This document shows positions 1 to 42,769 of a stretch of 42,769 bases of DNA, piece by piece (within the stretch, counting starts at the first letter, position 1; the number at the start of each line of letters is the position of its first letter). The stretch is from a virus, in IMG/VR virus record IMGVR_UViG_3300008111_000037, positions 1 through 42,769 of that record; one strand, 5' to 3'. The position numbers were made by a program, and so were the translations under genes. The notes beneath the pieces were generated by a model that was not told the origin of the DNA, searched no databases, and was given only the letters and a program-made list of their open reading frames with translations.

Positions 1-66
1 AGCGTACTAGGATATAAAGTAGTTTCTGTTGAAAAACAAAATCAAACAAGAAATATCTATGCCTAA
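1..66 (+). CDS. C-terminal end of a phage gene cut by the window edge
   Basis: Frame 1 is open from the first base for 21 codons and stops at 64-66, overlapping the ATG of the next gene (59) by 8 bases, the usual spacing in this genome. The residues end in VEKQNQTRNIYA. In T4-like genomes a tail-completion gene (gp3) often precedes gp4, so it may be that, but the fragment is too short to identify. Confidence 0.45.
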   Translation, partial: SVLGYKVVSVEKQNQTRNIYA

Positions 67-499
67 ATTTGCTCAGGGTCGCTTTGAAATGAAGAACCCT
101 GACAAATATGTAGGGAAGAAAACACCACTGGCTCGCAGCAGTTGGGAATTTGTTTTCATGCGCATGTTAGATGAACATCCTGGTGTAGAAAATTGGGCCA
201 GCGAAAGCATACAGATACCTTATAGAGATCCGTTGACTGGCAGATATACAATTTATGTTCCTGATTTTTTTATAGTTTACAAAGATAAAAACGGAAAAAA
301 ACACGCAGAAGTAGTAGAAGTTAAGCCTAGCAATCAAATGATGTTAGAACGTGTGGGTAAGAGTCTTTACAATCAAGAACAATATATAAAAAATATGGCT
401 AAATGGGAAGCCGCAAATGCTTGGTGCAAACAGCAGAGTGTGAAATTCCGTGTAATCAACGAAGATGACATTTTCCATCAAGGCGGAAAACGTAGATAA
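59..499 (+). CDS. 4: Head-completion protein gp4-like, PD-(D/E)XK/TnsA-type nuclease fold
   Basis: The 146-residue product matches T4 gp4 (gp50) in length and character. That protein finishes packaged heads before tails join. A nuclease-like core is visible: VPDFF with Asp69, then VVEVKPS with Glu87 and Lys89, the Asp...Glu-x-Lys arrangement of TnsA-type endonucleases. The segment FAQGRFEMKNPDKYVGK followed by RSSWE is typical of the family. A TTG ten codons upstream (29) keeps the frame open, but the ATG at 59 begins MPKFAQGRF and overlaps the previous stop, so it is preferred. The small terminase follows 7 bases after the stop. Identification rests on recalled family motifs. Confidence 0.75.
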   Translation: MPKFAQGRFEMKNPDKYVGKKTPLARSSWEFVFMRMLDEHPGVENWASESIQIPYRDPLTGRYTIYVPDFFIVYKDKNGKKHAEVVEVKPSNQMMLERVGKSLYNQEQYIKNMAKWEAANAWCKQQSVKFRVINEDDIFHQGGKRR

Positions 500-502
500 G
501 TA
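495..502 (+). promoter_or_regulatory. Late promoter-like box before small terminase
   Basis: GATAAGTA lies four bases before ATG 507. It is a one-base variant of the ATAAATA boxes at 982, 2355 and 3953. It overlaps the end of gp4. Confidence 0.35.
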
Positions 503-506
503 CATT

Positions 507-986
507 ATGACTAAAAAATTAGAAGAATTATTTAATCTAGAATCTGATGCCGAAAAGCCTACCGAAGTTGTAGAGCCAGTCAAAGAGCATCAGGAAGTTC
601 GAAGCCTTGATGAAAGTTACAAAGCAGTGGCTGAAATAACCAAAGGTTTACCACAGATCAAAGAATTGGACGAATTAGACGATAAAGAACTAGATAGTCT
701 AGCAAAAAAAGCAGAAGACGCCTATGACGATCTTATGGATTTAGGCATGAATGTAGAAGTTAGGTATAGCGGACGTATTTTTGAAGTAGCAGGAACCATG
801 TTAAAAAATGCTATAGATGCTAAATCCGCTAAAATAGAGAAAAAATTAAAAGCAGTCGATCTTCAATTGAAAAAGTATAAGATAGACAAAGATAACAATG
901 AAGACCCTAATGATGTTATCAACGGACAGGGTTATATCATAACAGATCGCAACGAACTGCTGAAAAAACTAGGCAGTAAGGAATAA
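507..986 (+). CDS. 16: Small terminase subunit gp16-like
   Basis: The 159-residue acidic, mostly helical protein is predicted to recognise phage DNA and start packaging together with the large terminase encoded 1.4 kb downstream. The helical core includes DDLMDLGMNVEVRYSGRIFE and a lysine-rich coiled stretch around KSAKIEKKLKAVDLQLKK, as in gp16 of marine T4-like phages. The frame is open back to 465, but that start lies inside gp4; ATG 507 gives MTKKLEELF and has a late-promoter-like box four bases upstream. The call rests on position between gp4 and gp17, size and helical layout. Confidence 0.7.
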   Translation: MTKKLEELFNLESDAEKPTEVVEPVKEHQEVRSLDESYKAVAEITKGLPQIKELDELDDKELDSLAKKAEDAYDDLMDLGMNVEVRYSGRIFEVAGTMLKNAIDAKSAKIEKKLKAVDLQLKKYKIDKDNNEDPNDVINGQGYIITDRNELLKKLGSKE

Positions 987-989
987 ATA
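982..989 (+). promoter_or_regulatory. T4-type late promoter box, start codon at predicted +1
   Basis: AATAAATA is one base from the T4 late consensus TATAAATA. Exactly five bases separate it from ATG 995. The T4 late box occupies about -13 to -6, so the A of the ATG is the predicted first transcribed base. Confidence 0.6.
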
Positions 990-994
990 CACAT

Positions 995-1561
995 ATGAAA
1001 AGTTTTAGACAATATCTTGCCGAAAGCCAAAAAGTTTACAGTTTCAAGGTAAAAGTTGCGGGCGATCTTCCTGGAAAATTTCAAGAAGGCCTAAAAAATC
1101 GCCTTGATCGTTGTAAAGTGTTAACACTAGAAAAAATCACTACGACTCCTATACAAAAGTTACCTTTAGATTTTCCAGGAATGGAAAACAAAGAAGTGCA
1201 TGTATTTGAAGTGATTTGTGAATATCCCATTACCAGTCCAGAAATCATTCAGGACATCAAAGGCATGGGATTAGACGAAGCATGTTTCAGAGTAAGAGGC
1301 AGCAGCGAGCCTTCAGAAGAAGAACAAGTTATTGCCACTAGCGAAACAAAAAGCGAAGCACTATTAAGTGAAACAGATCTTGATAAGAACACAGGCAAGA
1401 TCAAACACAAAGATTATTTTGGTGATGATTTTAATAAATCATTTCTGAAAGATTTAGAAAAATCAAGCAAGGCCCGTAAAAAAGATCAGGGACAGACTGA
1501 ATACAAACTGCCCAAGGCCAAGATCGACAAAGCAGGTACTAAGAGCCCAATGGGGAGTTAA
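995..1561 (+). CDS. Unknown virion or internal-head candidate with capsid-targeting-like N-terminus
   Basis: The 188-residue product has no function I recognise. It begins MKSFRQYLAES, close to the T4 capsid targeting sequence (MKTYQEFIAE) that directs internal proteins into the prohead and is cleaved during maturation. An alpha/beta segment follows (residues about 15-105), then a charged Lys/Glu-rich tail rich in KAR and KDQ motifs. It sits between the two terminase genes and is probably transcribed late from the box at 982. Internal head protein or packaging accessory is inferred from the N-terminus and location only. Confidence 0.5.
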   Translation: MKSFRQYLAESQKVYSFKVKVAGDLPGKFQEGLKNRLDRCKVLTLEKITTTPIQKLPLDFPGMENKEVHVFEVICEYPITSPEIIQDIKGMGLDEACFRVRGSSEPSEEEQVIATSETKSEALLSETDLDKNTGKIKHKDYFGDDFNKSFLKDLEKSSKARKKDQGQTEYKLPKAKIDKAGTKSPMGS

Positions 1562-1563
1562 TT

Positions 1564-2292
1564 ATGAATTTTCAAGAATTATTAGCAAAGATGCAGCAGT
1601 TAGATCGACCTGCATCTACAGTAGAACAAGTAACAGATGAAATGGGATGTGGAGACATGTCCCCATCAATGCCACCGGCCAATGAGCCTCCTGTGGCACC
1701 TCCTAGCATGAGCATTAATTTAAATGCTCAAGGTATGGACAACATTGAAGATCTAATGAAGTTAGTAACTAAGGTAAATCCAGATATGGACAAACCTAAT
1801 CTTCCTCCTTTACCTTCTATGGGCGACATGCCAAGCATTGCTTCAATTAAACCTGCTATGCCTCCTTTAAAGATGCTGCCAGATCTAGACAGTGAGCCAG
1901 AAGGTGATCATTCTGAGCCAGATGCTGATAACATGGGCGGTCCAAGCGACAATGATGCAGATAATAAAATTGATGTCATTCAGAAGTCTATGGGGGACAT
2001 TGACGGCGACGGCGACCATGATATGGACGACCATGATGCTGAGAAGAAAGATAAAAAAGACGAAAAAGAAGCATTTGGTAACTCACCAATTGGCGGTTCA
2101 GAGCCCGAGACAAAAGGTCTTGATGCTGCAATACCCGATGGTGACGATCTAAACAAGCCTAAGAAGAGTTTCAGTGGTAAGCCATATCGTGGCGACAACC
2201 CAATGGCTGCTAACGCATATGAAAGCACAGATTTACGTGCTCAAATCCGTGCAGAATTACAACGTAGATTAACAGAAGCAAAAAAATCTTGA
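1564..2292 (+). CDS. Acidic Pro/Met/Asp-rich low-complexity protein, unknown
   Basis: This 242-residue protein starts two bases after the previous stop (GGGAG just upstream). It has three visible parts: a short helix, a long disordered Pro/Met/Ser-rich region (residues about 35-110), and an Asp/Gly/Lys-rich part containing DIDGDGDHDMDDHD near residue 145. That stretch resembles a calcium-binding loop, with Asp at every second position. The C-terminus forms an amphipathic helix LRAQIRAELQRRLTEAKK. Linked to the terminase operon, it may be a structural, scaffold or internal protein. No family is recognised. Confidence 0.6.
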   Translation: MNFQELLAKMQQLDRPASTVEQVTDEMGCGDMSPSMPPANEPPVAPPSMSINLNAQGMDNIEDLMKLVTKVNPDMDKPNLPPLPSMGDMPSIASIKPAMPPLKMLPDLDSEPEGDHSEPDADNMGGPSDNDADNKIDVIQKSMGDIDGDGDHDMDDHDAEKKDKKDEKEAFGNSPIGGSEPETKGLDAAIPDGDDLNKPKKSFSGKPYRGDNPMAANAYESTDLRAQIRAELQRRLTEAKKS

Positions 2293-2325
2293 AATAAAAA
2301 GAAAATGCGTGGTTCACGCTAACTC

Positions 2326-2353
2326 AAATAGGCTCTTCGGGGCCTATTTTTTT
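2326..2353 (+). terminator. Intrinsic terminator with C(UUCG)G loop
   Basis: AAATAGGC (2326-2333) pairs with GCCTATTT (2342-2349). A T-G pair and a C-G pair close a TTCG loop, giving a ten-pair stem that runs into a T tract. It ends the gp16 unit just before the gp17 late promoter. Confidence 0.85.
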
Positions 2354-2354
2354 C

Positions 2355-2362
2355 AGTAAATA
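2355..2362 (+). promoter_or_regulatory. Late promoter box before large terminase
   Basis: AGTAAATA lies immediately after the terminator, and its last base is five bases before ATG 2368. This is the same spacing as at 982 and 3953. Confidence 0.5.
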
Positions 2363-2367
2363 ATTAT

Positions 2368-3954
2368 ATGGCAAAATCATTAGACGGTGTATTAATCAAG
2401 AAGGCTCATGCCCCACAGCGATATACACTAGAAGAAGTAAAACATCTCGAAGCATGTATGGATCCTATTACAGGGCCGTTATACTTCTGCAAGAATTTTT
2501 TAAAGATACAGCATCCTGTTCGAGGAGCAATTAAATTTGATCCTTATGAATATCAAGAAAGATTGATACAGGCCTATCACGAAAACAAGCAGTGTATCGC
2601 TATGTTACCACGTCAAATGGGTAAGACCACTTGCGCCACAGGTTATCTACTTTGGTACACTATGTTTGTACCAGAAGCACAAGTACTGATCGCTGCTCAC
2701 AAATATGAAGGTGCGCAGGACATTATGAATCGTTATAGATACGGTTATGAAAACTTGCCTGACTTTATTCGTGCTGGAGTTTATTCATATAATAGAAATA
2801 CAATTGAATATGATAACGGAAGTCGTATTCAAGCAACCACAACTACAGAAAATACAGGTCGTGGTAAATCTCTTTCTTTAATTTACTGTGACGAGTTTGC
2901 GTTTGTACAACCTCCAGAAAAAGCCAAAGAGTTCTGGACTGCACTATCACCGACATTGTCAACAGGCGGTAAATGTATTATTACATCAACTCCAAACTCG
3001 GACGAAGACCAGTTTGCTCTTATCTGGACTGAGGCTAATAACAGATTTGACGAACATGGCAACGAACAGAAATTAGGAATGAACGGGTTCCATAGTTATT
3101 TTGCACATTGGTCAGAACACCCAGATAGAGACGAAGAGTGGGCAAAAATAGAACGTGCAAAAATTGGCGAAGAACGTTTCCGCCGTGAGTTTGATTGTGA
3201 GTTTTTGATCTTTGATGAAACACTGATCAATGCAGTAAAACTAGCAGAACTCAAAGGTAGCGAACCTGTAATGACTATGGGTCAAACACGTTGGTATAAA
3301 GATATTGATCCAAGATGTACATATCTAGTGGCTCTAGATCCTAGTCTAGGAACTGGTGGAGACTATGCAGCCATACAGGTTTACGAAATGCCTTCAATGG
3401 AACAGGTAGCAGAATGGCGGCATAATCTAACCCCAGTACAATCACAGACTAAAAATCTTAGAGAAATATGTAATTACATCACAAGCAGAGGTAAAGAAAA
3501 AGGCGGCAACCCTACCATTTATTATTCAGTAGAAAATAACTCTGTGGGTGAAAGTGCTTTAATTTGTATCAGTAATATAGGAGAAGAAAACTTTCCGGGA
3601 TTATTTTTGTCAGAACCTATACGCAAAGGCCATGTACGCAGATTCCGAAAGGGTTTTAATACCACCCATAAATCTAAGATCAGTACTTGTAGCCAACTAA
3701 AACATATGTTAGAAACTGGAAAAATGCGTATACACAGCAAGCCTTTGATCAGCGAATTAAAAACCTTTGTGGCACACGGCATAGGTTTTGGAGCCAAAAC
3801 CGGCGAACACGATGACCTAGTTTCTAGCGTTCTATTAGTATTACGCATGGCTGCTATCTTAGCGGACTGGGATCCTAGAGTTTATGAAAAAATGACAGAT
3901 AAAATCACAGAAGATCAACTGCCTATGCCAATTTTTGTAAGTACAGGGTTTTGA
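2368..3954 (+). CDS. 17: Large terminase subunit gp17-like (packaging ATPase and nuclease)
   Basis: The 528-residue motor pumps DNA into the prohead and cuts concatemers. The N-terminal ATPase shows Walker A RQMGKTT (residues 82-88) and Walker B LIYCDE with Asp175 and Glu176; ITSTPN follows as the coupling motif. The C-terminal RNase H-like nuclease shows ALDPSLGTGGDYA with Asp324 and a distal HDDLVSS with Asp482 and Asp483, the expected metal ligands. It is shorter than T4 gp17 (610 residues), as in marine relatives. It stands alone after a terminator, with a late box placed so that the start codon is at the predicted +1. No clear Shine-Dalgarno sequence precedes the ATG. Confidence 0.97.
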   Translation: MAKSLDGVLIKKAHAPQRYTLEEVKHLEACMDPITGPLYFCKNFLKIQHPVRGAIKFDPYEYQERLIQAYHENKQCIAMLPRQMGKTTCATGYLLWYTMFVPEAQVLIAAHKYEGAQDIMNRYRYGYENLPDFIRAGVYSYNRNTIEYDNGSRIQATTTTENTGRGKSLSLIYCDEFAFVQPPEKAKEFWTALSPTLSTGGKCIITSTPNSDEDQFALIWTEANNRFDEHGNEQKLGMNGFHSYFAHWSEHPDRDEEWAKIERAKIGEERFRREFDCEFLIFDETLINAVKLAELKGSEPVMTMGQTRWYKDIDPRCTYLVALDPSLGTGGDYAAIQVYEMPSMEQVAEWRHNLTPVQSQTKNLREICNYITSRGKEKGGNPTIYYSVENNSVGESALICISNIGEENFPGLFLSEPIRKGHVRRFRKGFNTTHKSKISTCSQLKHMLETGKMRIHSKPLISELKTFVAHGIGFGAKTGEHDDLVSSVLLVLRMAAILADWDPRVYEKMTDKITEDQLPMPIFVSTGF

Positions 3955-3960
3955 TAAATA
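3953..3960 (+). promoter_or_regulatory. Late promoter box overlapping the gp17 stop
   Basis: GATAAATA shares bases with the TGA of gp17. Five bases (CACTT) separate it from ATG 3966. The sequence through the ATG nearly repeats that at 982-997. Confidence 0.55.
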
Positions 3961-3965
3961 CACTT

Positions 3966-5675
3966 ATGAATGCAACTAACAATATTGCCACCGATTTATT
4001 CTATAAAATACGCAGCCGTTTTCGCGGTTTAAAATTAGGCGACGAAACCGGTCAACTTACCATTAATCCAGAAGAAGCACGTTTTTTTGATTTTGATTAC
4101 ATGGAAGGTGAAACGCCAATTGGCCATGTTAGCATCAGTCTAGCCGAAGACAATTCTATGAAAGTGTATTTCAGCACTGGCATAACAGAAGGCATGGACA
4201 CACCGCAAAAAAATAATTGGTACGGATTTTTAAAAGAATTACGTACCTTTGCCAAACGTAGATTAATGGCTTTTGATACTAGAGACATCGCCAAAGATAA
4301 TTTAGACAAAAGAGATTACGAGTTCTTGAGTCAGCATAATAAACCTAAAGAACAACCAAATACTGTAATAAAGCCCGTTGGAGAATCAGTCATGAATGAA
4401 AGCACACTTTATGGTACTAAAACCATGAGTTATCAGAAATTAATGGATACACGCCTTATCATCAAACACAGTCAAGCAGTGATGGATGATACACAACCAG
4501 GTGCAAGAACAAGAAATATTTCTGCACTGTTTGTAGAAAATCAAGACGGTGAAAGATTCAAATATCCTTTCATTCATCTAGCAGGTGCTAGAGCCATGCA
4601 ACGTCATGTGGCCAACGGCGGACTACCATATGATGACCTTGGCAAAAGCATCATCCAAATGAGTGAAGAAATTGCACAACTAAAGAGTTTTGGAAATTAT
4701 GTTGTTCGCAACGATCTAATGAATTCAGATACCAATGGTATTGTAGAACGTAGTACACAGGCTCTAAACGATCTAAGAGAAACTATTCAGAAATTATCTA
4801 AGCAAACACATTACGAATCATACAAAGAAAATTTCCAAGCCCAAGAACATTTAGAAATACCACAAGACGTTGTAGAAGAATACAAAGAAAAATTCACAGT
4901 TAGAAATTTCAAAGAAGATATTAAATCAGTATTTCCTGTTATCTATCGTCTGATGCAGGAAGGAAGCACATTAGGCTACGCTGACATAGTCGCAATGACA
5001 CAAGAAAGCACAACCAACGACGAAGCCGAAATATTCGAGGATGACGAAGCCGAATCATTTAGCAAGTTTGAAAATTGGGTTATGACCTTAGGTGAAGAAT
5101 CTGCTATTACATCGTCTGATGAGGAAGAACAAAAAGCAGCCATGAAAGAATTACAAGAACTTGTAGGAGAACATTTTCCTGCAGGAGCAGATGGCAACAA
5201 TGCAATTCCAAGTTTAAAAGGCATCATTGATGATCCTCAATTATATCAGCAAATTAAACAACAGGCCAAAGAACAAGGCGAAGATAGTTGTGTGAGAGGG
5301 TTGGTTAAAGATTGGTTAGAATCCAATGCGCCTGAAGTTGTAGATCAATTAGATTTTGGGGACTTTACTGAAGAGCCAATGGCTGGAGAAGAGTCGCCAG
5401 AAGAAGAGCCGCAAATGGCAGACGTTGATCAAGAACACTCACAGAGATTAAATGTACAAGAATTGGCAGAATTTATAACTTCATTTTATGATCGAGAATC
5501 CGGAACTTTTCCAAAAGGTCCAGAAGGTGTAGCGATCATGGTAGGCAAGAAGTTCGGCGGACAGGCTGAAAGCGTGGCTCGTAAATTCGTAGAACGCATG
5601 GCTCCGCATCAGAGTACCGAACAAAATCCAGAACTGCAAGAATTGGCTCGTATCAAAGAACTTTCAGGCGTATAA
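3966..5675 (+). CDS. Large unknown protein downstream of terminase, probable structural protein
   Basis: The 569-residue product is not recognised. An in-frame TTG at 3951 overlaps gp17; ATG 3966 (MNATNNIATDLF) matches the spacing from the late box. The N-terminal part (to about 120) is mixed alpha/beta, and the middle (about 140-320) is rich in FVENQDGERFKYPFIHLAGA-type and helical segments. The C-terminal third is very acidic (Glu/Asp runs near 360-390 and 480-500) and ends in helices. Late expression next to packaging genes suggests a virion or assembly role. A terminator follows, so it ends the packaging unit. Confidence 0.7.
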   Translation: MNATNNIATDLFYKIRSRFRGLKLGDETGQLTINPEEARFFDFDYMEGETPIGHVSISLAEDNSMKVYFSTGITEGMDTPQKNNWYGFLKELRTFAKRRLMAFDTRDIAKDNLDKRDYEFLSQHNKPKEQPNTVIKPVGESVMNESTLYGTKTMSYQKLMDTRLIIKHSQAVMDDTQPGARTRNISALFVENQDGERFKYPFIHLAGARAMQRHVANGGLPYDDLGKSIIQMSEEIAQLKSFGNYVVRNDLMNSDTNGIVERSTQALNDLRETIQKLSKQTHYESYKENFQAQEHLEIPQDVVEEYKEKFTVRNFKEDIKSVFPVIYRLMQEGSTLGYADIVAMTQESTTNDEAEIFEDDEAESFSKFENWVMTLGEESAITSSDEEEQKAAMKELQELVGEHFPAGADGNNAIPSLKGIIDDPQLYQQIKQQAKEQGEDSCVRGLVKDWLESNAPEVVDQLDFGDFTEEPMAGEESPEEEPQMADVDQEHSQRLNVQELAEFITSFYDRESGTFPKGPEGVAIMVGKKFGGQAESVARKFVERMAPHQSTEQNPELQELARIKELSGV

Positions 5676-5692
5676 TTTATCAAACCATCCAT

Positions 5693-5720
5693 AAAGGGCA
5701 CTTCGGTGCCCTTTTTCTTT
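5693..5720 (+). terminator. Intrinsic terminator with C(UUCG)G loop
   Basis: AAAGGGCAC (5693-5701) pairs with GTGCCCTTT (5706-5714) around TTCG, followed by a T-rich tract. The design is the same as at 2326. Confidence 0.9.
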
Positions 5721-5761
5721 TAATATTGTCAACGTATTTTTATCTAAGGCGTTATATATAT

Positions 5762-5784
5762 ACGCACAGCAATTTTGCTGGCGT
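5762..5784 (+). promoter_or_regulatory. Leader hairpin before the secreted-protein gene
   Basis: ACGC, a bulged A, then CAGCAA pair with TTGCTG and GCGT across a TT turn, about ten pairs. It ends shortly before the Shine-Dalgarno AAAAAGGAG (5791-5799). It may protect the mRNA 5' end or regulate translation. A promoter must lie in the TA-rich stretch 5750-5762, but no well-spaced -35 was found. Confidence 0.5.
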
Positions 5785-5806
5785 TAATTCAAAAAGGAGA
5801 TTTCAA

Positions 5807-6001
5807 ATGAAATCGATCGTAACTTTAGTAGCATCATTGTTTGCAGTATCCGCTTTTGCACAAGCACCGGCAGCACCTGCTAAGAAAGAAGAAGCCAAAC
5901 CAGCCGCAGCCGCTCCAGCACCTGCTGCTAGTAAGCCTGCCGATAAAAAGGTCGAGCCTGTCAAAAGCGACGCCAAAAAAGCAGAGCCTGCTAAGAAGTA
6001 A
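5807..6001 (+). CDS. Small secreted Ala/Pro/Lys-rich protein
   Basis: A 64-residue protein starts with a classical signal peptide: MKS, a hydrophobic core IVTLVASLFAVS, then AFA-Q as the cleavage site after residue 18. The mature part is only Ala, Pro, Lys, Glu, Asp, Ser and Val in KKEEAKPAAAAP-like repeats, with no fold visible. A strong Shine-Dalgarno and leader hairpin suggest high expression. Similar small exported proteins are common in betaproteobacteria, and such signal peptides are rare in T4-like phages, so transfer from a host is plausible. Function is unknown; periplasmic or envelope location is inferred. Confidence 0.75.
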   Translation: MKSIVTLVASLFAVSAFAQAPAAPAKKEEAKPAAAAPAPAASKPADKKVEPVKSDAKKAEPAKK

Positions 6002-6002
6002 T

Positions 6003-6194
6003 CCAACTCGATCAGTTGTTCTAACATTTGATGATTGTGAAATTGAGTACGTATTTGAAGATGCGATACACAGAGGTTACAGCAGACCAAAGTTAGAAGA
6101 ACTGGATGAAGATGATCTTCCTGAACATACCAGATGGAGATTATTTTTAGCCCGTCAGTTGGCACTTTTGAAGTACAAAGAAATCCACGGTTAA
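6003..6194 (+). CDS. Conserved-looking ORF tail without a canonical start, +1 frame after the secreted protein
   Basis: From about codon 6003 this frame reads a protein-like sequence: VVLTFDDCEIEYVFEDAIHR, then an acidic linker, then RWRLFLARQLALLKYKEIHG. The ending recalls small unknown proteins of marine T4-like phages. There is no ATG, GTG or TTG between 5990 and 6060 in this frame. Upstream it stays open through the secreted-protein gene as a meaningless Leu/Gln/Pro-rich sequence with an ATG at 5841. Options are a +1 frameshift at AAG TAA (5996-6001), a rare ATT start (6042), a long overlap or a sequencing error. The stop lies in the terminator loop. Confidence 0.45.
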   Translation, partial: PTRSVVLTFDDCEIEYVFEDAIHRGYSRPKLEELDEDDLPEHTRWRLFLARQLALLKYKEIHG

Positions 6195-6208
6195 CGTGGA
6201 TTTTTTTT
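6181..6208 (+). terminator. Intrinsic terminator
   Basis: AAATCCACG (6181-6189) pairs with CGTGGATTT (6195-6203) across a five-base loop, followed by a T run to 6208. It separates the secreted-protein unit from gp32. Confidence 0.9.
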
Positions 6209-6241
6209 GGTAAGATAAATTAAAAAAATAGCAGATAATAG

Positions 6242-6270
6242 TTGACCTTGCTAAATAAAAAGCGCATAAT
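6242..6270 (+). promoter_or_regulatory. Sigma-70 promoter for gp32
   Basis: TTGACC (6242-6247), a 17-base spacer, then CATAAT (6265-6270). The start is expected near 6277, giving a leader of about 53 bases. Confidence 0.75.
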
Positions 6271-6290
6271 ACTGTTATGCGAAAGGCATA
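6263..6290 (+). promoter_or_regulatory. Two alternative hairpins at the gp32 promoter and leader
   Basis: CGCATAA (6263-6269) can pair with TTATGCG (6275-6281), while TATGC (6276-6280) can instead pair with GCATA (6286-6290) around GAAAG. Only the second lies wholly within the transcript expected from 6277, at its 5' tip. T4 gp32 represses its own translation by binding a folded leader, so this could be the equivalent site; a pseudoknot partner was not found. Confidence 0.4.
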
Positions 6291-6329
6291 TAACAAGTCA
6301 TTTACATTAAGGCATAAGGAGGCTATAAA

Positions 6330-7304
6330 ATGGCAACACTAGCAGAAATTCGTGCTAAACTTCAAGAAGCACAAAACAAGAGCACAGGCTCTACATCAAG
6401 CGGCGGCGACAACGCAATTTACCCCCACTGGAATATGCAAGAAGGCAAAGAAGCCGTAGTACGTTTCTTACCTGACGGCAACACCAACAATACTTTCTTC
6501 TGGGTAGAACGTGCAATGATTAAATTGCCGTTTGCAGGTATCAAAGGCGAAACAGATTCGCGTCCAGTTCAAGTACAAGTTCCTTGTGTTGAAATGTACA
6601 ACGATGGTACAGCATGTCCAATCCTATCAGAAGTACGTGGTTGGTTCAAAGACAAGAATCTAGAAGACATGGGTCGTAAGTATTGGAAAAAGCGTTCATA
6701 CATTTTCCAAGGTTTCGTTGTTGAAGATCCTCTTAAAGAAGATTCACAACCAGAGAACCCAATCCGCAGATTTATCATTGGTCCTCAGATCTATCAGATC
6801 ATCCGTGCGGCATTGATGGATAGTGAAATTGAAGAATTGCCAACTGATGTACTACGTGGCCTCGATTTCCGTATTGCTAAAACTAGCAAAGGTGGATTTG
6901 CTGACTACTCTACATCAAAGTGGAGCCGTAGAGAGCGTTCCTTATCAGATGTTGAAAAGGCTGCTATCGAATCACATGGTCTTTTTAATCTATCAGACTT
7001 TTTGCCAAAGAAACCTACAGACATTGAGTTGAAGGTTATGAAGGAGATGTTTGAAGCATCTGTTGATGGCGAAGCCTATGACATGGATCGTTGGGGACAA
7101 TACTTCAAACCAGCAGGTATGGGAGCAGCCACAGGTGATCCTAACAAACAAGTAGCGAGAGCAGCAGTAGCAGATGATCAGGTTGATGACGAACCAGCAC
7201 CTGTATCTAAGCCTGTTGTAGCCGAGACAGCACCAGCAAGTACTGAAAGTTCATCTAGAGCACAGGATATCCTTGCTAAAATTCGTGCCCGTCAGGGACA
7301 ATAA
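6330..7304 (+). CDS. 32: Single-stranded DNA-binding protein gp32-like
   Basis: The 324-residue protein coats single-stranded DNA during replication and recombination. The OB-fold core is recognisable (AVVRFLPDGN, PCVEMYNDGTACPILSE, SYIFQGFVVEDP, RRFIIGPQIYQ). The N-terminus ATLAEIRAKLQ is the cooperativity region and the C-terminus DILAKIRARQGQ echoes it. In T4 a zinc ion is held by one His and three Cys; here only two Cys remain (PCV and ACP), and the last Cys of a CPxC pair is Leu, so the zinc site looks lost. AAGGAGG seven bases upstream fixes the start. It leads the UvsX/UvsY recombination run. Confidence 0.93.
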   Translation: MATLAEIRAKLQEAQNKSTGSTSSGGDNAIYPHWNMQEGKEAVVRFLPDGNTNNTFFWVERAMIKLPFAGIKGETDSRPVQVQVPCVEMYNDGTACPILSEVRGWFKDKNLEDMGRKYWKKRSYIFQGFVVEDPLKEDSQPENPIRRFIIGPQIYQIIRAALMDSEIEELPTDVLRGLDFRIAKTSKGGFADYSTSKWSRRERSLSDVEKAAIESHGLFNLSDFLPKKPTDIELKVMKEMFEASVDGEAYDMDRWGQYFKPAGMGAATGDPNKQVARAAVADDQVDDEPAPVSKPVVAETAPASTESSSRAQDILAKIRARQGQ

Positions 7305-7313
7305 TTAACACGG

Positions 7314-7353
7314 CTCGGGCCTCTAAGACATAGTTCTTACGCCCGAGTTCTTC
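7314..7353 (+). terminator. Long hairpin after gp32, probable attenuator or weak terminator
   Basis: CTCGGGC (7314-7320) pairs with GCCCGAG (7341-7347), with an inner stem TAAGA/TCTTA, then TTCTTCT. The T tract is interrupted, so read-through into the UvsX genes is likely. Confidence 0.55.
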
Positions 7354-7371
7354 TCACTATAGGATTCTAAA

Positions 7372-7563
7372 ATGGCAAAATTAACAAAATTAGCAAAAGT
7401 AAATGAATCGATCACTATCAATCGTTATGACAATGCATGGATGGTTGAAATTGGTGGTCGTGACAAAAAAGAAGATTGGAAAAATACTAAGACTGTTTGT
7501 AACACAGAAGAAGAACTTGTTGCTGTGATCAAAGAGTGGAATTCAATGGACTTGGATAATTAA
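7372..7563 (+). CDS. Small conserved phage protein between gp32 and UvsX
   Basis: The 63-residue protein has a simple beta-beta-alpha look: RYDNAWMVEIGGRD, then TKTVCNTEEELVAVIKEW. Comparable small ORFs lie upstream of uvsX in marine T4-like phages. Its function is unknown; the location suggests a recombination or gp32 accessory. UvsX starts two bases after its stop. No strong Shine-Dalgarno is visible at ATG 7372 (AGGATTC lies about ten bases upstream). Confidence 0.7.
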   Translation: MAKLTKLAKVNESITINRYDNAWMVEIGGRDKKEDWKNTKTVCNTEEELVAVIKEWNSMDLDN

Positions 7564-7564
7564 T

Positions 7565-8644
7565 ATGGCAAAAGCATTTGATATTTCTAAATTTAGAAAG
7601 TCAATTACAAAGTCCATTGAAGGACTTAGTATTGGCTTTAACGATCCAACAGATTGGGTCAGCACAGGCAATTACGCATTAAATTATCTAATCAGCGGTG
7701 ACTTTCATAAAGGTGTTCCGCTAGGTAAGGTAACTGTGTTTGCGGGTGAGTCGGGCGCAGGTAAGTCTTACATCTGTTCTGGCAATCTTATTAAGGCAGC
7801 ACAGGCACAAGGCATTTATCCTATTCTAGTTGATACAGAAAATGCGCTCGATGAAGATTGGTTAAAAGCACTTGGTGTTGATACCAGTGAAGATAAGTTG
7901 TTAAAACTTAACATGGCTATGATTGACGATGTAGCAAAGACTATCACAGAATTTGTTGCAGAATACAAAGCAATGCCAGAAGAAACTCGTCCTAAAGTTT
8001 TATTTGTGTTAGATTCTTTGGGTATGTTGTTAACACCGACAGACGTTAATCAGTTTGAGGCAGGCGATTTGAAAGGTGACATGGGTCGTAAACCTAAAGC
8101 ACTTACAGCACTTGTTCGTAATTGTGTTAACATGTTTGGTTCATTGAACATTGGCCTAGTAGCAACTAATCACACATACGCTTCACAAGATATGTTTGAT
8201 CCAGATGACAAGATCAGCGGAGGTCAAGGTTTTATCTATGCATCGAGCATTGTTGTTGCTATGAAAAAACTTAAACTCAAAGAGGATGACGACGGTAACA
8301 AGATTACAGAAGTTCGTGGCATTCGTGCTGCCTGTAAGATTATGAAAACTCGCTATGCGAAACCGTTTGAAAGTGTACAGGTTAAGATTCCTTACGAAAC
8401 AGGTATGAATCCATATAGTGGACTGGTCGACCTGGCTGAAGCAAAAGGGATGCTCAAGAAAGAAGGAAATAGTCTTGTATACGTGACTGCCGATGGCGAA
8501 ATCATCAAACAGTTCCGCAAGGCCTGGGAACGTAACGAGAACGGCGGTCTTGATGCTATCATGTCTGACATTTCAAAACACGGTGAAAAAACTGAATCTG
8601 GGATAACTAAAGATGTTATACCTGATTTGGAGAGCGCAGAATGA
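7565..8644 (+). CDS. uvsX: UvsX RecA-like recombinase
   Basis: The 359-residue strand-exchange protein forms filaments on gp32-covered DNA and drives recombination-dependent replication. Walker A is GESGAGKS (residues 61-68); VLFVLDSLGML is Walker B, followed by GDMGRKPKALTALVR and ISGGQGFIYASS as DNA-binding loop regions. VDTENALDEDW carries the acidic residue expected to activate water. UvsY, its loader, is encoded just downstream, with one small gene between them overlapping the uvsX end by four bases. Confidence 0.95.
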   Translation: MAKAFDISKFRKSITKSIEGLSIGFNDPTDWVSTGNYALNYLISGDFHKGVPLGKVTVFAGESGAGKSYICSGNLIKAAQAQGIYPILVDTENALDEDWLKALGVDTSEDKLLKLNMAMIDDVAKTITEFVAEYKAMPEETRPKVLFVLDSLGMLLTPTDVNQFEAGDLKGDMGRKPKALTALVRNCVNMFGSLNIGLVATNHTYASQDMFDPDDKISGGQGFIYASSIVVAMKKLKLKEDDDGNKITEVRGIRAACKIMKTRYAKPFESVQVKIPYETGMNPYSGLVDLAEAKGMLKKEGNSLVYVTADGEIIKQFRKAWERNENGGLDAIMSDISKHGEKTESGITKDVIPDLESAE

Positions 8645-8883
8645 AAGAAGATTTGATCGCAGATATTTGGACACTGGTTGTCGAACATATCCCCGAAAAG
8701 CATCGTAAAGATGTGGCTGCAGATTTTGTTAATACATTGTTGGATTATGGCATCAAGGAATCGACCTTGCAGAGCCTGCAAGGCATCGACGGTTATCTTG
8801 ACGGTGCCATTGACTATGCCATTGATGATGAAGAGATTGAAGCCGAAGAAGATGAATACGATTACAATGAAGATGAGGATTAA
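8641..8883 (+). CDS. Small acidic conserved protein between UvsX and UvsY
   Basis: An 80-residue protein overlaps the end of uvsX by four bases (ATGA). The N-terminal two thirds are helical (DLIADIWTLVVEHIPEKHR, then AADFVNTLLDYGIKES), and the last 20 residues are almost all Asp, Glu and Tyr. Similar proteins sit at this position in cyanophages, with no known function. The acidic tail could mimic DNA or contact UvsX, UvsY or gp32; that is inference. Confidence 0.75.
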   Translation: MKEDLIADIWTLVVEHIPEKHRKDVAADFVNTLLDYGIKESTLQSLQGIDGYLDGAIDYAIDDEEIEAEEDEYDYNEDED

Positions 8884-9339
8884 ATGAATTGGTATGATCG
8901 GGTTTCTAAAGACATTTCACAAATCCCCGATGCTGTGGCATTTTATGAGGCTGAGTTACTAGCAGCCAAACAAGACGCCCGTATATCGGGAAACATTGAA
9001 AGGGCGTCGGCATCGATGCCCGGTATTGTTGAAAACCGATTTAACCAGTTACAAGAAATTGAAGGTATTTTAGAATATCTCAATATTGAACTTCGTAGAC
9101 TTCGTAGTCAGCATTTCCGTAAGTATCTCGAAAACTATCAACGTAGCCTATCCTCTAGAGACTGTGAAAAGTTTGTAGAAGGCGAGGCCGACGTTGTAGA
9201 CTTTGAAAAAATTATCAACGACTTTGCTCTGTTGAGAAACAAATGGCTTGGTATTATTAAAGCCTTAGATATTAAACAATGGCAGTTATCAAATATCGTT
9301 AAATTAAGAACTGCCGGATTAGAAGACGCCACTTTATGA
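8884..9339 (+). CDS. uvsY: UvsY recombination mediator
   Basis: The 151-residue helical protein loads UvsX on gp32-coated DNA and forms oligomers in T4. The start MNWYDRVSKDI and the central helices with LRRLRSQHFRKYLENYQR match the family, and length is close to T4 UvsY (137). GAGGAT just before the ATG serves as ribosome site. It ends the recombination operon, and its last four bases overlap a sugar dehydrogenase gene, so the sugar island is inserted directly behind it. Confidence 0.87.
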   Translation: MNWYDRVSKDISQIPDAVAFYEAELLAAKQDARISGNIERASASMPGIVENRFNQLQEIEGILEYLNIELRRLRSQHFRKYLENYQRSLSSRDCEKFVEGEADVVDFEKIINDFALLRNKWLGIIKALDIKQWQLSNIVKLRTAGLEDATL

Positions 9340-10112
9340 AAATAGGAATATTAGGTTTAGGTTATGTAGGATCAGCAGTAGCATATTCTCATAGAAATCA
9401 ACAGATAGTTGTAAGAGATCCTAAATTAGGAGACAAGTCAGCATCCATTGAAGAAATTAAAAATTGTGATGCTATCTATGTATGTGTTCCTACTCCCATG
9501 TTAGAAGATGGGCATTGTGACGACTCTTATGTTAAATCTGTTTTAAAAGAATTACAAGATTATAAAAATGTAATCATATGCAAAAGTACAGTGCCTCCGG
9601 GCGTTTATTTGCGATTACAAGATCAATATCCTAATCTTGTTCATGCACCTGAATTTCTTACAGCGGCCAATGCTATTGCTGATTACGAAATGTCAACATG
9701 GGTATTAATTGGTGGTAATACTGATTATTGTCTTAAAGCCAAAGAAGTAATACAATCTAGCACTATTAAGGCACAACAATACCATTTCACTAATATCTCT
9801 ACTGCCAGTTTGTTCAAATATCTAGCCAATAGTTTTTTAGCAACCAAAGTAACTTTTATGAATGCGTTTTTTCAGTTAGCCAAAGAAGTGGATGTTGACT
9901 GGAATGAAATTAAAAATATCGCCAAAAATGATTCTCGCCTGGGAACTAGTCACTGGGACGTTCCTGGACCAGATGGTCAATTTGGGTATGGCGGTGCTTG
10001 TTTTCCTAAAGATGTTGCAGCCATCCTCGAACACGGGCTCGATATAGGAATTGAATTAGAATTACTAGGCCGTGTTGAAGATATCAACAAAAAGAATCGA
10101 AAATACGATTAA
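9336..10112 (+). CDS. UDP-glucose/GDP-mannose dehydrogenase family, short form
   Basis: This enzyme class oxidises the C6 alcohol of a nucleotide sugar to the acid with two NAD, for example UDP-glucose to UDP-glucuronate. The N-terminus ILGLGYVGSAVA is the Rossmann NAD site, CVPTPM and KSTVPPG follow, and the catalytic cysteine is Cys222 in YGGACFPKD. At 258 residues it lacks the C-terminal UDP-binding domain of the usual 390-450-residue enzymes, so it may be partly active or need a partner. It starts inside the end of uvsY and opens the sugar island. Its end overlaps the convergent epimerase fusion gene. Confidence 0.88.
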   Translation: MKIGILGLGYVGSAVAYSHRNQQIVVRDPKLGDKSASIEEIKNCDAIYVCVPTPMLEDGHCDDSYVKSVLKELQDYKNVIICKSTVPPGVYLRLQDQYPNLVHAPEFLTAANAIADYEMSTWVLIGGNTDYCLKAKEVIQSSTIKAQQYHFTNISTASLFKYLANSFLATKVTFMNAFFQLAKEVDVDWNEIKNIAKNDSRLGTSHWDVPGPDGQFGYGGACFPKDVAAILEHGLDIGIELELLGRVEDINKKNRKYD

Positions 10113-11734
10113 AGATTTTCTTTTACGTATTCTTCGATAGTTTTTGTCACAGTCCAACTAAAAGTTTCAGACAGTTTTGTATTATCCGCAAGTGTGATAT
10201 ATGCTTCGCCCATCCTTGGCTCAATCATAGAAATGTCATCGGAAATCATAGCAGCCAATTCTAAAACAGAGTGATTAGTTCCTGATCCAACATTAAAAAC
10301 TTCCCCATACTTATCGTGAGAATCGACTTGCATTGCTAATATGTTTGCGGCAACAACATCATTGACATGTGTAAAATCTCTACGTTGTGTGCCATCGGGT
10401 ACAATAGTCAACGGTAATCCAGATTTTTTCTGTCTTAAAAATAATCCTACTACTGGTGCATACACACCTCTCACTGGTTCTCTAGGACCGTATACATTGA
10501 AATAACGGAAGATAATAGTTTTTAGTCCAAACAATTTTGTGTACATACTACACAATTTCTCGCCTGCTACTTTAGATACAGAGTAAGGATTGAGACAATC
10601 GTCGGGCATAGTTTCTGACAGTGGCGGTTTATTAGCAAGCCCGTAAGCAGACGAAGTCGAACTATACATAACTTTTTTAACACCTGCCTCTCTGCTAGCC
10701 TGAAGAACTGTAGCAGTACCTAGTGCATTAGTTCTCACTGCGCCCAATGGGTTTAAAATAGTAGGTTGTATTCTTGATTCAGCAGCACAGTGAAATACAT
10801 AATCTATATTTTCATATAGATGTTTTGTACTTTCATAATCTGCAATATCTAATTTATGATAAGATGCTTTTTCATTAAAATAAAATTGTTCGTGTACAGC
10901 AGAACTTTCATTATCGATTACTGTAACTTGATGACCTAGTCCAATCAATGTATCTACAATATGCGATCCTATAAATCCTGCACCGCCGGTTACTAAAGAT
11001 TTCATAATATTATTATTTTCCTTACTTAAATTGTCTTTTTGTTTTTTACCCCAGAAATGATAAAAATATTTTTCAAGATTAGAATCTTCAAATCCGCAAT
11101 ATTTCTTTCCGCTGGTATGATTACCATTCCAAAGATTCAAATATTTAAAATTATTTTTATTTAAGATTCTGTCTAATACATAAGTATCATACCTTCTTAC
11201 AAATTGTAAAATTTCTTCACTGTTCCAAAAACTTTCATATTGTTCTAAAAAATTATCTAATTCTGGATGTTTTAAATTAAAGGCGACAAAACCAGTGTCA
11301 AGTCCTAGGTCTTTGAGATAGGGATTTTCCCATTTATTTAGAGTTTCGTCTAATTTTATAATTTTTTTGTTGTTTACACTTAACAACTCATCTTCGCCTG
11401 GTATAAGTTCTTCTATCTTAGGAATTCTTTTTACCTGAACGTCTGCGTCTAGCCAAATACAATAATCGTAATGTTTTTTACTTTTTTTAATAGCAGATAC
11501 AATAGATCGACTTTTTCGCCAAAACTTAACTTCTATACCGGAAAGAAAAGAAGGACAAGTAGTAAGATCTAGACGAGTGTTTATAATCCGTTGATCATCT
11601 ATCAAAGATGAAATTTCTTTCTCAACAAAGAAATTACAATCTCCTGGTAATAGATCCCATGTATGCTTTACTTTGCTAAAAAAATGTTTGTGATACTCTT
11701 CATTAAATCCTGTATTCCAAGAAACTTTTATCAT
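10109..11734 (-). CDS. Fusion: GT-A glycosyltransferase plus NAD-dependent nucleotide-sugar epimerase
   Basis: Residues 1-243 form a GT-A-like module with WLDADVQV as the DxD metal site and LGLDTGFVAFN, paralogous to modules at 16150, 18547 and 19247. Residues 244-541 form a complete extended short-chain dehydrogenase like GalE: VTGGAGFIGSH for NAD, STSSAYG, and Tyr-x3-Lys in PYSVSKVAGEK. The second domain begins with its own Met (ATG at 11005) after TAAGGA about 13 bases upstream, so a free epimerase may also be made. Making a sugar donor and using it in one chain would couple synthesis and transfer. The epimerase substrate is unknown. Confidence 0.88.
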   Translation of the reverse strand: MIKVSWNTGFNEEYHKHFFSKVKHTWDLLPGDCNFFVEKEISSLIDDQRIINTRLDLTTCPSFLSGIEVKFWRKSRSIVSAIKKSKKHYDYCIWLDADVQVKRIPKIEELIPGEDELLSVNNKKIIKLDETLNKWENPYLKDLGLDTGFVAFNLKHPELDNFLEQYESFWNSEEILQFVRRYDTYVLDRILNKNNFKYLNLWNGNHTSGKKYCGFEDSNLEKYFYHFWGKKQKDNLSKENNNIMKSLVTGGAGFIGSHIVDTLIGLGHQVTVIDNESSAVHEQFYFNEKASYHKLDIADYESTKHLYENIDYVFHCAAESRIQPTILNPLGAVRTNALGTATVLQASREAGVKKVMYSSTSSAYGLANKPPLSETMPDDCLNPYSVSKVAGEKLCSMYTKLFGLKTIIFRYFNVYGPREPVRGVYAPVVGLFLRQKKSGLPLTIVPDGTQRRDFTHVNDVVAANILAMQVDSHDKYGEVFNVGSGTNHSVLELAAMISDDISMIEPRMGEAYITLADNTKLSETFSWTVTKTIEEYVKENL

Positions 11735-11738
11735 TTAA

Positions 11739-12539
11739 TTAATCCTTAGGAACATTATGCCAGTAGGCAGGATATTTTTTTAAAGTTTCGAGAATACTTT
11801 TTGGATAATTAACAACGCTAAGAACCTCACTGTCGGTTTTATGATTAATTGCTGCTTTGGTATCTTTTCTTTTAAAGGCTTCTAAGATTTGTTCGGGATC
11901 TCTATAATCAGTCTCAATACAACTAACAACTTTGTTTTTTATAATTTCATCTGACCCCATCCAAGACCAATGCCAACCGACCGACTCATCAAGTCCTATA
12001 CAATGATCTCGATTTTTTCTTTTGGCTATATCTTTGCTACCTTTATATAAATCGTGTGGAGTTTCAAACATAAATCGTTTAGCCACGACACTACCCTTCC
12101 ATCCTCTAAATAACTTTTGATCAAATTTGTACATGTACATTTCTAAACCACAAGAAACGGGTTTATTATTTTGCTCTAATGCATTGAGGATTTTTTCAAA
12201 TTTTTCAGGATTTAAAATTTCATCTAAATCACCATGTATAACAATATCATTACTATTACACTGATCTAAACGATCCTTAAACCCTTTACGCATGCCTGTC
12301 TCGCAGTAACTTCTGTGAGGATGGTCCTCTTCAAGATTAATACTTAGAACTTCTAATTTTTCACCGAACCGTTTCTTATATCTATCAATATTATTTTTTA
12401 AGAAAAATTCTTTAGGACGACTGCTTAGTGTTCGATCAGCCTCTACAACTATCCATTTATCAACATAAGTATCACTTATTTCTAAGTGAATATCTAACAT
12501 GTCAAATTCATTATTAAAAAGAAATGTGTCTATTATCAT
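11739..12539 (-). CDS. Glycosyltransferase family 17-like
   Basis: The 266-residue protein resembles GT17, the family of beta-1,4-mannosyl-glycoprotein N-acetylglucosaminyltransferase. Visible marks are an N-terminal DTFLFNNEFDMLDIHL, VVEADRT, the acidic site IHGDLDEI (around residues 101-108), and the conserved GWHWSWMG near residue 188. It lies four bases downstream of the methyltransferase gene at 12543 and upstream of the epimerase fusion, so one minus-strand operon runs from 13877 to 10109. It probably adds a sugar to a surface glycan; acceptor and donor are unknown. Confidence 0.82.
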   Translation of the reverse strand: MIIDTFLFNNEFDMLDIHLEISDTYVDKWIVVEADRTLSSRPKEFFLKNNIDRYKKRFGEKLEVLSINLEEDHPHRSYCETGMRKGFKDRLDQCNSNDIVIHGDLDEILNPEKFEKILNALEQNNKPVSCGLEMYMYKFDQKLFRGWKGSVVAKRFMFETPHDLYKGSKDIAKRKNRDHCIGLDESVGWHWSWMGSDEIIKNKVVSCIETDYRDPEQILEAFKRKDTKAAINHKTDSEVLSVVNYPKSILETLKKYPAYWHNVPKD

Positions 12540-12542
12540 ATT

Positions 12543-13184
12543 TTAAAACTTATAAATTATTTGATATTTGTCATAAATTGGAAATACATTTTTTGATTCC
12601 AAATATTCAACAATCATTCTACCCTTTCCAGATCGACGTCCATCTAATAGATAAGCGTTATCATCTATTGCAACTATCGCTCCTTCTTTAAGAGAATTTT
12701 CGATAGACTTAAATTCTTTGAGATGATGATTAGCACTATCAAAATCGTCGTGCCATTTAACATCCCATGAATCTAAATAAAACAAATCGATAGCATCTAA
12801 ATTATTTAAAGAAGAAAGCCAAGTAACGCTGTCTGAACAAAAAGATTTGTAGTACTTTTCATCGATAAAACTATTTGCCGTATCAACTGCAGATTGATTT
12901 ATATCTACTGACCTAACAAAACCACCATGCAATTTTACCATCTCAGCAAATAAAAAACCACTATTACCGTCTTTCCAATTATTTGGATTTCTAACTGTCC
13001 CTGTTTCAATTATTTGAAAATCATTATTTTTCTTTTGTAATAGAAGTTCAAACATTAATTTAAAACCCTGCCCTCGATCATACAAACCTGGTTTACAATT
13101 TCTTTTTTCGCATGCTCCTGGTTTTGATACTACTTGATCAAGCAACGGTTGATAATTTTGTTTATAAGTTTCTAGCCAATTCAT
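12543..13184 (-). CDS. Class I SAM-dependent methyltransferase-like protein
   Basis: The 213-residue protein has a Rossmann-like layout: IIETGTVRNPNNW as the SAM loop, FVRSVDINQSAVDTA with the acidic ribose-binding Asp, IDLFYLDSWDV as motif IV, and AIVAIDDNAYLL. This resembles the Methyltransferase_24 type often found next to glycosyltransferases. The GT17 gene follows after three bases. The likely substrate is a sugar or small molecule of the glycan pathway; this is inferred from neighbours. Confidence 0.7.
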   Translation of the reverse strand: MNWLETYKQNYQPLLDQVVSKPGACEKRNCKPGLYDRGQGFKLMFELLLQKKNNDFQIIETGTVRNPNNWKDGNSGFLFAEMVKLHGGFVRSVDINQSAVDTANSFIDEKYYKSFCSDSVTWLSSLNNLDAIDLFYLDSWDVKWHDDFDSANHHLKEFKSIENSLKEGAIVAIDDNAYLLDGRRSGKGRMIVEYLESKNVFPIYDKYQIIYKF

Positions 13185-13187
13185 TTT

Positions 13188-13877
13188 TTACCCTAATAAA
13201 ATTTGGTGGTCGAATTCTACAGATTGATTTGATTCATCAGGAACTGGAACATTCCAGTGTCGTTTGCACATAATAAATTCAAATTTTTCTAAATCATCAA
13301 AGTCTTTACAACGATCCGGAAGATAAAAAAATGCATTAACACCTCTTGTGTCCACTGTTAAAAAGTTATATCCAGCGGAAGATAAAAGAGTTTTAAATGC
13401 AGAAAGACTAGCACCACAGTTTTTGATATGATAATTGTCTAAATTAGGTTTAACTGAGCAAATCAAATCTGGACCATAAAAGGAAAGATATTCTGTGCAA
13501 ATAATTGACGGAAAAAATTTATTAGAAAGTAATTCTTTTAATATCCAAAAGTCGATACTATCAATGTCTAAACTAAAGAAATCAGGTGACAAAGTAGACC
13601 AACTATTGATTAAATCTTTTATATTTGATAAATTGATTTGTTTAACATTATGTGTATAATTAGGATGAAACCATGCCTGATCTAACATATCGTGCCCAAT
13701 ACCATTATACCCATGATTCTCTATCAAATTTCTTAACATATTTTCGGTTCCGTTACCCGAACCTATTTCAATTGCTGTAAAATTTTTTTTGATTAATCGA
13801 GAAACCATTGTGTGAATAATACCATCTTCTAAATTCTGAGAGAAGTTTTTATATTCGTAAGATAATCTGTTTTTCAT
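13188..13877 (-). CDS. SAM-methyltransferase-like protein of the sugar island
   Basis: ATG at 13877 gives a 229-residue protein beginning MKNRLSYEYKNFSQNLEDG; the frame stays open further upstream, but that part runs into the opposite gene and its promoter. IEIGSGNGTENML is the SAM loop, FFSLDIDSIDFW motif IV, and CGASLSAFKTLL with GVNAFFYL at the C-terminal end is typical of a methyltransferase family seen in marine bacteria and phages. It opens the minus-strand operon. Its late box and first codons mirror those of the divergent gene at 13917. Confidence 0.72.
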   Translation of the reverse strand: MKNRLSYEYKNFSQNLEDGIIHTMVSRLIKKNFTAIEIGSGNGTENMLRNLIENHGYNGIGHDMLDQAWFHPNYTHNVKQINLSNIKDLINSWSTLSPDFFSLDIDSIDFWILKELLSNKFFPSIICTEYLSFYGPDLICSVKPNLDNYHIKNCGASLSAFKTLLSSAGYNFLTVDTRGVNAFFYLPDRCKDFDDLEKFEFIMCKRHWNVPVPDESNQSVEFDHQILLG

Positions 13878-13882
13878 AAGAA

Positions 13883-13890
13883 TATTTACC
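13883..13890 (-). promoter_or_regulatory. Late promoter box for the minus-strand sugar operon
   Basis: Read on the minus strand this is GGTAAATA, followed by five bases (TTCTT) and ATG 13877. The A of the ATG is the predicted +1. Confidence 0.55.
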
Positions 13891-13903
13891 AATAAACGTA
13901 GCA

Positions 13904-13911
13904 CATAAATA
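13904..13911 (+). promoter_or_regulatory. Late promoter box for the cytidylyltransferase-cupin gene
   Basis: CATAAATA, then five bases (TTCAT) and ATG 13917. Confidence 0.6.
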
Positions 13912-13916
13912 TTCAT

Positions 13917-14681
13917 ATGAAAAACATTGTAATTGTTACTGGCGGCTTTGACCCCATACATTCCGGGCATATTGCCTACATACAAGAAGCACGAAAATTA
14001 GGAGATTTCCTAGTTATAGGAGCCAATTCAGACGAGTGGCTTAGGCGTAAAAAGAAAAAAGAATTTATGCCTTGGATTGAACGTGCAGCCGTGCTATCTG
14101 CCTTATCTAATGTTGATCGTGTAATCAATTTTGATGACAGCGACAACAGCGCCAAGGATGCAATTAGAAAAGTAAGGTCTATATATCCTAATGATCATAT
14201 TATTTTTGCTAACGGTGGAGATCGAACTAATGCCAATATTCCTGAAATGGATATCAAAGATGAAAATCTGGAGTTTGTTTTTGGGGTAGGCGGCGAACAT
14301 AAAATGAATTCAAGTTCTTGGATATTGCAAGAATGGAAAGCGCCTAAGACTGAGCGTCAATGGGGCTATTGGCGGGTTTTACACGAGCAAGGCCAAGAGG
14401 TAAAGTTAAAAGAACTAACCGTTGCTCCCGGCAAAATGCTGTCAATGCAGAAGCATAAAGAAAGAGCAGAACATTGGTTTGTGGCTGACGGTACTGCTAC
14501 AGTTTATACTATCAATTCAAGTACTGATGCAGAATTGCACGGAGTATATAAAAAATTCCAACATATTCATATCAATCGTCAAGAGTGGCATCAATTGTGC
14601 AACGAAGGGGACACTCCCCTAAAGGTTATTGAAATTCAATACGGTGAAAATTGTATAGAAGAGGATATAGAAAGATTATGA
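13917..14681 (+). CDS. Fusion: cytidylyltransferase plus cupin (sugar isomerase-type)
   Basis: The N-terminal half (residues 1-130) is a nucleotidyltransferase of the glycerol-3-phosphate cytidylyltransferase or RfaE class: TGGFDPIHSGHIAYIQEA contains the nucleotide-binding HxGH. The C-terminal part (about 140-254) is a double-stranded beta-helix cupin like the last domain of mannose-6-phosphate isomerase/GDP-mannose pyrophosphorylase: YWRVL, HKERAEHWFVADGTA and NRQEWHQLCN supply metal-binding His and Glu. The fusion probably activates or isomerises a sugar or polyol phosphate for the glycan island. It leads a six-gene plus-strand operon to 19263. Confidence 0.87.
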   Translation: MKNIVIVTGGFDPIHSGHIAYIQEARKLGDFLVIGANSDEWLRRKKKKEFMPWIERAAVLSALSNVDRVINFDDSDNSAKDAIRKVRSIYPNDHIIFANGGDRTNANIPEMDIKDENLEFVFGVGGEHKMNSSSWILQEWKAPKTERQWGYWRVLHEQGQEVKLKELTVAPGKMLSMQKHKERAEHWFVADGTATVYTINSSTDAELHGVYKKFQHIHINRQEWHQLCNEGDTPLKVIEIQYGENCIEEDIERL

Positions 14682-15364
14682 TAGTAGTTGACAAGTGGTA
14701 TGCACCATTTGAGGATTTTTTCTCTCATCTTCCGGGAGGAGAAAGAATAGAAAATTTTGGTAAAGAATCTAGACTAGAAGCATTAAAATTTGTTTCAAAA
14801 AAAAGATCAGTTATAGATATAGGTGCTCACATAGGAATAAGTGTAAATCATTGGTCGACAGAATTTGATAGTGTCTATGCATTCGAACCTCTAAAAGAAC
14901 ATTATGATTGTCTAATCAAAAATACTGAAACGTTAAACAATATAAAATCCTACAATTATGGGTTGGGAAACTTTGAGGGTACTACAAAAGGCGCTTACCG
15001 TAGTTTAAAAAATAGCGGATCCTTTCAAATTATAGATAGTAATTATGTACAGCCCAGAAACGAAAATAAGATTAGAAATCTTGTAGATATAGAAATAAAA
15101 AAATTAGACTCTTTTGAATTTGAAAATATAGATCTTATTAAAATTGACGTAGAAGGATGGGAATTTGAAGTTATTCAAGGGGCTATTGAAACTATTAAAA
15201 AACATAAACCTGTTTTAATGATAGAAGTGTTAGTTGACCACCCTAACAAAACTTTAAAAACAGGCTATGACAGTAATAAATTAAATGATTTGCTAAAAGA
15301 TCTAAATTATAAAGAATCGGCGCATATCATTCCAGACGATAAGATTTTTACACCAAATGAATAA
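14678..15364 (+). CDS. FkbM family methyltransferase
   Basis: ATG 14678 overlaps the previous gene by four bases; an in-frame upstream ATG lies within that gene and lacks a ribosome site. The 228-residue protein has VIDIGAHIGISVNHW (SAM loop), VYAFEPLKEHYDCL and LIKIDVEGWEFEVIQGA, the hallmark motifs of FkbM O-methyltransferases, which methylate sugar hydroxyls. Its place among glycosyltransferases fits a methyl group added to a glycan. The last eight bases overlap the next gene. Confidence 0.9.
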   Translation: MIVVDKWYAPFEDFFSHLPGGERIENFGKESRLEALKFVSKKRSVIDIGAHIGISVNHWSTEFDSVYAFEPLKEHYDCLIKNTETLNNIKSYNYGLGNFEGTTKGAYRSLKNSGSFQIIDSNYVQPRNENKIRNLVDIEIKKLDSFEFENIDLIKIDVEGWEFEVIQGAIETIKKHKPVLMIEVLVDHPNKTLKTGYDSNKLNDLLKDLNYKESAHIIPDDKIFTPNE

Positions 15365-16157
15365 TTGGATATTTCTCAGTAAAGAAGGCAAAGATGAATA
15401 TGTCAATATGTTTGCTATCGGCAGCGGCGGCCGTGTTATAAACACAGACGACTTTGATTATAGAGACAGTGACGACCCTATCATTCTTAGAGGTATCTTA
15501 AAACATAAGATAATGAAAAAATGTTGGCTAGATGGCCGAGATTTTTATTTTATGGATACTGGTTATATGGGCAATCACCGAGGACCTTTGAATCCTATGG
15601 GATGGAAATTTTATCATCGCATTGTTAAAAATGATCTGCAGCACAGCGAAATGATTAAAAGACCAGATGATCGTTTTCGTAAGTTAGCCATTCCGTTACA
15701 CGATTGGAAAAAAGGCGGAAGAAAGATCTTAATCGCCAAACCTGACGAAAAACCTATGAAATTTTATGGGTTAGAATTAGACGAATGGTTACAAGAAACT
15801 ATTGATACTATTAAAAAATATACCGATAGGCCTATCGAAGTTCGAGAAAGAGTTAAGAGTAGAGTAGAACGTACTATCAATAGCACATTAAAAGAAGCAT
15901 TAGACGATGATGTTCATTGTCTAGTTACCTTTAATAGCAATTCAGCCACAGAAGCAGTAATGTATGGATATCCGTCATTTACACTATCACCAACACATGC
16001 TGCATCGCCTGTGACTAGCCAAGACCTTAGTAAAATAGAAACACCTTTTTATCCAGACAAGGATTTAGTTTATGCATGGGCCTGCCACTTGGCCTATGGA
16101 CAATTTCATATAAATGAACTTAAAGATGGCTCAGCATGGAGAATTTTAAATGAGTGA
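15357..16157 (+). CDS. GT-B-like putative glycosyltransferase, paralog 1
   Basis: The 266-residue protein belongs to a family present three times here (also 17616 and 21533). The shared C-terminal part has a YTDRPIEVR-like strand, then FNSNSATEAVMYGYPSFT (Asn/Ser plus Glu and Gly-x-Pro, as in the sugar-nucleotide site of KpsC/KpsS-type GT-B enzymes), then DLSKIETPFYP and a terminal Trp/Gly-rich segment. The N-terminal half includes FYFMDTGYMG. Glycan transfer is inferred from motif similarity and location; family membership among the three copies is clear by eye. Confidence 0.65.
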   Translation: MNNWIFLSKEGKDEYVNMFAIGSGGRVINTDDFDYRDSDDPIILRGILKHKIMKKCWLDGRDFYFMDTGYMGNHRGPLNPMGWKFYHRIVKNDLQHSEMIKRPDDRFRKLAIPLHDWKKGGRKILIAKPDEKPMKFYGLELDEWLQETIDTIKKYTDRPIEVRERVKSRVERTINSTLKEALDDDVHCLVTFNSNSATEAVMYGYPSFTLSPTHAASPVTSQDLSKIETPFYPDKDLVYAWACHLAYGQFHINELKDGSAWRILNE

Positions 16158-17619
16158 TGGTTTTTTACCTGTTTATGTAGGCTACGATTATAGAGAAGAT
16201 ATTGCGTACAAAGTATGCGAATATTCTATCTATAAAAATACGCCAAGCGCCGAAGTTAAACCTCTTAAACAGGATCAATTAAGAAGAGACGGATATTACA
16301 CTAGATCAGTTGATCCTCTAAGTTCTACAGAATTTACATTTACTAGGTTCCTAGTTCCCCATCTCATGAACCTTGAAGGGTGGGCATTATTCTGTGACTG
16401 CGACTTTGTATGGGATGGCGATATACAGAGAGTATTTGATCAAGCAGATTCTAGATATGCAGTTATGGTAGTCAAACATAATTACAATCCTACAAACACC
16501 ATTAAGATGGATGGCAAACCACAGACTCAATATCCAAGAAAAAATTGGAGTTCAATGATATTGTGGAATTGCAGCCATCCATCTAATGCCAAACTTACTT
16601 TAGAAGATATAAACAATCAGACTGGTTCTTATCTGCACAGATTCCAATGGTTAGATGATTCGGAGATAGGTGAACTAAATGTTCAATACAATTTTTTAGT
16701 AGGACATAACAAGCCAGAAGAATGTCACGGAGGCAAACCTATAGCCTATCATTGGACTGAGGGAGGTCCGTGGTTCCCCCAGTATATGGATTGTGAATAT
16801 AAAAATATTTGGTATAACTATCTCATAGAATATTCTAACGAATTAAGCAGAAACAATGTGACTGCTTATTCTCCTATTACATGGGTTACTTCTCTTTCTA
16901 GAGAATATTGGGAATATTGTGCCAAACATACTATGCCCACATGGAGTAGACTACCAGGTGATGTAGTAGTGGTGTGGGACGACAAACCTGTAGACTTTCC
17001 TGTTGGCAGAACTTACAATTTTTGGAAAGAAGTGGCCAACCCCGATGATCCCTGGATCAAAGAAGGTATGGGAGGAACCAAAGCCGACAGATTCTGGAAG
17101 AAAAGTCGTGTGCAGGTATGGGCCGTTAGAAAATTCAAAGGTATTGTTATATGGATCGACGCCGATATAGCCGTAACTGCACCGCTGAGTCGCCCTCGAG
17201 CATTAGAACTATTGCATCCAGGAAAAAATGTTTGGGGAACATTAGACTGCGGCAGTGATCATCCACAAAAGTATGATCATATTGATACTGGAATTGTATC
17301 TTTTAATTCAAGACATTTAGAATTTGATAAATTTATTAAAGAATATTCCTTGATGTGGTATAACGGAAAGATATATGAATGTAGACAACCGTACGATCAC
17401 TATGCAGTAACAATGCTAAGTAAAAAATGGCCCGTGCAAACTTTTGTACCGCATTGGTCCCAGTGGGCTTCGTCTACAGATGAATATCCTAACAGATTTA
17501 ACATGCAGAACAGTTATGTCAAAGACTATTTCGAACACTATCTAGGAATAGAGAAAAAAGAACAATTAAAAAGATTAAACGGTGAAGAACCAGTTTCCAA
17601 AAAGGAAAAGAAAAAATGA
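16150..17619 (+). CDS. Tandem two-domain glycosyltransferase (GT8-like plus GT-A module)
   Basis: The 489-residue protein carries two GT-A domains. Domain one (1-240) is GT8-like: PVYVGYDYREDIAYKVCEYS, then the metal site LFCDCDFVWDGD and YHWTEGGPWF. Domain two (about 245-470) is the paralog found at 10109, 18547 and 19247: WEYCAKHTMPTW, VIWIDADIAV with the DxD motif, HIDTGIVSFN and a C-terminal YFEHYLG. Two transfer sites in one chain could add two sugars in sequence. The tail is Lys-rich. It overlaps both neighbours by a few bases. Confidence 0.83.
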   Translation: MSDGFLPVYVGYDYREDIAYKVCEYSIYKNTPSAEVKPLKQDQLRRDGYYTRSVDPLSSTEFTFTRFLVPHLMNLEGWALFCDCDFVWDGDIQRVFDQADSRYAVMVVKHNYNPTNTIKMDGKPQTQYPRKNWSSMILWNCSHPSNAKLTLEDINNQTGSYLHRFQWLDDSEIGELNVQYNFLVGHNKPEECHGGKPIAYHWTEGGPWFPQYMDCEYKNIWYNYLIEYSNELSRNNVTAYSPITWVTSLSREYWEYCAKHTMPTWSRLPGDVVVVWDDKPVDFPVGRTYNFWKEVANPDDPWIKEGMGGTKADRFWKKSRVQVWAVRKFKGIVIWIDADIAVTAPLSRPRALELLHPGKNVWGTLDCGSDHPQKYDHIDTGIVSFNSRHLEFDKFIKEYSLMWYNGKIYECRQPYDHYAVTMLSKKWPVQTFVPHWSQWASSTDEYPNRFNMQNSYVKDYFEHYLGIEKKEQLKRLNGEEPVSKKEKKK

Positions 17620-18554
17620 AATTTGTAGTCTATCAGGCATGTTTACCTGCGACAAATAAAAACCTAGAAAAAAATGAAATTTTAAATAGATTTCCTTTGG
17701 GCGTAGCCTATCTAGGACAGGATGATGTTGTTATCCATGAACAAAGAAATCTCATAGAAGCAGATGTGGCCATGATGGTAGGTTGGGTACATGAAGATTC
17801 TGCAGATACTCCGCATTTAGTATTTCGTAAACAGATTATTAATGAGCAAAGAAAAAGAAATAAAAAAGTCTTGTTAGCAGATTCAAATTTGTTCCTTTAT
17901 AAAGATAAAAGTAATCCAAATCATTATCTTAGATACAGTTACAATGGCATTTTTCCTAATACTGGAGATTATTGCGATCAAGATATCGATCCTAACAGGT
18001 GGAAGAATCTATCTCAGAACATAGGTATTGGTCTAAAGGACTATCGAACCTCTGGTAATCATATTCTGTTATGCCTACAACGTAACGGCGGATGGAGTAT
18101 GGGTGGATTTGATGTAGTTGACTGGACTGCACAAATTATAAAAGAATTAAGAAAACATACCGATAGAGAAATAGTTATTAGAGCACATCCGGGAGATAAA
18201 AAATCAAAAAATTATCTTTCTCCAAACAACCTGATTAAGAAAATTGGTTTTTTAAAAGGTGTTCGTCTTAGTCGAGACGGAGTTGATCTATTAGGAGACC
18301 TTAAACACTGTTGGGCTGTGGTAAATTATAACTCTAGTCCTACAGTAGGCGCAGCCATTGAGGGATTTCCTATATTTGTAACAGATCCTGAACGTAGTCA
18401 ATGTAAAGAGATTGCAAATACTGATTTATCAAAGATAGAAAATCCAAATTTACCGGATAGACAGAAGTGGGCCGAACGACTTGCTATGTTCCATTGGAAC
18501 TTTAATGAAATAGCCAACGGTGAATGTTGGTCACACATGAGAAAATATGCTTAA
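17616..18554 (+). CDS. GT-B-like putative glycosyltransferase, paralog 2
   Basis: The 312-residue protein is the longest of the three related copies. HILLCLQRNGGWSMGG, HTDREIVIRAHPGDKKS, VVNYNSSPTVGAAIEGFPIF, DLSKIENPNLPDRQKW and WNFNEIANGECW align with the products of 15357 and 21533. The Arg/His of RAHP and the Glu of AAIEG are the probable donor-binding residues, as in KpsS-like GT-B enzymes. It overlaps the previous gene by four and the next by eight bases. Donor and acceptor are unknown. Confidence 0.68.
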   Translation: MKFVVYQACLPATNKNLEKNEILNRFPLGVAYLGQDDVVIHEQRNLIEADVAMMVGWVHEDSADTPHLVFRKQIINEQRKRNKKVLLADSNLFLYKDKSNPNHYLRYSYNGIFPNTGDYCDQDIDPNRWKNLSQNIGIGLKDYRTSGNHILLCLQRNGGWSMGGFDVVDWTAQIIKELRKHTDREIVIRAHPGDKKSKNYLSPNNLIKKIGFLKGVRLSRDGVDLLGDLKHCWAVVNYNSSPTVGAAIEGFPIFVTDPERSQCKEIANTDLSKIENPNLPDRQKWAERLAMFHWNFNEIANGECWSHMRKYA

Positions 18555-19263
18555 TATCGAAGTTATCACTAGTTTTAATCAACACTATTACGACCTCATT
18601 GGTAAAGATGCTGTCTCTACTTGGTTGAAGTACTGGCCTAAAGACATGTCCCTAACTTGCTATGTGGAAGAATTTGAATTGCCCGCTGATCCCCGAATAA
18701 ACCAAGTTTCTTTCGATACGTTTGAAAAAGAATATTTTACATTTCAAGGAACAGAGCATAAACAGGTTAAGAAGTTTGCTAAAAAAGCATGGAGTTTCAT
18801 ACATGCTATGCAGCACTCTACTGCTGATAGGATCGTATGGTTAGACGCAGATGTTTTACATACCGACTACATTGAGAAAAAATTTCTCAATGAAATTTTG
18901 CCCGATGATGTGTTAAGTACTCACATGGGCGTAACATATTTTTCAGCCAAGGACGGCACACCTGGTAGATGGTTTGTTCCCGAGACTGGTTTTTTTGCTG
19001 TCAACACTAAACACAAACTTTTTGATCAATTTAGATCGGAATATAGACGTCATTACGTAGAACACGATCATAAGAACATGAGAAGATTCTACGACAACGA
19101 TGTCTACGGATATGTATTTGAGAAATTAAAAGCCCCAGGTAATGATCTTTGTAAAGATTTTACCAAAGGCTACAAAACACCAATGAGACATACTGTATTA
19201 GGACCTTATATGCAACACTATAAGGCCAAGCACAGCAAAGCAGAATTTAATTCTGACGACTGA
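18547..19263 (+). CDS. GT-A glycosyltransferase, single-module paralog
   Basis: A 238-residue stand-alone GT-A module: ITSFNQHYYDLIGKDAVSTW at the start, AWSFIHAM before the metal site RIVWLDADVLH, then PETGFFAVNTKHKLFDQF and YDNDVYGYVF. The order WxKYWP, WLDADV, ETGF, YDND is shared with the modules at 10109, 16150 (second domain) and 19247. It ends the plus-strand operon and overlaps the convergent gene at 19247 by 17 bases, so no terminator separates them. Confidence 0.78.
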   Translation: MLNIEVITSFNQHYYDLIGKDAVSTWLKYWPKDMSLTCYVEEFELPADPRINQVSFDTFEKEYFTFQGTEHKQVKKFAKKAWSFIHAMQHSTADRIVWLDADVLHTDYIEKKFLNEILPDDVLSTHMGVTYFSAKDGTPGRWFVPETGFFAVNTKHKLFDQFRSEYRRHYVEHDHKNMRRFYDNDVYGYVFEKLKAPGNDLCKDFTKGYKTPMRHTVLGPYMQHYKAKHSKAEFNSDD

Positions 19264-20071
19264 CCCAATATTTTTCGGTTCTAGGTCTTATAAAATCAGT
19301 ATTGAGGCTCTTTCCGTAGTTCTTTCTATTGCCTTTGAGATGATCTAGGTATGCACCCCACTCACTATTGATTAACGGATGACCCTCACCTTTAATCAAT
19401 CCCTTACACCAATCATTCCATTGCCATTCTGGGTGTCTTAGTTTAACTTCTTTACGAACTTCGTCAAATACCCAACAGTCGTTCCATTCACTGAATTGGA
19501 ATAATCTGCCGCTGTCATAAGCCTGCTGGAATTCAAACAAAAATTCTTGTGTAAAAGGGTCTTTGAGATTCATAGAATACAAACCACACTCGGTAAACTT
19601 CTTTTCTCGACCTAAAAATCCTAGACCAATATGAGGTTGCGACATCTTTTCAATAAAATGATGGGGAATAGAAGTGTGGCATACCATATCGGCATCCATC
19701 CAGAACAACAAATCAGCATCGGTGTTACGTGCTGCATGACAGACTGAATAGATCTTATGACTGAAGCGTATAGCATCCCATCTAAAACCAACTCCTGGCC
19801 TTTTTCCTTTCTTATCAGGAGGACCAGTAGGAACTTCTCCCTTGGCTCGAGGATCGTTGCCCCATTTATTTTTAAATGCTACTAGATCCGGACAGGATTC
19901 GTGTAAATCTCTTACTACAAGATTTTCTGAAGACTCATCTATGCTATGATCTTGAGGATAAGCATACAGTGTGATATCTTTTGGCCAATGTTGTAAGAAT
20001 GTCTGTATCATTCTTTTGGCATATTTGTCATAACCTTCTTTATGGAAGGTAGTAACTACGGCTTTTTTCAT
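19247..20071 (-). CDS. GT-A glycosyltransferase, single-module paralog
   Basis: The 274-residue relative of 18547 runs in the opposite direction. TTFHKEGYDKYAKRMIQTF and HWPKDITLYAY begin the module, DAIRFSHKIYSV precedes the metal site LLFWMDADMVCH, and ECGLYSMNLKDPF and WNDCWVFDEV follow. The GDP-mannose dehydratase gene upstream overlaps it by four bases, so the two are co-transcribed. That coupling suggests a GDP-deoxyhexose donor such as GDP-rhamnose, GDP-fucose or GDP-4-keto-6-deoxymannose; this is inferred, not visible in the site itself. Confidence 0.78.
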   Translation of the reverse strand: MKKAVVTTFHKEGYDKYAKRMIQTFLQHWPKDITLYAYPQDHSIDESSENLVVRDLHESCPDLVAFKNKWGNDPRAKGEVPTGPPDKKGKRPGVGFRWDAIRFSHKIYSVCHAARNTDADLLFWMDADMVCHTSIPHHFIEKMSQPHIGLGFLGREKKFTECGLYSMNLKDPFTQEFLFEFQQAYDSGRLFQFSEWNDCWVFDEVRKEVKLRHPEWQWNDWCKGLIKGEGHPLINSEWGAYLDHLKGNRKNYGKSLNTDFIRPRTEKYWVSRQN

Positions 20072-21051
20072 TTAGTTTGGTATCTCTTGATATCTGCTTC
20101 TACCATCATTTTAACCAGATCATCAAAACTAGTTCGTCTTTGCCATCCTAGTACTGTTTCTGCTTTCTTAGGATTACCGCAAAGACTGTAAAGTTCAGCA
20201 GGTCTCTTGAATCTAGGATCACTCTTGATATATTTTTGCCAATCGTTGACACCTGCATATTTAAATGCACGTTCTAGTAGATCCCCAATGGTATATTGAA
20301 TACCTGTGGCAACAACATAGTCACCTGGCTGATCTTGTTGTAACATTAACCACATGGCTTCGACAAAATCACCAGCGAATCCCCAGTCTCTCTTAGAATC
20401 TAAGTTTCCTAAGGTAATGCTGTCGGCTAATCCGCATTTGATTTTCGCAACACCGTCTGTGATTTTTCTAGTAACAAATTCTTTACCACGAATAGGACTT
20501 TCGTGATTGAACAAGATACCATTTGATGCATGCAGACTATAACTTTCTCTAAAGTTTACTGTAATCCAATAGGCATAGAGTTTAGCAACACCATAAGGAC
20601 TACGTGGCATAAATGGTGTTAATTCGTCTTGAAGGCCTCCCGATAGTTCTATGCTGTTTCCATACATTTCTGAAGTGGATGCTTGATAAAATCTAGTGTC
20701 TGGACTATGTTGTTTAACCGCATTTAAAATGTTAAGTGGTCCTACAGCATTTACTTCAGTGGTAAGTTTGTTTAGATCCCAACTGGCTCCTACAAAACTT
20801 TGGGCAGCCAGATTATAAAACTCGTGTGGCTTTATGGTTTTGATCAAATGATTCATGTTTCCGTCGTCAGTAATGTCGCCGGTAATTAATTCGATGTCAT
20901 TTTCAATTCCTAGAAATTTTATGTTATCTAAATTGGGATTTGAATATCTTTTTATTAAACCATATACCTTGTAATCTTTTTCTAACAATAGTTTTGCGAG
21001 ATACGGTCCATCTTGACCTGTCATTCCTGTGACAAATGCGATTTTTTTCAT
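20068..21051 (-). CDS. gmd: GDP-mannose 4,6-dehydratase
   Basis: The 327-residue enzyme turns GDP-mannose into GDP-4-keto-6-deoxymannose, precursor of GDP-fucose, GDP-rhamnose and GDP-perosamine. VTGMTGQDGPYLAKLLLEKD is the NADP site, ASTSEMYG (124-131) and SPYGVAKLYAYW (Tyr153, Lys157) the catalytic motifs, and NHESPIRGKEFVTRKI and GNLDSKRDWGFAGDFVEAM are diagnostic. Length is near the usual 340-370. A late-type box AATAAATA lies 27 bases upstream on its strand. No GDP-fucose synthase or reductase gene is in the window, so the next step may be a host enzyme or elsewhere. Confidence 0.95.
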   Translation of the reverse strand: MKKIAFVTGMTGQDGPYLAKLLLEKDYKVYGLIKRYSNPNLDNIKFLGIENDIELITGDITDDGNMNHLIKTIKPHEFYNLAAQSFVGASWDLNKLTTEVNAVGPLNILNAVKQHSPDTRFYQASTSEMYGNSIELSGGLQDELTPFMPRSPYGVAKLYAYWITVNFRESYSLHASNGILFNHESPIRGKEFVTRKITDGVAKIKCGLADSITLGNLDSKRDWGFAGDFVEAMWLMLQQDQPGDYVVATGIQYTIGDLLERAFKYAGVNDWQKYIKSDPRFKRPAELYSLCGNPKKAETVLGWQRRTSFDDLVKMMVEADIKRYQTK

Positions 21052-21077
21052 AGCGATCCTATATAAAGTGAGCAGTT

Positions 21078-21085
21078 TATTTATT
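21078..21085 (-). promoter_or_regulatory. Late promoter box before gmd
   Basis: AATAAATA on the minus strand. The predicted start leaves a leader of about 20 bases containing AGGA before ATG 21051, so this one is not leaderless. Confidence 0.45.
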
Positions 21086-21099
21086 ATAGAAGAAAACGC

Positions 21100-21495
21100 T
21101 CATCGCAATTTCCACTGAAAGTAAGTTTTGTGGATTTCTACGATTTGGTAGTTGTGGGCTTTCAAAAAAGTTTGATTTTCTTTAGAAATTAATTCCGGTC
21201 CTTCAATGATTATCAAAGAACTCCATCTTTTAAACAACGGTAATAGGTCTACTAGATGATTTTGATGATCTAGGTCAAGTAAAATTACATCAACATCATG
21301 TAAAGAATGAATATTATCAAAATTTTCTCTGTAAACAATGTTTCTTGCACGTATGACCCGTTGATGATCATCGACTAGAAAAATCGTGTTATAAGAATCT
21401 ATGATTTCTTGAACATTTCCCCAAGCATTGCCAACGACCAAAACATTTCGGGCTTTTTTGTTTAACTTTTTTATCCGTTTAGCAAATTTACTCAT
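21100..21495 (-). CDS. Small Rossmann-like protein, degenerate methyltransferase candidate
   Basis: The 131-residue protein starts with a basic stretch (MSKFAKRIKKLNKKAR). A minimal Rossmann-like order follows: VLVVGNAWGN, TIFLVDDHQRVIRA, VDVILLDLDHQNHLVDLL, SLIIIEGPEL. These resemble motifs I, II, IV and V of class I methyltransferases but are short and lack a Gly-rich SAM loop. It may be a minimal enzyme or a non-catalytic relative. It lies at the right end of the sugar island and diverges from the gene at 21533. Confidence 0.6.
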   Translation of the reverse strand: MSKFAKRIKKLNKKARNVLVVGNAWGNVQEIIDSYNTIFLVDDHQRVIRARNIVYRENFDNIHSLHDVDVILLDLDHQNHLVDLLPLFKRWSSLIIIEGPELISKENQTFLKAHNYQIVEIHKTYFQWKLR

Positions 21496-21518
21496 GGTTT
21501 AATTATTAAATACTAGGA

Positions 21519-21526
21519 TATTTATA
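21519..21526 (-). promoter_or_regulatory. Perfect T4 late promoter box TATAAATA
   Basis: On the minus strand this is the exact T4 late consensus. It lies about 24 bases upstream of ATG 21495, so the leader would be about 18 bases. Confidence 0.6.
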
Positions 21527-21532
21527 TTCTAG

Positions 21533-22360
21533 ATGAAATTCAAATTATGGAGAGAGCACGGTGCTCTCAATAGCCCTCCTATCTTTGCCGCTGTTGAGCA
21601 GGGACTCAAAAAAATCGGCATGACCATAGTCGACGGAGATCAAGACATTGACGTGATATGGTCAGTTTTGTGGCAAGGTCGTATGATGCCTAATAAAATC
21701 ATCTATGAAAAGGCCAAGTCATTAAACAGACCAATAATGATCATAGAGGTTGGTAATCTCCTAAGAGGAAAAACTTGGAGGATCAGTCTCGATCACATAC
21801 ACGGATCGGGAATTTTTGCCAACACTGATAACCTCGACTCCTCTAGGCCTAAAAAATTAGGTATGACATTAAAAAATGTCAAAAATCCTAGGAAAGACTC
21901 TATACTGATCGCCTGCCAACATGCCAATAGTCTACAATGGGAAGGTCAGCCTACTATGGGGCATTGGGTATACAAAACCATTGAAGAGGTTCGTCAATAC
22001 TCCGACAGACCTATATTAGTTCGACCTCATCCAAGATCACCTTTTTCCATAAAATTGCCAGGAGTTGAAGTTATCACACCTGCAAAAGTACCTAACACCT
22101 ATGACGATTTTAATATTTCATATGATCATCATTGCGTGATCAATTACAATAGTGGTCCGGCTGTAAAGGCAGCCATTGAAGGAACACCAGTCATCTGCGA
22201 CCAAACTAGTTTGGCATGGCCTGTCTCAGATAAAATTGAAAATTTAGACAAAATTTCACTTCCGGACAGAGAAGATTGGTTTTTAAAACTCTGTCATACT
22301 GAATGGACTGTGCCTGAATTGCAAAACGGTGAACCATTTTCTAGATTGTTTTTAAAATAA
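21533..22360 (+). CDS. GT-B-like putative glycosyltransferase, paralog 3
   Basis: The 275-residue third copy of the family seen at 15357 and 17616. SILIACQHANSLQWEGQP, YSDRPILVRPHPRS, VINYNSGPAVKAAIEGTPVI, LDKISLPDREDW and WTVPELQNGEPFSRLF line up with the other two. The conserved Arg-His-Pro and Ala-Ile-Glu-Gly give a plausible donor-binding pocket. TAAATA at 21507-21512 may be its late box. It is the last sugar-island gene; a sigma-70 promoter for the replication block starts five bases after its stop. Confidence 0.68.
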   Translation: MKFKLWREHGALNSPPIFAAVEQGLKKIGMTIVDGDQDIDVIWSVLWQGRMMPNKIIYEKAKSLNRPIMIIEVGNLLRGKTWRISLDHIHGSGIFANTDNLDSSRPKKLGMTLKNVKNPRKDSILIACQHANSLQWEGQPTMGHWVYKTIEEVRQYSDRPILVRPHPRSPFSIKLPGVEVITPAKVPNTYDDFNISYDHHCVINYNSGPAVKAAIEGTPVICDQTSLAWPVSDKIENLDKISLPDREDWFLKLCHTEWTVPELQNGEPFSRLFLK

Positions 22361-22364
22361 AAAC

Positions 22365-22393
22365 TTGACTTTTAGTCCTTAGGTGTGTACAAT
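22365..22393 (+). promoter_or_regulatory. Sigma-70 promoter with start codon at predicted +1
   Basis: TTGACT (22365-22370), a 17-base spacer, TACAAT (22388-22393). ATG 22400 begins seven bases after the last base of the -10 box, where transcription should start. Confidence 0.8.
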
Positions 22394-22399
22394 AATAAT

Positions 22400-23599
22400 A
22401 TGTCAAATTTGTCATATATAGAAGATATTTTTAATCAGTTCTACACTTTGATCTATCAACAACAACTGTTGATTTCAAAACAAGATCTTACGGCTACTTA
22501 CAGCCTACACGAATATTGTATAGACGACAATAAATTCCTCACACTAAATCAATCTAACTATCTTTTGAAGATTTTATCCAGATATCAATCCGAATCTTCT
22601 CAACTAGGTTTAGATTATAAAGATAGTCTAATTAGTCCACAATGGAAAAAAGCCTTTAGGACTTTGGATCTTTCTAAGAAAGTTTTTGTTGAACAAGACA
22701 AAGACAAAAAATGGTGGATTTGCTTAAAATTTCCATTTTCTCTCAAAGAAATTTTTGAGAAGGAAATTAAAAATGAAAGATCAAATAGTGATAACAACAA
22801 ATGGGATCACGACAGAAAATTAAGGTTAGTTGAAGTTTATAAACACAATGTGATGCATATAAACGAGTTTGTAAATCATCATGGATTTGACATAGATGAC
22901 ACGTTTTTGTCACTGGTCAGTGAAGTTGAAGAGATCTGGCAGCAACAAGATTCTATTACAACCTGTGCGGTACATGAAGATGGCTCAGTGAGATTAGTCA
23001 ATGCTGTTGCCGATGCTGAGACCTATTTCAGTGAGAGAAAAACTGGTATTTACGAAGAGGACATTTTCCTGGCAAAAACCATGGGATATCCATTGAGATT
23101 GTCAAAAGTTGCCAATTCAGTTTTAGAGAACATTTGTTCAAAAAATACAAATCAATTTTGGTTAAAAGAAAATAATAAATTTTTTGAACTGCATAAACAG
23201 GCAGGCGGCAAGTCTGCAATACTTCTGGATAGGAATACCAAAGACGTTTTAGGATGGTTGAAAAAATTCGTTTATGAGGCAGAAAATGCTGATTGTAGCG
23301 ACCAAATTAAAATCTGTTTTAGGGAAAGTGGAGACGACCAATCTGAATTAAATTCCTGGATCAAAGAAAATAAACTAGGTGGTAAGGTTGAACAAGGTAA
23401 AATTTTTATCTTTCTACAAAAGCCACCTAAGTGGTTGTTTAGAGACAAAATAGATGTTAAAATTATAGGTACGAATTGCTATGTACCACCACTAAGCGAT
23501 TCTATAACATCGCCGTGGTTATTTGCACATCCTTGTCTATGTTATCTAGGGGACATAAAACCAACGGTCATAAGGAACTATAAAATTGTCAGTGTGTAA
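22400..23599 (+). CDS. Unknown protein upstream of UvsW
   Basis: The 399-residue product is not recognised. A GTG five codons upstream falls within the promoter, so ATG 22400 (MSNLSYIEDIFNQFY) is chosen. The N-terminal 150 residues are helical, the middle has EVYKHNVMHINEFVNHHGFD, and the C-terminal third alternates strands and helices, ending with a Pro/Cys-rich segment (SPWLFAHPCLCYLGD). Its end overlaps uvsW by 14 bases, so both are co-expressed early from the promoter at 22365. A role in replication or fork processing is suggested only by this linkage. Confidence 0.65.
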   Translation: MSNLSYIEDIFNQFYTLIYQQQLLISKQDLTATYSLHEYCIDDNKFLTLNQSNYLLKILSRYQSESSQLGLDYKDSLISPQWKKAFRTLDLSKKVFVEQDKDKKWWICLKFPFSLKEIFEKEIKNERSNSDNNKWDHDRKLRLVEVYKHNVMHINEFVNHHGFDIDDTFLSLVSEVEEIWQQQDSITTCAVHEDGSVRLVNAVADAETYFSERKTGIYEEDIFLAKTMGYPLRLSKVANSVLENICSKNTNQFWLKENNKFFELHKQAGGKSAILLDRNTKDVLGWLKKFVYEAENADCSDQIKICFRESGDDQSELNSWIKENKLGGKVEQGKIFIFLQKPPKWLFRDKIDVKIIGTNCYVPPLSDSITSPWLFAHPCLCYLGDIKPTVIRNYKIVSV

Positions 23600-25040
23600 G
23601 TTAGTAATCAAGGACGAAGTTAATATCAAAGTTGAAGGCCTCAGTGTCGAAACTAGACGTAAAGTTGTCAACGCACTGAAATATGATCTGCCTTATGCAA
23701 GACACATGCCGGCTTATAAACTGGGAAGATGGGACGGTACAAAAACATTTTTTGGTATTGGTGGAACTGGTTATCTTGCACATCTAGATGTCATACTTCC
23801 TATCATAGAAGACTCTGGATATGATATCGAAGTTGAAGATTTACGTGAAAGTAATTCACTAAAGTTTGCACCAATAGGAGAAAATTATTGGGCTGACCAA
23901 GGTAAGACTTGGCCCAAAGGTCATCCGCAGGCAGGACAGCCTATTGTGCTAAGAGACTATCAATATGACGTTGTCAACAAGTTTTTAGAAAATCCACAAT
24001 CATTACAGGAGGTAGCAACAGGTGCAGGTAAAACGATTACTACAGCGACGTTGTCGCATCTTTGTGAACCGTATGGTCGTACGATGGTTATTGTTCCGAA
24101 CAAATCGCTTGTTGTCCAGACTGAGGAAGACTACAAAAATCTAGGTCTCGATGTAGGTGTATATTTTGGCGACCGTAAAGAATTAAACCGAACACATACT
24201 ATCTGTACATGGCAGAGTTTGAATGTGTTAGAAAAGAAAGGCTACGACGATGCTACGCTGACATTGGCAGAATTCTGCGAAGGAGTTTGTGCTATTATCA
24301 TCGACGAAGTTCATCAAGCCAAGGCAGATGTACTAATGAGATTAGCCACACAAAATTTTCGTAACTGTCCCATACGGTGGGGATTAACAGGAACAATACC
24401 TAGAGAGAAATGGGAATTTCAAAGCCTGCTAGCCAGCATTGGTCCTGTGATCAACCGTGTCAGTGCCCATGATCTGCAACAGAAAGATGTATTGGCACAA
24501 TTAGATATACAGGTGTTGCAAACCACCGACGTACAAGTTTTTAGATCCTATCAAGAAGAATATACCTGGTTAGTCACTGACGAACGACGATTAGATTGGA
24601 TCGCACAAAAAATACAATCTATATCAGAAAACGGCAATACTCTTGTTCTAGTAGGAAGAATAGATACCGGAGAAAAGATAATAAAAAGAATTCCGGATGC
24701 AGTTTTTATTAATGGTTCTGTAAAATTAGACGACAGGAAAGAAGAATATGATGAGATTAAAACCAGTGATGGCAAGATTATTGTGGCGACTTACGGTGTG
24801 GCCGCTGTGGGTATTAATATCCCTAGGATTTTTAATTTGGTTCTTTTGGAGCCCGGAAAAAGCTTTGTCAGGGTTATACAAAGTATTGGGCGAGGCATTA
24901 GACGAGCAGAAGACAAAGACTTCGTACAAATCTGGGATATCACTTCAACCTGTAAGTATGCCAAACGACACCTTACGGAACGTAAGAAGTATTACAAAGA
25001 AGCCAAATATCCATTTACATTAACTAAAATTATTCTATGA
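23586..25040 (+). CDS. uvsW: UvsW-like superfamily 2 DNA helicase
   Basis: The 484-residue enzyme unwinds branched DNA and R-loops and helps switch from origin- to recombination-dependent replication in T4. Residues about 1-110 form the UvsW-type N-terminal domain (KYDLPYARHMPAYKLGRWDG). Walker A is ATGAGKT (144-150), the helicase box DEVH is at 240-243, and GLTGTIPRE, VATYGVAAVGINIPR and QSIGRGIRR are the later motifs. There is no ATG; translation starts at TTG 23586 or GTG 23592, coupled to the end of the upstream gene. Confidence 0.92.
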   Translation: MSVCKLVIKDEVNIKVEGLSVETRRKVVNALKYDLPYARHMPAYKLGRWDGTKTFFGIGGTGYLAHLDVILPIIEDSGYDIEVEDLRESNSLKFAPIGENYWADQGKTWPKGHPQAGQPIVLRDYQYDVVNKFLENPQSLQEVATGAGKTITTATLSHLCEPYGRTMVIVPNKSLVVQTEEDYKNLGLDVGVYFGDRKELNRTHTICTWQSLNVLEKKGYDDATLTLAEFCEGVCAIIIDEVHQAKADVLMRLATQNFRNCPIRWGLTGTIPREKWEFQSLLASIGPVINRVSAHDLQQKDVLAQLDIQVLQTTDVQVFRSYQEEYTWLVTDERRLDWIAQKIQSISENGNTLVLVGRIDTGEKIIKRIPDAVFINGSVKLDDRKEEYDEIKTSDGKIIVATYGVAAVGINIPRIFNLVLLEPGKSFVRVIQSIGRGIRRAEDKDFVQIWDITSTCKYAKRHLTERKKYYKEAKYPFTLTKIIL

Positions 25041-25744
25041 ATTTCTTTAAACCTAAAAATAAAAAAATACAACTGCGTTGTCATACGACCATGCAGAGTC
25101 TTGTAGATCTCTTTCCTCCTGAGGTTAATAAAGAAGGATTACCTAGTTGGTACAAAGACCTGCCTAAAGAAGAAGGATGGGTAACAATTAGACATTGCAA
25201 CGGATTTCAAGACCTTTACAAGAACAGTATCATAATTAGATCTTGGTCTGACATAGACATTGAAGTAAGACCAGACGGATCTATAGCATATGATTTTGCC
25301 TGCAAAGATGAAATTAAAACACCGTTAGAAAGACATCATATTGACAGCCAGGCGGCTAATGCATGGCCGGGATACTGTAATATAAAATTAATGAGTCCGT
25401 GGTATTTCAAGACCGAAAAGATGCATAAGTGGTTGATGTTGGCACCCACATGGGATCAAAAAGATCCCTTAGAGTTTGGTATAGTTCCTGGTGTTGTTGA
25501 ATTCAAATATCAACACGTGACAAATATCAATTGTCTATTAAAATTAAAACCTGAACCTTATACAATTCATATCAAAGCAGGTCAAGCATTAGTACAACTA
25601 TTGCCTTTGTTTGATGAAGATTGGGAAATGGATATCGAGTTGTTCGATGATCGAGACTGGATAAAATATTTCGGAAGATGGAATCATGCGTTTGGTCTGT
25701 CTTACCAAAAAACGAGAGCGATGCTGGAGAAAAAGAAAAAATGA
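25037..25744 (+). CDS. Conserved phage protein of unknown function
   Basis: The 235-residue protein overlaps uvsW by four bases. Recognisable blocks are LFPPEVNKEGLPSWYKDLP, SIIIRSWSDIDIEV, NIKLMSPWYFKTEKM and VVEFKYQHVTNINCLLKL followed by HIKAGQALVQLLPLFDE. Aromatic- and strand-rich, it looks like a beta-sandwich or cupin-like enzyme domain, but no metal motif is obvious. Relatives are common in marine T4-like phages without known function. It may belong to the early uvsW operon. Confidence 0.6.
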   Translation: MNFFKPKNKKIQLRCHTTMQSLVDLFPPEVNKEGLPSWYKDLPKEEGWVTIRHCNGFQDLYKNSIIIRSWSDIDIEVRPDGSIAYDFACKDEIKTPLERHHIDSQAANAWPGYCNIKLMSPWYFKTEKMHKWLMLAPTWDQKDPLEFGIVPGVVEFKYQHVTNINCLLKLKPEPYTIHIKAGQALVQLLPLFDEDWEMDIELFDDRDWIKYFGRWNHAFGLSYQKTRAMLEKKKK

Positions 25745-26247
25745 GAATATTAACACTAAACAATAGAGCCTTTGATTTAAATGAATTACCAGATGAGGTC
25801 GATGAAGATACTAGATTCAGTGTACTAGATAATAGTAACCCACAAGATCCAGATTTCTTTTTTATGCCTTTGATATTTTTGGAATCGTTTAATAGTCCAG
25901 CAATATTGTTAAACATAGGCGGGCACGAAGTACAAATGCCGTTGGATTGGTGCATGGTAGTTGGTGACAAAGAATGTGGCCTTGACCCAGAAGTGTTACC
26001 GCTGACTAGTATTAATGAACGAGGCTTTGATGCACTGATTTTTAATCCTGTTAACGGATTTAGAGCAGAGTACATGCCAATTGAAATACTAAACATCTAT
26101 CAAGACGTAAGATGGTATTTTCCTAAAATGAAAAACGGTCAATTGTTAACTGTACCGTTACATGATGGCGATAGTCCTCCGTGTGCATTTTTTGTCAAAG
26201 AAGTTTCGAGACAAAGTGAAGTACTACAATTACATAAAATGATATAA
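25741..26247 (+). CDS. Conserved T4-like phage protein, unknown
   Basis: ATG 25741 (MRILTLNNRAFDL) overlaps the previous stop by four bases; an earlier in-frame start lies inside that gene. The 168-residue product has a memorable segment, MPLDWCMVVGDKECGLDPEV, then NERGFDALIFNPVNGF and VRWYFPKMKNGQLLTVPLHD. Very similar wording occurs in unknown proteins of cyanophages and pelagiphages, so it is a conserved core-accessory gene. It keeps company with replication genes, and no catalytic motif is seen. Confidence 0.7.
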   Translation: MRILTLNNRAFDLNELPDEVDEDTRFSVLDNSNPQDPDFFFMPLIFLESFNSPAILLNIGGHEVQMPLDWCMVVGDKECGLDPEVLPLTSINERGFDALIFNPVNGFRAEYMPIEILNIYQDVRWYFPKMKNGQLLTVPLHDGDSPPCAFFVKEVSRQSEVLQLHKMI

Positions 26248-26480
26248 TGCCAATGGACAGTATTATGTACCAGGATGATGCTTTTAAACGTCGATGTATG
26301 GGATGGGAATTAAAATATTCATTTTGGCCACGGCGCTGCCATTATACAGGTAAAATGTTATGGTTCACATTAGCATATAAAGGTACATCAATGTTAACTG
26401 GTCCTGGTGAACCTATATTTGAATTTAGATGGTGCGAAAGACACGAATACTTATTTTTAAAAATCAAAGGAACAATATGA
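26247..26480 (+). CDS. Small conserved phage protein with CxY/Trp-rich core
   Basis: A 77-residue protein whose start overlaps the last base of the previous stop. The core RRCHYTGKMLWFTLAYKGTS, then GPGEPIFEFRWCERHEYL, recurs in small unknown proteins of marine T4-like phages. A shared fold is likely. Two cysteines (RRC and RWC) could bind a metal. No function is known. Confidence 0.65.
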   Translation: MPMDSIMYQDDAFKRRCMGWELKYSFWPRRCHYTGKMLWFTLAYKGTSMLTGPGEPIFEFRWCERHEYLFLKIKGTI

Positions 26481-26833
26481 AAGCAGGAAAAGTATGGGGT
26501 CAAACAGAACTCCTTGAAGCCAACGGTGTATTAGAGTTTCACCGTATTGAAGCCCGGAAAGGCGGCACATGTTCAAAGCACAAACACAAATTTAAGTGGA
26601 ATGGATTCTTTGTAGAAAAAGGAGAAATGATCATTCGTGTTTGGAAAAATAACTACGACTTAGTTGACGAAACACTACTAAGAGCAGGTGAATACACAAA
26701 AGTAGCACCTGGAGAATTTCATCAGTTTGAAGCAGTAACTGACTGTGTTGCCTTCGAACTTTATTGGGCAGAGTTTGACCACGACGATATCGAGCGTGAA
26801 ACTGTAGGATTTGCAAAAAATGGGAAATCTTAA
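26477..26833 (+). CDS. Cupin-fold protein
   Basis: ATG 26477 with AAAGGA upstream gives 118 residues. EARKGGTCSKHKHKFKWNGF provides two histidines, MIIRVWKN and the strand AGEYTKVAPGEFHQFEAVTD a third His in the typical GxFHxFEA cupin motif 2, then CVAFELYWAEF. This is a single-domain metal cupin, like sugar-phosphate isomerase or dTDP-sugar epimerase relatives. The substrate is unknown; it may belong to sugar metabolism although it sits in the replication block. Confidence 0.72.
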   Translation: MKAGKVWGQTELLEANGVLEFHRIEARKGGTCSKHKHKFKWNGFFVEKGEMIIRVWKNNYDLVDETLLRAGEYTKVAPGEFHQFEAVTDCVAFELYWAEFDHDDIERETVGFAKNGKS

Positions 26834-27092
26834 ACCAGGCGCCACCTATACATACGAGCATCGTGATGGCATCGTATATGCTACCGAATCCGGCACGACT
26901 GAAAAAATTGTTATAGGTTGGGACCATAAACCAAACAAGCCAGGTGATGGCAGAGAAACTTACTTAGAGTCAAAGGAATCTCTGTTTTGGAGAGAGATTC
27001 GAAAGGCAGCAAAGACAAATCCCGCTTTACAAAATGCCCTAGATCAGTGTATAATGCTTTATCACCTGAGTAAAGAAAATGGGAAAGAATAA
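26820..27092 (+). CDS. Small conserved phage protein
   Basis: ATG 26820 gives 90 residues starting MGNLKPGATYTYEHRDGIVY, an N-terminal phrase shared by small proteins of cyanophages. A basic middle with the acidic helix ESLFWREIRKAAKTNPALQ follows, then DQCIMLYHLSKENG. It overlaps the cupin and the next gene by 14 bases each. Function is unknown; translation is probably coupled. Confidence 0.68.
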   Translation: MGNLKPGATYTYEHRDGIVYATESGTTEKIVIGWDHKPNKPGDGRETYLESKESLFWREIRKAAKTNPALQNALDQCIMLYHLSKENGKE

Positions 27093-27558
27093 ACACGTAG
27101 ACCTATTCAAAGACATGATACCCGCAGTAGATATGGGTATTAAAGAATTGTGGGACGCCTCTCCAGAAGAAGGTCGCAAAGAAATCAAAGGAGATCTTTG
27201 GAACCTTAACAGATATGTTAGTAGTTGCAAAACCAGCAACAAAGAACTACAAGAACACTATGTTCTAACTACCAACGAGTTCTATAACAAACAATGGGCA
27301 GGAATACAACATCATCCTAAACTGCAATGGCTTACCTTGGTAATGTGTAGTCATGAAAGTAAGAAAACTCAATTCCACGAATGGATACCGTTAAAGGTTC
27401 ACAAGAATAAAAAAGAAGAATTTTTAGCAGAACAATTTCCTAATATGAAAATGGCTGATATCGAAACACTAGCAGCCATTACTACCGAAGAAGAAATCAA
27501 AGAATATGCTCAGAACCTTGGTTGGGACAAAAAACAAGTCAATGGAATTAAACTATAA
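27079..27558 (+). CDS. 62: Probable clamp-loader small subunit gp62
   Basis: The 159-residue protein resembles gp62, which with gp44 opens the sliding clamp gp45 and loads it on primed DNA. The phrase LWNLNRYVSSCKTSNKELQE, followed by LTTNEFYNKQWAGI and HPKLQWLTLVMC, fits the clamp-loader A pattern (NRYxSS, NEFYNK), and length is near T4 gp62 (187). gp44 and gp45 are not in the window. Position within replication genes supports it. Identification by recalled motif only. Confidence 0.6.
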   Translation: MGKNKHVDLFKDMIPAVDMGIKELWDASPEEGRKEIKGDLWNLNRYVSSCKTSNKELQEHYVLTTNEFYNKQWAGIQHHPKLQWLTLVMCSHESKKTQFHEWIPLKVHKNKKEEFLAEQFPNMKMADIETLAAITTEEEIKEYAQNLGWDKKQVNGIKL

Positions 27559-28225
27559 GTGTGAGTATTGTCAAAAACTTTTTGCCAAAGAAAAAACTTT
27601 GGTCGTGCATATCTGTGAGCAAAAACGTAGACACATTAGCCGAAATGAAAAACATGTACAGGCGGGACTTTTAACTTTTCAAAAGTTTTATGACTTTGCA
27701 CAAAAAGGCAAAACAAAAAAAACATTTGACGATTTTGTAGACAGTCCTTACTACACAGCGTTTGTAAAATTTGGTAGTTTTCTCGTTAATACTAATCCCA
27801 TCTATCCAGAAATGTTCATAGACTACGTAGTAAAAAGCGGCATTAAAATAGATCATTGGTGCAGAGATGAACTGTACGACACCTACATCAGCGAGTTGAT
27901 CAAGAACGAACCAGCCGACGGTGCAATACAGCGATCTATAACTACTATGATGGACTGGTCTGATAAAAACAATGCTCCTTGGGAACATTATTTTGCATAT
28001 GTAAATTTAAACAGAGCCACCCATGATATTAAAGAAGGATTGATAAGTCCTTGGCTGGTATTAAATACAAAGTCCGGGAAAGAGATGCTTCAACGCATGA
28101 ATGACGAGCAGTTGGAAATCATTAGTGCTGTTATAGATCCGCAGCATTGGATAAAAAAGTTTAAATCTTTGCCGGCAGATATTGAATTGATCAAAGACGT
28201 AGTTAAGGAGGCTAGGATACTATAA
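27542..28225 (+). CDS. C2H2 zinc-finger protein of unknown function
   Basis: ATG 27542 lies within the end of gp62. The 227-residue product begins with a finger-like CEYCQKLFAKEKTLVVHICE: Cys-x2-Cys, a hydrophobic spacer, then His. A second zinc ligand follows as Cys or His of QKRRH. The rest (about 40-227) is helical with Trp/Tyr-rich stretches (HWCRDELYDTYISELI, WEHYFAYVNLNRA) and no catalytic motif. It could bind DNA or RNA next to the clamp loader; similar proteins occur in marine T4-like phages. Confidence 0.68.
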   Translation: MELNYKCEYCQKLFAKEKTLVVHICEQKRRHISRNEKHVQAGLLTFQKFYDFAQKGKTKKTFDDFVDSPYYTAFVKFGSFLVNTNPIYPEMFIDYVVKSGIKIDHWCRDELYDTYISELIKNEPADGAIQRSITTMMDWSDKNNAPWEHYFAYVNLNRATHDIKEGLISPWLVLNTKSGKEMLQRMNDEQLEIISAVIDPQHWIKKFKSLPADIELIKDVVKEARIL

Positions 28226-28476
28226 TGAGCAAGAGAAAAATTGTTGAGGAAAAGATCAAAGAACTGGAAGAAGCCATTGAAGAAGAAACTCTTGCTGAAA
28301 ATGAAGAATACATTTCTAGAGATGATTTAGACATTGAAGTACGTGTGATGCAAGATGAACCGGTAATTATGGTACAGTTTTCTGGTTTTGAAGATCACGA
28401 AGATGCAGAAGAATATGCACAATTCCTAGCAGATAATTTACCGTTACTACTTTTTGAAACTACAAGGATACAATAA
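28225..28476 (+). CDS. Small acidic conserved protein
   Basis: An 83-residue protein (MSKRKIVEEKIKELEEAIEE...) shares one base with each neighbour. The first 45 residues are a charged coiled coil; the rest has RVMQDEPVIMVQFSGFEDHE, a beta-alpha unit. Located between the zinc-finger protein and the mini polymerase-like protein, it may be a partner of one of them. Function unknown. Confidence 0.62.
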   Translation: MSKRKIVEEKIKELEEAIEEETLAENEEYISRDDLDIEVRVMQDEPVIMVQFSGFEDHEDAEEYAQFLADNLPLLLFETTRIQ

Positions 28477-29054
28477 TGCCAGATATTGATATAGATTTTG
28501 TTGACAGAGATCTAGCATTGGGTTTATTCAAACACAAAGTAGCCAGCCGAGTTGATAATCAAAATCTAGTCAAGCATAATACAGGTGTATACTTTCATCA
28601 AGTACCTGTGGATTTAAAAACAGGATTATGCAAAGTTCCTTATGAGCAAGCAGAAGAACAAGGTTTCTTTAAAATTGACTTTCTTAATGTGGGAATTTAT
28701 AAAGGTGTTCGAGATGAAGATCATCTATTGCATTTAATGAACACAGAACCGTTGTGGGATTTACTAGAGCAAGATGATTTCAGTAATCTATTATTTCATG
28801 TCAATGGTCACGGTAACGTTTTGAGAGCCATGAAGCCTACAAGCATAGAACAGTTGGCTTCTGTGTTAGCAGTGATAAGACCTGCTAAAAGACACTTAAT
28901 TGGCAAAGACTGGAATACAGTCATGTCTGAAGTATGGGTCAAGCCTGAGAATGATGAATACTATTTTAAGAAAAGTCATGCTATTGCCTATGCTACAGCC
29001 ATAGTGGTACAGATGAATTTAATCTGCGAAGGCATATCTTACGGATATAATTAA
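28476..29054 (+). CDS. Mini DNA polymerase III alpha-like protein with intact catalytic aspartates
   Basis: The 192-residue protein contains motifs of bacterial DnaE (C-family polymerase): PDIDIDFVDR at residues 2-11 matches the E. coli PDFDVDF site with Asp5 and Asp7, FFKIDFLNVG (Asp68) matches the third catalytic Asp in VKFDFLGL, and YYFKKSHAIAYA matches the FNKSHSAAYA of the fingers. Between them lies HNTGVYFHQVPVD. A complete DnaE is over 1100 residues, and PHP, tau-binding and beta-binding domains are missing. It is probably not a replicase; it may be a trimmed polymerase, primer-end or regulatory protein. Related small proteins exist in marine T4-like phages. Confidence 0.75.
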   Translation: MPDIDIDFVDRDLALGLFKHKVASRVDNQNLVKHNTGVYFHQVPVDLKTGLCKVPYEQAEEQGFFKIDFLNVGIYKGVRDEDHLLHLMNTEPLWDLLEQDDFSNLLFHVNGHGNVLRAMKPTSIEQLASVLAVIRPAKRHLIGKDWNTVMSEVWVKPENDEYYFKKSHAIAYATAIVVQMNLICEGISYGYN

Positions 29055-29563
29055 TGGCAAAAGTAAAAAATAAATTACCAATGACTGTTTCTTGGAACGG
29101 TCCAGAAAAAAGAGAACTATATCTTGACTCACTAATTAAAGAAAATAATTGGAGTGTTGGGATTGAAATAGGTGTACGATTTGGTCGAACCTTATTTTAT
29201 CTTTTAGATAGCAATCCCAATTTAAAAATGTATGCTGTAGATATTGACATTAGTCAATTTTACAATCAACAAGTAGGATTAAAATACGCAGATAGATTAG
29301 TAGTATTGGAAGGTGACAGTGCAACCTTGGCATCAACTATTAAAGAAACTGTTGATTTTGTTTTTATAGACGGAGCACATTCTAAAAAGGCAGTGATCAA
29401 AGATATCACTGAATATAGAAAAATACTTAAAAATGACAAGGGGTTAACCGGCCACGATATAGACTATCCGTCTATACAGTCTGCACTATCTGATTTAGGT
29501 ATTGATTATAACGTGTGTCCAGACAATGTTTGGACTTTTAAATCAACCAGGCTTTCTAATTAA
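29054..29563 (+). CDS. Class I SAM-dependent methyltransferase
   Basis: The 169-residue protein has VGIEIGVRFGRTLFYLL (SAM loop), MYAVDIDISQFY with the ribose-binding Asp, VVLEGDSATLAST and VDFVFIDGAHSKKAVIKDI, the IDGAH signature of Methyltransferase_24 proteins. The shared single base with the upstream gene indicates an operon. The last 21 bases overlap the convergent gene. The substrate is unknown; in this setting it could be a sugar or another small molecule rather than DNA, as no target-recognition region is visible. Confidence 0.82.
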   Translation: MAKVKNKLPMTVSWNGPEKRELYLDSLIKENNWSVGIEIGVRFGRTLFYLLDSNPNLKMYAVDIDISQFYNQQVGLKYADRLVVLEGDSATLASTIKETVDFVFIDGAHSKKAVIKDITEYRKILKNDKGLTGHDIDYPSIQSALSDLGIDYNVCPDNVWTFKSTRLSN

Positions 29564-29914
29564 CGTAATAGACTTACGTTTAATTCTTTTTACAATAATG
29601 TCGTTTAGGCTTGTGCAGGGTCCAAAAAGTACCTTAACATCTTTGGTACTAAAGTTTCTTATTGAATAGCGAAACTCCATAATTTCTTTGTTTAGAAAAA
29701 TATTGATGGGAATTTGACGATTGCTTTCCCACCACCAAACTTCGCCTAATTCTAAAAATCTCTGTTTTTCCAAGTCTGTACGTATACTAGCATAATCATA
29801 CATGCTAGTAACTTGAGAATCTTGATTGATGACAATGCCTACATATTCTGCATTGACGTGATTTAGCACGGTTATGAATGGAAAATTCTCTTGTAAATTT
29901 TCAGTTATGCGCAT
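29543..29914 (-). CDS. Conserved T4-like phage protein, unknown
   Basis: This 123-residue minus-strand gene breaks a long plus-strand run. The sequence NHVNAEYVGIVINQDSQVTS, then LELGEVWWWESNRQIPINIF and KVLFGPCTSLND, and the basic end KRIKRKSITLIRKPG, is strongly conserved in cyanophages as a short unknown protein. A beta-rich fold with a WWWES loop is likely. Role unknown. Confidence 0.75.
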   Translation of the reverse strand: MRITENLQENFPFITVLNHVNAEYVGIVINQDSQVTSMYDYASIRTDLEKQRFLELGEVWWWESNRQIPINIFLNKEIMEFRYSIRNFSTKDVKVLFGPCTSLNDIIVKRIKRKSITLIRKPG

Positions 29915-29915
29915 A

Positions 29916-29923
29916 GATAAATA
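29916..29923 (+). promoter_or_regulatory. Late promoter box before the structural gene
   Basis: GATAAATA followed 18 bases later by ATG 29942; a leader of about 13 bases with AGGG is expected, so this one is not leaderless. Confidence 0.5.
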
Positions 29924-29941
29924 TTGCTAGGGTTCCAAATT

Positions 29942-31012
29942 ATGCAATTAATTTCAGTTTATTTATATCCAAACAGGGTCGATGCTTATACAAATTATCT
30001 GGCCTCTTGGAAAACAGAGAGGTATCGTAAAGTGTACAATCGCAATCTAAAAATATTTCGCGGTGCAGATAACCGCATCGATATACAAATACGCAATTCA
30101 GATGAAAAACCGTATAATGTATCGACCTATGATGATTTCATGTTTAATCTTGTAAACAAAGAAACTAAAGAATTGATCCTTAGCAAAGCCTGCACAGTAC
30201 AAAGCGCCACCACTGGAAAAGTATATGTAACCCTAACTGAAAATGAATTAACAGATATAGAGTCTGGTTTTTATCAGTATTCTGTCATTGGGCAGATACG
30301 TAGCGACAGCGATGCTACCTTAGTCACAGCAAAAACTCCTTTTTATATTGACTCCCAGTACGGTGCATTTGCCACCATTGAAGTATTTGGAGATGTGTTC
30401 GGAGAACCGCTCAACAGCATCGTGATTGATGAATTTAGAGATTTTAGAGTTAACAATGCTAGTCAAGAAAAATATCTTCTATCAAGTATTATAGATGCAA
30501 GACCCAATCTCAGCACACCTCAGTCCTTGCATACCTTTCAATTTTATTTTACCAATTACACAGGCACTGTGGTTATCCAAGGTAGCCAAAGCGATGGCGG
30601 CAATCCGCAGGTATGGGTAGATCTAGATACTGAGCAGATGGTTAATCAATCAACGCCAACTTATAAAAATATTACTGGCAAGTATAATTGGTTTAGGATT
30701 AGATTTGGTAATACATTTAATAATTCGGCTAAATTCGTAATTGGACAAACATTTGTTGGTTCGTATGCAGTCAGTGTCTATGATGGTGGATCTGGATACA
30801 CTGTAGGACAACAATTGGTAATCACTGGAGATCTATTAGGTGGCTTTTCAGGTGTAAACGACTTGAATATCACGGTAACTTCTGTGAATGTAAATGGCGC
30901 AATAACTGGAATAACATTCACTGGTGTGTCAGCACCAAACGATCGAAGTTATGTTTTGGGTGCAACTGGAACTCCTACCGCAGGGGCTATTGACAAAATA
31001 TTATACAGATAG
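29942..31012 (+). CDS. Baseplate or tail-fibre structural protein, BppU-like N-terminus
   Basis: ATG 29942 gives 356 residues (a TTG at 29924 is possible). The N-terminal half has NRNLKIFRGADNRIDIQIRN and KTPFYIDSQYGAFATIEVFG, a beta-sandwich pattern seen in BppU-type baseplate upper proteins. The middle resembles a carbohydrate-binding discoidin-like domain. The C-terminal 90 residues are the Gly-rich module SVYDGGSGYTVGQQLVITGD, then NDLNITVTSV, common in structural proteins of marine T4-like phages. It probably lies in the virion tail and is transcribed late from the box at 29916. Confidence 0.77.
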   Translation: MQLISVYLYPNRVDAYTNYLASWKTERYRKVYNRNLKIFRGADNRIDIQIRNSDEKPYNVSTYDDFMFNLVNKETKELILSKACTVQSATTGKVYVTLTENELTDIESGFYQYSVIGQIRSDSDATLVTAKTPFYIDSQYGAFATIEVFGDVFGEPLNSIVIDEFRDFRVNNASQEKYLLSSIIDARPNLSTPQSLHTFQFYFTNYTGTVVIQGSQSDGGNPQVWVDLDTEQMVNQSTPTYKNITGKYNWFRIRFGNTFNNSAKFVIGQTFVGSYAVSVYDGGSGYTVGQQLVITGDLLGGFSGVNDLNITVTSVNVNGAITGITFTGVSAPNDRSYVLGATGTPTAGAIDKILYR

Positions 31013-31018
31013 TATAAT
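30990..31018 (+). promoter_or_regulatory. Perfect sigma-70 promoter for primase, start codon at predicted +1
   Basis: TTGACA (30990-30995), 17 bases, TATAAT (31013-31018): full consensus with ideal spacing. It lies at the end of the structural gene. ATG 31025 begins seven bases after the last base of the -10 box. Confidence 0.9.
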
Positions 31019-31024
31019 CTGTGT

Positions 31025-32047
31025 ATGACGTTAGTCGTAGACAAATTTAGATCTCTCTTACCTCGATTCAAAACTAGCCCTAGCGGCTGGATGAGTTTCA
31101 ATGCTCCCTGTTGTCATCATCGAGGACATCGAACTGACAATAGAAAACGTGCCGGTGTTGTTTTGACCGAAGGCATTATTTATAACTGTTTTAATTGTAA
31201 ATTTAGTACAGGGTGGACTCCTGGCTCAACTCTATCTCCCAAGTTCAAAACTCTTTGTCAATGGCTAGGCGCTAGTGATGACACAATTAAAGAGTTAACA
31301 TTTGAAGCCTTGAAAACTGAAGGTGAAGGATATGTACCTACAACTTTTGTTGAACAAAAAATAGATTTTGAAACCAAGGAACTGCCAGAAGGATCAATGC
31401 CGTTGCTAGACTGGGTTGAAAGTGCATATTATCAAGATTTAGAAGATCTATTAGACCCTGCTATTTCTTATCTAGTAAGCAGAGGATTTGATCCCTTTGA
31501 TGGAAATTTTTATTGGAGTCCTGCTCCTGGTTACGATAGCAGAGTGATCATACCTTTTTTCTATGAAGGAAAGATAGTAGGCAACACAGCCAGAAAAACC
31601 ACGCAAGGCCGTCCTAAATATCTATCGGATCAACATCCTTTCTTTGTGTTTAATACTGATGCACAGGTAGAGAATCATAGATACGTATTTGTGGTAGAAG
31701 GCCCGTTTGATGCTTTATCAATAGATGGTGTAGCACTACTCACTAACGAAGTCAGCGAGCAACAATCGAGAATAATTAATAATATGAACAAGGATGTCAT
31801 AGTAATTCCTGATCAAGATAGAGCAGGGTTAACTTTGATAGATCAAGCAGCAAAACTAGGTTGGAAAGTGGCTTTTCCAACATGGGAAGAATCAGTTAAA
31901 GACTGTGCAGATGCTGTAATCAAATATGGCAAATTATTTGTCATGGTAGATGCTATCAAAACAGCCACAGACAATCCAGTTAAAATTGAAATAGAAAAAA
32001 GAAAATTGCTAAACAAATTTACCGAATCGGAGAAAAACGATGTTTAA
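31025..32047 (+). CDS. 61: DNA primase gp61-like
   Basis: The 340-residue enzyme makes RNA primers with the helicase gp41. A zinc-binding N-terminus shows CCHH at residues 29-32 and CFNC at 55-58. The TOPRIM core shows VVEGPFDALS with Glu225 and PDQDRAG with Asp263 and Asp265. RVIIPFFYEGKIVGNTAR is typical of phage primases. Length equals T4 gp61 (342). The gene starts directly at a consensus promoter with no room for a Shine-Dalgarno. Helicase gp41 follows at 33723, separated by a carbamoyltransferase and an oxygenase-like gene. Confidence 0.92.
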   Translation: MTLVVDKFRSLLPRFKTSPSGWMSFNAPCCHHRGHRTDNRKRAGVVLTEGIIYNCFNCKFSTGWTPGSTLSPKFKTLCQWLGASDDTIKELTFEALKTEGEGYVPTTFVEQKIDFETKELPEGSMPLLDWVESAYYQDLEDLLDPAISYLVSRGFDPFDGNFYWSPAPGYDSRVIIPFFYEGKIVGNTARKTTQGRPKYLSDQHPFFVFNTDAQVENHRYVFVVEGPFDALSIDGVALLTNEVSEQQSRIINNMNKDVIVIPDQDRAGLTLIDQAAKLGWKVAFPTWEESVKDCADAVIKYGKLFVMVDAIKTATDNPVKIEIEKRKLLNKFTESEKNDV

Positions 32048-32156
32048 AGCCTTGAAAGATTTTTTTACTTGGCCGTGGAGACGATATCAACAAAATCGTG
32101 CCTGGAAGAAAAGATTAGAAGAACTCAAGAAAAGAGACCCGTTCATTTATAAATGA
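32040..32156 (+). CDS. 38-residue basic/aromatic protein, overlapped at both ends
   Basis: ATG 32040 to TGA 32156 encodes MFKALKDFFTWPWRRYQQNR followed by a Lys/Glu-rich helix that ends DPFIYK. It overlaps the primase stop by eight bases and the carbamoyltransferase start by four. Very short proteins ending in DPFIY occur in cyanophages at similar places. The amphipathic aromatic start could contact membrane or a replication protein. Function unknown. Confidence 0.6.
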   Translation: MFKALKDFFTWPWRRYQQNRAWKKRLEELKKRDPFIYK

Positions 32157-33121
32157 TTACCTGGGGAATCAACGCTCTCAATCATGATGCCAGCATTGCT
32201 GTTGTTAATGACGGCGAACTAAGATTTTGGAAACGCAGTTCTGAATACACCGGCGTCGCTGGAGATCAATATCTGTGTTCTAGAATTTATCATGATGCAC
32301 TTACTGCCAGCAACGGTCACGGCCCGGACGAAATAGTTTGGTACGAACATCCTCTTTGGAAAAAATGTAGACAATTCTATGCTGGTCAGTTTTATGCAGC
32401 CTTTGATTTAAACGATATGCCTAGCAGGTATCTTAAAAAATTAGGTTGGCCTAATTTTAAGATGTCGTACATTAGTCATCATCTAAGTCATGCTGCTGCA
32501 GGTTATTATACATCTCCTTTTAAAGAAGCCTCGGTGGTGGTTTTAGATGCGATCGGTGAATGGGAAAGTATATCAATATGGAAAGCCCAGGACATGAAAC
32601 TCACTAGAGTTTTTAGCAGATCCTATCCAACTAGCCTTGGTATCTTTTATTCAGCATTTACAGATTTAATTGGTCTTAAACCATTAGGCGAAGAACATGT
32701 GCTGCAGAAACTCAGCGAACAGGGCGATCCTTCTAGATATAGAGAACTGGTTAAAAAATATTGGAGGGACGACTTAACTCTTAGGTATAATTTACATAGA
32801 GGTGTTTGGAATTGGTCTGATCTTAATATGGATGATCAAGGTAAAAAAGATCTGGCAGCCGCAGTGCAAGAAGAATTTGAATTACAGGCACAGAAAGTTT
32901 TTAATTGGGCAAAAAAACTTGCACCTAGCGATAATTTAGTCTACATGGGTGGTTGTGCAATGAATAGTAAATTTAACAATCATTTATCAGATCAATACAA
33001 AAAGATTTGGAGTTTGCCTATACCCGGAGATGCCAGTAGTGCTATAGGTGCTGCACTTTATAAACAACAAAAAAGAATTAAGTTGCCTTTCTCTCCAGTA
33101 AGACACATAGGAATTAAATGA
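32153..33121 (+). CDS. Carbamoyltransferase, NodU/CmcH family N-terminal domain
   Basis: This family moves a carbamoyl group from carbamoyl phosphate through carbamoyl-AMP to a hydroxyl of a sugar or other small molecule. The 322-residue protein has WGINALNHDASIAVV, the His motif YISHHLSHAAAGYY (His109, His110, His113), VVVLDAIGEWES (Asp132), and GGCAMNS around 263-269, all from the N-terminal, Kae1/YrdC-like catalytic domain. The usual C-terminal domain of about 200 residues is absent, as in some cyanophage versions. Sitting between primase and helicase with an oxygenase-like gene, it could modify a hydroxylated DNA base or a sugar; both are inference. Confidence 0.85.
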   Translation: MITWGINALNHDASIAVVNDGELRFWKRSSEYTGVAGDQYLCSRIYHDALTASNGHGPDEIVWYEHPLWKKCRQFYAGQFYAAFDLNDMPSRYLKKLGWPNFKMSYISHHLSHAAAGYYTSPFKEASVVVLDAIGEWESISIWKAQDMKLTRVFSRSYPTSLGIFYSAFTDLIGLKPLGEEHVLQKLSEQGDPSRYRELVKKYWRDDLTLRYNLHRGVWNWSDLNMDDQGKKDLAAAVQEEFELQAQKVFNWAKKLAPSDNLVYMGGCAMNSKFNNHLSDQYKKIWSLPIPGDASSAIGAALYKQQKRIKLPFSPVRHIGIK

Positions 33122-33726
33122 CCAAAAACGATTTATATACTTGTGGTAATCAATTTTTATTAGATACCCATTATCAAGAATACGAACAATTAAAACCTTT
33201 CATGATCAAAGATCCAGTGAAAGATTATAGTTTTGAAACTTCTGCTTTTAAGTCATTGCAGTACCCAATATGGCAAGATCCTGTTCTTTCTAAACAGATC
33301 AAACATAGAATCTACGATTCTAAAGACTTAGATGATTCAACTGAATTAACCGATACCATATTTAAAATTGCCAAGTGGACTAGAAAAAAACTTTATGAAA
33401 ACTGCATCTACTACGATATTGAACCTGCTGTAAGTTGGATGATGGATTATCTAGAAGGTGGTTGGCAAAGTGTACATAGTCACGGAAAACGAAGTATCAC
33501 TCAGGTTATCTATACCGAAGCAGTTGCAGAAGATAGTTCCGATGGCAAAGGATTTTTACACGGTGCGTTTTACGCCTTTATGACAGATGGTAATCCTCCT
33601 TGTTATAAGGCTTTACTTCCTACCCCAGGAAAGTGTATAATAGCAAAAGGAGATGTATTTCATGGAGTATATCCGGTGAGAAGTACACCAAGAAAATGCC
33701 TCATTATTGATTACGTTATAACATGA
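33118..33726 (+). CDS. 2OG-Fe(II) oxygenase-like protein
   Basis: The 202-residue protein has a beta-helix pattern late in the chain: GGWQSVHSHGKRSITQVIY (His120 and His122), LHGAFYAFMTDG, PTPGKCIIAKGDVFHGVYPV (His182), then RSTPRKCLIIDYVI (Arg192 and nearby). This fits the order first His, distal His, then Arg of 2-oxoglutarate/Fe(II) oxygenases, although the first motif is His-x-His rather than His-x-Asp. It overlaps the carbamoyltransferase by four bases, suggesting a two-step hydroxylation then carbamoylation. A plain cupin is an alternative. Confidence 0.6.
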   Translation: MTKNDLYTCGNQFLLDTHYQEYEQLKPFMIKDPVKDYSFETSAFKSLQYPIWQDPVLSKQIKHRIYDSKDLDDSTELTDTIFKIAKWTRKKLYENCIYYDIEPAVSWMMDYLEGGWQSVHSHGKRSITQVIYTEAVAEDSSDGKGFLHGAFYAFMTDGNPPCYKALLPTPGKCIIAKGDVFHGVYPVRSTPRKCLIIDYVIT

Positions 33727-35186
33727 TAAAAGACTACGGATACGAAGAACAAAAACTATATCTAGAATTGATGTTGGCAGATGCTGAGGTGTTTGTTCGT
33801 TGTCAAGGCATCTTTGATCATACATTGTTCGATCGCAAACTACAGGACGCCGCAGAATTCATCAACGAATATGCCAAACAGTATTCTGTATTGCCCGACT
33901 ATGAAATGGTCAATGCCACTTGCAAGATACAGTTGAAAAAACCTGATGACGCCAAAGAAGGACATCTTGAATGGCTCATGGATGAATTTGAAAACTTTAC
34001 AAGACACAAAGCATTAGAACGTGCTATCATTGGATCTGCAGATCTTCTAGAAAAGAAAGACTATGGCGCAGTAGAAGTCATGATCAAAGAAGCAGTACAG
34101 ATAGGTCTTGCCAAAGATATGGGTACAGACTATTTTGCAGATCCTCGTTCTAGATTGATGCGTATCAAAGATAAGAATGGGCAGATTAGCACTGGTTGGC
34201 CTAGCCTTGATCGTAGACTGTTTGGTGGCATGAACAGAGGCGAACTGAATATTTTTGCAGGCGGATCGGGAGCAGGTAAATCTTTGTTCTTGGCTAATTT
34301 AGGTGTTAACTGGGCATTGAACGGTCTGAATGTTGTTTATCTAACATTAGAACTTTCTGAAGATCTAGTTTGTATGCGTATGGATGCAATGACTACTGGC
34401 GTACATACCAAAGAGATTTTTAAAGAATTAGATGACGTAGAAATGAAGGTTCGCATCATAGGAAAGAAATCAGGAGCATATCAGGTCAAATATATGCCTT
34501 CTGGTAAAACTGCCAATGACATTCGTGCTTATCTCAAAGAATACGAAATTAAAAATGGACGCAAAGTTGATGTGCTGTTAGTAGATTATCTAGATCTATT
34601 AATGCCAATTTCTAAAAAAATATCTCCTGCAGATTTGTTTATCAAAGACAAATATGTGTCAGAAGAACTGCGTAATCTTGCAGTTGAAAGACAATGTATC
34701 CTAGTTACTGCGGCACAGTTAAATCGCGGCGCAGTAGAAGAAGTAGAATTCGATCACAGTCATATCTCGGGTGGTTTATCAAAGATTCAAACTGCGGATA
34801 ACGTGTTTGGTATCTTTACAAGTCGGGCTATGCGTGAACGTGGTCGTTATCAAATTCAATTGATGAAAACTCGTTCATCTAGTGGTGTGGGACAAAAAGT
34901 AGATCTAGAATTTAATTTAGAAACACTTAAGATCAGCGATCTTCCAGAAGATGAACAAGAAAGTCATAATGGTGCTGGAAGAGGTGCCAGCAGTATTATT
35001 GAGAATATCAAGCGCAAGACAGAAGTACAAAGAGAAGAATCCAATGACAGCAAATCTGGGTGGGAACGTGCTGAGCCCAAAGAAGGATTTAGTCTAGATA
35101 AACCCAAGGTGCGGGCCCAGGTAGAAAGTACAAAGTTACGCGAAATCTTGAATAAGATAGGCACAGATGAAGACTCACCGTTTTGA
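33723..35186 (+). CDS. 41: Replicative DNA helicase gp41-like
   Basis: The 487-residue DnaB-family helicase opens the fork and works with primase gp61. Walker A is GGSGAGKS (residues 180-187); YLTLELSEDLVCMRM carries the catalytic Glu, VLLVDYLDLL is Walker B, and VTAAQLNR, SGGLSKIQTADNVF and MKTRSSSG are later RecA-fold motifs. The N-terminal 120 residues form the helical collar domain. The C-terminus is polar and low in complexity. It overlaps the upstream and downstream genes by 4 and 20 bases. Confidence 0.94.
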   Translation: MIKDYGYEEQKLYLELMLADAEVFVRCQGIFDHTLFDRKLQDAAEFINEYAKQYSVLPDYEMVNATCKIQLKKPDDAKEGHLEWLMDEFENFTRHKALERAIIGSADLLEKKDYGAVEVMIKEAVQIGLAKDMGTDYFADPRSRLMRIKDKNGQISTGWPSLDRRLFGGMNRGELNIFAGGSGAGKSLFLANLGVNWALNGLNVVYLTLELSEDLVCMRMDAMTTGVHTKEIFKELDDVEMKVRIIGKKSGAYQVKYMPSGKTANDIRAYLKEYEIKNGRKVDVLLVDYLDLLMPISKKISPADLFIKDKYVSEELRNLAVERQCILVTAAQLNRGAVEEVEFDHSHISGGLSKIQTADNVFGIFTSRAMRERGRYQIQLMKTRSSSGVGQKVDLEFNLETLKISDLPEDEQESHNGAGRGASSIIENIKRKTEVQREESNDSKSGWERAEPKEGFSLDKPKVRAQVESTKLREILNKIGTDEDSPF

Positions 35187-35406
35187 ACTTTATCATTGGC
35201 ACATACGCAACGGTAAAGATATAATAGAAGTAGACTGGCCTAAAGTGCATAAAACTGTAGGCGTTGATCTAATAAATTGGATCAACAAGCAGCCTAAAGA
35301 AAAATGTCAATTAGTAGTAGATAAACTAAATGACGATTTCAAATTAATGGCTGAATTCTATGACGAGCAAACAGTAATGACCTATCATTTAATGTGGGCT
35401 AAATAA
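35167..35406 (+). CDS. Small protein downstream of gp41, unknown
   Basis: The 79-residue protein starts inside the end of gp41. FELYHWHIRNGKDIIEVDWP, then VGVDLINWINKQPKEK and an acidic helical end, look like an alpha/beta unit. Its overlap with helicase suggests co-expression. No family is recognised. Confidence 0.6.
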   Translation: MKTHRFELYHWHIRNGKDIIEVDWPKVHKTVGVDLINWINKQPKEKCQLVVDKLNDDFKLMAEFYDEQTVMTYHLMWAK

Positions 35407-35409
35407 TGG

Positions 35410-36123
35410 ATGCGTCTACGAGAATTAAATGAACGTGCAGAATTTGTCACAGTTAATAGAACCCTAAATCCAAAGATTTGGAAGGGCGATCAATTAGATC
35501 CCGCTGTTAAATCTAAATTAGTAGAAATTGCTCGTGCCTTTGAAGAATTCGTTGGAATTGATCTAGAGGTAGAAGATTATACTATCACAGGTTCTAATGC
35601 CAACTATACCTGGACACAGTATTCAGATCTTGATCTACATCTTATTGTTCCCGGCACTCCATCAGATGAGCAGCGCGAGTTATTCAATGCTAAAAAAGCC
35701 TTATGGGCAGAACAGCACAATATCACTATCAAAGGTTTACCTGTAGAATGTTATGTTCAAGGGGAAGACGAACCTCATCATTCGACTGGTGTTTATAGTA
35801 TCGCTAAAGATCGATGGTTAACAGAGCCTAAGAAGGTCAAACCCGATATTGACGATGCTTCTGTAGAAGCCAAAAAAGATTCAGTGATGCATGATGTTGA
35901 AATAGCCATGCTCAGTAAAGATCTAAACAAGTTACGCATAGTCAAAGAAAAATTAACCAAGATGCGCAAAGCAGGCTTAGAAAGAGCAGGTGAATGGTCT
36001 GTGGAAAACGTAGTATTCAAGATACTACGAAATCTTGGTATTATAGATCAACTCAGTGAAAAAATAAGAGAGCTCGAAGATCAAGAACTCTCTTTGGAAC
36101 AACAGACCAACGTTATTAATTAA
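35410..36123 (+). CDS. Nucleotidyltransferase-fold protein
   Basis: The 237-residue protein contains a pol-beta-type nucleotidyltransferase motif: ITGSNANYTWTQYSDLDLHL, i.e. Gly-Ser followed by Asp-x-Asp, near residues 60-80, then ECYVQGEDEPHH with a third acidic strand. The C-terminal third is a helical bundle rich in Lys/Glu (IAMLSKDLNKLRIVKEKLTK). Similar proteins occur in T4-like phages of marine bacteria. Transfer of a nucleotide onto RNA, protein or small molecule is possible; the acceptor is unknown. It converges on the Bax-inhibitor gene, overlapping four bases at the stops. Confidence 0.78.
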   Translation: MRLRELNERAEFVTVNRTLNPKIWKGDQLDPAVKSKLVEIARAFEEFVGIDLEVEDYTITGSNANYTWTQYSDLDLHLIVPGTPSDEQRELFNAKKALWAEQHNITIKGLPVECYVQGEDEPHHSTGVYSIAKDRWLTEPKKVKPDIDDASVEAKKDSVMHDVEIAMLSKDLNKLRIVKEKLTKMRKAGLERAGEWSVENVVFKILRNLGIIDQLSEKIRELEDQELSLEQQTNVIN

Positions 36124-36809
36124 TCGTTCTTATTGCCGAACAGTTGCAATAGGCTCAAGAAGATATTAATAAAATCTAGATATAGTGTCAACGCACCTAG
36201 GATTTCTAGATTACCTTCATTTTCCACAGAAACCATTTCACGGATACGTTGCGTATCATATGCAGTTAGGCCTGTGAAAATAACGATAGCCAATGCTGAA
36301 ATAACCATAGCGGCCACACTGCTACCAATAAAGATATTAACGATACTGGCAATGACGATAGCAATCAACCCTACAAATAAAAATGATCCGAGGCTGGTAA
36401 GATCACGTTTAGTAAAGTAGCCGTAAAAACTCATCACACCAAATAGGATTGCACCGCCCATAAATGCCGATACGATACTGCCTATGCTATAGATCACAAA
36501 GATTGTAGAAAAACTTAGGCCCATTAGTGCGGCGAACCCATGTAGTGCCAATGTAGCCATAGGCTTGGTCATTTTATAGATACCAAATCCCAATACAAGA
36601 ATGGCTACTAACGGTGCAAATATCACCACCCATTTCATAGCACCTGTAAAGAAAAATGCCATGGCAGCAGGTGAACTGGCCACTAACAAACTGACAATCA
36701 TAGAAGTAAGAATGGCCAAGCCCATATGACCATATACACGGCCCATGGCAGAATTGATCTGATCAGCAGTCCTATATCCAAAAGGTGCGTCAGCGATAAA
36801 ACTATTCAT
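36120..36809 (-). CDS. Bax inhibitor-1 family (YccA/YbhL-like) membrane protein
   Basis: The 229-residue protein has seven hydrophobic segments and the family signs GLAILTSMIVSLLV, ALHGFAALMGLSFSTIFVIY, SFYGYFTKRDLTSLGSFLF and FTGLTAYDTQRIREM, ending in DFINIFLSLLQLFG. In E. coli YccA binds and restrains the FtsH protease, and YbhL is a related transporter-like protein. A phage copy might protect phage membrane proteins or transcription factors from FtsH; this is inference. A perfect sigma-70 promoter and a Shine-Dalgarno AGGAG lie upstream, implying strong early expression. Confidence 0.93.
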   Translation of the reverse strand: MNSFIADAPFGYRTADQINSAMGRVYGHMGLAILTSMIVSLLVASSPAAMAFFFTGAMKWVVIFAPLVAILVLGFGIYKMTKPMATLALHGFAALMGLSFSTIFVIYSIGSIVSAFMGGAILFGVMSFYGYFTKRDLTSLGSFLFVGLIAIVIASIVNIFIGSSVAAMVISALAIVIFTGLTAYDTQRIREMVSVENEGNLEILGALTLYLDFINIFLSLLQLFGNKND

Positions 36810-36838
36810 AGTAACATCTCCTAGTTAAGATAGTGTTT

Positions 36839-36867
36839 ATTATACACTAATTTATCAGGTATGTCAA
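36839..36867 (-). promoter_or_regulatory. Perfect sigma-70 promoter for the Bax-inhibitor gene
   Basis: On the minus strand: TTGACA (36867-36862), 17 bases, TATAAT (36844-36839). Leader of about 23 bases with AGGAG before ATG 36809. Confidence 0.92.
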
Positions 36868-36870
36868 TGA

Positions 36871-37734
36871 TCAGCGTTCTAATTGGCCTGTTTTGACACC
36901 AACTCGTTTGGCCCAGGGTATGATTGGGCGGAATCGATCTTTGTTTGCTCTATTCTTTTCTAACACAGCCATTTCCAATTCTTTTTCACAGAATTCTTGA
37001 TTGTCTAGCGTACCTTCCATTAAAAAGTTTTTATGGAAACCCTGTGTAAGATCCAATTCTTGATCTGTAACTAGACTTTGAAAAACTTTTTCAGCCAGCA
37101 ATTCGTGATTACGCAAGCAGAGATGATTGTATCTAGCATCTAAACCATGCCAATATCGATTACTCATTTCGCTTTCAGGATCATGGAATTCGTGATATTG
37201 CACATCACTCATTAGACTACCTTTGGCTATTTTTAATTCTTCAAAGTCCATGCCTTGATCTAGGTCCTGATCAAAGCATTTGATAATCAAAGGTTTCTTC
37301 AGTTTTCTGCGCTGTATCTGATAGGCCACATAGGCCAATCTGTTGTTGACATTCATAAGATCTATCATGGGACGCTGGATATAACGTATGTATAGTTCTA
37401 TGGCCTTGGCTTCTTCTTTGGTAACCCAGCGATCCAGATCTATGATGTTGGCATTGGTCATTTCTGGTAGCCTATCTAAAAACCACACACGGCTAGGATG
37501 TGTGAGGCAGATGATCAAATGGTCGTCGGCAGTCATTTCATAATTTAACCATATCTGCAGATGAGTCCATAACCAGTCTTGACTGCTGCCTATGAGACTG
37601 TTGTTGACCAATTGTGATTCCTGTCCAAGATGATTTTTTAATTTTTCATTGACTAATCTAGGCCAAGTTAGGGTATTGTCACCTTTGGGCGGACTTGATG
37701 CGAAACTGTCGCCTATAACGAATAATCTACTCAT
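36871..37734 (-). CDS. SGNH/GDSL-type hydrolase, tandem copy 2
   Basis: The 287-residue protein begins LFVIGDSFASSPP, the GDSx block I of SGNH hydrolases with Ser10 as nucleophile. Block II/III candidates are NNSLIGSSQDWLW and CLTHPSRVWFLD, and ARYNHLCLRNHELLAEKV near the C-terminus supplies the catalytic His. It closely parallels the upstream gene across the whole length, so the pair arose by duplication. Such enzymes remove acyl or acetyl groups, for example from polysaccharides. A role in trimming surface glycans is inferred. One base separates the genes. Confidence 0.72.
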   Translation of the reverse strand: MSRLFVIGDSFASSPPKGDNTLTWPRLVNEKLKNHLGQESQLVNNSLIGSSQDWLWTHLQIWLNYEMTADDHLIICLTHPSRVWFLDRLPEMTNANIIDLDRWVTKEEAKAIELYIRYIQRPMIDLMNVNNRLAYVAYQIQRRKLKKPLIIKCFDQDLDQGMDFEELKIAKGSLMSDVQYHEFHDPESEMSNRYWHGLDARYNHLCLRNHELLAEKVFQSLVTDQELDLTQGFHKNFLMEGTLDNQEFCEKELEMAVLEKNRANKDRFRPIIPWAKRVGVKTGQLER

Positions 37735-37735
37735 A

Positions 37736-38620
37736 TTATTTTAACACCGACCATTTAGGTTTTGTTTTTTGGCTTTGAGCAAGGATCAACTGCATCTTGT
37801 CCCAGTCTAATTCTCTACGACAAAACTCTTCGTCTTTGAGACTGTCTTTTTTCAACAGAGCCTTTTGAAATCCCTGATTGAGATCTATGCCCTGTGCTTG
37901 TGTGAATGCTGCGATGACTTTATCAGCCATTATTTCATGATTAGACATACACAGATGATTATATCTGCAGTCTACGCCTTGGAAATAATTGGTACTGTCT
38001 TCTTCGCCGTCTTCGTATTCTTCTGCCTGTATGTTAAACAGATTGCCTTCTGCCCATACAAGATCATCTATGCCCGCTACTTCTGTGATATCAGTGAAAA
38101 AACAATTCATCATCAGAGGCTTTCTTAGACCTCTTTTCAGCACTTCGTAGGCTAGACTCTTACAGCGATTGGTCTGATGCAGAGTATCTAATTCCGGACG
38201 TTGTATGTGCTGCATAAATCCCTGTATGGCATCAGACTGTTCTTTGCTGACGTACTGTTGGAAATTTATGATATGGTGATTACTGAGATTAGGATGTTCT
38301 TGTATATACCAAAATCTGTTTGGGTGTGTCACTGCTACTATTACATAATCTTCAGGAGTGATCTTGTCTATGGCATTGTTGATGTGCATCCAACAGAAAT
38401 CCTGTGCTACACCGTGTTGGCTATAGTTGATTAGATCTAGATTGGTGTGCAAGGTGCTGAGATGAGCAGCCACTTGATTGATCCAAGTTTGAGTTTTGGG
38501 TTTGGGTTTTCCAGAACTCCATGTATCCCCGGGCGATGCCCAAAGTCCTCGTTGACTGTCTCCTACCACTAACTCGGGCGGTACAGTAAACGAATCTCCA
38601 AATATATAAAGTGTGGTCAT
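37736..38620 (-). CDS. SGNH/GDSL-type hydrolase, tandem copy 1
   Basis: The 294-residue paralog of the next gene starts MTTLYIFGDSFTVPPEL (Ser10 as nucleophile) and has NYSQHGVAQDFCWMHI, AVTHPNRFWYIQE and CRYNHLCMSNHEIMADKV. THPxRxWxxxxxP, QRPxxDxxxxxNR and RYNHLCxxNHExxAxKV are shared with copy 2. It has extra residues near 20-40 with Trp and Pro (PGDTWSSGKPK). It is divergent from the acetyltransferase-like gene at 38698, with a 77-base gap holding that gene's promoter. Confidence 0.72.
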   Translation of the reverse strand: MTTLYIFGDSFTVPPELVVGDSQRGLWASPGDTWSSGKPKPKTQTWINQVAAHLSTLHTNLDLINYSQHGVAQDFCWMHINNAIDKITPEDYVIVAVTHPNRFWYIQEHPNLSNHHIINFQQYVSKEQSDAIQGFMQHIQRPELDTLHQTNRCKSLAYEVLKRGLRKPLMMNCFFTDITEVAGIDDLVWAEGNLFNIQAEEYEDGEEDSTNYFQGVDCRYNHLCMSNHEIMADKVIAAFTQAQGIDLNQGFQKALLKKDSLKDEEFCRRELDWDKMQLILAQSQKTKPKWSVLK

Positions 38621-38659
38621 ATGTATAATTATCTGCGCAGGGATTTGACTAGGTTTTTC

Positions 38660-38689
38660 TTGACAGAAGTTAAATACACATATTATAAT
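38660..38689 (+). promoter_or_regulatory. Sigma-70 promoter for the acetyltransferase-like gene
   Basis: TTGACA (38660-38665), 18 bases, TATAAT (38684-38689). The ATG at 38698 is nine bases past the -10 box, so the leader is about two bases or absent. The spacer also contains TAAATACACATAT, resembling the late boxes. Confidence 0.8.
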
Positions 38690-38697
38690 AACGAATC

Positions 38698-39132
38698 ATG
38701 CTAGAAAAAATCACCGAACTCACTGAAGAACTATTACGCCTACTCAAGGACGATCCAGTGCGTCCTGAAATCCCTGCGGATTTTCGTGTAGACGATCACG
38801 GATCAGTTTTTGTATTAAAGAATGATCAAGGCGAAACCACAGCAGTGACCTGTGTGAAATTTCTAGCAGGCATACCAGAAACTGTGGAAGATCTGCATAC
38901 TCTGGCCAGAGATTCAACTACTGCGGTATTTTACACCATATGGTCATATGCTTCGGGTGCGGGTCGTGACCTCATAGAGCAGGCACAGCAGGATATCAAA
39001 ACCCGTATGCCCGCAGTGAATACTTTTGTTACACTAAGTCCTAAAACTGAGATGGCTCGTAAATTTCACCTGAAAAACGGTGCTGAAGTTTATAGAGAAA
39101 ATCCAGATACAGTCAACTATCTATATCACTGA
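38698..39132 (+). CDS. GNAT acetyltransferase-like protein
   Basis: The 144-residue protein shows a GNAT-like second half: TAVFYTIWSYASGAGRDLIE in the place of the acetyl-CoA loop region, NTFVTLSPKTEMARKFHLKN, then GAEVYRENPDTVNYLYH. The phrase LSPKTEMARKFHLKNGA is common in single-domain GNATs and malonyl-CoA decarboxylase-like proteins. The classic R/Q-x-x-G-x-G/A loop is not exact. It is alone on the plus strand in a minus-strand region and converges with the next gene. Confidence 0.65.
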   Translation: MLEKITELTEELLRLLKDDPVRPEIPADFRVDDHGSVFVLKNDQGETTAVTCVKFLAGIPETVEDLHTLARDSTTAVFYTIWSYASGAGRDLIEQAQQDIKTRMPAVNTFVTLSPKTEMARKFHLKNGAEVYRENPDTVNYLYH

Positions 39133-39332
39133 TAGCCGGGTTTAGAACCCACTTCATATCTAGTGATTTCTGCTACCCATGTATCTCTGCTGCGGTCAGC
39201 CTGAGTCTGTGCAAAGCGTTGCGCTTCTTGATTGGCAGTTTCTTGATCAGTGATCACATAGCCGTCTAGAAACTGCTTTTGTAGGCGTATGTTGGTGCGT
39301 GTGTTACGTGCCATGATTTTCCATGCTTGCAT
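39126..39332 (-). CDS. Small basic protein, unknown
   Basis: A 68-residue minus-strand protein with RNTRTNIRLQKQFLDGYVIT, then helical DQETANQEAQRFAQTQADRS and EITRYEVGSKPGYQ. ATG 39332 has GGGAG eight bases upstream and a CTAAATA late-like box at 39360-39354. Met7 (MARNTRTN) is an alternative start. No function is known. Confidence 0.6.
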   Translation of the reverse strand: MQAWKIMARNTRTNIRLQKQFLDGYVITDQETANQEAQRFAQTQADRSRDTWVAEITRYEVGSKPGYQ

Positions 39333-39372
39333 GATATCACTCCCTGTTTGTAATATTTAGCCCTAGTCCTTT

Positions 39373-39939
39373 TTAAGGAGCCGGGGGCATGCCTCGAACA
39401 GTATAGTTAAAGTTTAAGACTATGCGAGTTTCATGCTGATCAGGAGTGGTAGAACTGTGCATGTGTTCCCCGGGAAAGTCTATCCACGAGTTACGAGTAG
39501 GTGTTTGCCGCAGCCATTCTGTGTAGCGTCTGCTAGGTGAAGTTTCTTCAAAGATCACTGTGTCACCACTAGAGGTCATGGGATACCATATGCCTGCACG
39601 ATGTGGATACTGTTGGTCTTTGTGTGGACTGTGCTGAATCTGATGAGGAGTACGTGTGCTGAGCCCCAGCCTAATGCGTATGACTTCCTGTAGTTCTTGT
39701 CCTGTGCGATCACAGGCAGCAATTAGAATCTGTATGGCGCTTTCTGCCAAAGGACTGGCTGGCTCGTCATTTTTGTACACAAGATGACTGAACGATCCTG
39801 CATATTCGGACAAACTGGCTAGATCGTTGGGGTTAGCAGTATAGGGCAGATAGAACCAGGGTATTTCTTTGCTGGTAAATTTCTGCGACTGATATTCACA
39901 GAGTTGTGGTGATAGTAGATCCGTGACTTGATGTATCAT
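39373..39939 (-). CDS. 2OG-Fe(II) oxygenase-like protein
   Basis: Translation from ATG 39939 gives 188 residues; the GTG just before it is less likely. The dioxygenase core is clear: QIQHSPHKDQQYPHRAGIWY contains His-x-Asp, DTVIFEETS a strand, IDFPGEHMHSSTTPDQ the distal His, and ETRIVLNFNYTV the Arg that binds 2-oxoglutarate. Such phage enzymes hydroxylate proteins, nucleotides or small molecules. AATAAGTA lies four bases upstream, as before the small terminase, so expression is probably late and leaderless. It is the second oxygenase-like gene in the window. Confidence 0.78.
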   Translation of the reverse strand: MIHQVTDLLSPQLCEYQSQKFTSKEIPWFYLPYTANPNDLASLSEYAGSFSHLVYKNDEPASPLAESAIQILIAACDRTGQELQEVIRIRLGLSTRTPHQIQHSPHKDQQYPHRAGIWYPMTSSGDTVIFEETSPSRRYTEWLRQTPTRNSWIDFPGEHMHSSTTPDQHETRIVLNFNYTVRGMPPAP

Positions 39940-39943
39940 CACG

Positions 39944-39951
39944 TACTTATT
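39944..39951 (-). promoter_or_regulatory. Late promoter-like box before the oxygenase gene
   Basis: Minus-strand AATAAGTA then four bases (CGTG) and ATG 39939; the same AAGTA variant and spacing as at 495. It overlaps the stop of the upstream gene. Confidence 0.4.
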
Positions 39952-40381
39952 GTATGGTTAACAGTTGTAATCTACGATCTGGATGCAGCATGGAGCAAAG
40001 GAACTTCTGTATGTGATAGAACCAATTGCCCAACTGTGTGAATCTCGAATCATGGCTGAAGTCAGCCAAGGTATAGTATGTGGAAATACCCAGTGTGGCA
40101 TAGTAGTCCATGGGTATGCCACGGCGCTGTCCATAATCGGGTTGTAGACTGCAGAATATCAGTGTTGAATCTGCAAACTCTCTAAACGGCCCGGGTCTAT
40201 ATACAGAATACAGTCTAAGATATGATTCCGCAAACGAAGGAGTGGGTACAAAATCGGGCCTATCAAAACGCTCTACTAGTATGTCAGTAAGATACTCCAA
40301 CAGCAATTCAGGCGCAGCAAAACCCACTTGCGCACTGTGATCCAGGACCAAGGTCCTAAACTGCTCACGGACCGCGTTCAT
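39947..40381 (-). CDS. Conserved-looking helical protein, unknown
   Basis: The 144-residue protein is mostly helical: FAAPELLLEYLTDILVERFD, then SFAESYLRLYSVYRPGPFRE, DYYATLGISTYYTLADF and a final FYHIQKFLCSMLHPDRRLQL. It has no catalytic motif. TATAAA on the same strand about 13 bases before the ATG is a possible -10 element. The pattern resembles small unknown proteins in cyanophages. Confidence 0.62.
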   Translation of the reverse strand: MNAVREQFRTLVLDHSAQVGFAAPELLLEYLTDILVERFDRPDFVPTPSFAESYLRLYSVYRPGPFREFADSTLIFCSLQPDYGQRRGIPMDYYATLGISTYYTLADFSHDSRFTQLGNWFYHIQKFLCSMLHPDRRLQLLTIQ

Positions 40382-40393
40382 AGTAGAATCAGT

Positions 40394-40606
40394 TTATACT
40401 GGTCTTAGTCCGTGTACTGCAGGATTGTATTCAGCAGGGTTCTGTGCAGATGCTAGTACTTCTGGCACTTCTGGTGTGATACCTTCATCTGGTACGAATG
40501 GATGCACTTTGGGTGCTTGTACAGCAGTATCGCTCTTTTGACGCTCAGCATTTAGTCTAGCAGTTTCTTCACCATGCTTGATGAATTCTTTAGTGGTTTT
40601 AGCCAT
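40394..40606 (-). CDS. Small disordered Pro/Glu-rich protein, unknown
   Basis: ATG 40606 gives 70 residues (MAKTTKEFIKHGEETARLNA...), with AAGGAG ten bases upstream; the frame extends further but overlaps the next gene. After a short helix the chain is Pro/Val/Glu-rich (VPDEGITPEVPEVLAS) and ends YNPAVHGLRPV. A GATAAATA late box at 40630-40637 would give a leader with Shine-Dalgarno, so it is probably a late, possibly structural, protein. Confidence 0.65.
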   Translation of the reverse strand: MAKTTKEFIKHGEETARLNAERQKSDTAVQAPKVHPFVPDEGITPEVPEVLASAQNPAEYNPAVHGLRPV

Positions 40607-40610
40607 TTGG

Positions 40611-40841
40611 TTATTGCTCCTTGTATTGATATTTATCAGTACGGCCCCAGGAAATCCTTGCCCATAAGCGATCATACAAGTAGAATGATGTCATCCAAAC
40701 AGCATTTATAATCAGTGTAGGAACTAGAGCATCACTGATACTCTGTCCAGTAAACAACAACATACAGTAGGTAGTGATCAAAACCCATATGCGATATATG
40801 ACTGTTTTAACTAGACTTCTAACTGGAGTTTCGTAGATCAT
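40611..40841 (-). CDS. DUF2061-type membrane protein
   Basis: ATG 40841 gives 76 residues, with GGAGTTG upstream and TATAAT at the expected -10 distance on the same strand; a start 13 codons earlier is less likely. The N-terminus YETPVRSLVKTVIYRIWVLI and the C-terminus FYLYDRLWARISWGR match DUF2061, a two-helix membrane family found in bacteria and phages. Function unknown. The stop overlaps the leader of the preceding gene. Confidence 0.75.
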   Translation of the reverse strand: MIYETPVRSLVKTVIYRIWVLITTYCMLLFTGQSISDALVPTLIINAVWMTSFYLYDRLWARISWGRTDKYQYKEQ

Positions 40842-40908
40842 CGTAGAATCAACTCCATGAGTATTATAACGTCCACCCAATCTAAAGGCGGTTGTGTAAC
40901 GGGTACAA

Positions 40909-41079
40909 TCATTGGCTAACTGTCCATGCTATGATCGCTAGTACTAGCGTGACTAGAATCCATCCCCATTGATCCCATGTAGTTGTGGATTCTGTATGGG
41001 CGTAAAAGCAGTCCATGTCGGGATCATAGCGATACTTTCTGCCCTGAAACTCTATAAAGGTGTTGTAGGGATCATGCAT
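40909..41079 (-). CDS. 56-residue single-span membrane protein
   Basis: ATG 41079 to TGA 40909 encodes MHDPYNTFIEFQGRKYRYDP, a short DMDCFYAHTESTTTWDQ linker and one hydrophobic helix WILVTLVLAIIAWTV at the C-terminus. The N-terminal 38 residues would lie outside the lipid; a tail-anchored layout is likely. It sits between the DUF2061 gene and the structured gap at 41095. A TATATACT element lies just upstream on the minus strand. Unknown function. Confidence 0.6.
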   Translation of the reverse strand: MHDPYNTFIEFQGRKYRYDPDMDCFYAHTESTTTWDQWGWILVTLVLAIIAWTVSQ

Positions 41080-41099
41080 AATAGTATATAGCCCAAGGG

Positions 41100-41160
41100 G
41101 CGCTGCGAAAATTTAATCGCGAAGCGCAGCGCAGATTTTTTTAATCTGCTGCGAAGCAGC
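41100..41160. other. Dense hairpin element in a gene-less gap
   Basis: GCGCTGCG (41100-41107) pairs with CGCAGCGC (41125-41132). GCAGATT (41131-41137) pairs with AATCTGC (41143-41149). GCTGC (41148-41152) pairs with GCAGC (41156-41160). The second and third stems compete, and the second also overlaps the first by two bases. No simple T tract follows on either strand. Confidence 0.6.
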
Positions 41161-41172
41161 AAACGCGGTCAG

Positions 41173-41188
41173 CAAATGGGTCTTGCAG
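41173..41188 (+). repeat. Direct repeat copy 1
   Basis: CAAATGGGTCTTGCAG, 15 of 16 bases identical with 41438-41453, followed in both cases by an A-rich stretch and a CTG-TGCG or CTGCGC element. The two copies flank the gene at 41234. Confidence 0.6.
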
Positions 41189-41233
41189 AGTAAAAATCTG
41201 CTGTGCGTATTTTTTCAAATGACCCGAACTGTA

Positions 41234-41422
41234 CTAGTATGGTGATTCTACACGGGCACACGCAGTGGAAAAACGTAGACTGAACTCTGTGTGTATTGGG
41301 CCTAGGGGAACCCAGAATCTAGTGCGATTAAAGTGTATTTCATGATTGAGTTCATAGTGACGTATAAACTCAAACACTGACTTGATCTGAGGATCTTGCG
41401 TTAATATATAGTATTCGATCAT
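41234..41422 (-). CDS. Small protein, unknown
   Basis: The 62-residue protein MIEYYILTQDPQIKSVFEFI, then ELNHEIHFNRTRFWVPLGPI and HTEFSLRFSTACARVESPY looks like an ordered alpha/beta unit rather than noise. It is flanked by direct repeats and gene-less structured DNA. No ribosome site is strong. Function unknown. Confidence 0.5.
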   Translation of the reverse strand: MIEYYILTQDPQIKSVFEFIRHYELNHEIHFNRTRFWVPLGPIHTEFSLRFSTACARVESPY

Positions 41423-41437
41423 GAAAAATAGTTAGCC

Positions 41438-41453
41438 CAAATGGGTCCTGCAG
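41438..41453 (+). repeat. Direct repeat copy 2
   Basis: CAAATGGGTCCTGCAG, preceded by AGCCC; a partial third relative (AGCCCAAGGGGCGCTGCG) begins near 41090. Confidence 0.6.
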
Positions 41454-41564
41454 GTAAAAAAATTGGCTGCGCAAAAAAATTGGGTAGTAACTTTATCTAT
41501 TCAGGGTGGTGATTTTAGACCATTAGTCATAAGTTAGCACATACTAACATATACACACTATGCC

Positions 41565-41600
41565 GGCCACCCCACCATAGGCCACCACCCACCACCGACC
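41565..41600 (-). other. G-rich tract with quadruplex potential
   Basis: On the minus strand GGTCGGTGGTGGGTGGTGG and nearby GGTGGGG give many GG runs with short loops. It lies just downstream of the lipoprotein stop. A GTTAG/CTAAC hairpin is at 41533-41548. Confidence 0.4.
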
Positions 41601-41801
41601 TCAACACCTCGGAGTCTGGTCAGGTCGGCACTGCCTCAGGTGACCACAGCATCTACGCTCTGCGGCATTGTCCCAATTGGGCAACTGTTCGAACAGGCTC
41701 TGTCCCGGCTTAGGATCCCACGCAGCATCTCTAGGATCGCGTGTAGCGCAGCCTGCTAACAGTATGCTAACTGCAAATGCGGCTAATAGTATCTTTGACA
41801 T
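41601..41801 (-). CDS. Small lipoprotein, outer-spanin candidate
   Basis: The 66-residue protein begins with a lipoprotein signal: MSKILLAAFAVSILLAGC, lipobox LAGC with Cys18. The mature part TRDPRDAAWDPKPGQSLFEQ, then PNWDNAAERRCCGHLRQC, is short and Pro/Cys-rich with five further basic residues. Phage outer spanins are small lipoproteins that fuse host membranes at lysis, so that role is possible; no inner-spanin gene is evident nearby. It overlaps the next gene by 35 bases. Confidence 0.62.
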   Translation of the reverse strand: MSKILLAAFAVSILLAGCATRDPRDAAWDPKPGQSLFEQLPNWDNAAERRCCGHLRQCRPDQTPRC

Positions 41802-41991
41802 CTGCTGTGATCTCTGTGTGTTGATCCATTACTGCTGCGATCATTAGTTGATGTACCACCGCAGCATCCTGCTTGTACTGTGGGGGCATACTCTGTATAA
41901 GGGTCTGTACCTGCTCTTGTGTTTCACAGTTCCAAAGCAGATCAGCGATCTGATACTGTTGACGGGTCAGGCCTTCTAGTGTGATAGTCAT
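41767..41991 (-). CDS. Small conserved phage protein, unknown
   Basis: A 74-residue helical protein: MTITLEGLTRQQYQIADLLW, TQEQVQTLIQSMPPQYKQDA, VVHQLMIAAVMDQH. The motif RQQ...LLW followed by Gln-rich helices recalls a short unknown protein in cyanophages. It overlaps its upstream neighbour by four bases and the lipoprotein by 35. Confidence 0.65.
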   Translation of the reverse strand: MTITLEGLTRQQYQIADLLWNCETQEQVQTLIQSMPPQYKQDAAVVHQLMIAAVMDQHTEITADVKDTISRICS

Positions 41992-42212
41992 GGTGCATCC
42001 TTGATCTTCTTAAGTATGTTCTCACGCTCTAAACGATCTACTTCTGTTTGATATACGAAACGAATACCATATACAAAGAACACCATGGCCCATACAATAC
42101 CCACCCACTCTATACCAAAGTAGGTAACGGCCACGCTGTTGGCCACTCCCAACAGCAGTGCTGATGCTGCGAATATCGCTGTGCGTTTTACAGCCACTTG
42201 TTTAAGGTTCAT
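41988..42212 (-). CDS. Small two-span membrane protein
   Basis: The 74-residue protein has a Lys-rich start, helix AIFAASALLLGVANSVAVTY, helix GIVWAMVFFVYGIRFVY and a charged coiled tail DRLERENILKKIKDAP that should face the cytoplasm. Part of a run of tiny membrane proteins (41988-42765). Role unknown; holin-like or envelope-modifying function is possible. Confidence 0.62.
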   Translation of the reverse strand: MNLKQVAVKRTAIFAASALLLGVANSVAVTYFGIEWVGIVWAMVFFVYGIRFVYQTEVDRLERENILKKIKDAP

Positions 42213-42213
42213 A

Positions 42214-42390
42214 TTAGATCTCTTCCCTAACCATTAGTGTGCCCAAGTATAACAGCATAAGGCTAGTTACAGCAACACCTATGCTGGCTATGAGTTCTGC
42301 TGTTTCCATTGAGTTCTCTACACCGCCTATGCCAAAGCCTGCGCCTACGATGCCTACGATCACTGCTGCGATTCCAATTTTCTGTTTCAT
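42214..42390 (-). CDS. 58-residue two-span membrane protein
   Basis: ATG 42390 with TAAGGATACACA directly upstream encodes MKQKIGIAAVIVGIVGAGFG, a short IGGVENSMET linker and a second hydrophobic helix LIASIGVAVTSLMLLYLG. Gly-rich first helix. The Shine-Dalgarno block is nearly identical to that of the next gene upstream. One base separates it from the previous gene. Unknown function. Confidence 0.6.
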   Translation of the reverse strand: MKQKIGIAAVIVGIVGAGFGIGGVENSMETAELIASIGVAVTSLMLLYLGTLMVREEI

Positions 42391-42399
42391 TGTGTATCC

Positions 42400-42483
42400 T
42401 TAAATTTTAGTTAAAATCCAAACCTTGACAGCGAATATCACTGTGACTGCCACTGCTGTTATGATAATCTCTAGACCTGTCAT
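42400..42483 (-). CDS. 27-residue membrane peptide
   Basis: ATG 42483 encodes MTGLEIIITAVAVTVIFAVK followed by VWILTKI: essentially one membrane helix with a basic end. AAAGGACACACA precedes the ATG. It is first in an operon under a perfect sigma-70 promoter, which makes translation likely despite its size. Confidence 0.55.
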   Translation of the reverse strand: MTGLEIIITAVAVTVIFAVKVWILTKI

Positions 42484-42509
42484 TGTGTGTCCTTTGTTGC
42501 TATGTGTTA

Positions 42510-42538
42510 ATTATAAGGCCGTTTAGCCAAATTGTCAA
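42510..42538 (-). promoter_or_regulatory. Perfect sigma-70 promoter for the small membrane-protein operon
   Basis: On the minus strand: TTGACA (42538-42533), 17 bases, TATAAT (42515-42510). It overlaps the stop end of the next upstream gene by four bases. Confidence 0.92.
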
Positions 42539-42765
42539 CCAATTGCGTTCGATAACCCTACAACACACAGGACTATTGCCACACCATTGATGATCATCTG
42601 TTGCTTATTTGCCACACGATAACTCCATGTAAAGAAGCAGGCAGCACCTACTAGGGCCACTGCATTACGCAGATTATCGTATCCTGGAAAGAAGTTAGAG
42701 ATCACATACATTGTGAGTATGAAGGCAGTGCCTAACCATTGGATTGTTTCATTTGTTTTGTTCAT
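42535..42765 (-). CDS. Small three-span membrane protein
   Basis: The 76-residue protein has IQWLGTAFILTMYVISNFFP, AVALVGAACFFTWSYRV and MIINGVAIVLCVVGLSNAI as likely membrane helices. The layout resembles small YgjV or SemiSWEET-like membrane proteins, and similar unknowns are found in cyanophages. Function and substrate are unknown. Its start lies four bases from the window edge, so its promoter is not visible. Confidence 0.65.
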   Translation of the reverse strand: MNKTNETIQWLGTAFILTMYVISNFFPGYDNLRNAVALVGAACFFTWSYRVANKQQMIINGVAIVLCVVGLSNAIG

Positions 42766-42769
42766 GTGT

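Follow-up and report, generated by a model that had tools for sequence, protein, structure and literature searches.

The window, i.e., the whole 42,769-nucleotide stretch of DNA analyzed here, carries terminase, virion, and gp32 genes, several of which begin a few bases downstream of a TAAATA or TAAGTA hexamer (Table 1; genes are named by the position of their start codon).

Table 1. Boxes, genes, and Shine-Dalgarno (SD) sequences of the window.
Feature	Position	Strand	Remarks
TAAGTA box	497..502	+	ATG 507 begins 4 bases 3' of the box
Gene 507	507-986	+	Resembles terminase small subunit families
TAAATA box	984..989	+	Spacing 5 to ATG 995
Gene 995	995..1561	+	phrog_14802, virion structural protein; frame 188 aa; leaderless mRNA predicted
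GGGGAG SD	1552..1557	+	Serves gene 1564-2292, a downstream cistron that lacks a box
Terminator-like hairpin and T run	2326..2353	+	Directly 5' of the TerL box
TAAATA box	2357..2362	+	Spacing 5 to ATG 2368
Large terminase subunit (TerL)	2368..3954	+	phrog_36964, E 5.3e-117; frame 528 aa; predicted leaderless
TAAATA box	3955..3960	+	Spacing 5 to ATG 3966
Virion structural protein	3966..5675	+	phrog_13484; frame 569 aa; predicted leaderless
AAGGAGG SD of gp32	6316..6322	+	gp32 6330-7304; normal leader; contrast gene
TAAATA box	13883..13888	-	Spacing 5 to ATG 13877; gene 13188-13877, frame 229 aa
TAAATA box	13906..13911	+	Spacing 5 to ATG 13917; gene 13917-14681, frame 254 aa
TAAGTA box	39944..39949	-	Spacing 4 to ATG 39939
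TAAATA box	40630..40635	-	23 bases from ATG 40606, GGAG between; leadered contrast promoter

A preliminary description had listed five TAAATA-N5-ATG sites, four on the plus strand (995, 2368, 3966, and 13917) and one on the minus strand (13877). All five were present, each opening a long frame, and the two sites given there as AAGTA variants at four bases (507 and, on the minus strand, 39939) both read TAAGTA-N4-ATG. Genes 995 and 3966 adjoin the preceding gene; TerL lies 75 bp from its neighbor with the terminator between them. The hairpin stem (2326-2333 with 2342-2349) was read by eye, and in the related contig L001, identical in sequence at this place, the hairpin was classed as a terminator. 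Genes 13877 and 13917 are divergent, their ATGs being 39 bp apart. ATG 13877 is not the first possible start, because no stop interrupts its frame back to a TTG at 13985, and the ORF filter left it uncounted. Of the genes said to keep SD sequences, gp32 has its AAGGAGG, with no box within 45 bases upstream, and gene 40606 combines an SD sequence with a distant box, as does gene 39332 on the minus strand (box at 21 bases).

In the window alone, the five TAAATA-N5-ATG matches compare with a shuffle mean of 1.30. The excess is moderate, and one of 100 shuffles attained five, so that in the window by itself AT richness and dense packing of genes might have produced the pattern by chance. The spacing was also followed in relatives, where d denotes the number of bases between the box end and the start codon, and shuffles, Markov sequences, single-base variants, and the reverse-complement box served as controls for chance. 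Among 80 related contigs, an ATG stood exactly five bases 3' of TAAATA at 343 of 972 boxes, the next commonest spacing accounting for 40. Non-redundant counts were 35, 196, 31, 39, and 15 for d = 4, 5, 6, 7, and 8, and 2, 0, 2, 6, 8, 8, and 4 for d = 9 to 15. In the long related contigs the spacings were two-peaked, falling at 4-8 bases, almost never at 9-15, and again at 16 or more. Lack of a five-base excess in relatives had been named beforehand as a refuting outcome; each of the three related contig sets showed the excess.

The peak was specific to the box sequence. When TAAATA and its 18 single-base variants were each compared with their own background, only TAAATA (44-fold) and TAAGTA (12-fold) gave a clear five-base peak; the remaining 17 hexamers did not exceed twofold. 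The start codon at d = 5 was almost exclusively ATG (196 ATG, 4 GTG, and 1 TTG). Sites at d = 4-6 numbered 31, 17, 13, and 8 in the contigs G1, G2, G3, and G8, respectively, whose completeness is unknown. Raw pattern counts at d = 4-6 were modestly or not above the order-1 Markov expectation (G1, 46 vs. 22.1; G2, 28 vs. 20.8; G3, 24 vs. 21.7; G8, 18 vs. 7.8), and the values for G2 and G3 taken alone would favor chance. The signal is the position of the box relative to ORF starts, which raw counts would not have revealed. Spacing and sequence specificity over 704 non-redundant sites, conservation at orthologues (below), and the lack of a peak in the AT-richer PA5oct, T4, and Atu_ph07 led us to reject chance or composition as the cause of box position; we regard it as hardly credible. 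No five-base peak was seen in Syn9 or Phosso either (Phosso and Atu_ph07 were covered to 400 kb only). In a large, mostly uncultured group of T4-related giant phages, a third to half of the late-type boxes close to gene starts would leave no room for a leader or an SD sequence, and the others have ordinary leaders.

The spacing was conserved at orthologues of the window genes. It was five in 63 of 65 orthologues of gene 995 (seven in the other two) and in all three of gene 13877. Among 80 TerL orthologues, d was 5 in 67, 4 in 9, and 6 in 2, i.e., 4-6 in 78, and two had no box. The T run before the TerL box was 95-100% conserved in 22 distinct relatives. Orthologues of gene 3966 (n = 79) had spacings of 5 (62), 8 (13), and 4 (4), the aligned position being an ATG in 66, and those of gene 13917 (n = 25) had spacings of 5 (14) and 2 (8) or no box (3), with an ATG at the aligned position in 17. 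The TAAGTA-N4-ATG arrangement of gene 507 recurred in the nine distinct upstream regions inspected, and none of its 63 orthologues had TAAATA within 45 bases upstream. Gene 1564 retained GGGAG in nine distinct upstream regions inspected, and TAAATA was absent within 45 bases in 61 of 64 orthologues. TerL had 34 matches in genome_contigs, nearly all of them in metagenome bins with various labels.

Close-box and distant-box genes, assigned mechanically (box, ATG, open frame, and a stop no more than 25 codons upstream), differed strongly in their SD content: 19 of 250 close-box genes had an SD sequence vs. 143 of 257 distant-box genes. The coexistence of two modes proposed earlier is borne out by this difference and by the almost empty zone between the two classes. 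A true start further downstream was considered and rejected, as an in-frame ATG or GTG with an SD sequence within 25 codons was found in only 4 of the 250 close-box genes. A functional split between leaderless and leadered genes was not established. The PHROGs scan of G1, which covered 20 of 37 close-box proteins and, among the distant-box ones, 17 of 42 (some of these sequences were truncated where blocks ended), placed virion genes in both classes. The gp18 gene had a box and an SD sequence in the four contigs inspected, and gp23 had an SD sequence without TAAATA in the 60 upstream bases inspected in G1, G2, and G3.

Absence of SD sequences could also result from translational coupling, in which the preceding gene ends on the TAA of the box and ribosomes, having only a few bases to cross, reinitiate without an SD sequence on a longer polycistronic mRNA. 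The box TAA did end the upstream ORF at 46 of 246 non-redundant close sites, and another stop was abutted at 93, so coupling is possible at such sites, as it is in the window at genes 995 and 3966, which adjoin their predecessors. However, 58 of the 246 lay behind a terminator-like hairpin and 26 were divergent, some of them within a gap of about 40 bp; in the window, TerL belongs to the first kind and the pair 13877/13917 to the second. Coupling also does not account for the hexamer, because among the nine other TAA-initial hexamers only TAAGTA peaked (the other eight at most twofold), nor for the rarity of SD sequences, which were present in 144 of 320 box-less abutting cistrons of G1, G2, and G3 vs. 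1 of 63 close-box genes (TAAATA or TAAGTA). On account of the terminator-preceded and divergent sites we reject it as a general cause and consider it improbable overall, although it may still apply at individual genes that abut their predecessor.

Late transcription in T4 is a textbook case, and most of the late mRNAs have SD leaders. The gp55-dependent promoters of T4 (TATAAATA) share with the window the TAAATA core and late virion genes behind them; the distance to +1 is predicted to be the same, without confirmation from the window's own clade. The T4 late box lies at -13 to -6, and the T at -13 is reported to be poorly conserved in several T4-like phages (PMC1524935, available to us in part). 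With this geometry and a spacing of five, +1 would fall on the A of the ATG, and spacings of 4 and 6 would place it within one base.

The exact +1 remains an inference, and the bases around the predicted position were examined in this light. The base before the ATG was a pyrimidine at all 84 d = 5 sites of the window's clade (L001-080) and at all 38 of G1-G3 and G8 (overlapping sets), compared with 53% of 339 distant-box starts; hence, the A of the ATG would be the natural initiating purine. In 22 distinct d = 5 upstream regions, selected for box presence, positions -5 to -2 were variable and -1 was T in 95%. At SD-leadered promoters the pyrimidine-purine step was highest at offset 5 in T4, Syn9, PA5oct, L227-306, and L307-385, and joint highest in Atu_ph07; offset 5 is the position of the ATG's A in the five-base class. 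The leadered promoters of G1-G3 and G8 (n = 73) add that the earliest SD sequence lay at offset 6 in 12 of them and that only 2 had it before offset 5. Phosso had no such step (0.21).

The same boxes may still be late promoters from which transcription starts a few bases before the ATG; the mRNAs would then not be strictly leaderless but would have SD-less leaders of only 1-5 nt. In favor of this, the leadered promoters of L001-080 (n = 25) peaked at offset 4 (0.60) and those of G1, G2, G3, and G8 (n = 73) had no clear peak (0.29-0.40 over offsets 2-7, the highest at 6). In the absence of an offset-5 step in its closest relatives, +1 in the window's clade could differ by about one base. In the G1-G3/G8 set a G preceded the ATG at 10 of 23 d = 4 sites. 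Of the 39 sites at d = 7, 90% had an A at offset 4, which suggests putative 3-nt leaders there. Against short leaders as the rule stand the T or C before the ATG at every d = 5 site of both sets and the T4 geometry itself. We judge them unlikely for the class as a whole, though far from negligible.

The preferred reading, which we hold to be likely, is that gp55-type late promoters in these phages produce leaderless, AUG-initial mRNAs beside SD-leadered ones. The first interpretation of these sites is supported, with the reservation that no transcript 5' ends have been measured. Host RNA polymerase with a phage gp55-like sigma factor would read the boxes as T4-type late promoters; promoter activity and late timing are both inferred. 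If +1 is the A of the ATG, the mRNA would begin with AUG and have no leader, and this 5'-terminal AUG would have to be recognized by ribosomes, a step likewise only inferred here. Ribosome recognition of a 5'-terminal AUG is known for leaderless mRNAs elsewhere. Other late genes of the same contigs have a box at least 16 bases away, often with an SD leader, and downstream cistrons can keep an internal SD sequence.

As in T4, a gp55-family sigma factor is encoded in the window's relatives: homologues were identified in G1 (phrog_12791, E 7.9e-79 in PHROGs), G2, and G3, and no match was found in the 43-kb window fragment or in G8. Searches for gp33 and gp45 (Pfam PF16805 and PF02916) matched T4 but not G1-G3, the window, PA5oct, or Phosso; divergence or replacement is not excluded. 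IF2, IF3, and S1 domains, sought as direct enablers of leaderless translation, were not found in G1-G3, and an IF1 domain was present in all three.

No fresh ORF of 80 codons or more in T4 has a box at a spacing of 4-8, and 15 of the 29 boxes counted at 16-45 bases lie 26-29 away; lowering the cut-off to 60 codons yielded one d = 5 site. The cyanophage late motif NATAAATA of S-PM2 and Syn9 belongs to the same box family (PMC2984593, seen in part), but Syn9 has no close-box ORFs and 23 distant ones. Pseudomonas phage PA5oct (Arenbergviridae) is by its TerL (52.7% identity) one of the nearest cultured relatives and is nested in the same TerL clade. It has 2 close-box ORFs vs. 43 distant, and its TerL has an SD-like sequence without a close box, in a survey of TerL starts that accepted any in-frame ATG nearby and was thereby biased toward close boxes. 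phiKZ and AR9 are also jumbo phages with short late motifs, TATG with G as +1 being reported for phiKZ (PMC5312081, accessible portion), but their late promoters are read by a phage-encoded multisubunit RNA polymerase, not of T4 type, and AR9 5'UTRs are reported to span 26-491 nt.

The earlier remark that leaderless use on this scale was not known as described in a T4-like phage stands within the listings searched. Most middle and late transcripts of Thermus phage phiYS40 are reported to be leaderless, and the phage to raise IF2 and lower IF3, as far as the available part of the source goes (PMC3594737). phiYS40 differs from the window's clade in phage and host; the clade has a T4-type box and a mixture of close-box and SD genes, and the evidence for it is comparative only. 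What would be new is therefore confined to T4-like phages, leaderless late mRNA itself being already reported for phiYS40.

A wider hypothesis may be raised, tentatively and with more doubt than belief: that this deep, mostly uncultured T4-related jumbo clade runs two parallel late translation modes under one sigma factor, with the box-ATG distance alone deciding between them, and that phage translation factors (IF1 in G1-G3) favor the leaderless set late, when SD initiation is contested. If the leaderless reading is true, the same promoter has come to lie against the start codon in a third to half of the box-proximal genes of a large T4-related lineage. This would be a natural experiment with the same sigma family and orthologous genes, TerL being preceded by a close box in the window's clade but by an SD sequence in PA5oct. 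The box-ATG spacing would also provide a rule for predicting start sites that SD-based gene finders lack. Finally, the leaderless late strategy that a Thermus phage is reported to use would extend to a second phage group.

TAAATA occurs 29 times on the two strands of the window, a virus record of 42,769 bases, and five of these boxes end exactly five bases before an ATG (995, 2368, 3966 and 13917 on the plus strand, 13877 on the minus), as the preliminary description claimed; a long reading frame begins at each. Shuffled windows held on average 1.30 TAAATA-N5-ATG matches, with five attained in one of 100 shuffles. The TAAGTA-N4-ATG variants reported before ATGs 507 and 39939 were also present.

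The closest cultured large terminases (TerL), of PA5oct and its kin, share 52.7% identity with that of the window. In viral_contigs, 206 stretches carried a relative, and 80 loci with 85-100% identity were retained (L001-080; contigs up to 364 kb). The excess of five-base spacing in relatives, which the preliminary description had proposed as its own test, was found: ATG followed at five bases for 343 of 972 boxes in these loci, the second commonest spacing (range 0-30) accounting for 40. When reading frames of 60 codons with a stop at most 25 codons upstream were required, the counts were 22, 296, 12, 6 and 0 at spacings 4-8, and 2, 0, 0, 0, 1, 1 and 0 at 9-15. The sets collected with the PA5oct (L227-306) and Phosso (L307-385) TerL gave 20, 91, 21, 42, 9 and 4, 167, 16, 4, 8 at spacings 4-8. 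With the three sets pooled and every different 12-residue N-terminus taken only once at a given spacing, 196 of 704 sites fell at five bases; start codons there were 196 ATG, 4 GTG and 1 TTG. Every single-base variant of TAAATA was scored by the identical count against its own background; TAAATA was enriched 44-fold at five bases and TAAGTA 12-fold, the remaining 17 variants at most 2-fold. The supposed TAAGTA variant is therefore a genuine second box form. Boxes at spacing seven in the three sets had A at offset 4 in 90% of 39 non-redundant cases, as if the predicted mRNA carried a fixed 3-nt leader; several, judged by eye, precede orthologues of genes 3966 and 995.

The arrangement was conserved at orthologues in the 80 loci. 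Five bases separated box and ATG in 63 of 65 orthologues of gene 995, 14 of 25 of gene 13917 and all three of gene 13188 (ATG 13877). The 80 TerL orthologues had spacings of five (67), four (9) and six (2) or no box (2), and the 79 of gene 3966 had five (62), four (4) or eight (13). TAAATA was absent from all 63 orthologues of gene 507, and TAAGTA-N4 stood in all nine upstreams inspected; for gp32, the box was absent in 67 of 67 and a Shine-Dalgarno (SD) sequence present in all nine upstreams inspected.

Boxes before reading frames of at least 80 codons fell into two classes, close (4-8 bases) and distant (16-45), in the long related contigs G1, G2, G3 and G8 (353, 364, 270 and 116 kb; completeness not known).

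Box classes and pyrimidine-purine step at offset 5 in SD-leadered promoters
Record	Close (4-8)	Gap (9-15)	Distant (16-45)	Close share of close+distant	Step at offset 5	Remark
G1	37	2	42	0.47		
G2	19	2	40	0.32		
G3	14	1	28	0.33		
G8	8	0	12	0.40		
T4	0	2	24		0.39 (n=23), strongest	
Syn9	0	0	23		0.50 (n=10), strongest	
PA5oct	2	3	43		0.58 (n=24), strongest	
Phosso	0	0	57			first 400 kb only
Atu_ph07	3	2	63		0.47 (n=36), joint strongest	first 400 kb only; all close at 7
L227-306					0.51 (n=76), strongest	
L307-385					0.59 (n=58), strongest	

An SD was present in 19 of 250 close (4-6) versus 143 of 257 distant (16-39) genes, and in G1-G3 in 1 of 63 close-box genes versus 144 of 320 box-less abutting cistrons. 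In the window, the downstream cistron 1564, flanked by the close-box genes 995 and 2368, retains an SD. We infer that the nearly empty 9-15 zone fits leaders of about 4-10 nt, which exceed leaderless length and are insufficient for an SD. A short reading frame with a GGTG-TAAATA box at five bases adjoins the G1 tail sheath gene, and similar sites are present in other loci.

Among 246 non-redundant close sites (4-6), labelled by overlapping contexts, 58 had a terminator-like hairpin immediately upstream and 26 were divergent; the TAA of the box doubled as the upstream stop in 46, another stop abutted in 93, and 34 had no label. TerL gives the plainest example, in which a hairpin and a T run are followed by the box, then five bases and the ATG. 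Across 22 of 34 distinct TerL upstreams, chosen for a five-base box, the T run was 95-100% conserved, positions -5 to -2 were variable and -1 was T in 95%. At 13877/13917, two outward-facing boxes lie inside 39 bp.

The T4 late box spans -13 to -6 (PMC1524935), so +1 would fall immediately after a five-base spacer. This offset was calibrated by the pyrimidine-purine step in SD-leadered promoters. Phosso showed no peak there (0.21, n=42), offset 4 led in L001-080 (0.60, n=25), and no clear step appeared in G1, G2, G3 and G8 (0.29-0.40, n=73); the leadered promoters of the window's clade thus leave the offset unconfirmed. T or C preceded the ATG in all 84 five-base sites of L001-080 and all 38 of G1-G3 and G8 (overlapping sets), compared with 53% of 339 distant-box starts.

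TerL sequences of 254 loci and records, grouped into 78 clusters, were placed in a tree; since many of the loci are short, individual zeros carry little weight. One clade of 63 rows (support 99/92) contained 49 with at least two close sites (4-6), five with one and nine with none; outside it, 2 of 15 rows had at least two. Close to distant sites were 664:549 within and 10:208 outside. PA5oct lies inside with two sites, and a PA5oct match stands ahead of a gene annotated as a structural protein with mass-spectrometry support; Phosso, Atu_ph07, T4 and Syn9 lie outside. TerL starts of the 78 representatives were close-box (43), SD (5) or other (30, five with TAAGTA at five bases). None of five cultured records had a close-box TerL start, those of T4 and Atu_ph07 being unresolved by the script.

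Features of the window and its long relatives
Feature	Record	Coordinates	Remark
TerL	window	2368-3954	T4-type
gp32	window	6330-7304	T4-type
UvsX	window	7565-8644	T4-type
IF1	long relative	G001:C1:66617-66811	
IF1	long relative	G002:C1:264590-264775	
IF1	long relative	G003:C1:2998-3192	
gp55-like sigma	G1	L096:3576-4457	~290 aa
Short reading frame	G1	L099:2552-2884	minus strand
Permuted tmRNA	G1	L087:4882-5318	predicted
Permuted tmRNA	G2	L118:18488-18862	predicted
tRNA, anticodon CTA	G2	L120:19529-19603	ARAGORN: tRNA-Pyl; possible amber-reading tRNA

By phmmer, G1, G2 and G3 each encode a gp55-like late sigma factor (E 4e-6 to 5e-7), that of G1 matching phrog_12791 (E 7.9e-79). In the G1 protein, similarity to phrog_234, a late sigma family, is limited to residues 168-269, and the N-terminal part is unexplained. 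Seven records were searched for domains (G1, G2, G3, window, T4, PA5oct, Phosso): the gp45 and gp33 Pfam models matched in T4 only, IF3 in Phosso only, IF2 and S1 in none, and IF1 in G1, G2, G3 and Phosso. A tie of IF1 to leaderless translation is only speculation, because Phosso has IF1 yet no close-box reading frames. G1 and G2 also have 32 and 31 predicted tRNAs.

Leaderless late mRNAs in T4-like phages were undescribed in titles and abstract openings among the open-licence matches listed; the evidence for novelty is weak, because only open-licence literature was covered, mostly at title or abstract level. Precedent for leaderless mRNA exists in phage phiYS40 (PMC3594737). Few SD sequences are reported in huge phages with possible S1 proteins (PMC7162821), from which G1-G3 differ in lacking an S1 match and in using SDs.

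That one sigma serves both sets, with box-ATG distance alone deciding between a 5'-AUG and an SD and phage factors such as IF1 favouring the leaderless set, is an unlikely, if bolder, reading. The observation itself holds, and the preliminary reading of leaderless beside leadered late mRNA remains, with good confidence, its best explanation and predicted consequence. Confidence in both readings is slightly reduced, since the window's own clade lacks the +1 signal and the TerL conservation count was selected for five-base boxes. The variant, supported by comparison alone, is new and assembled from two known parts.
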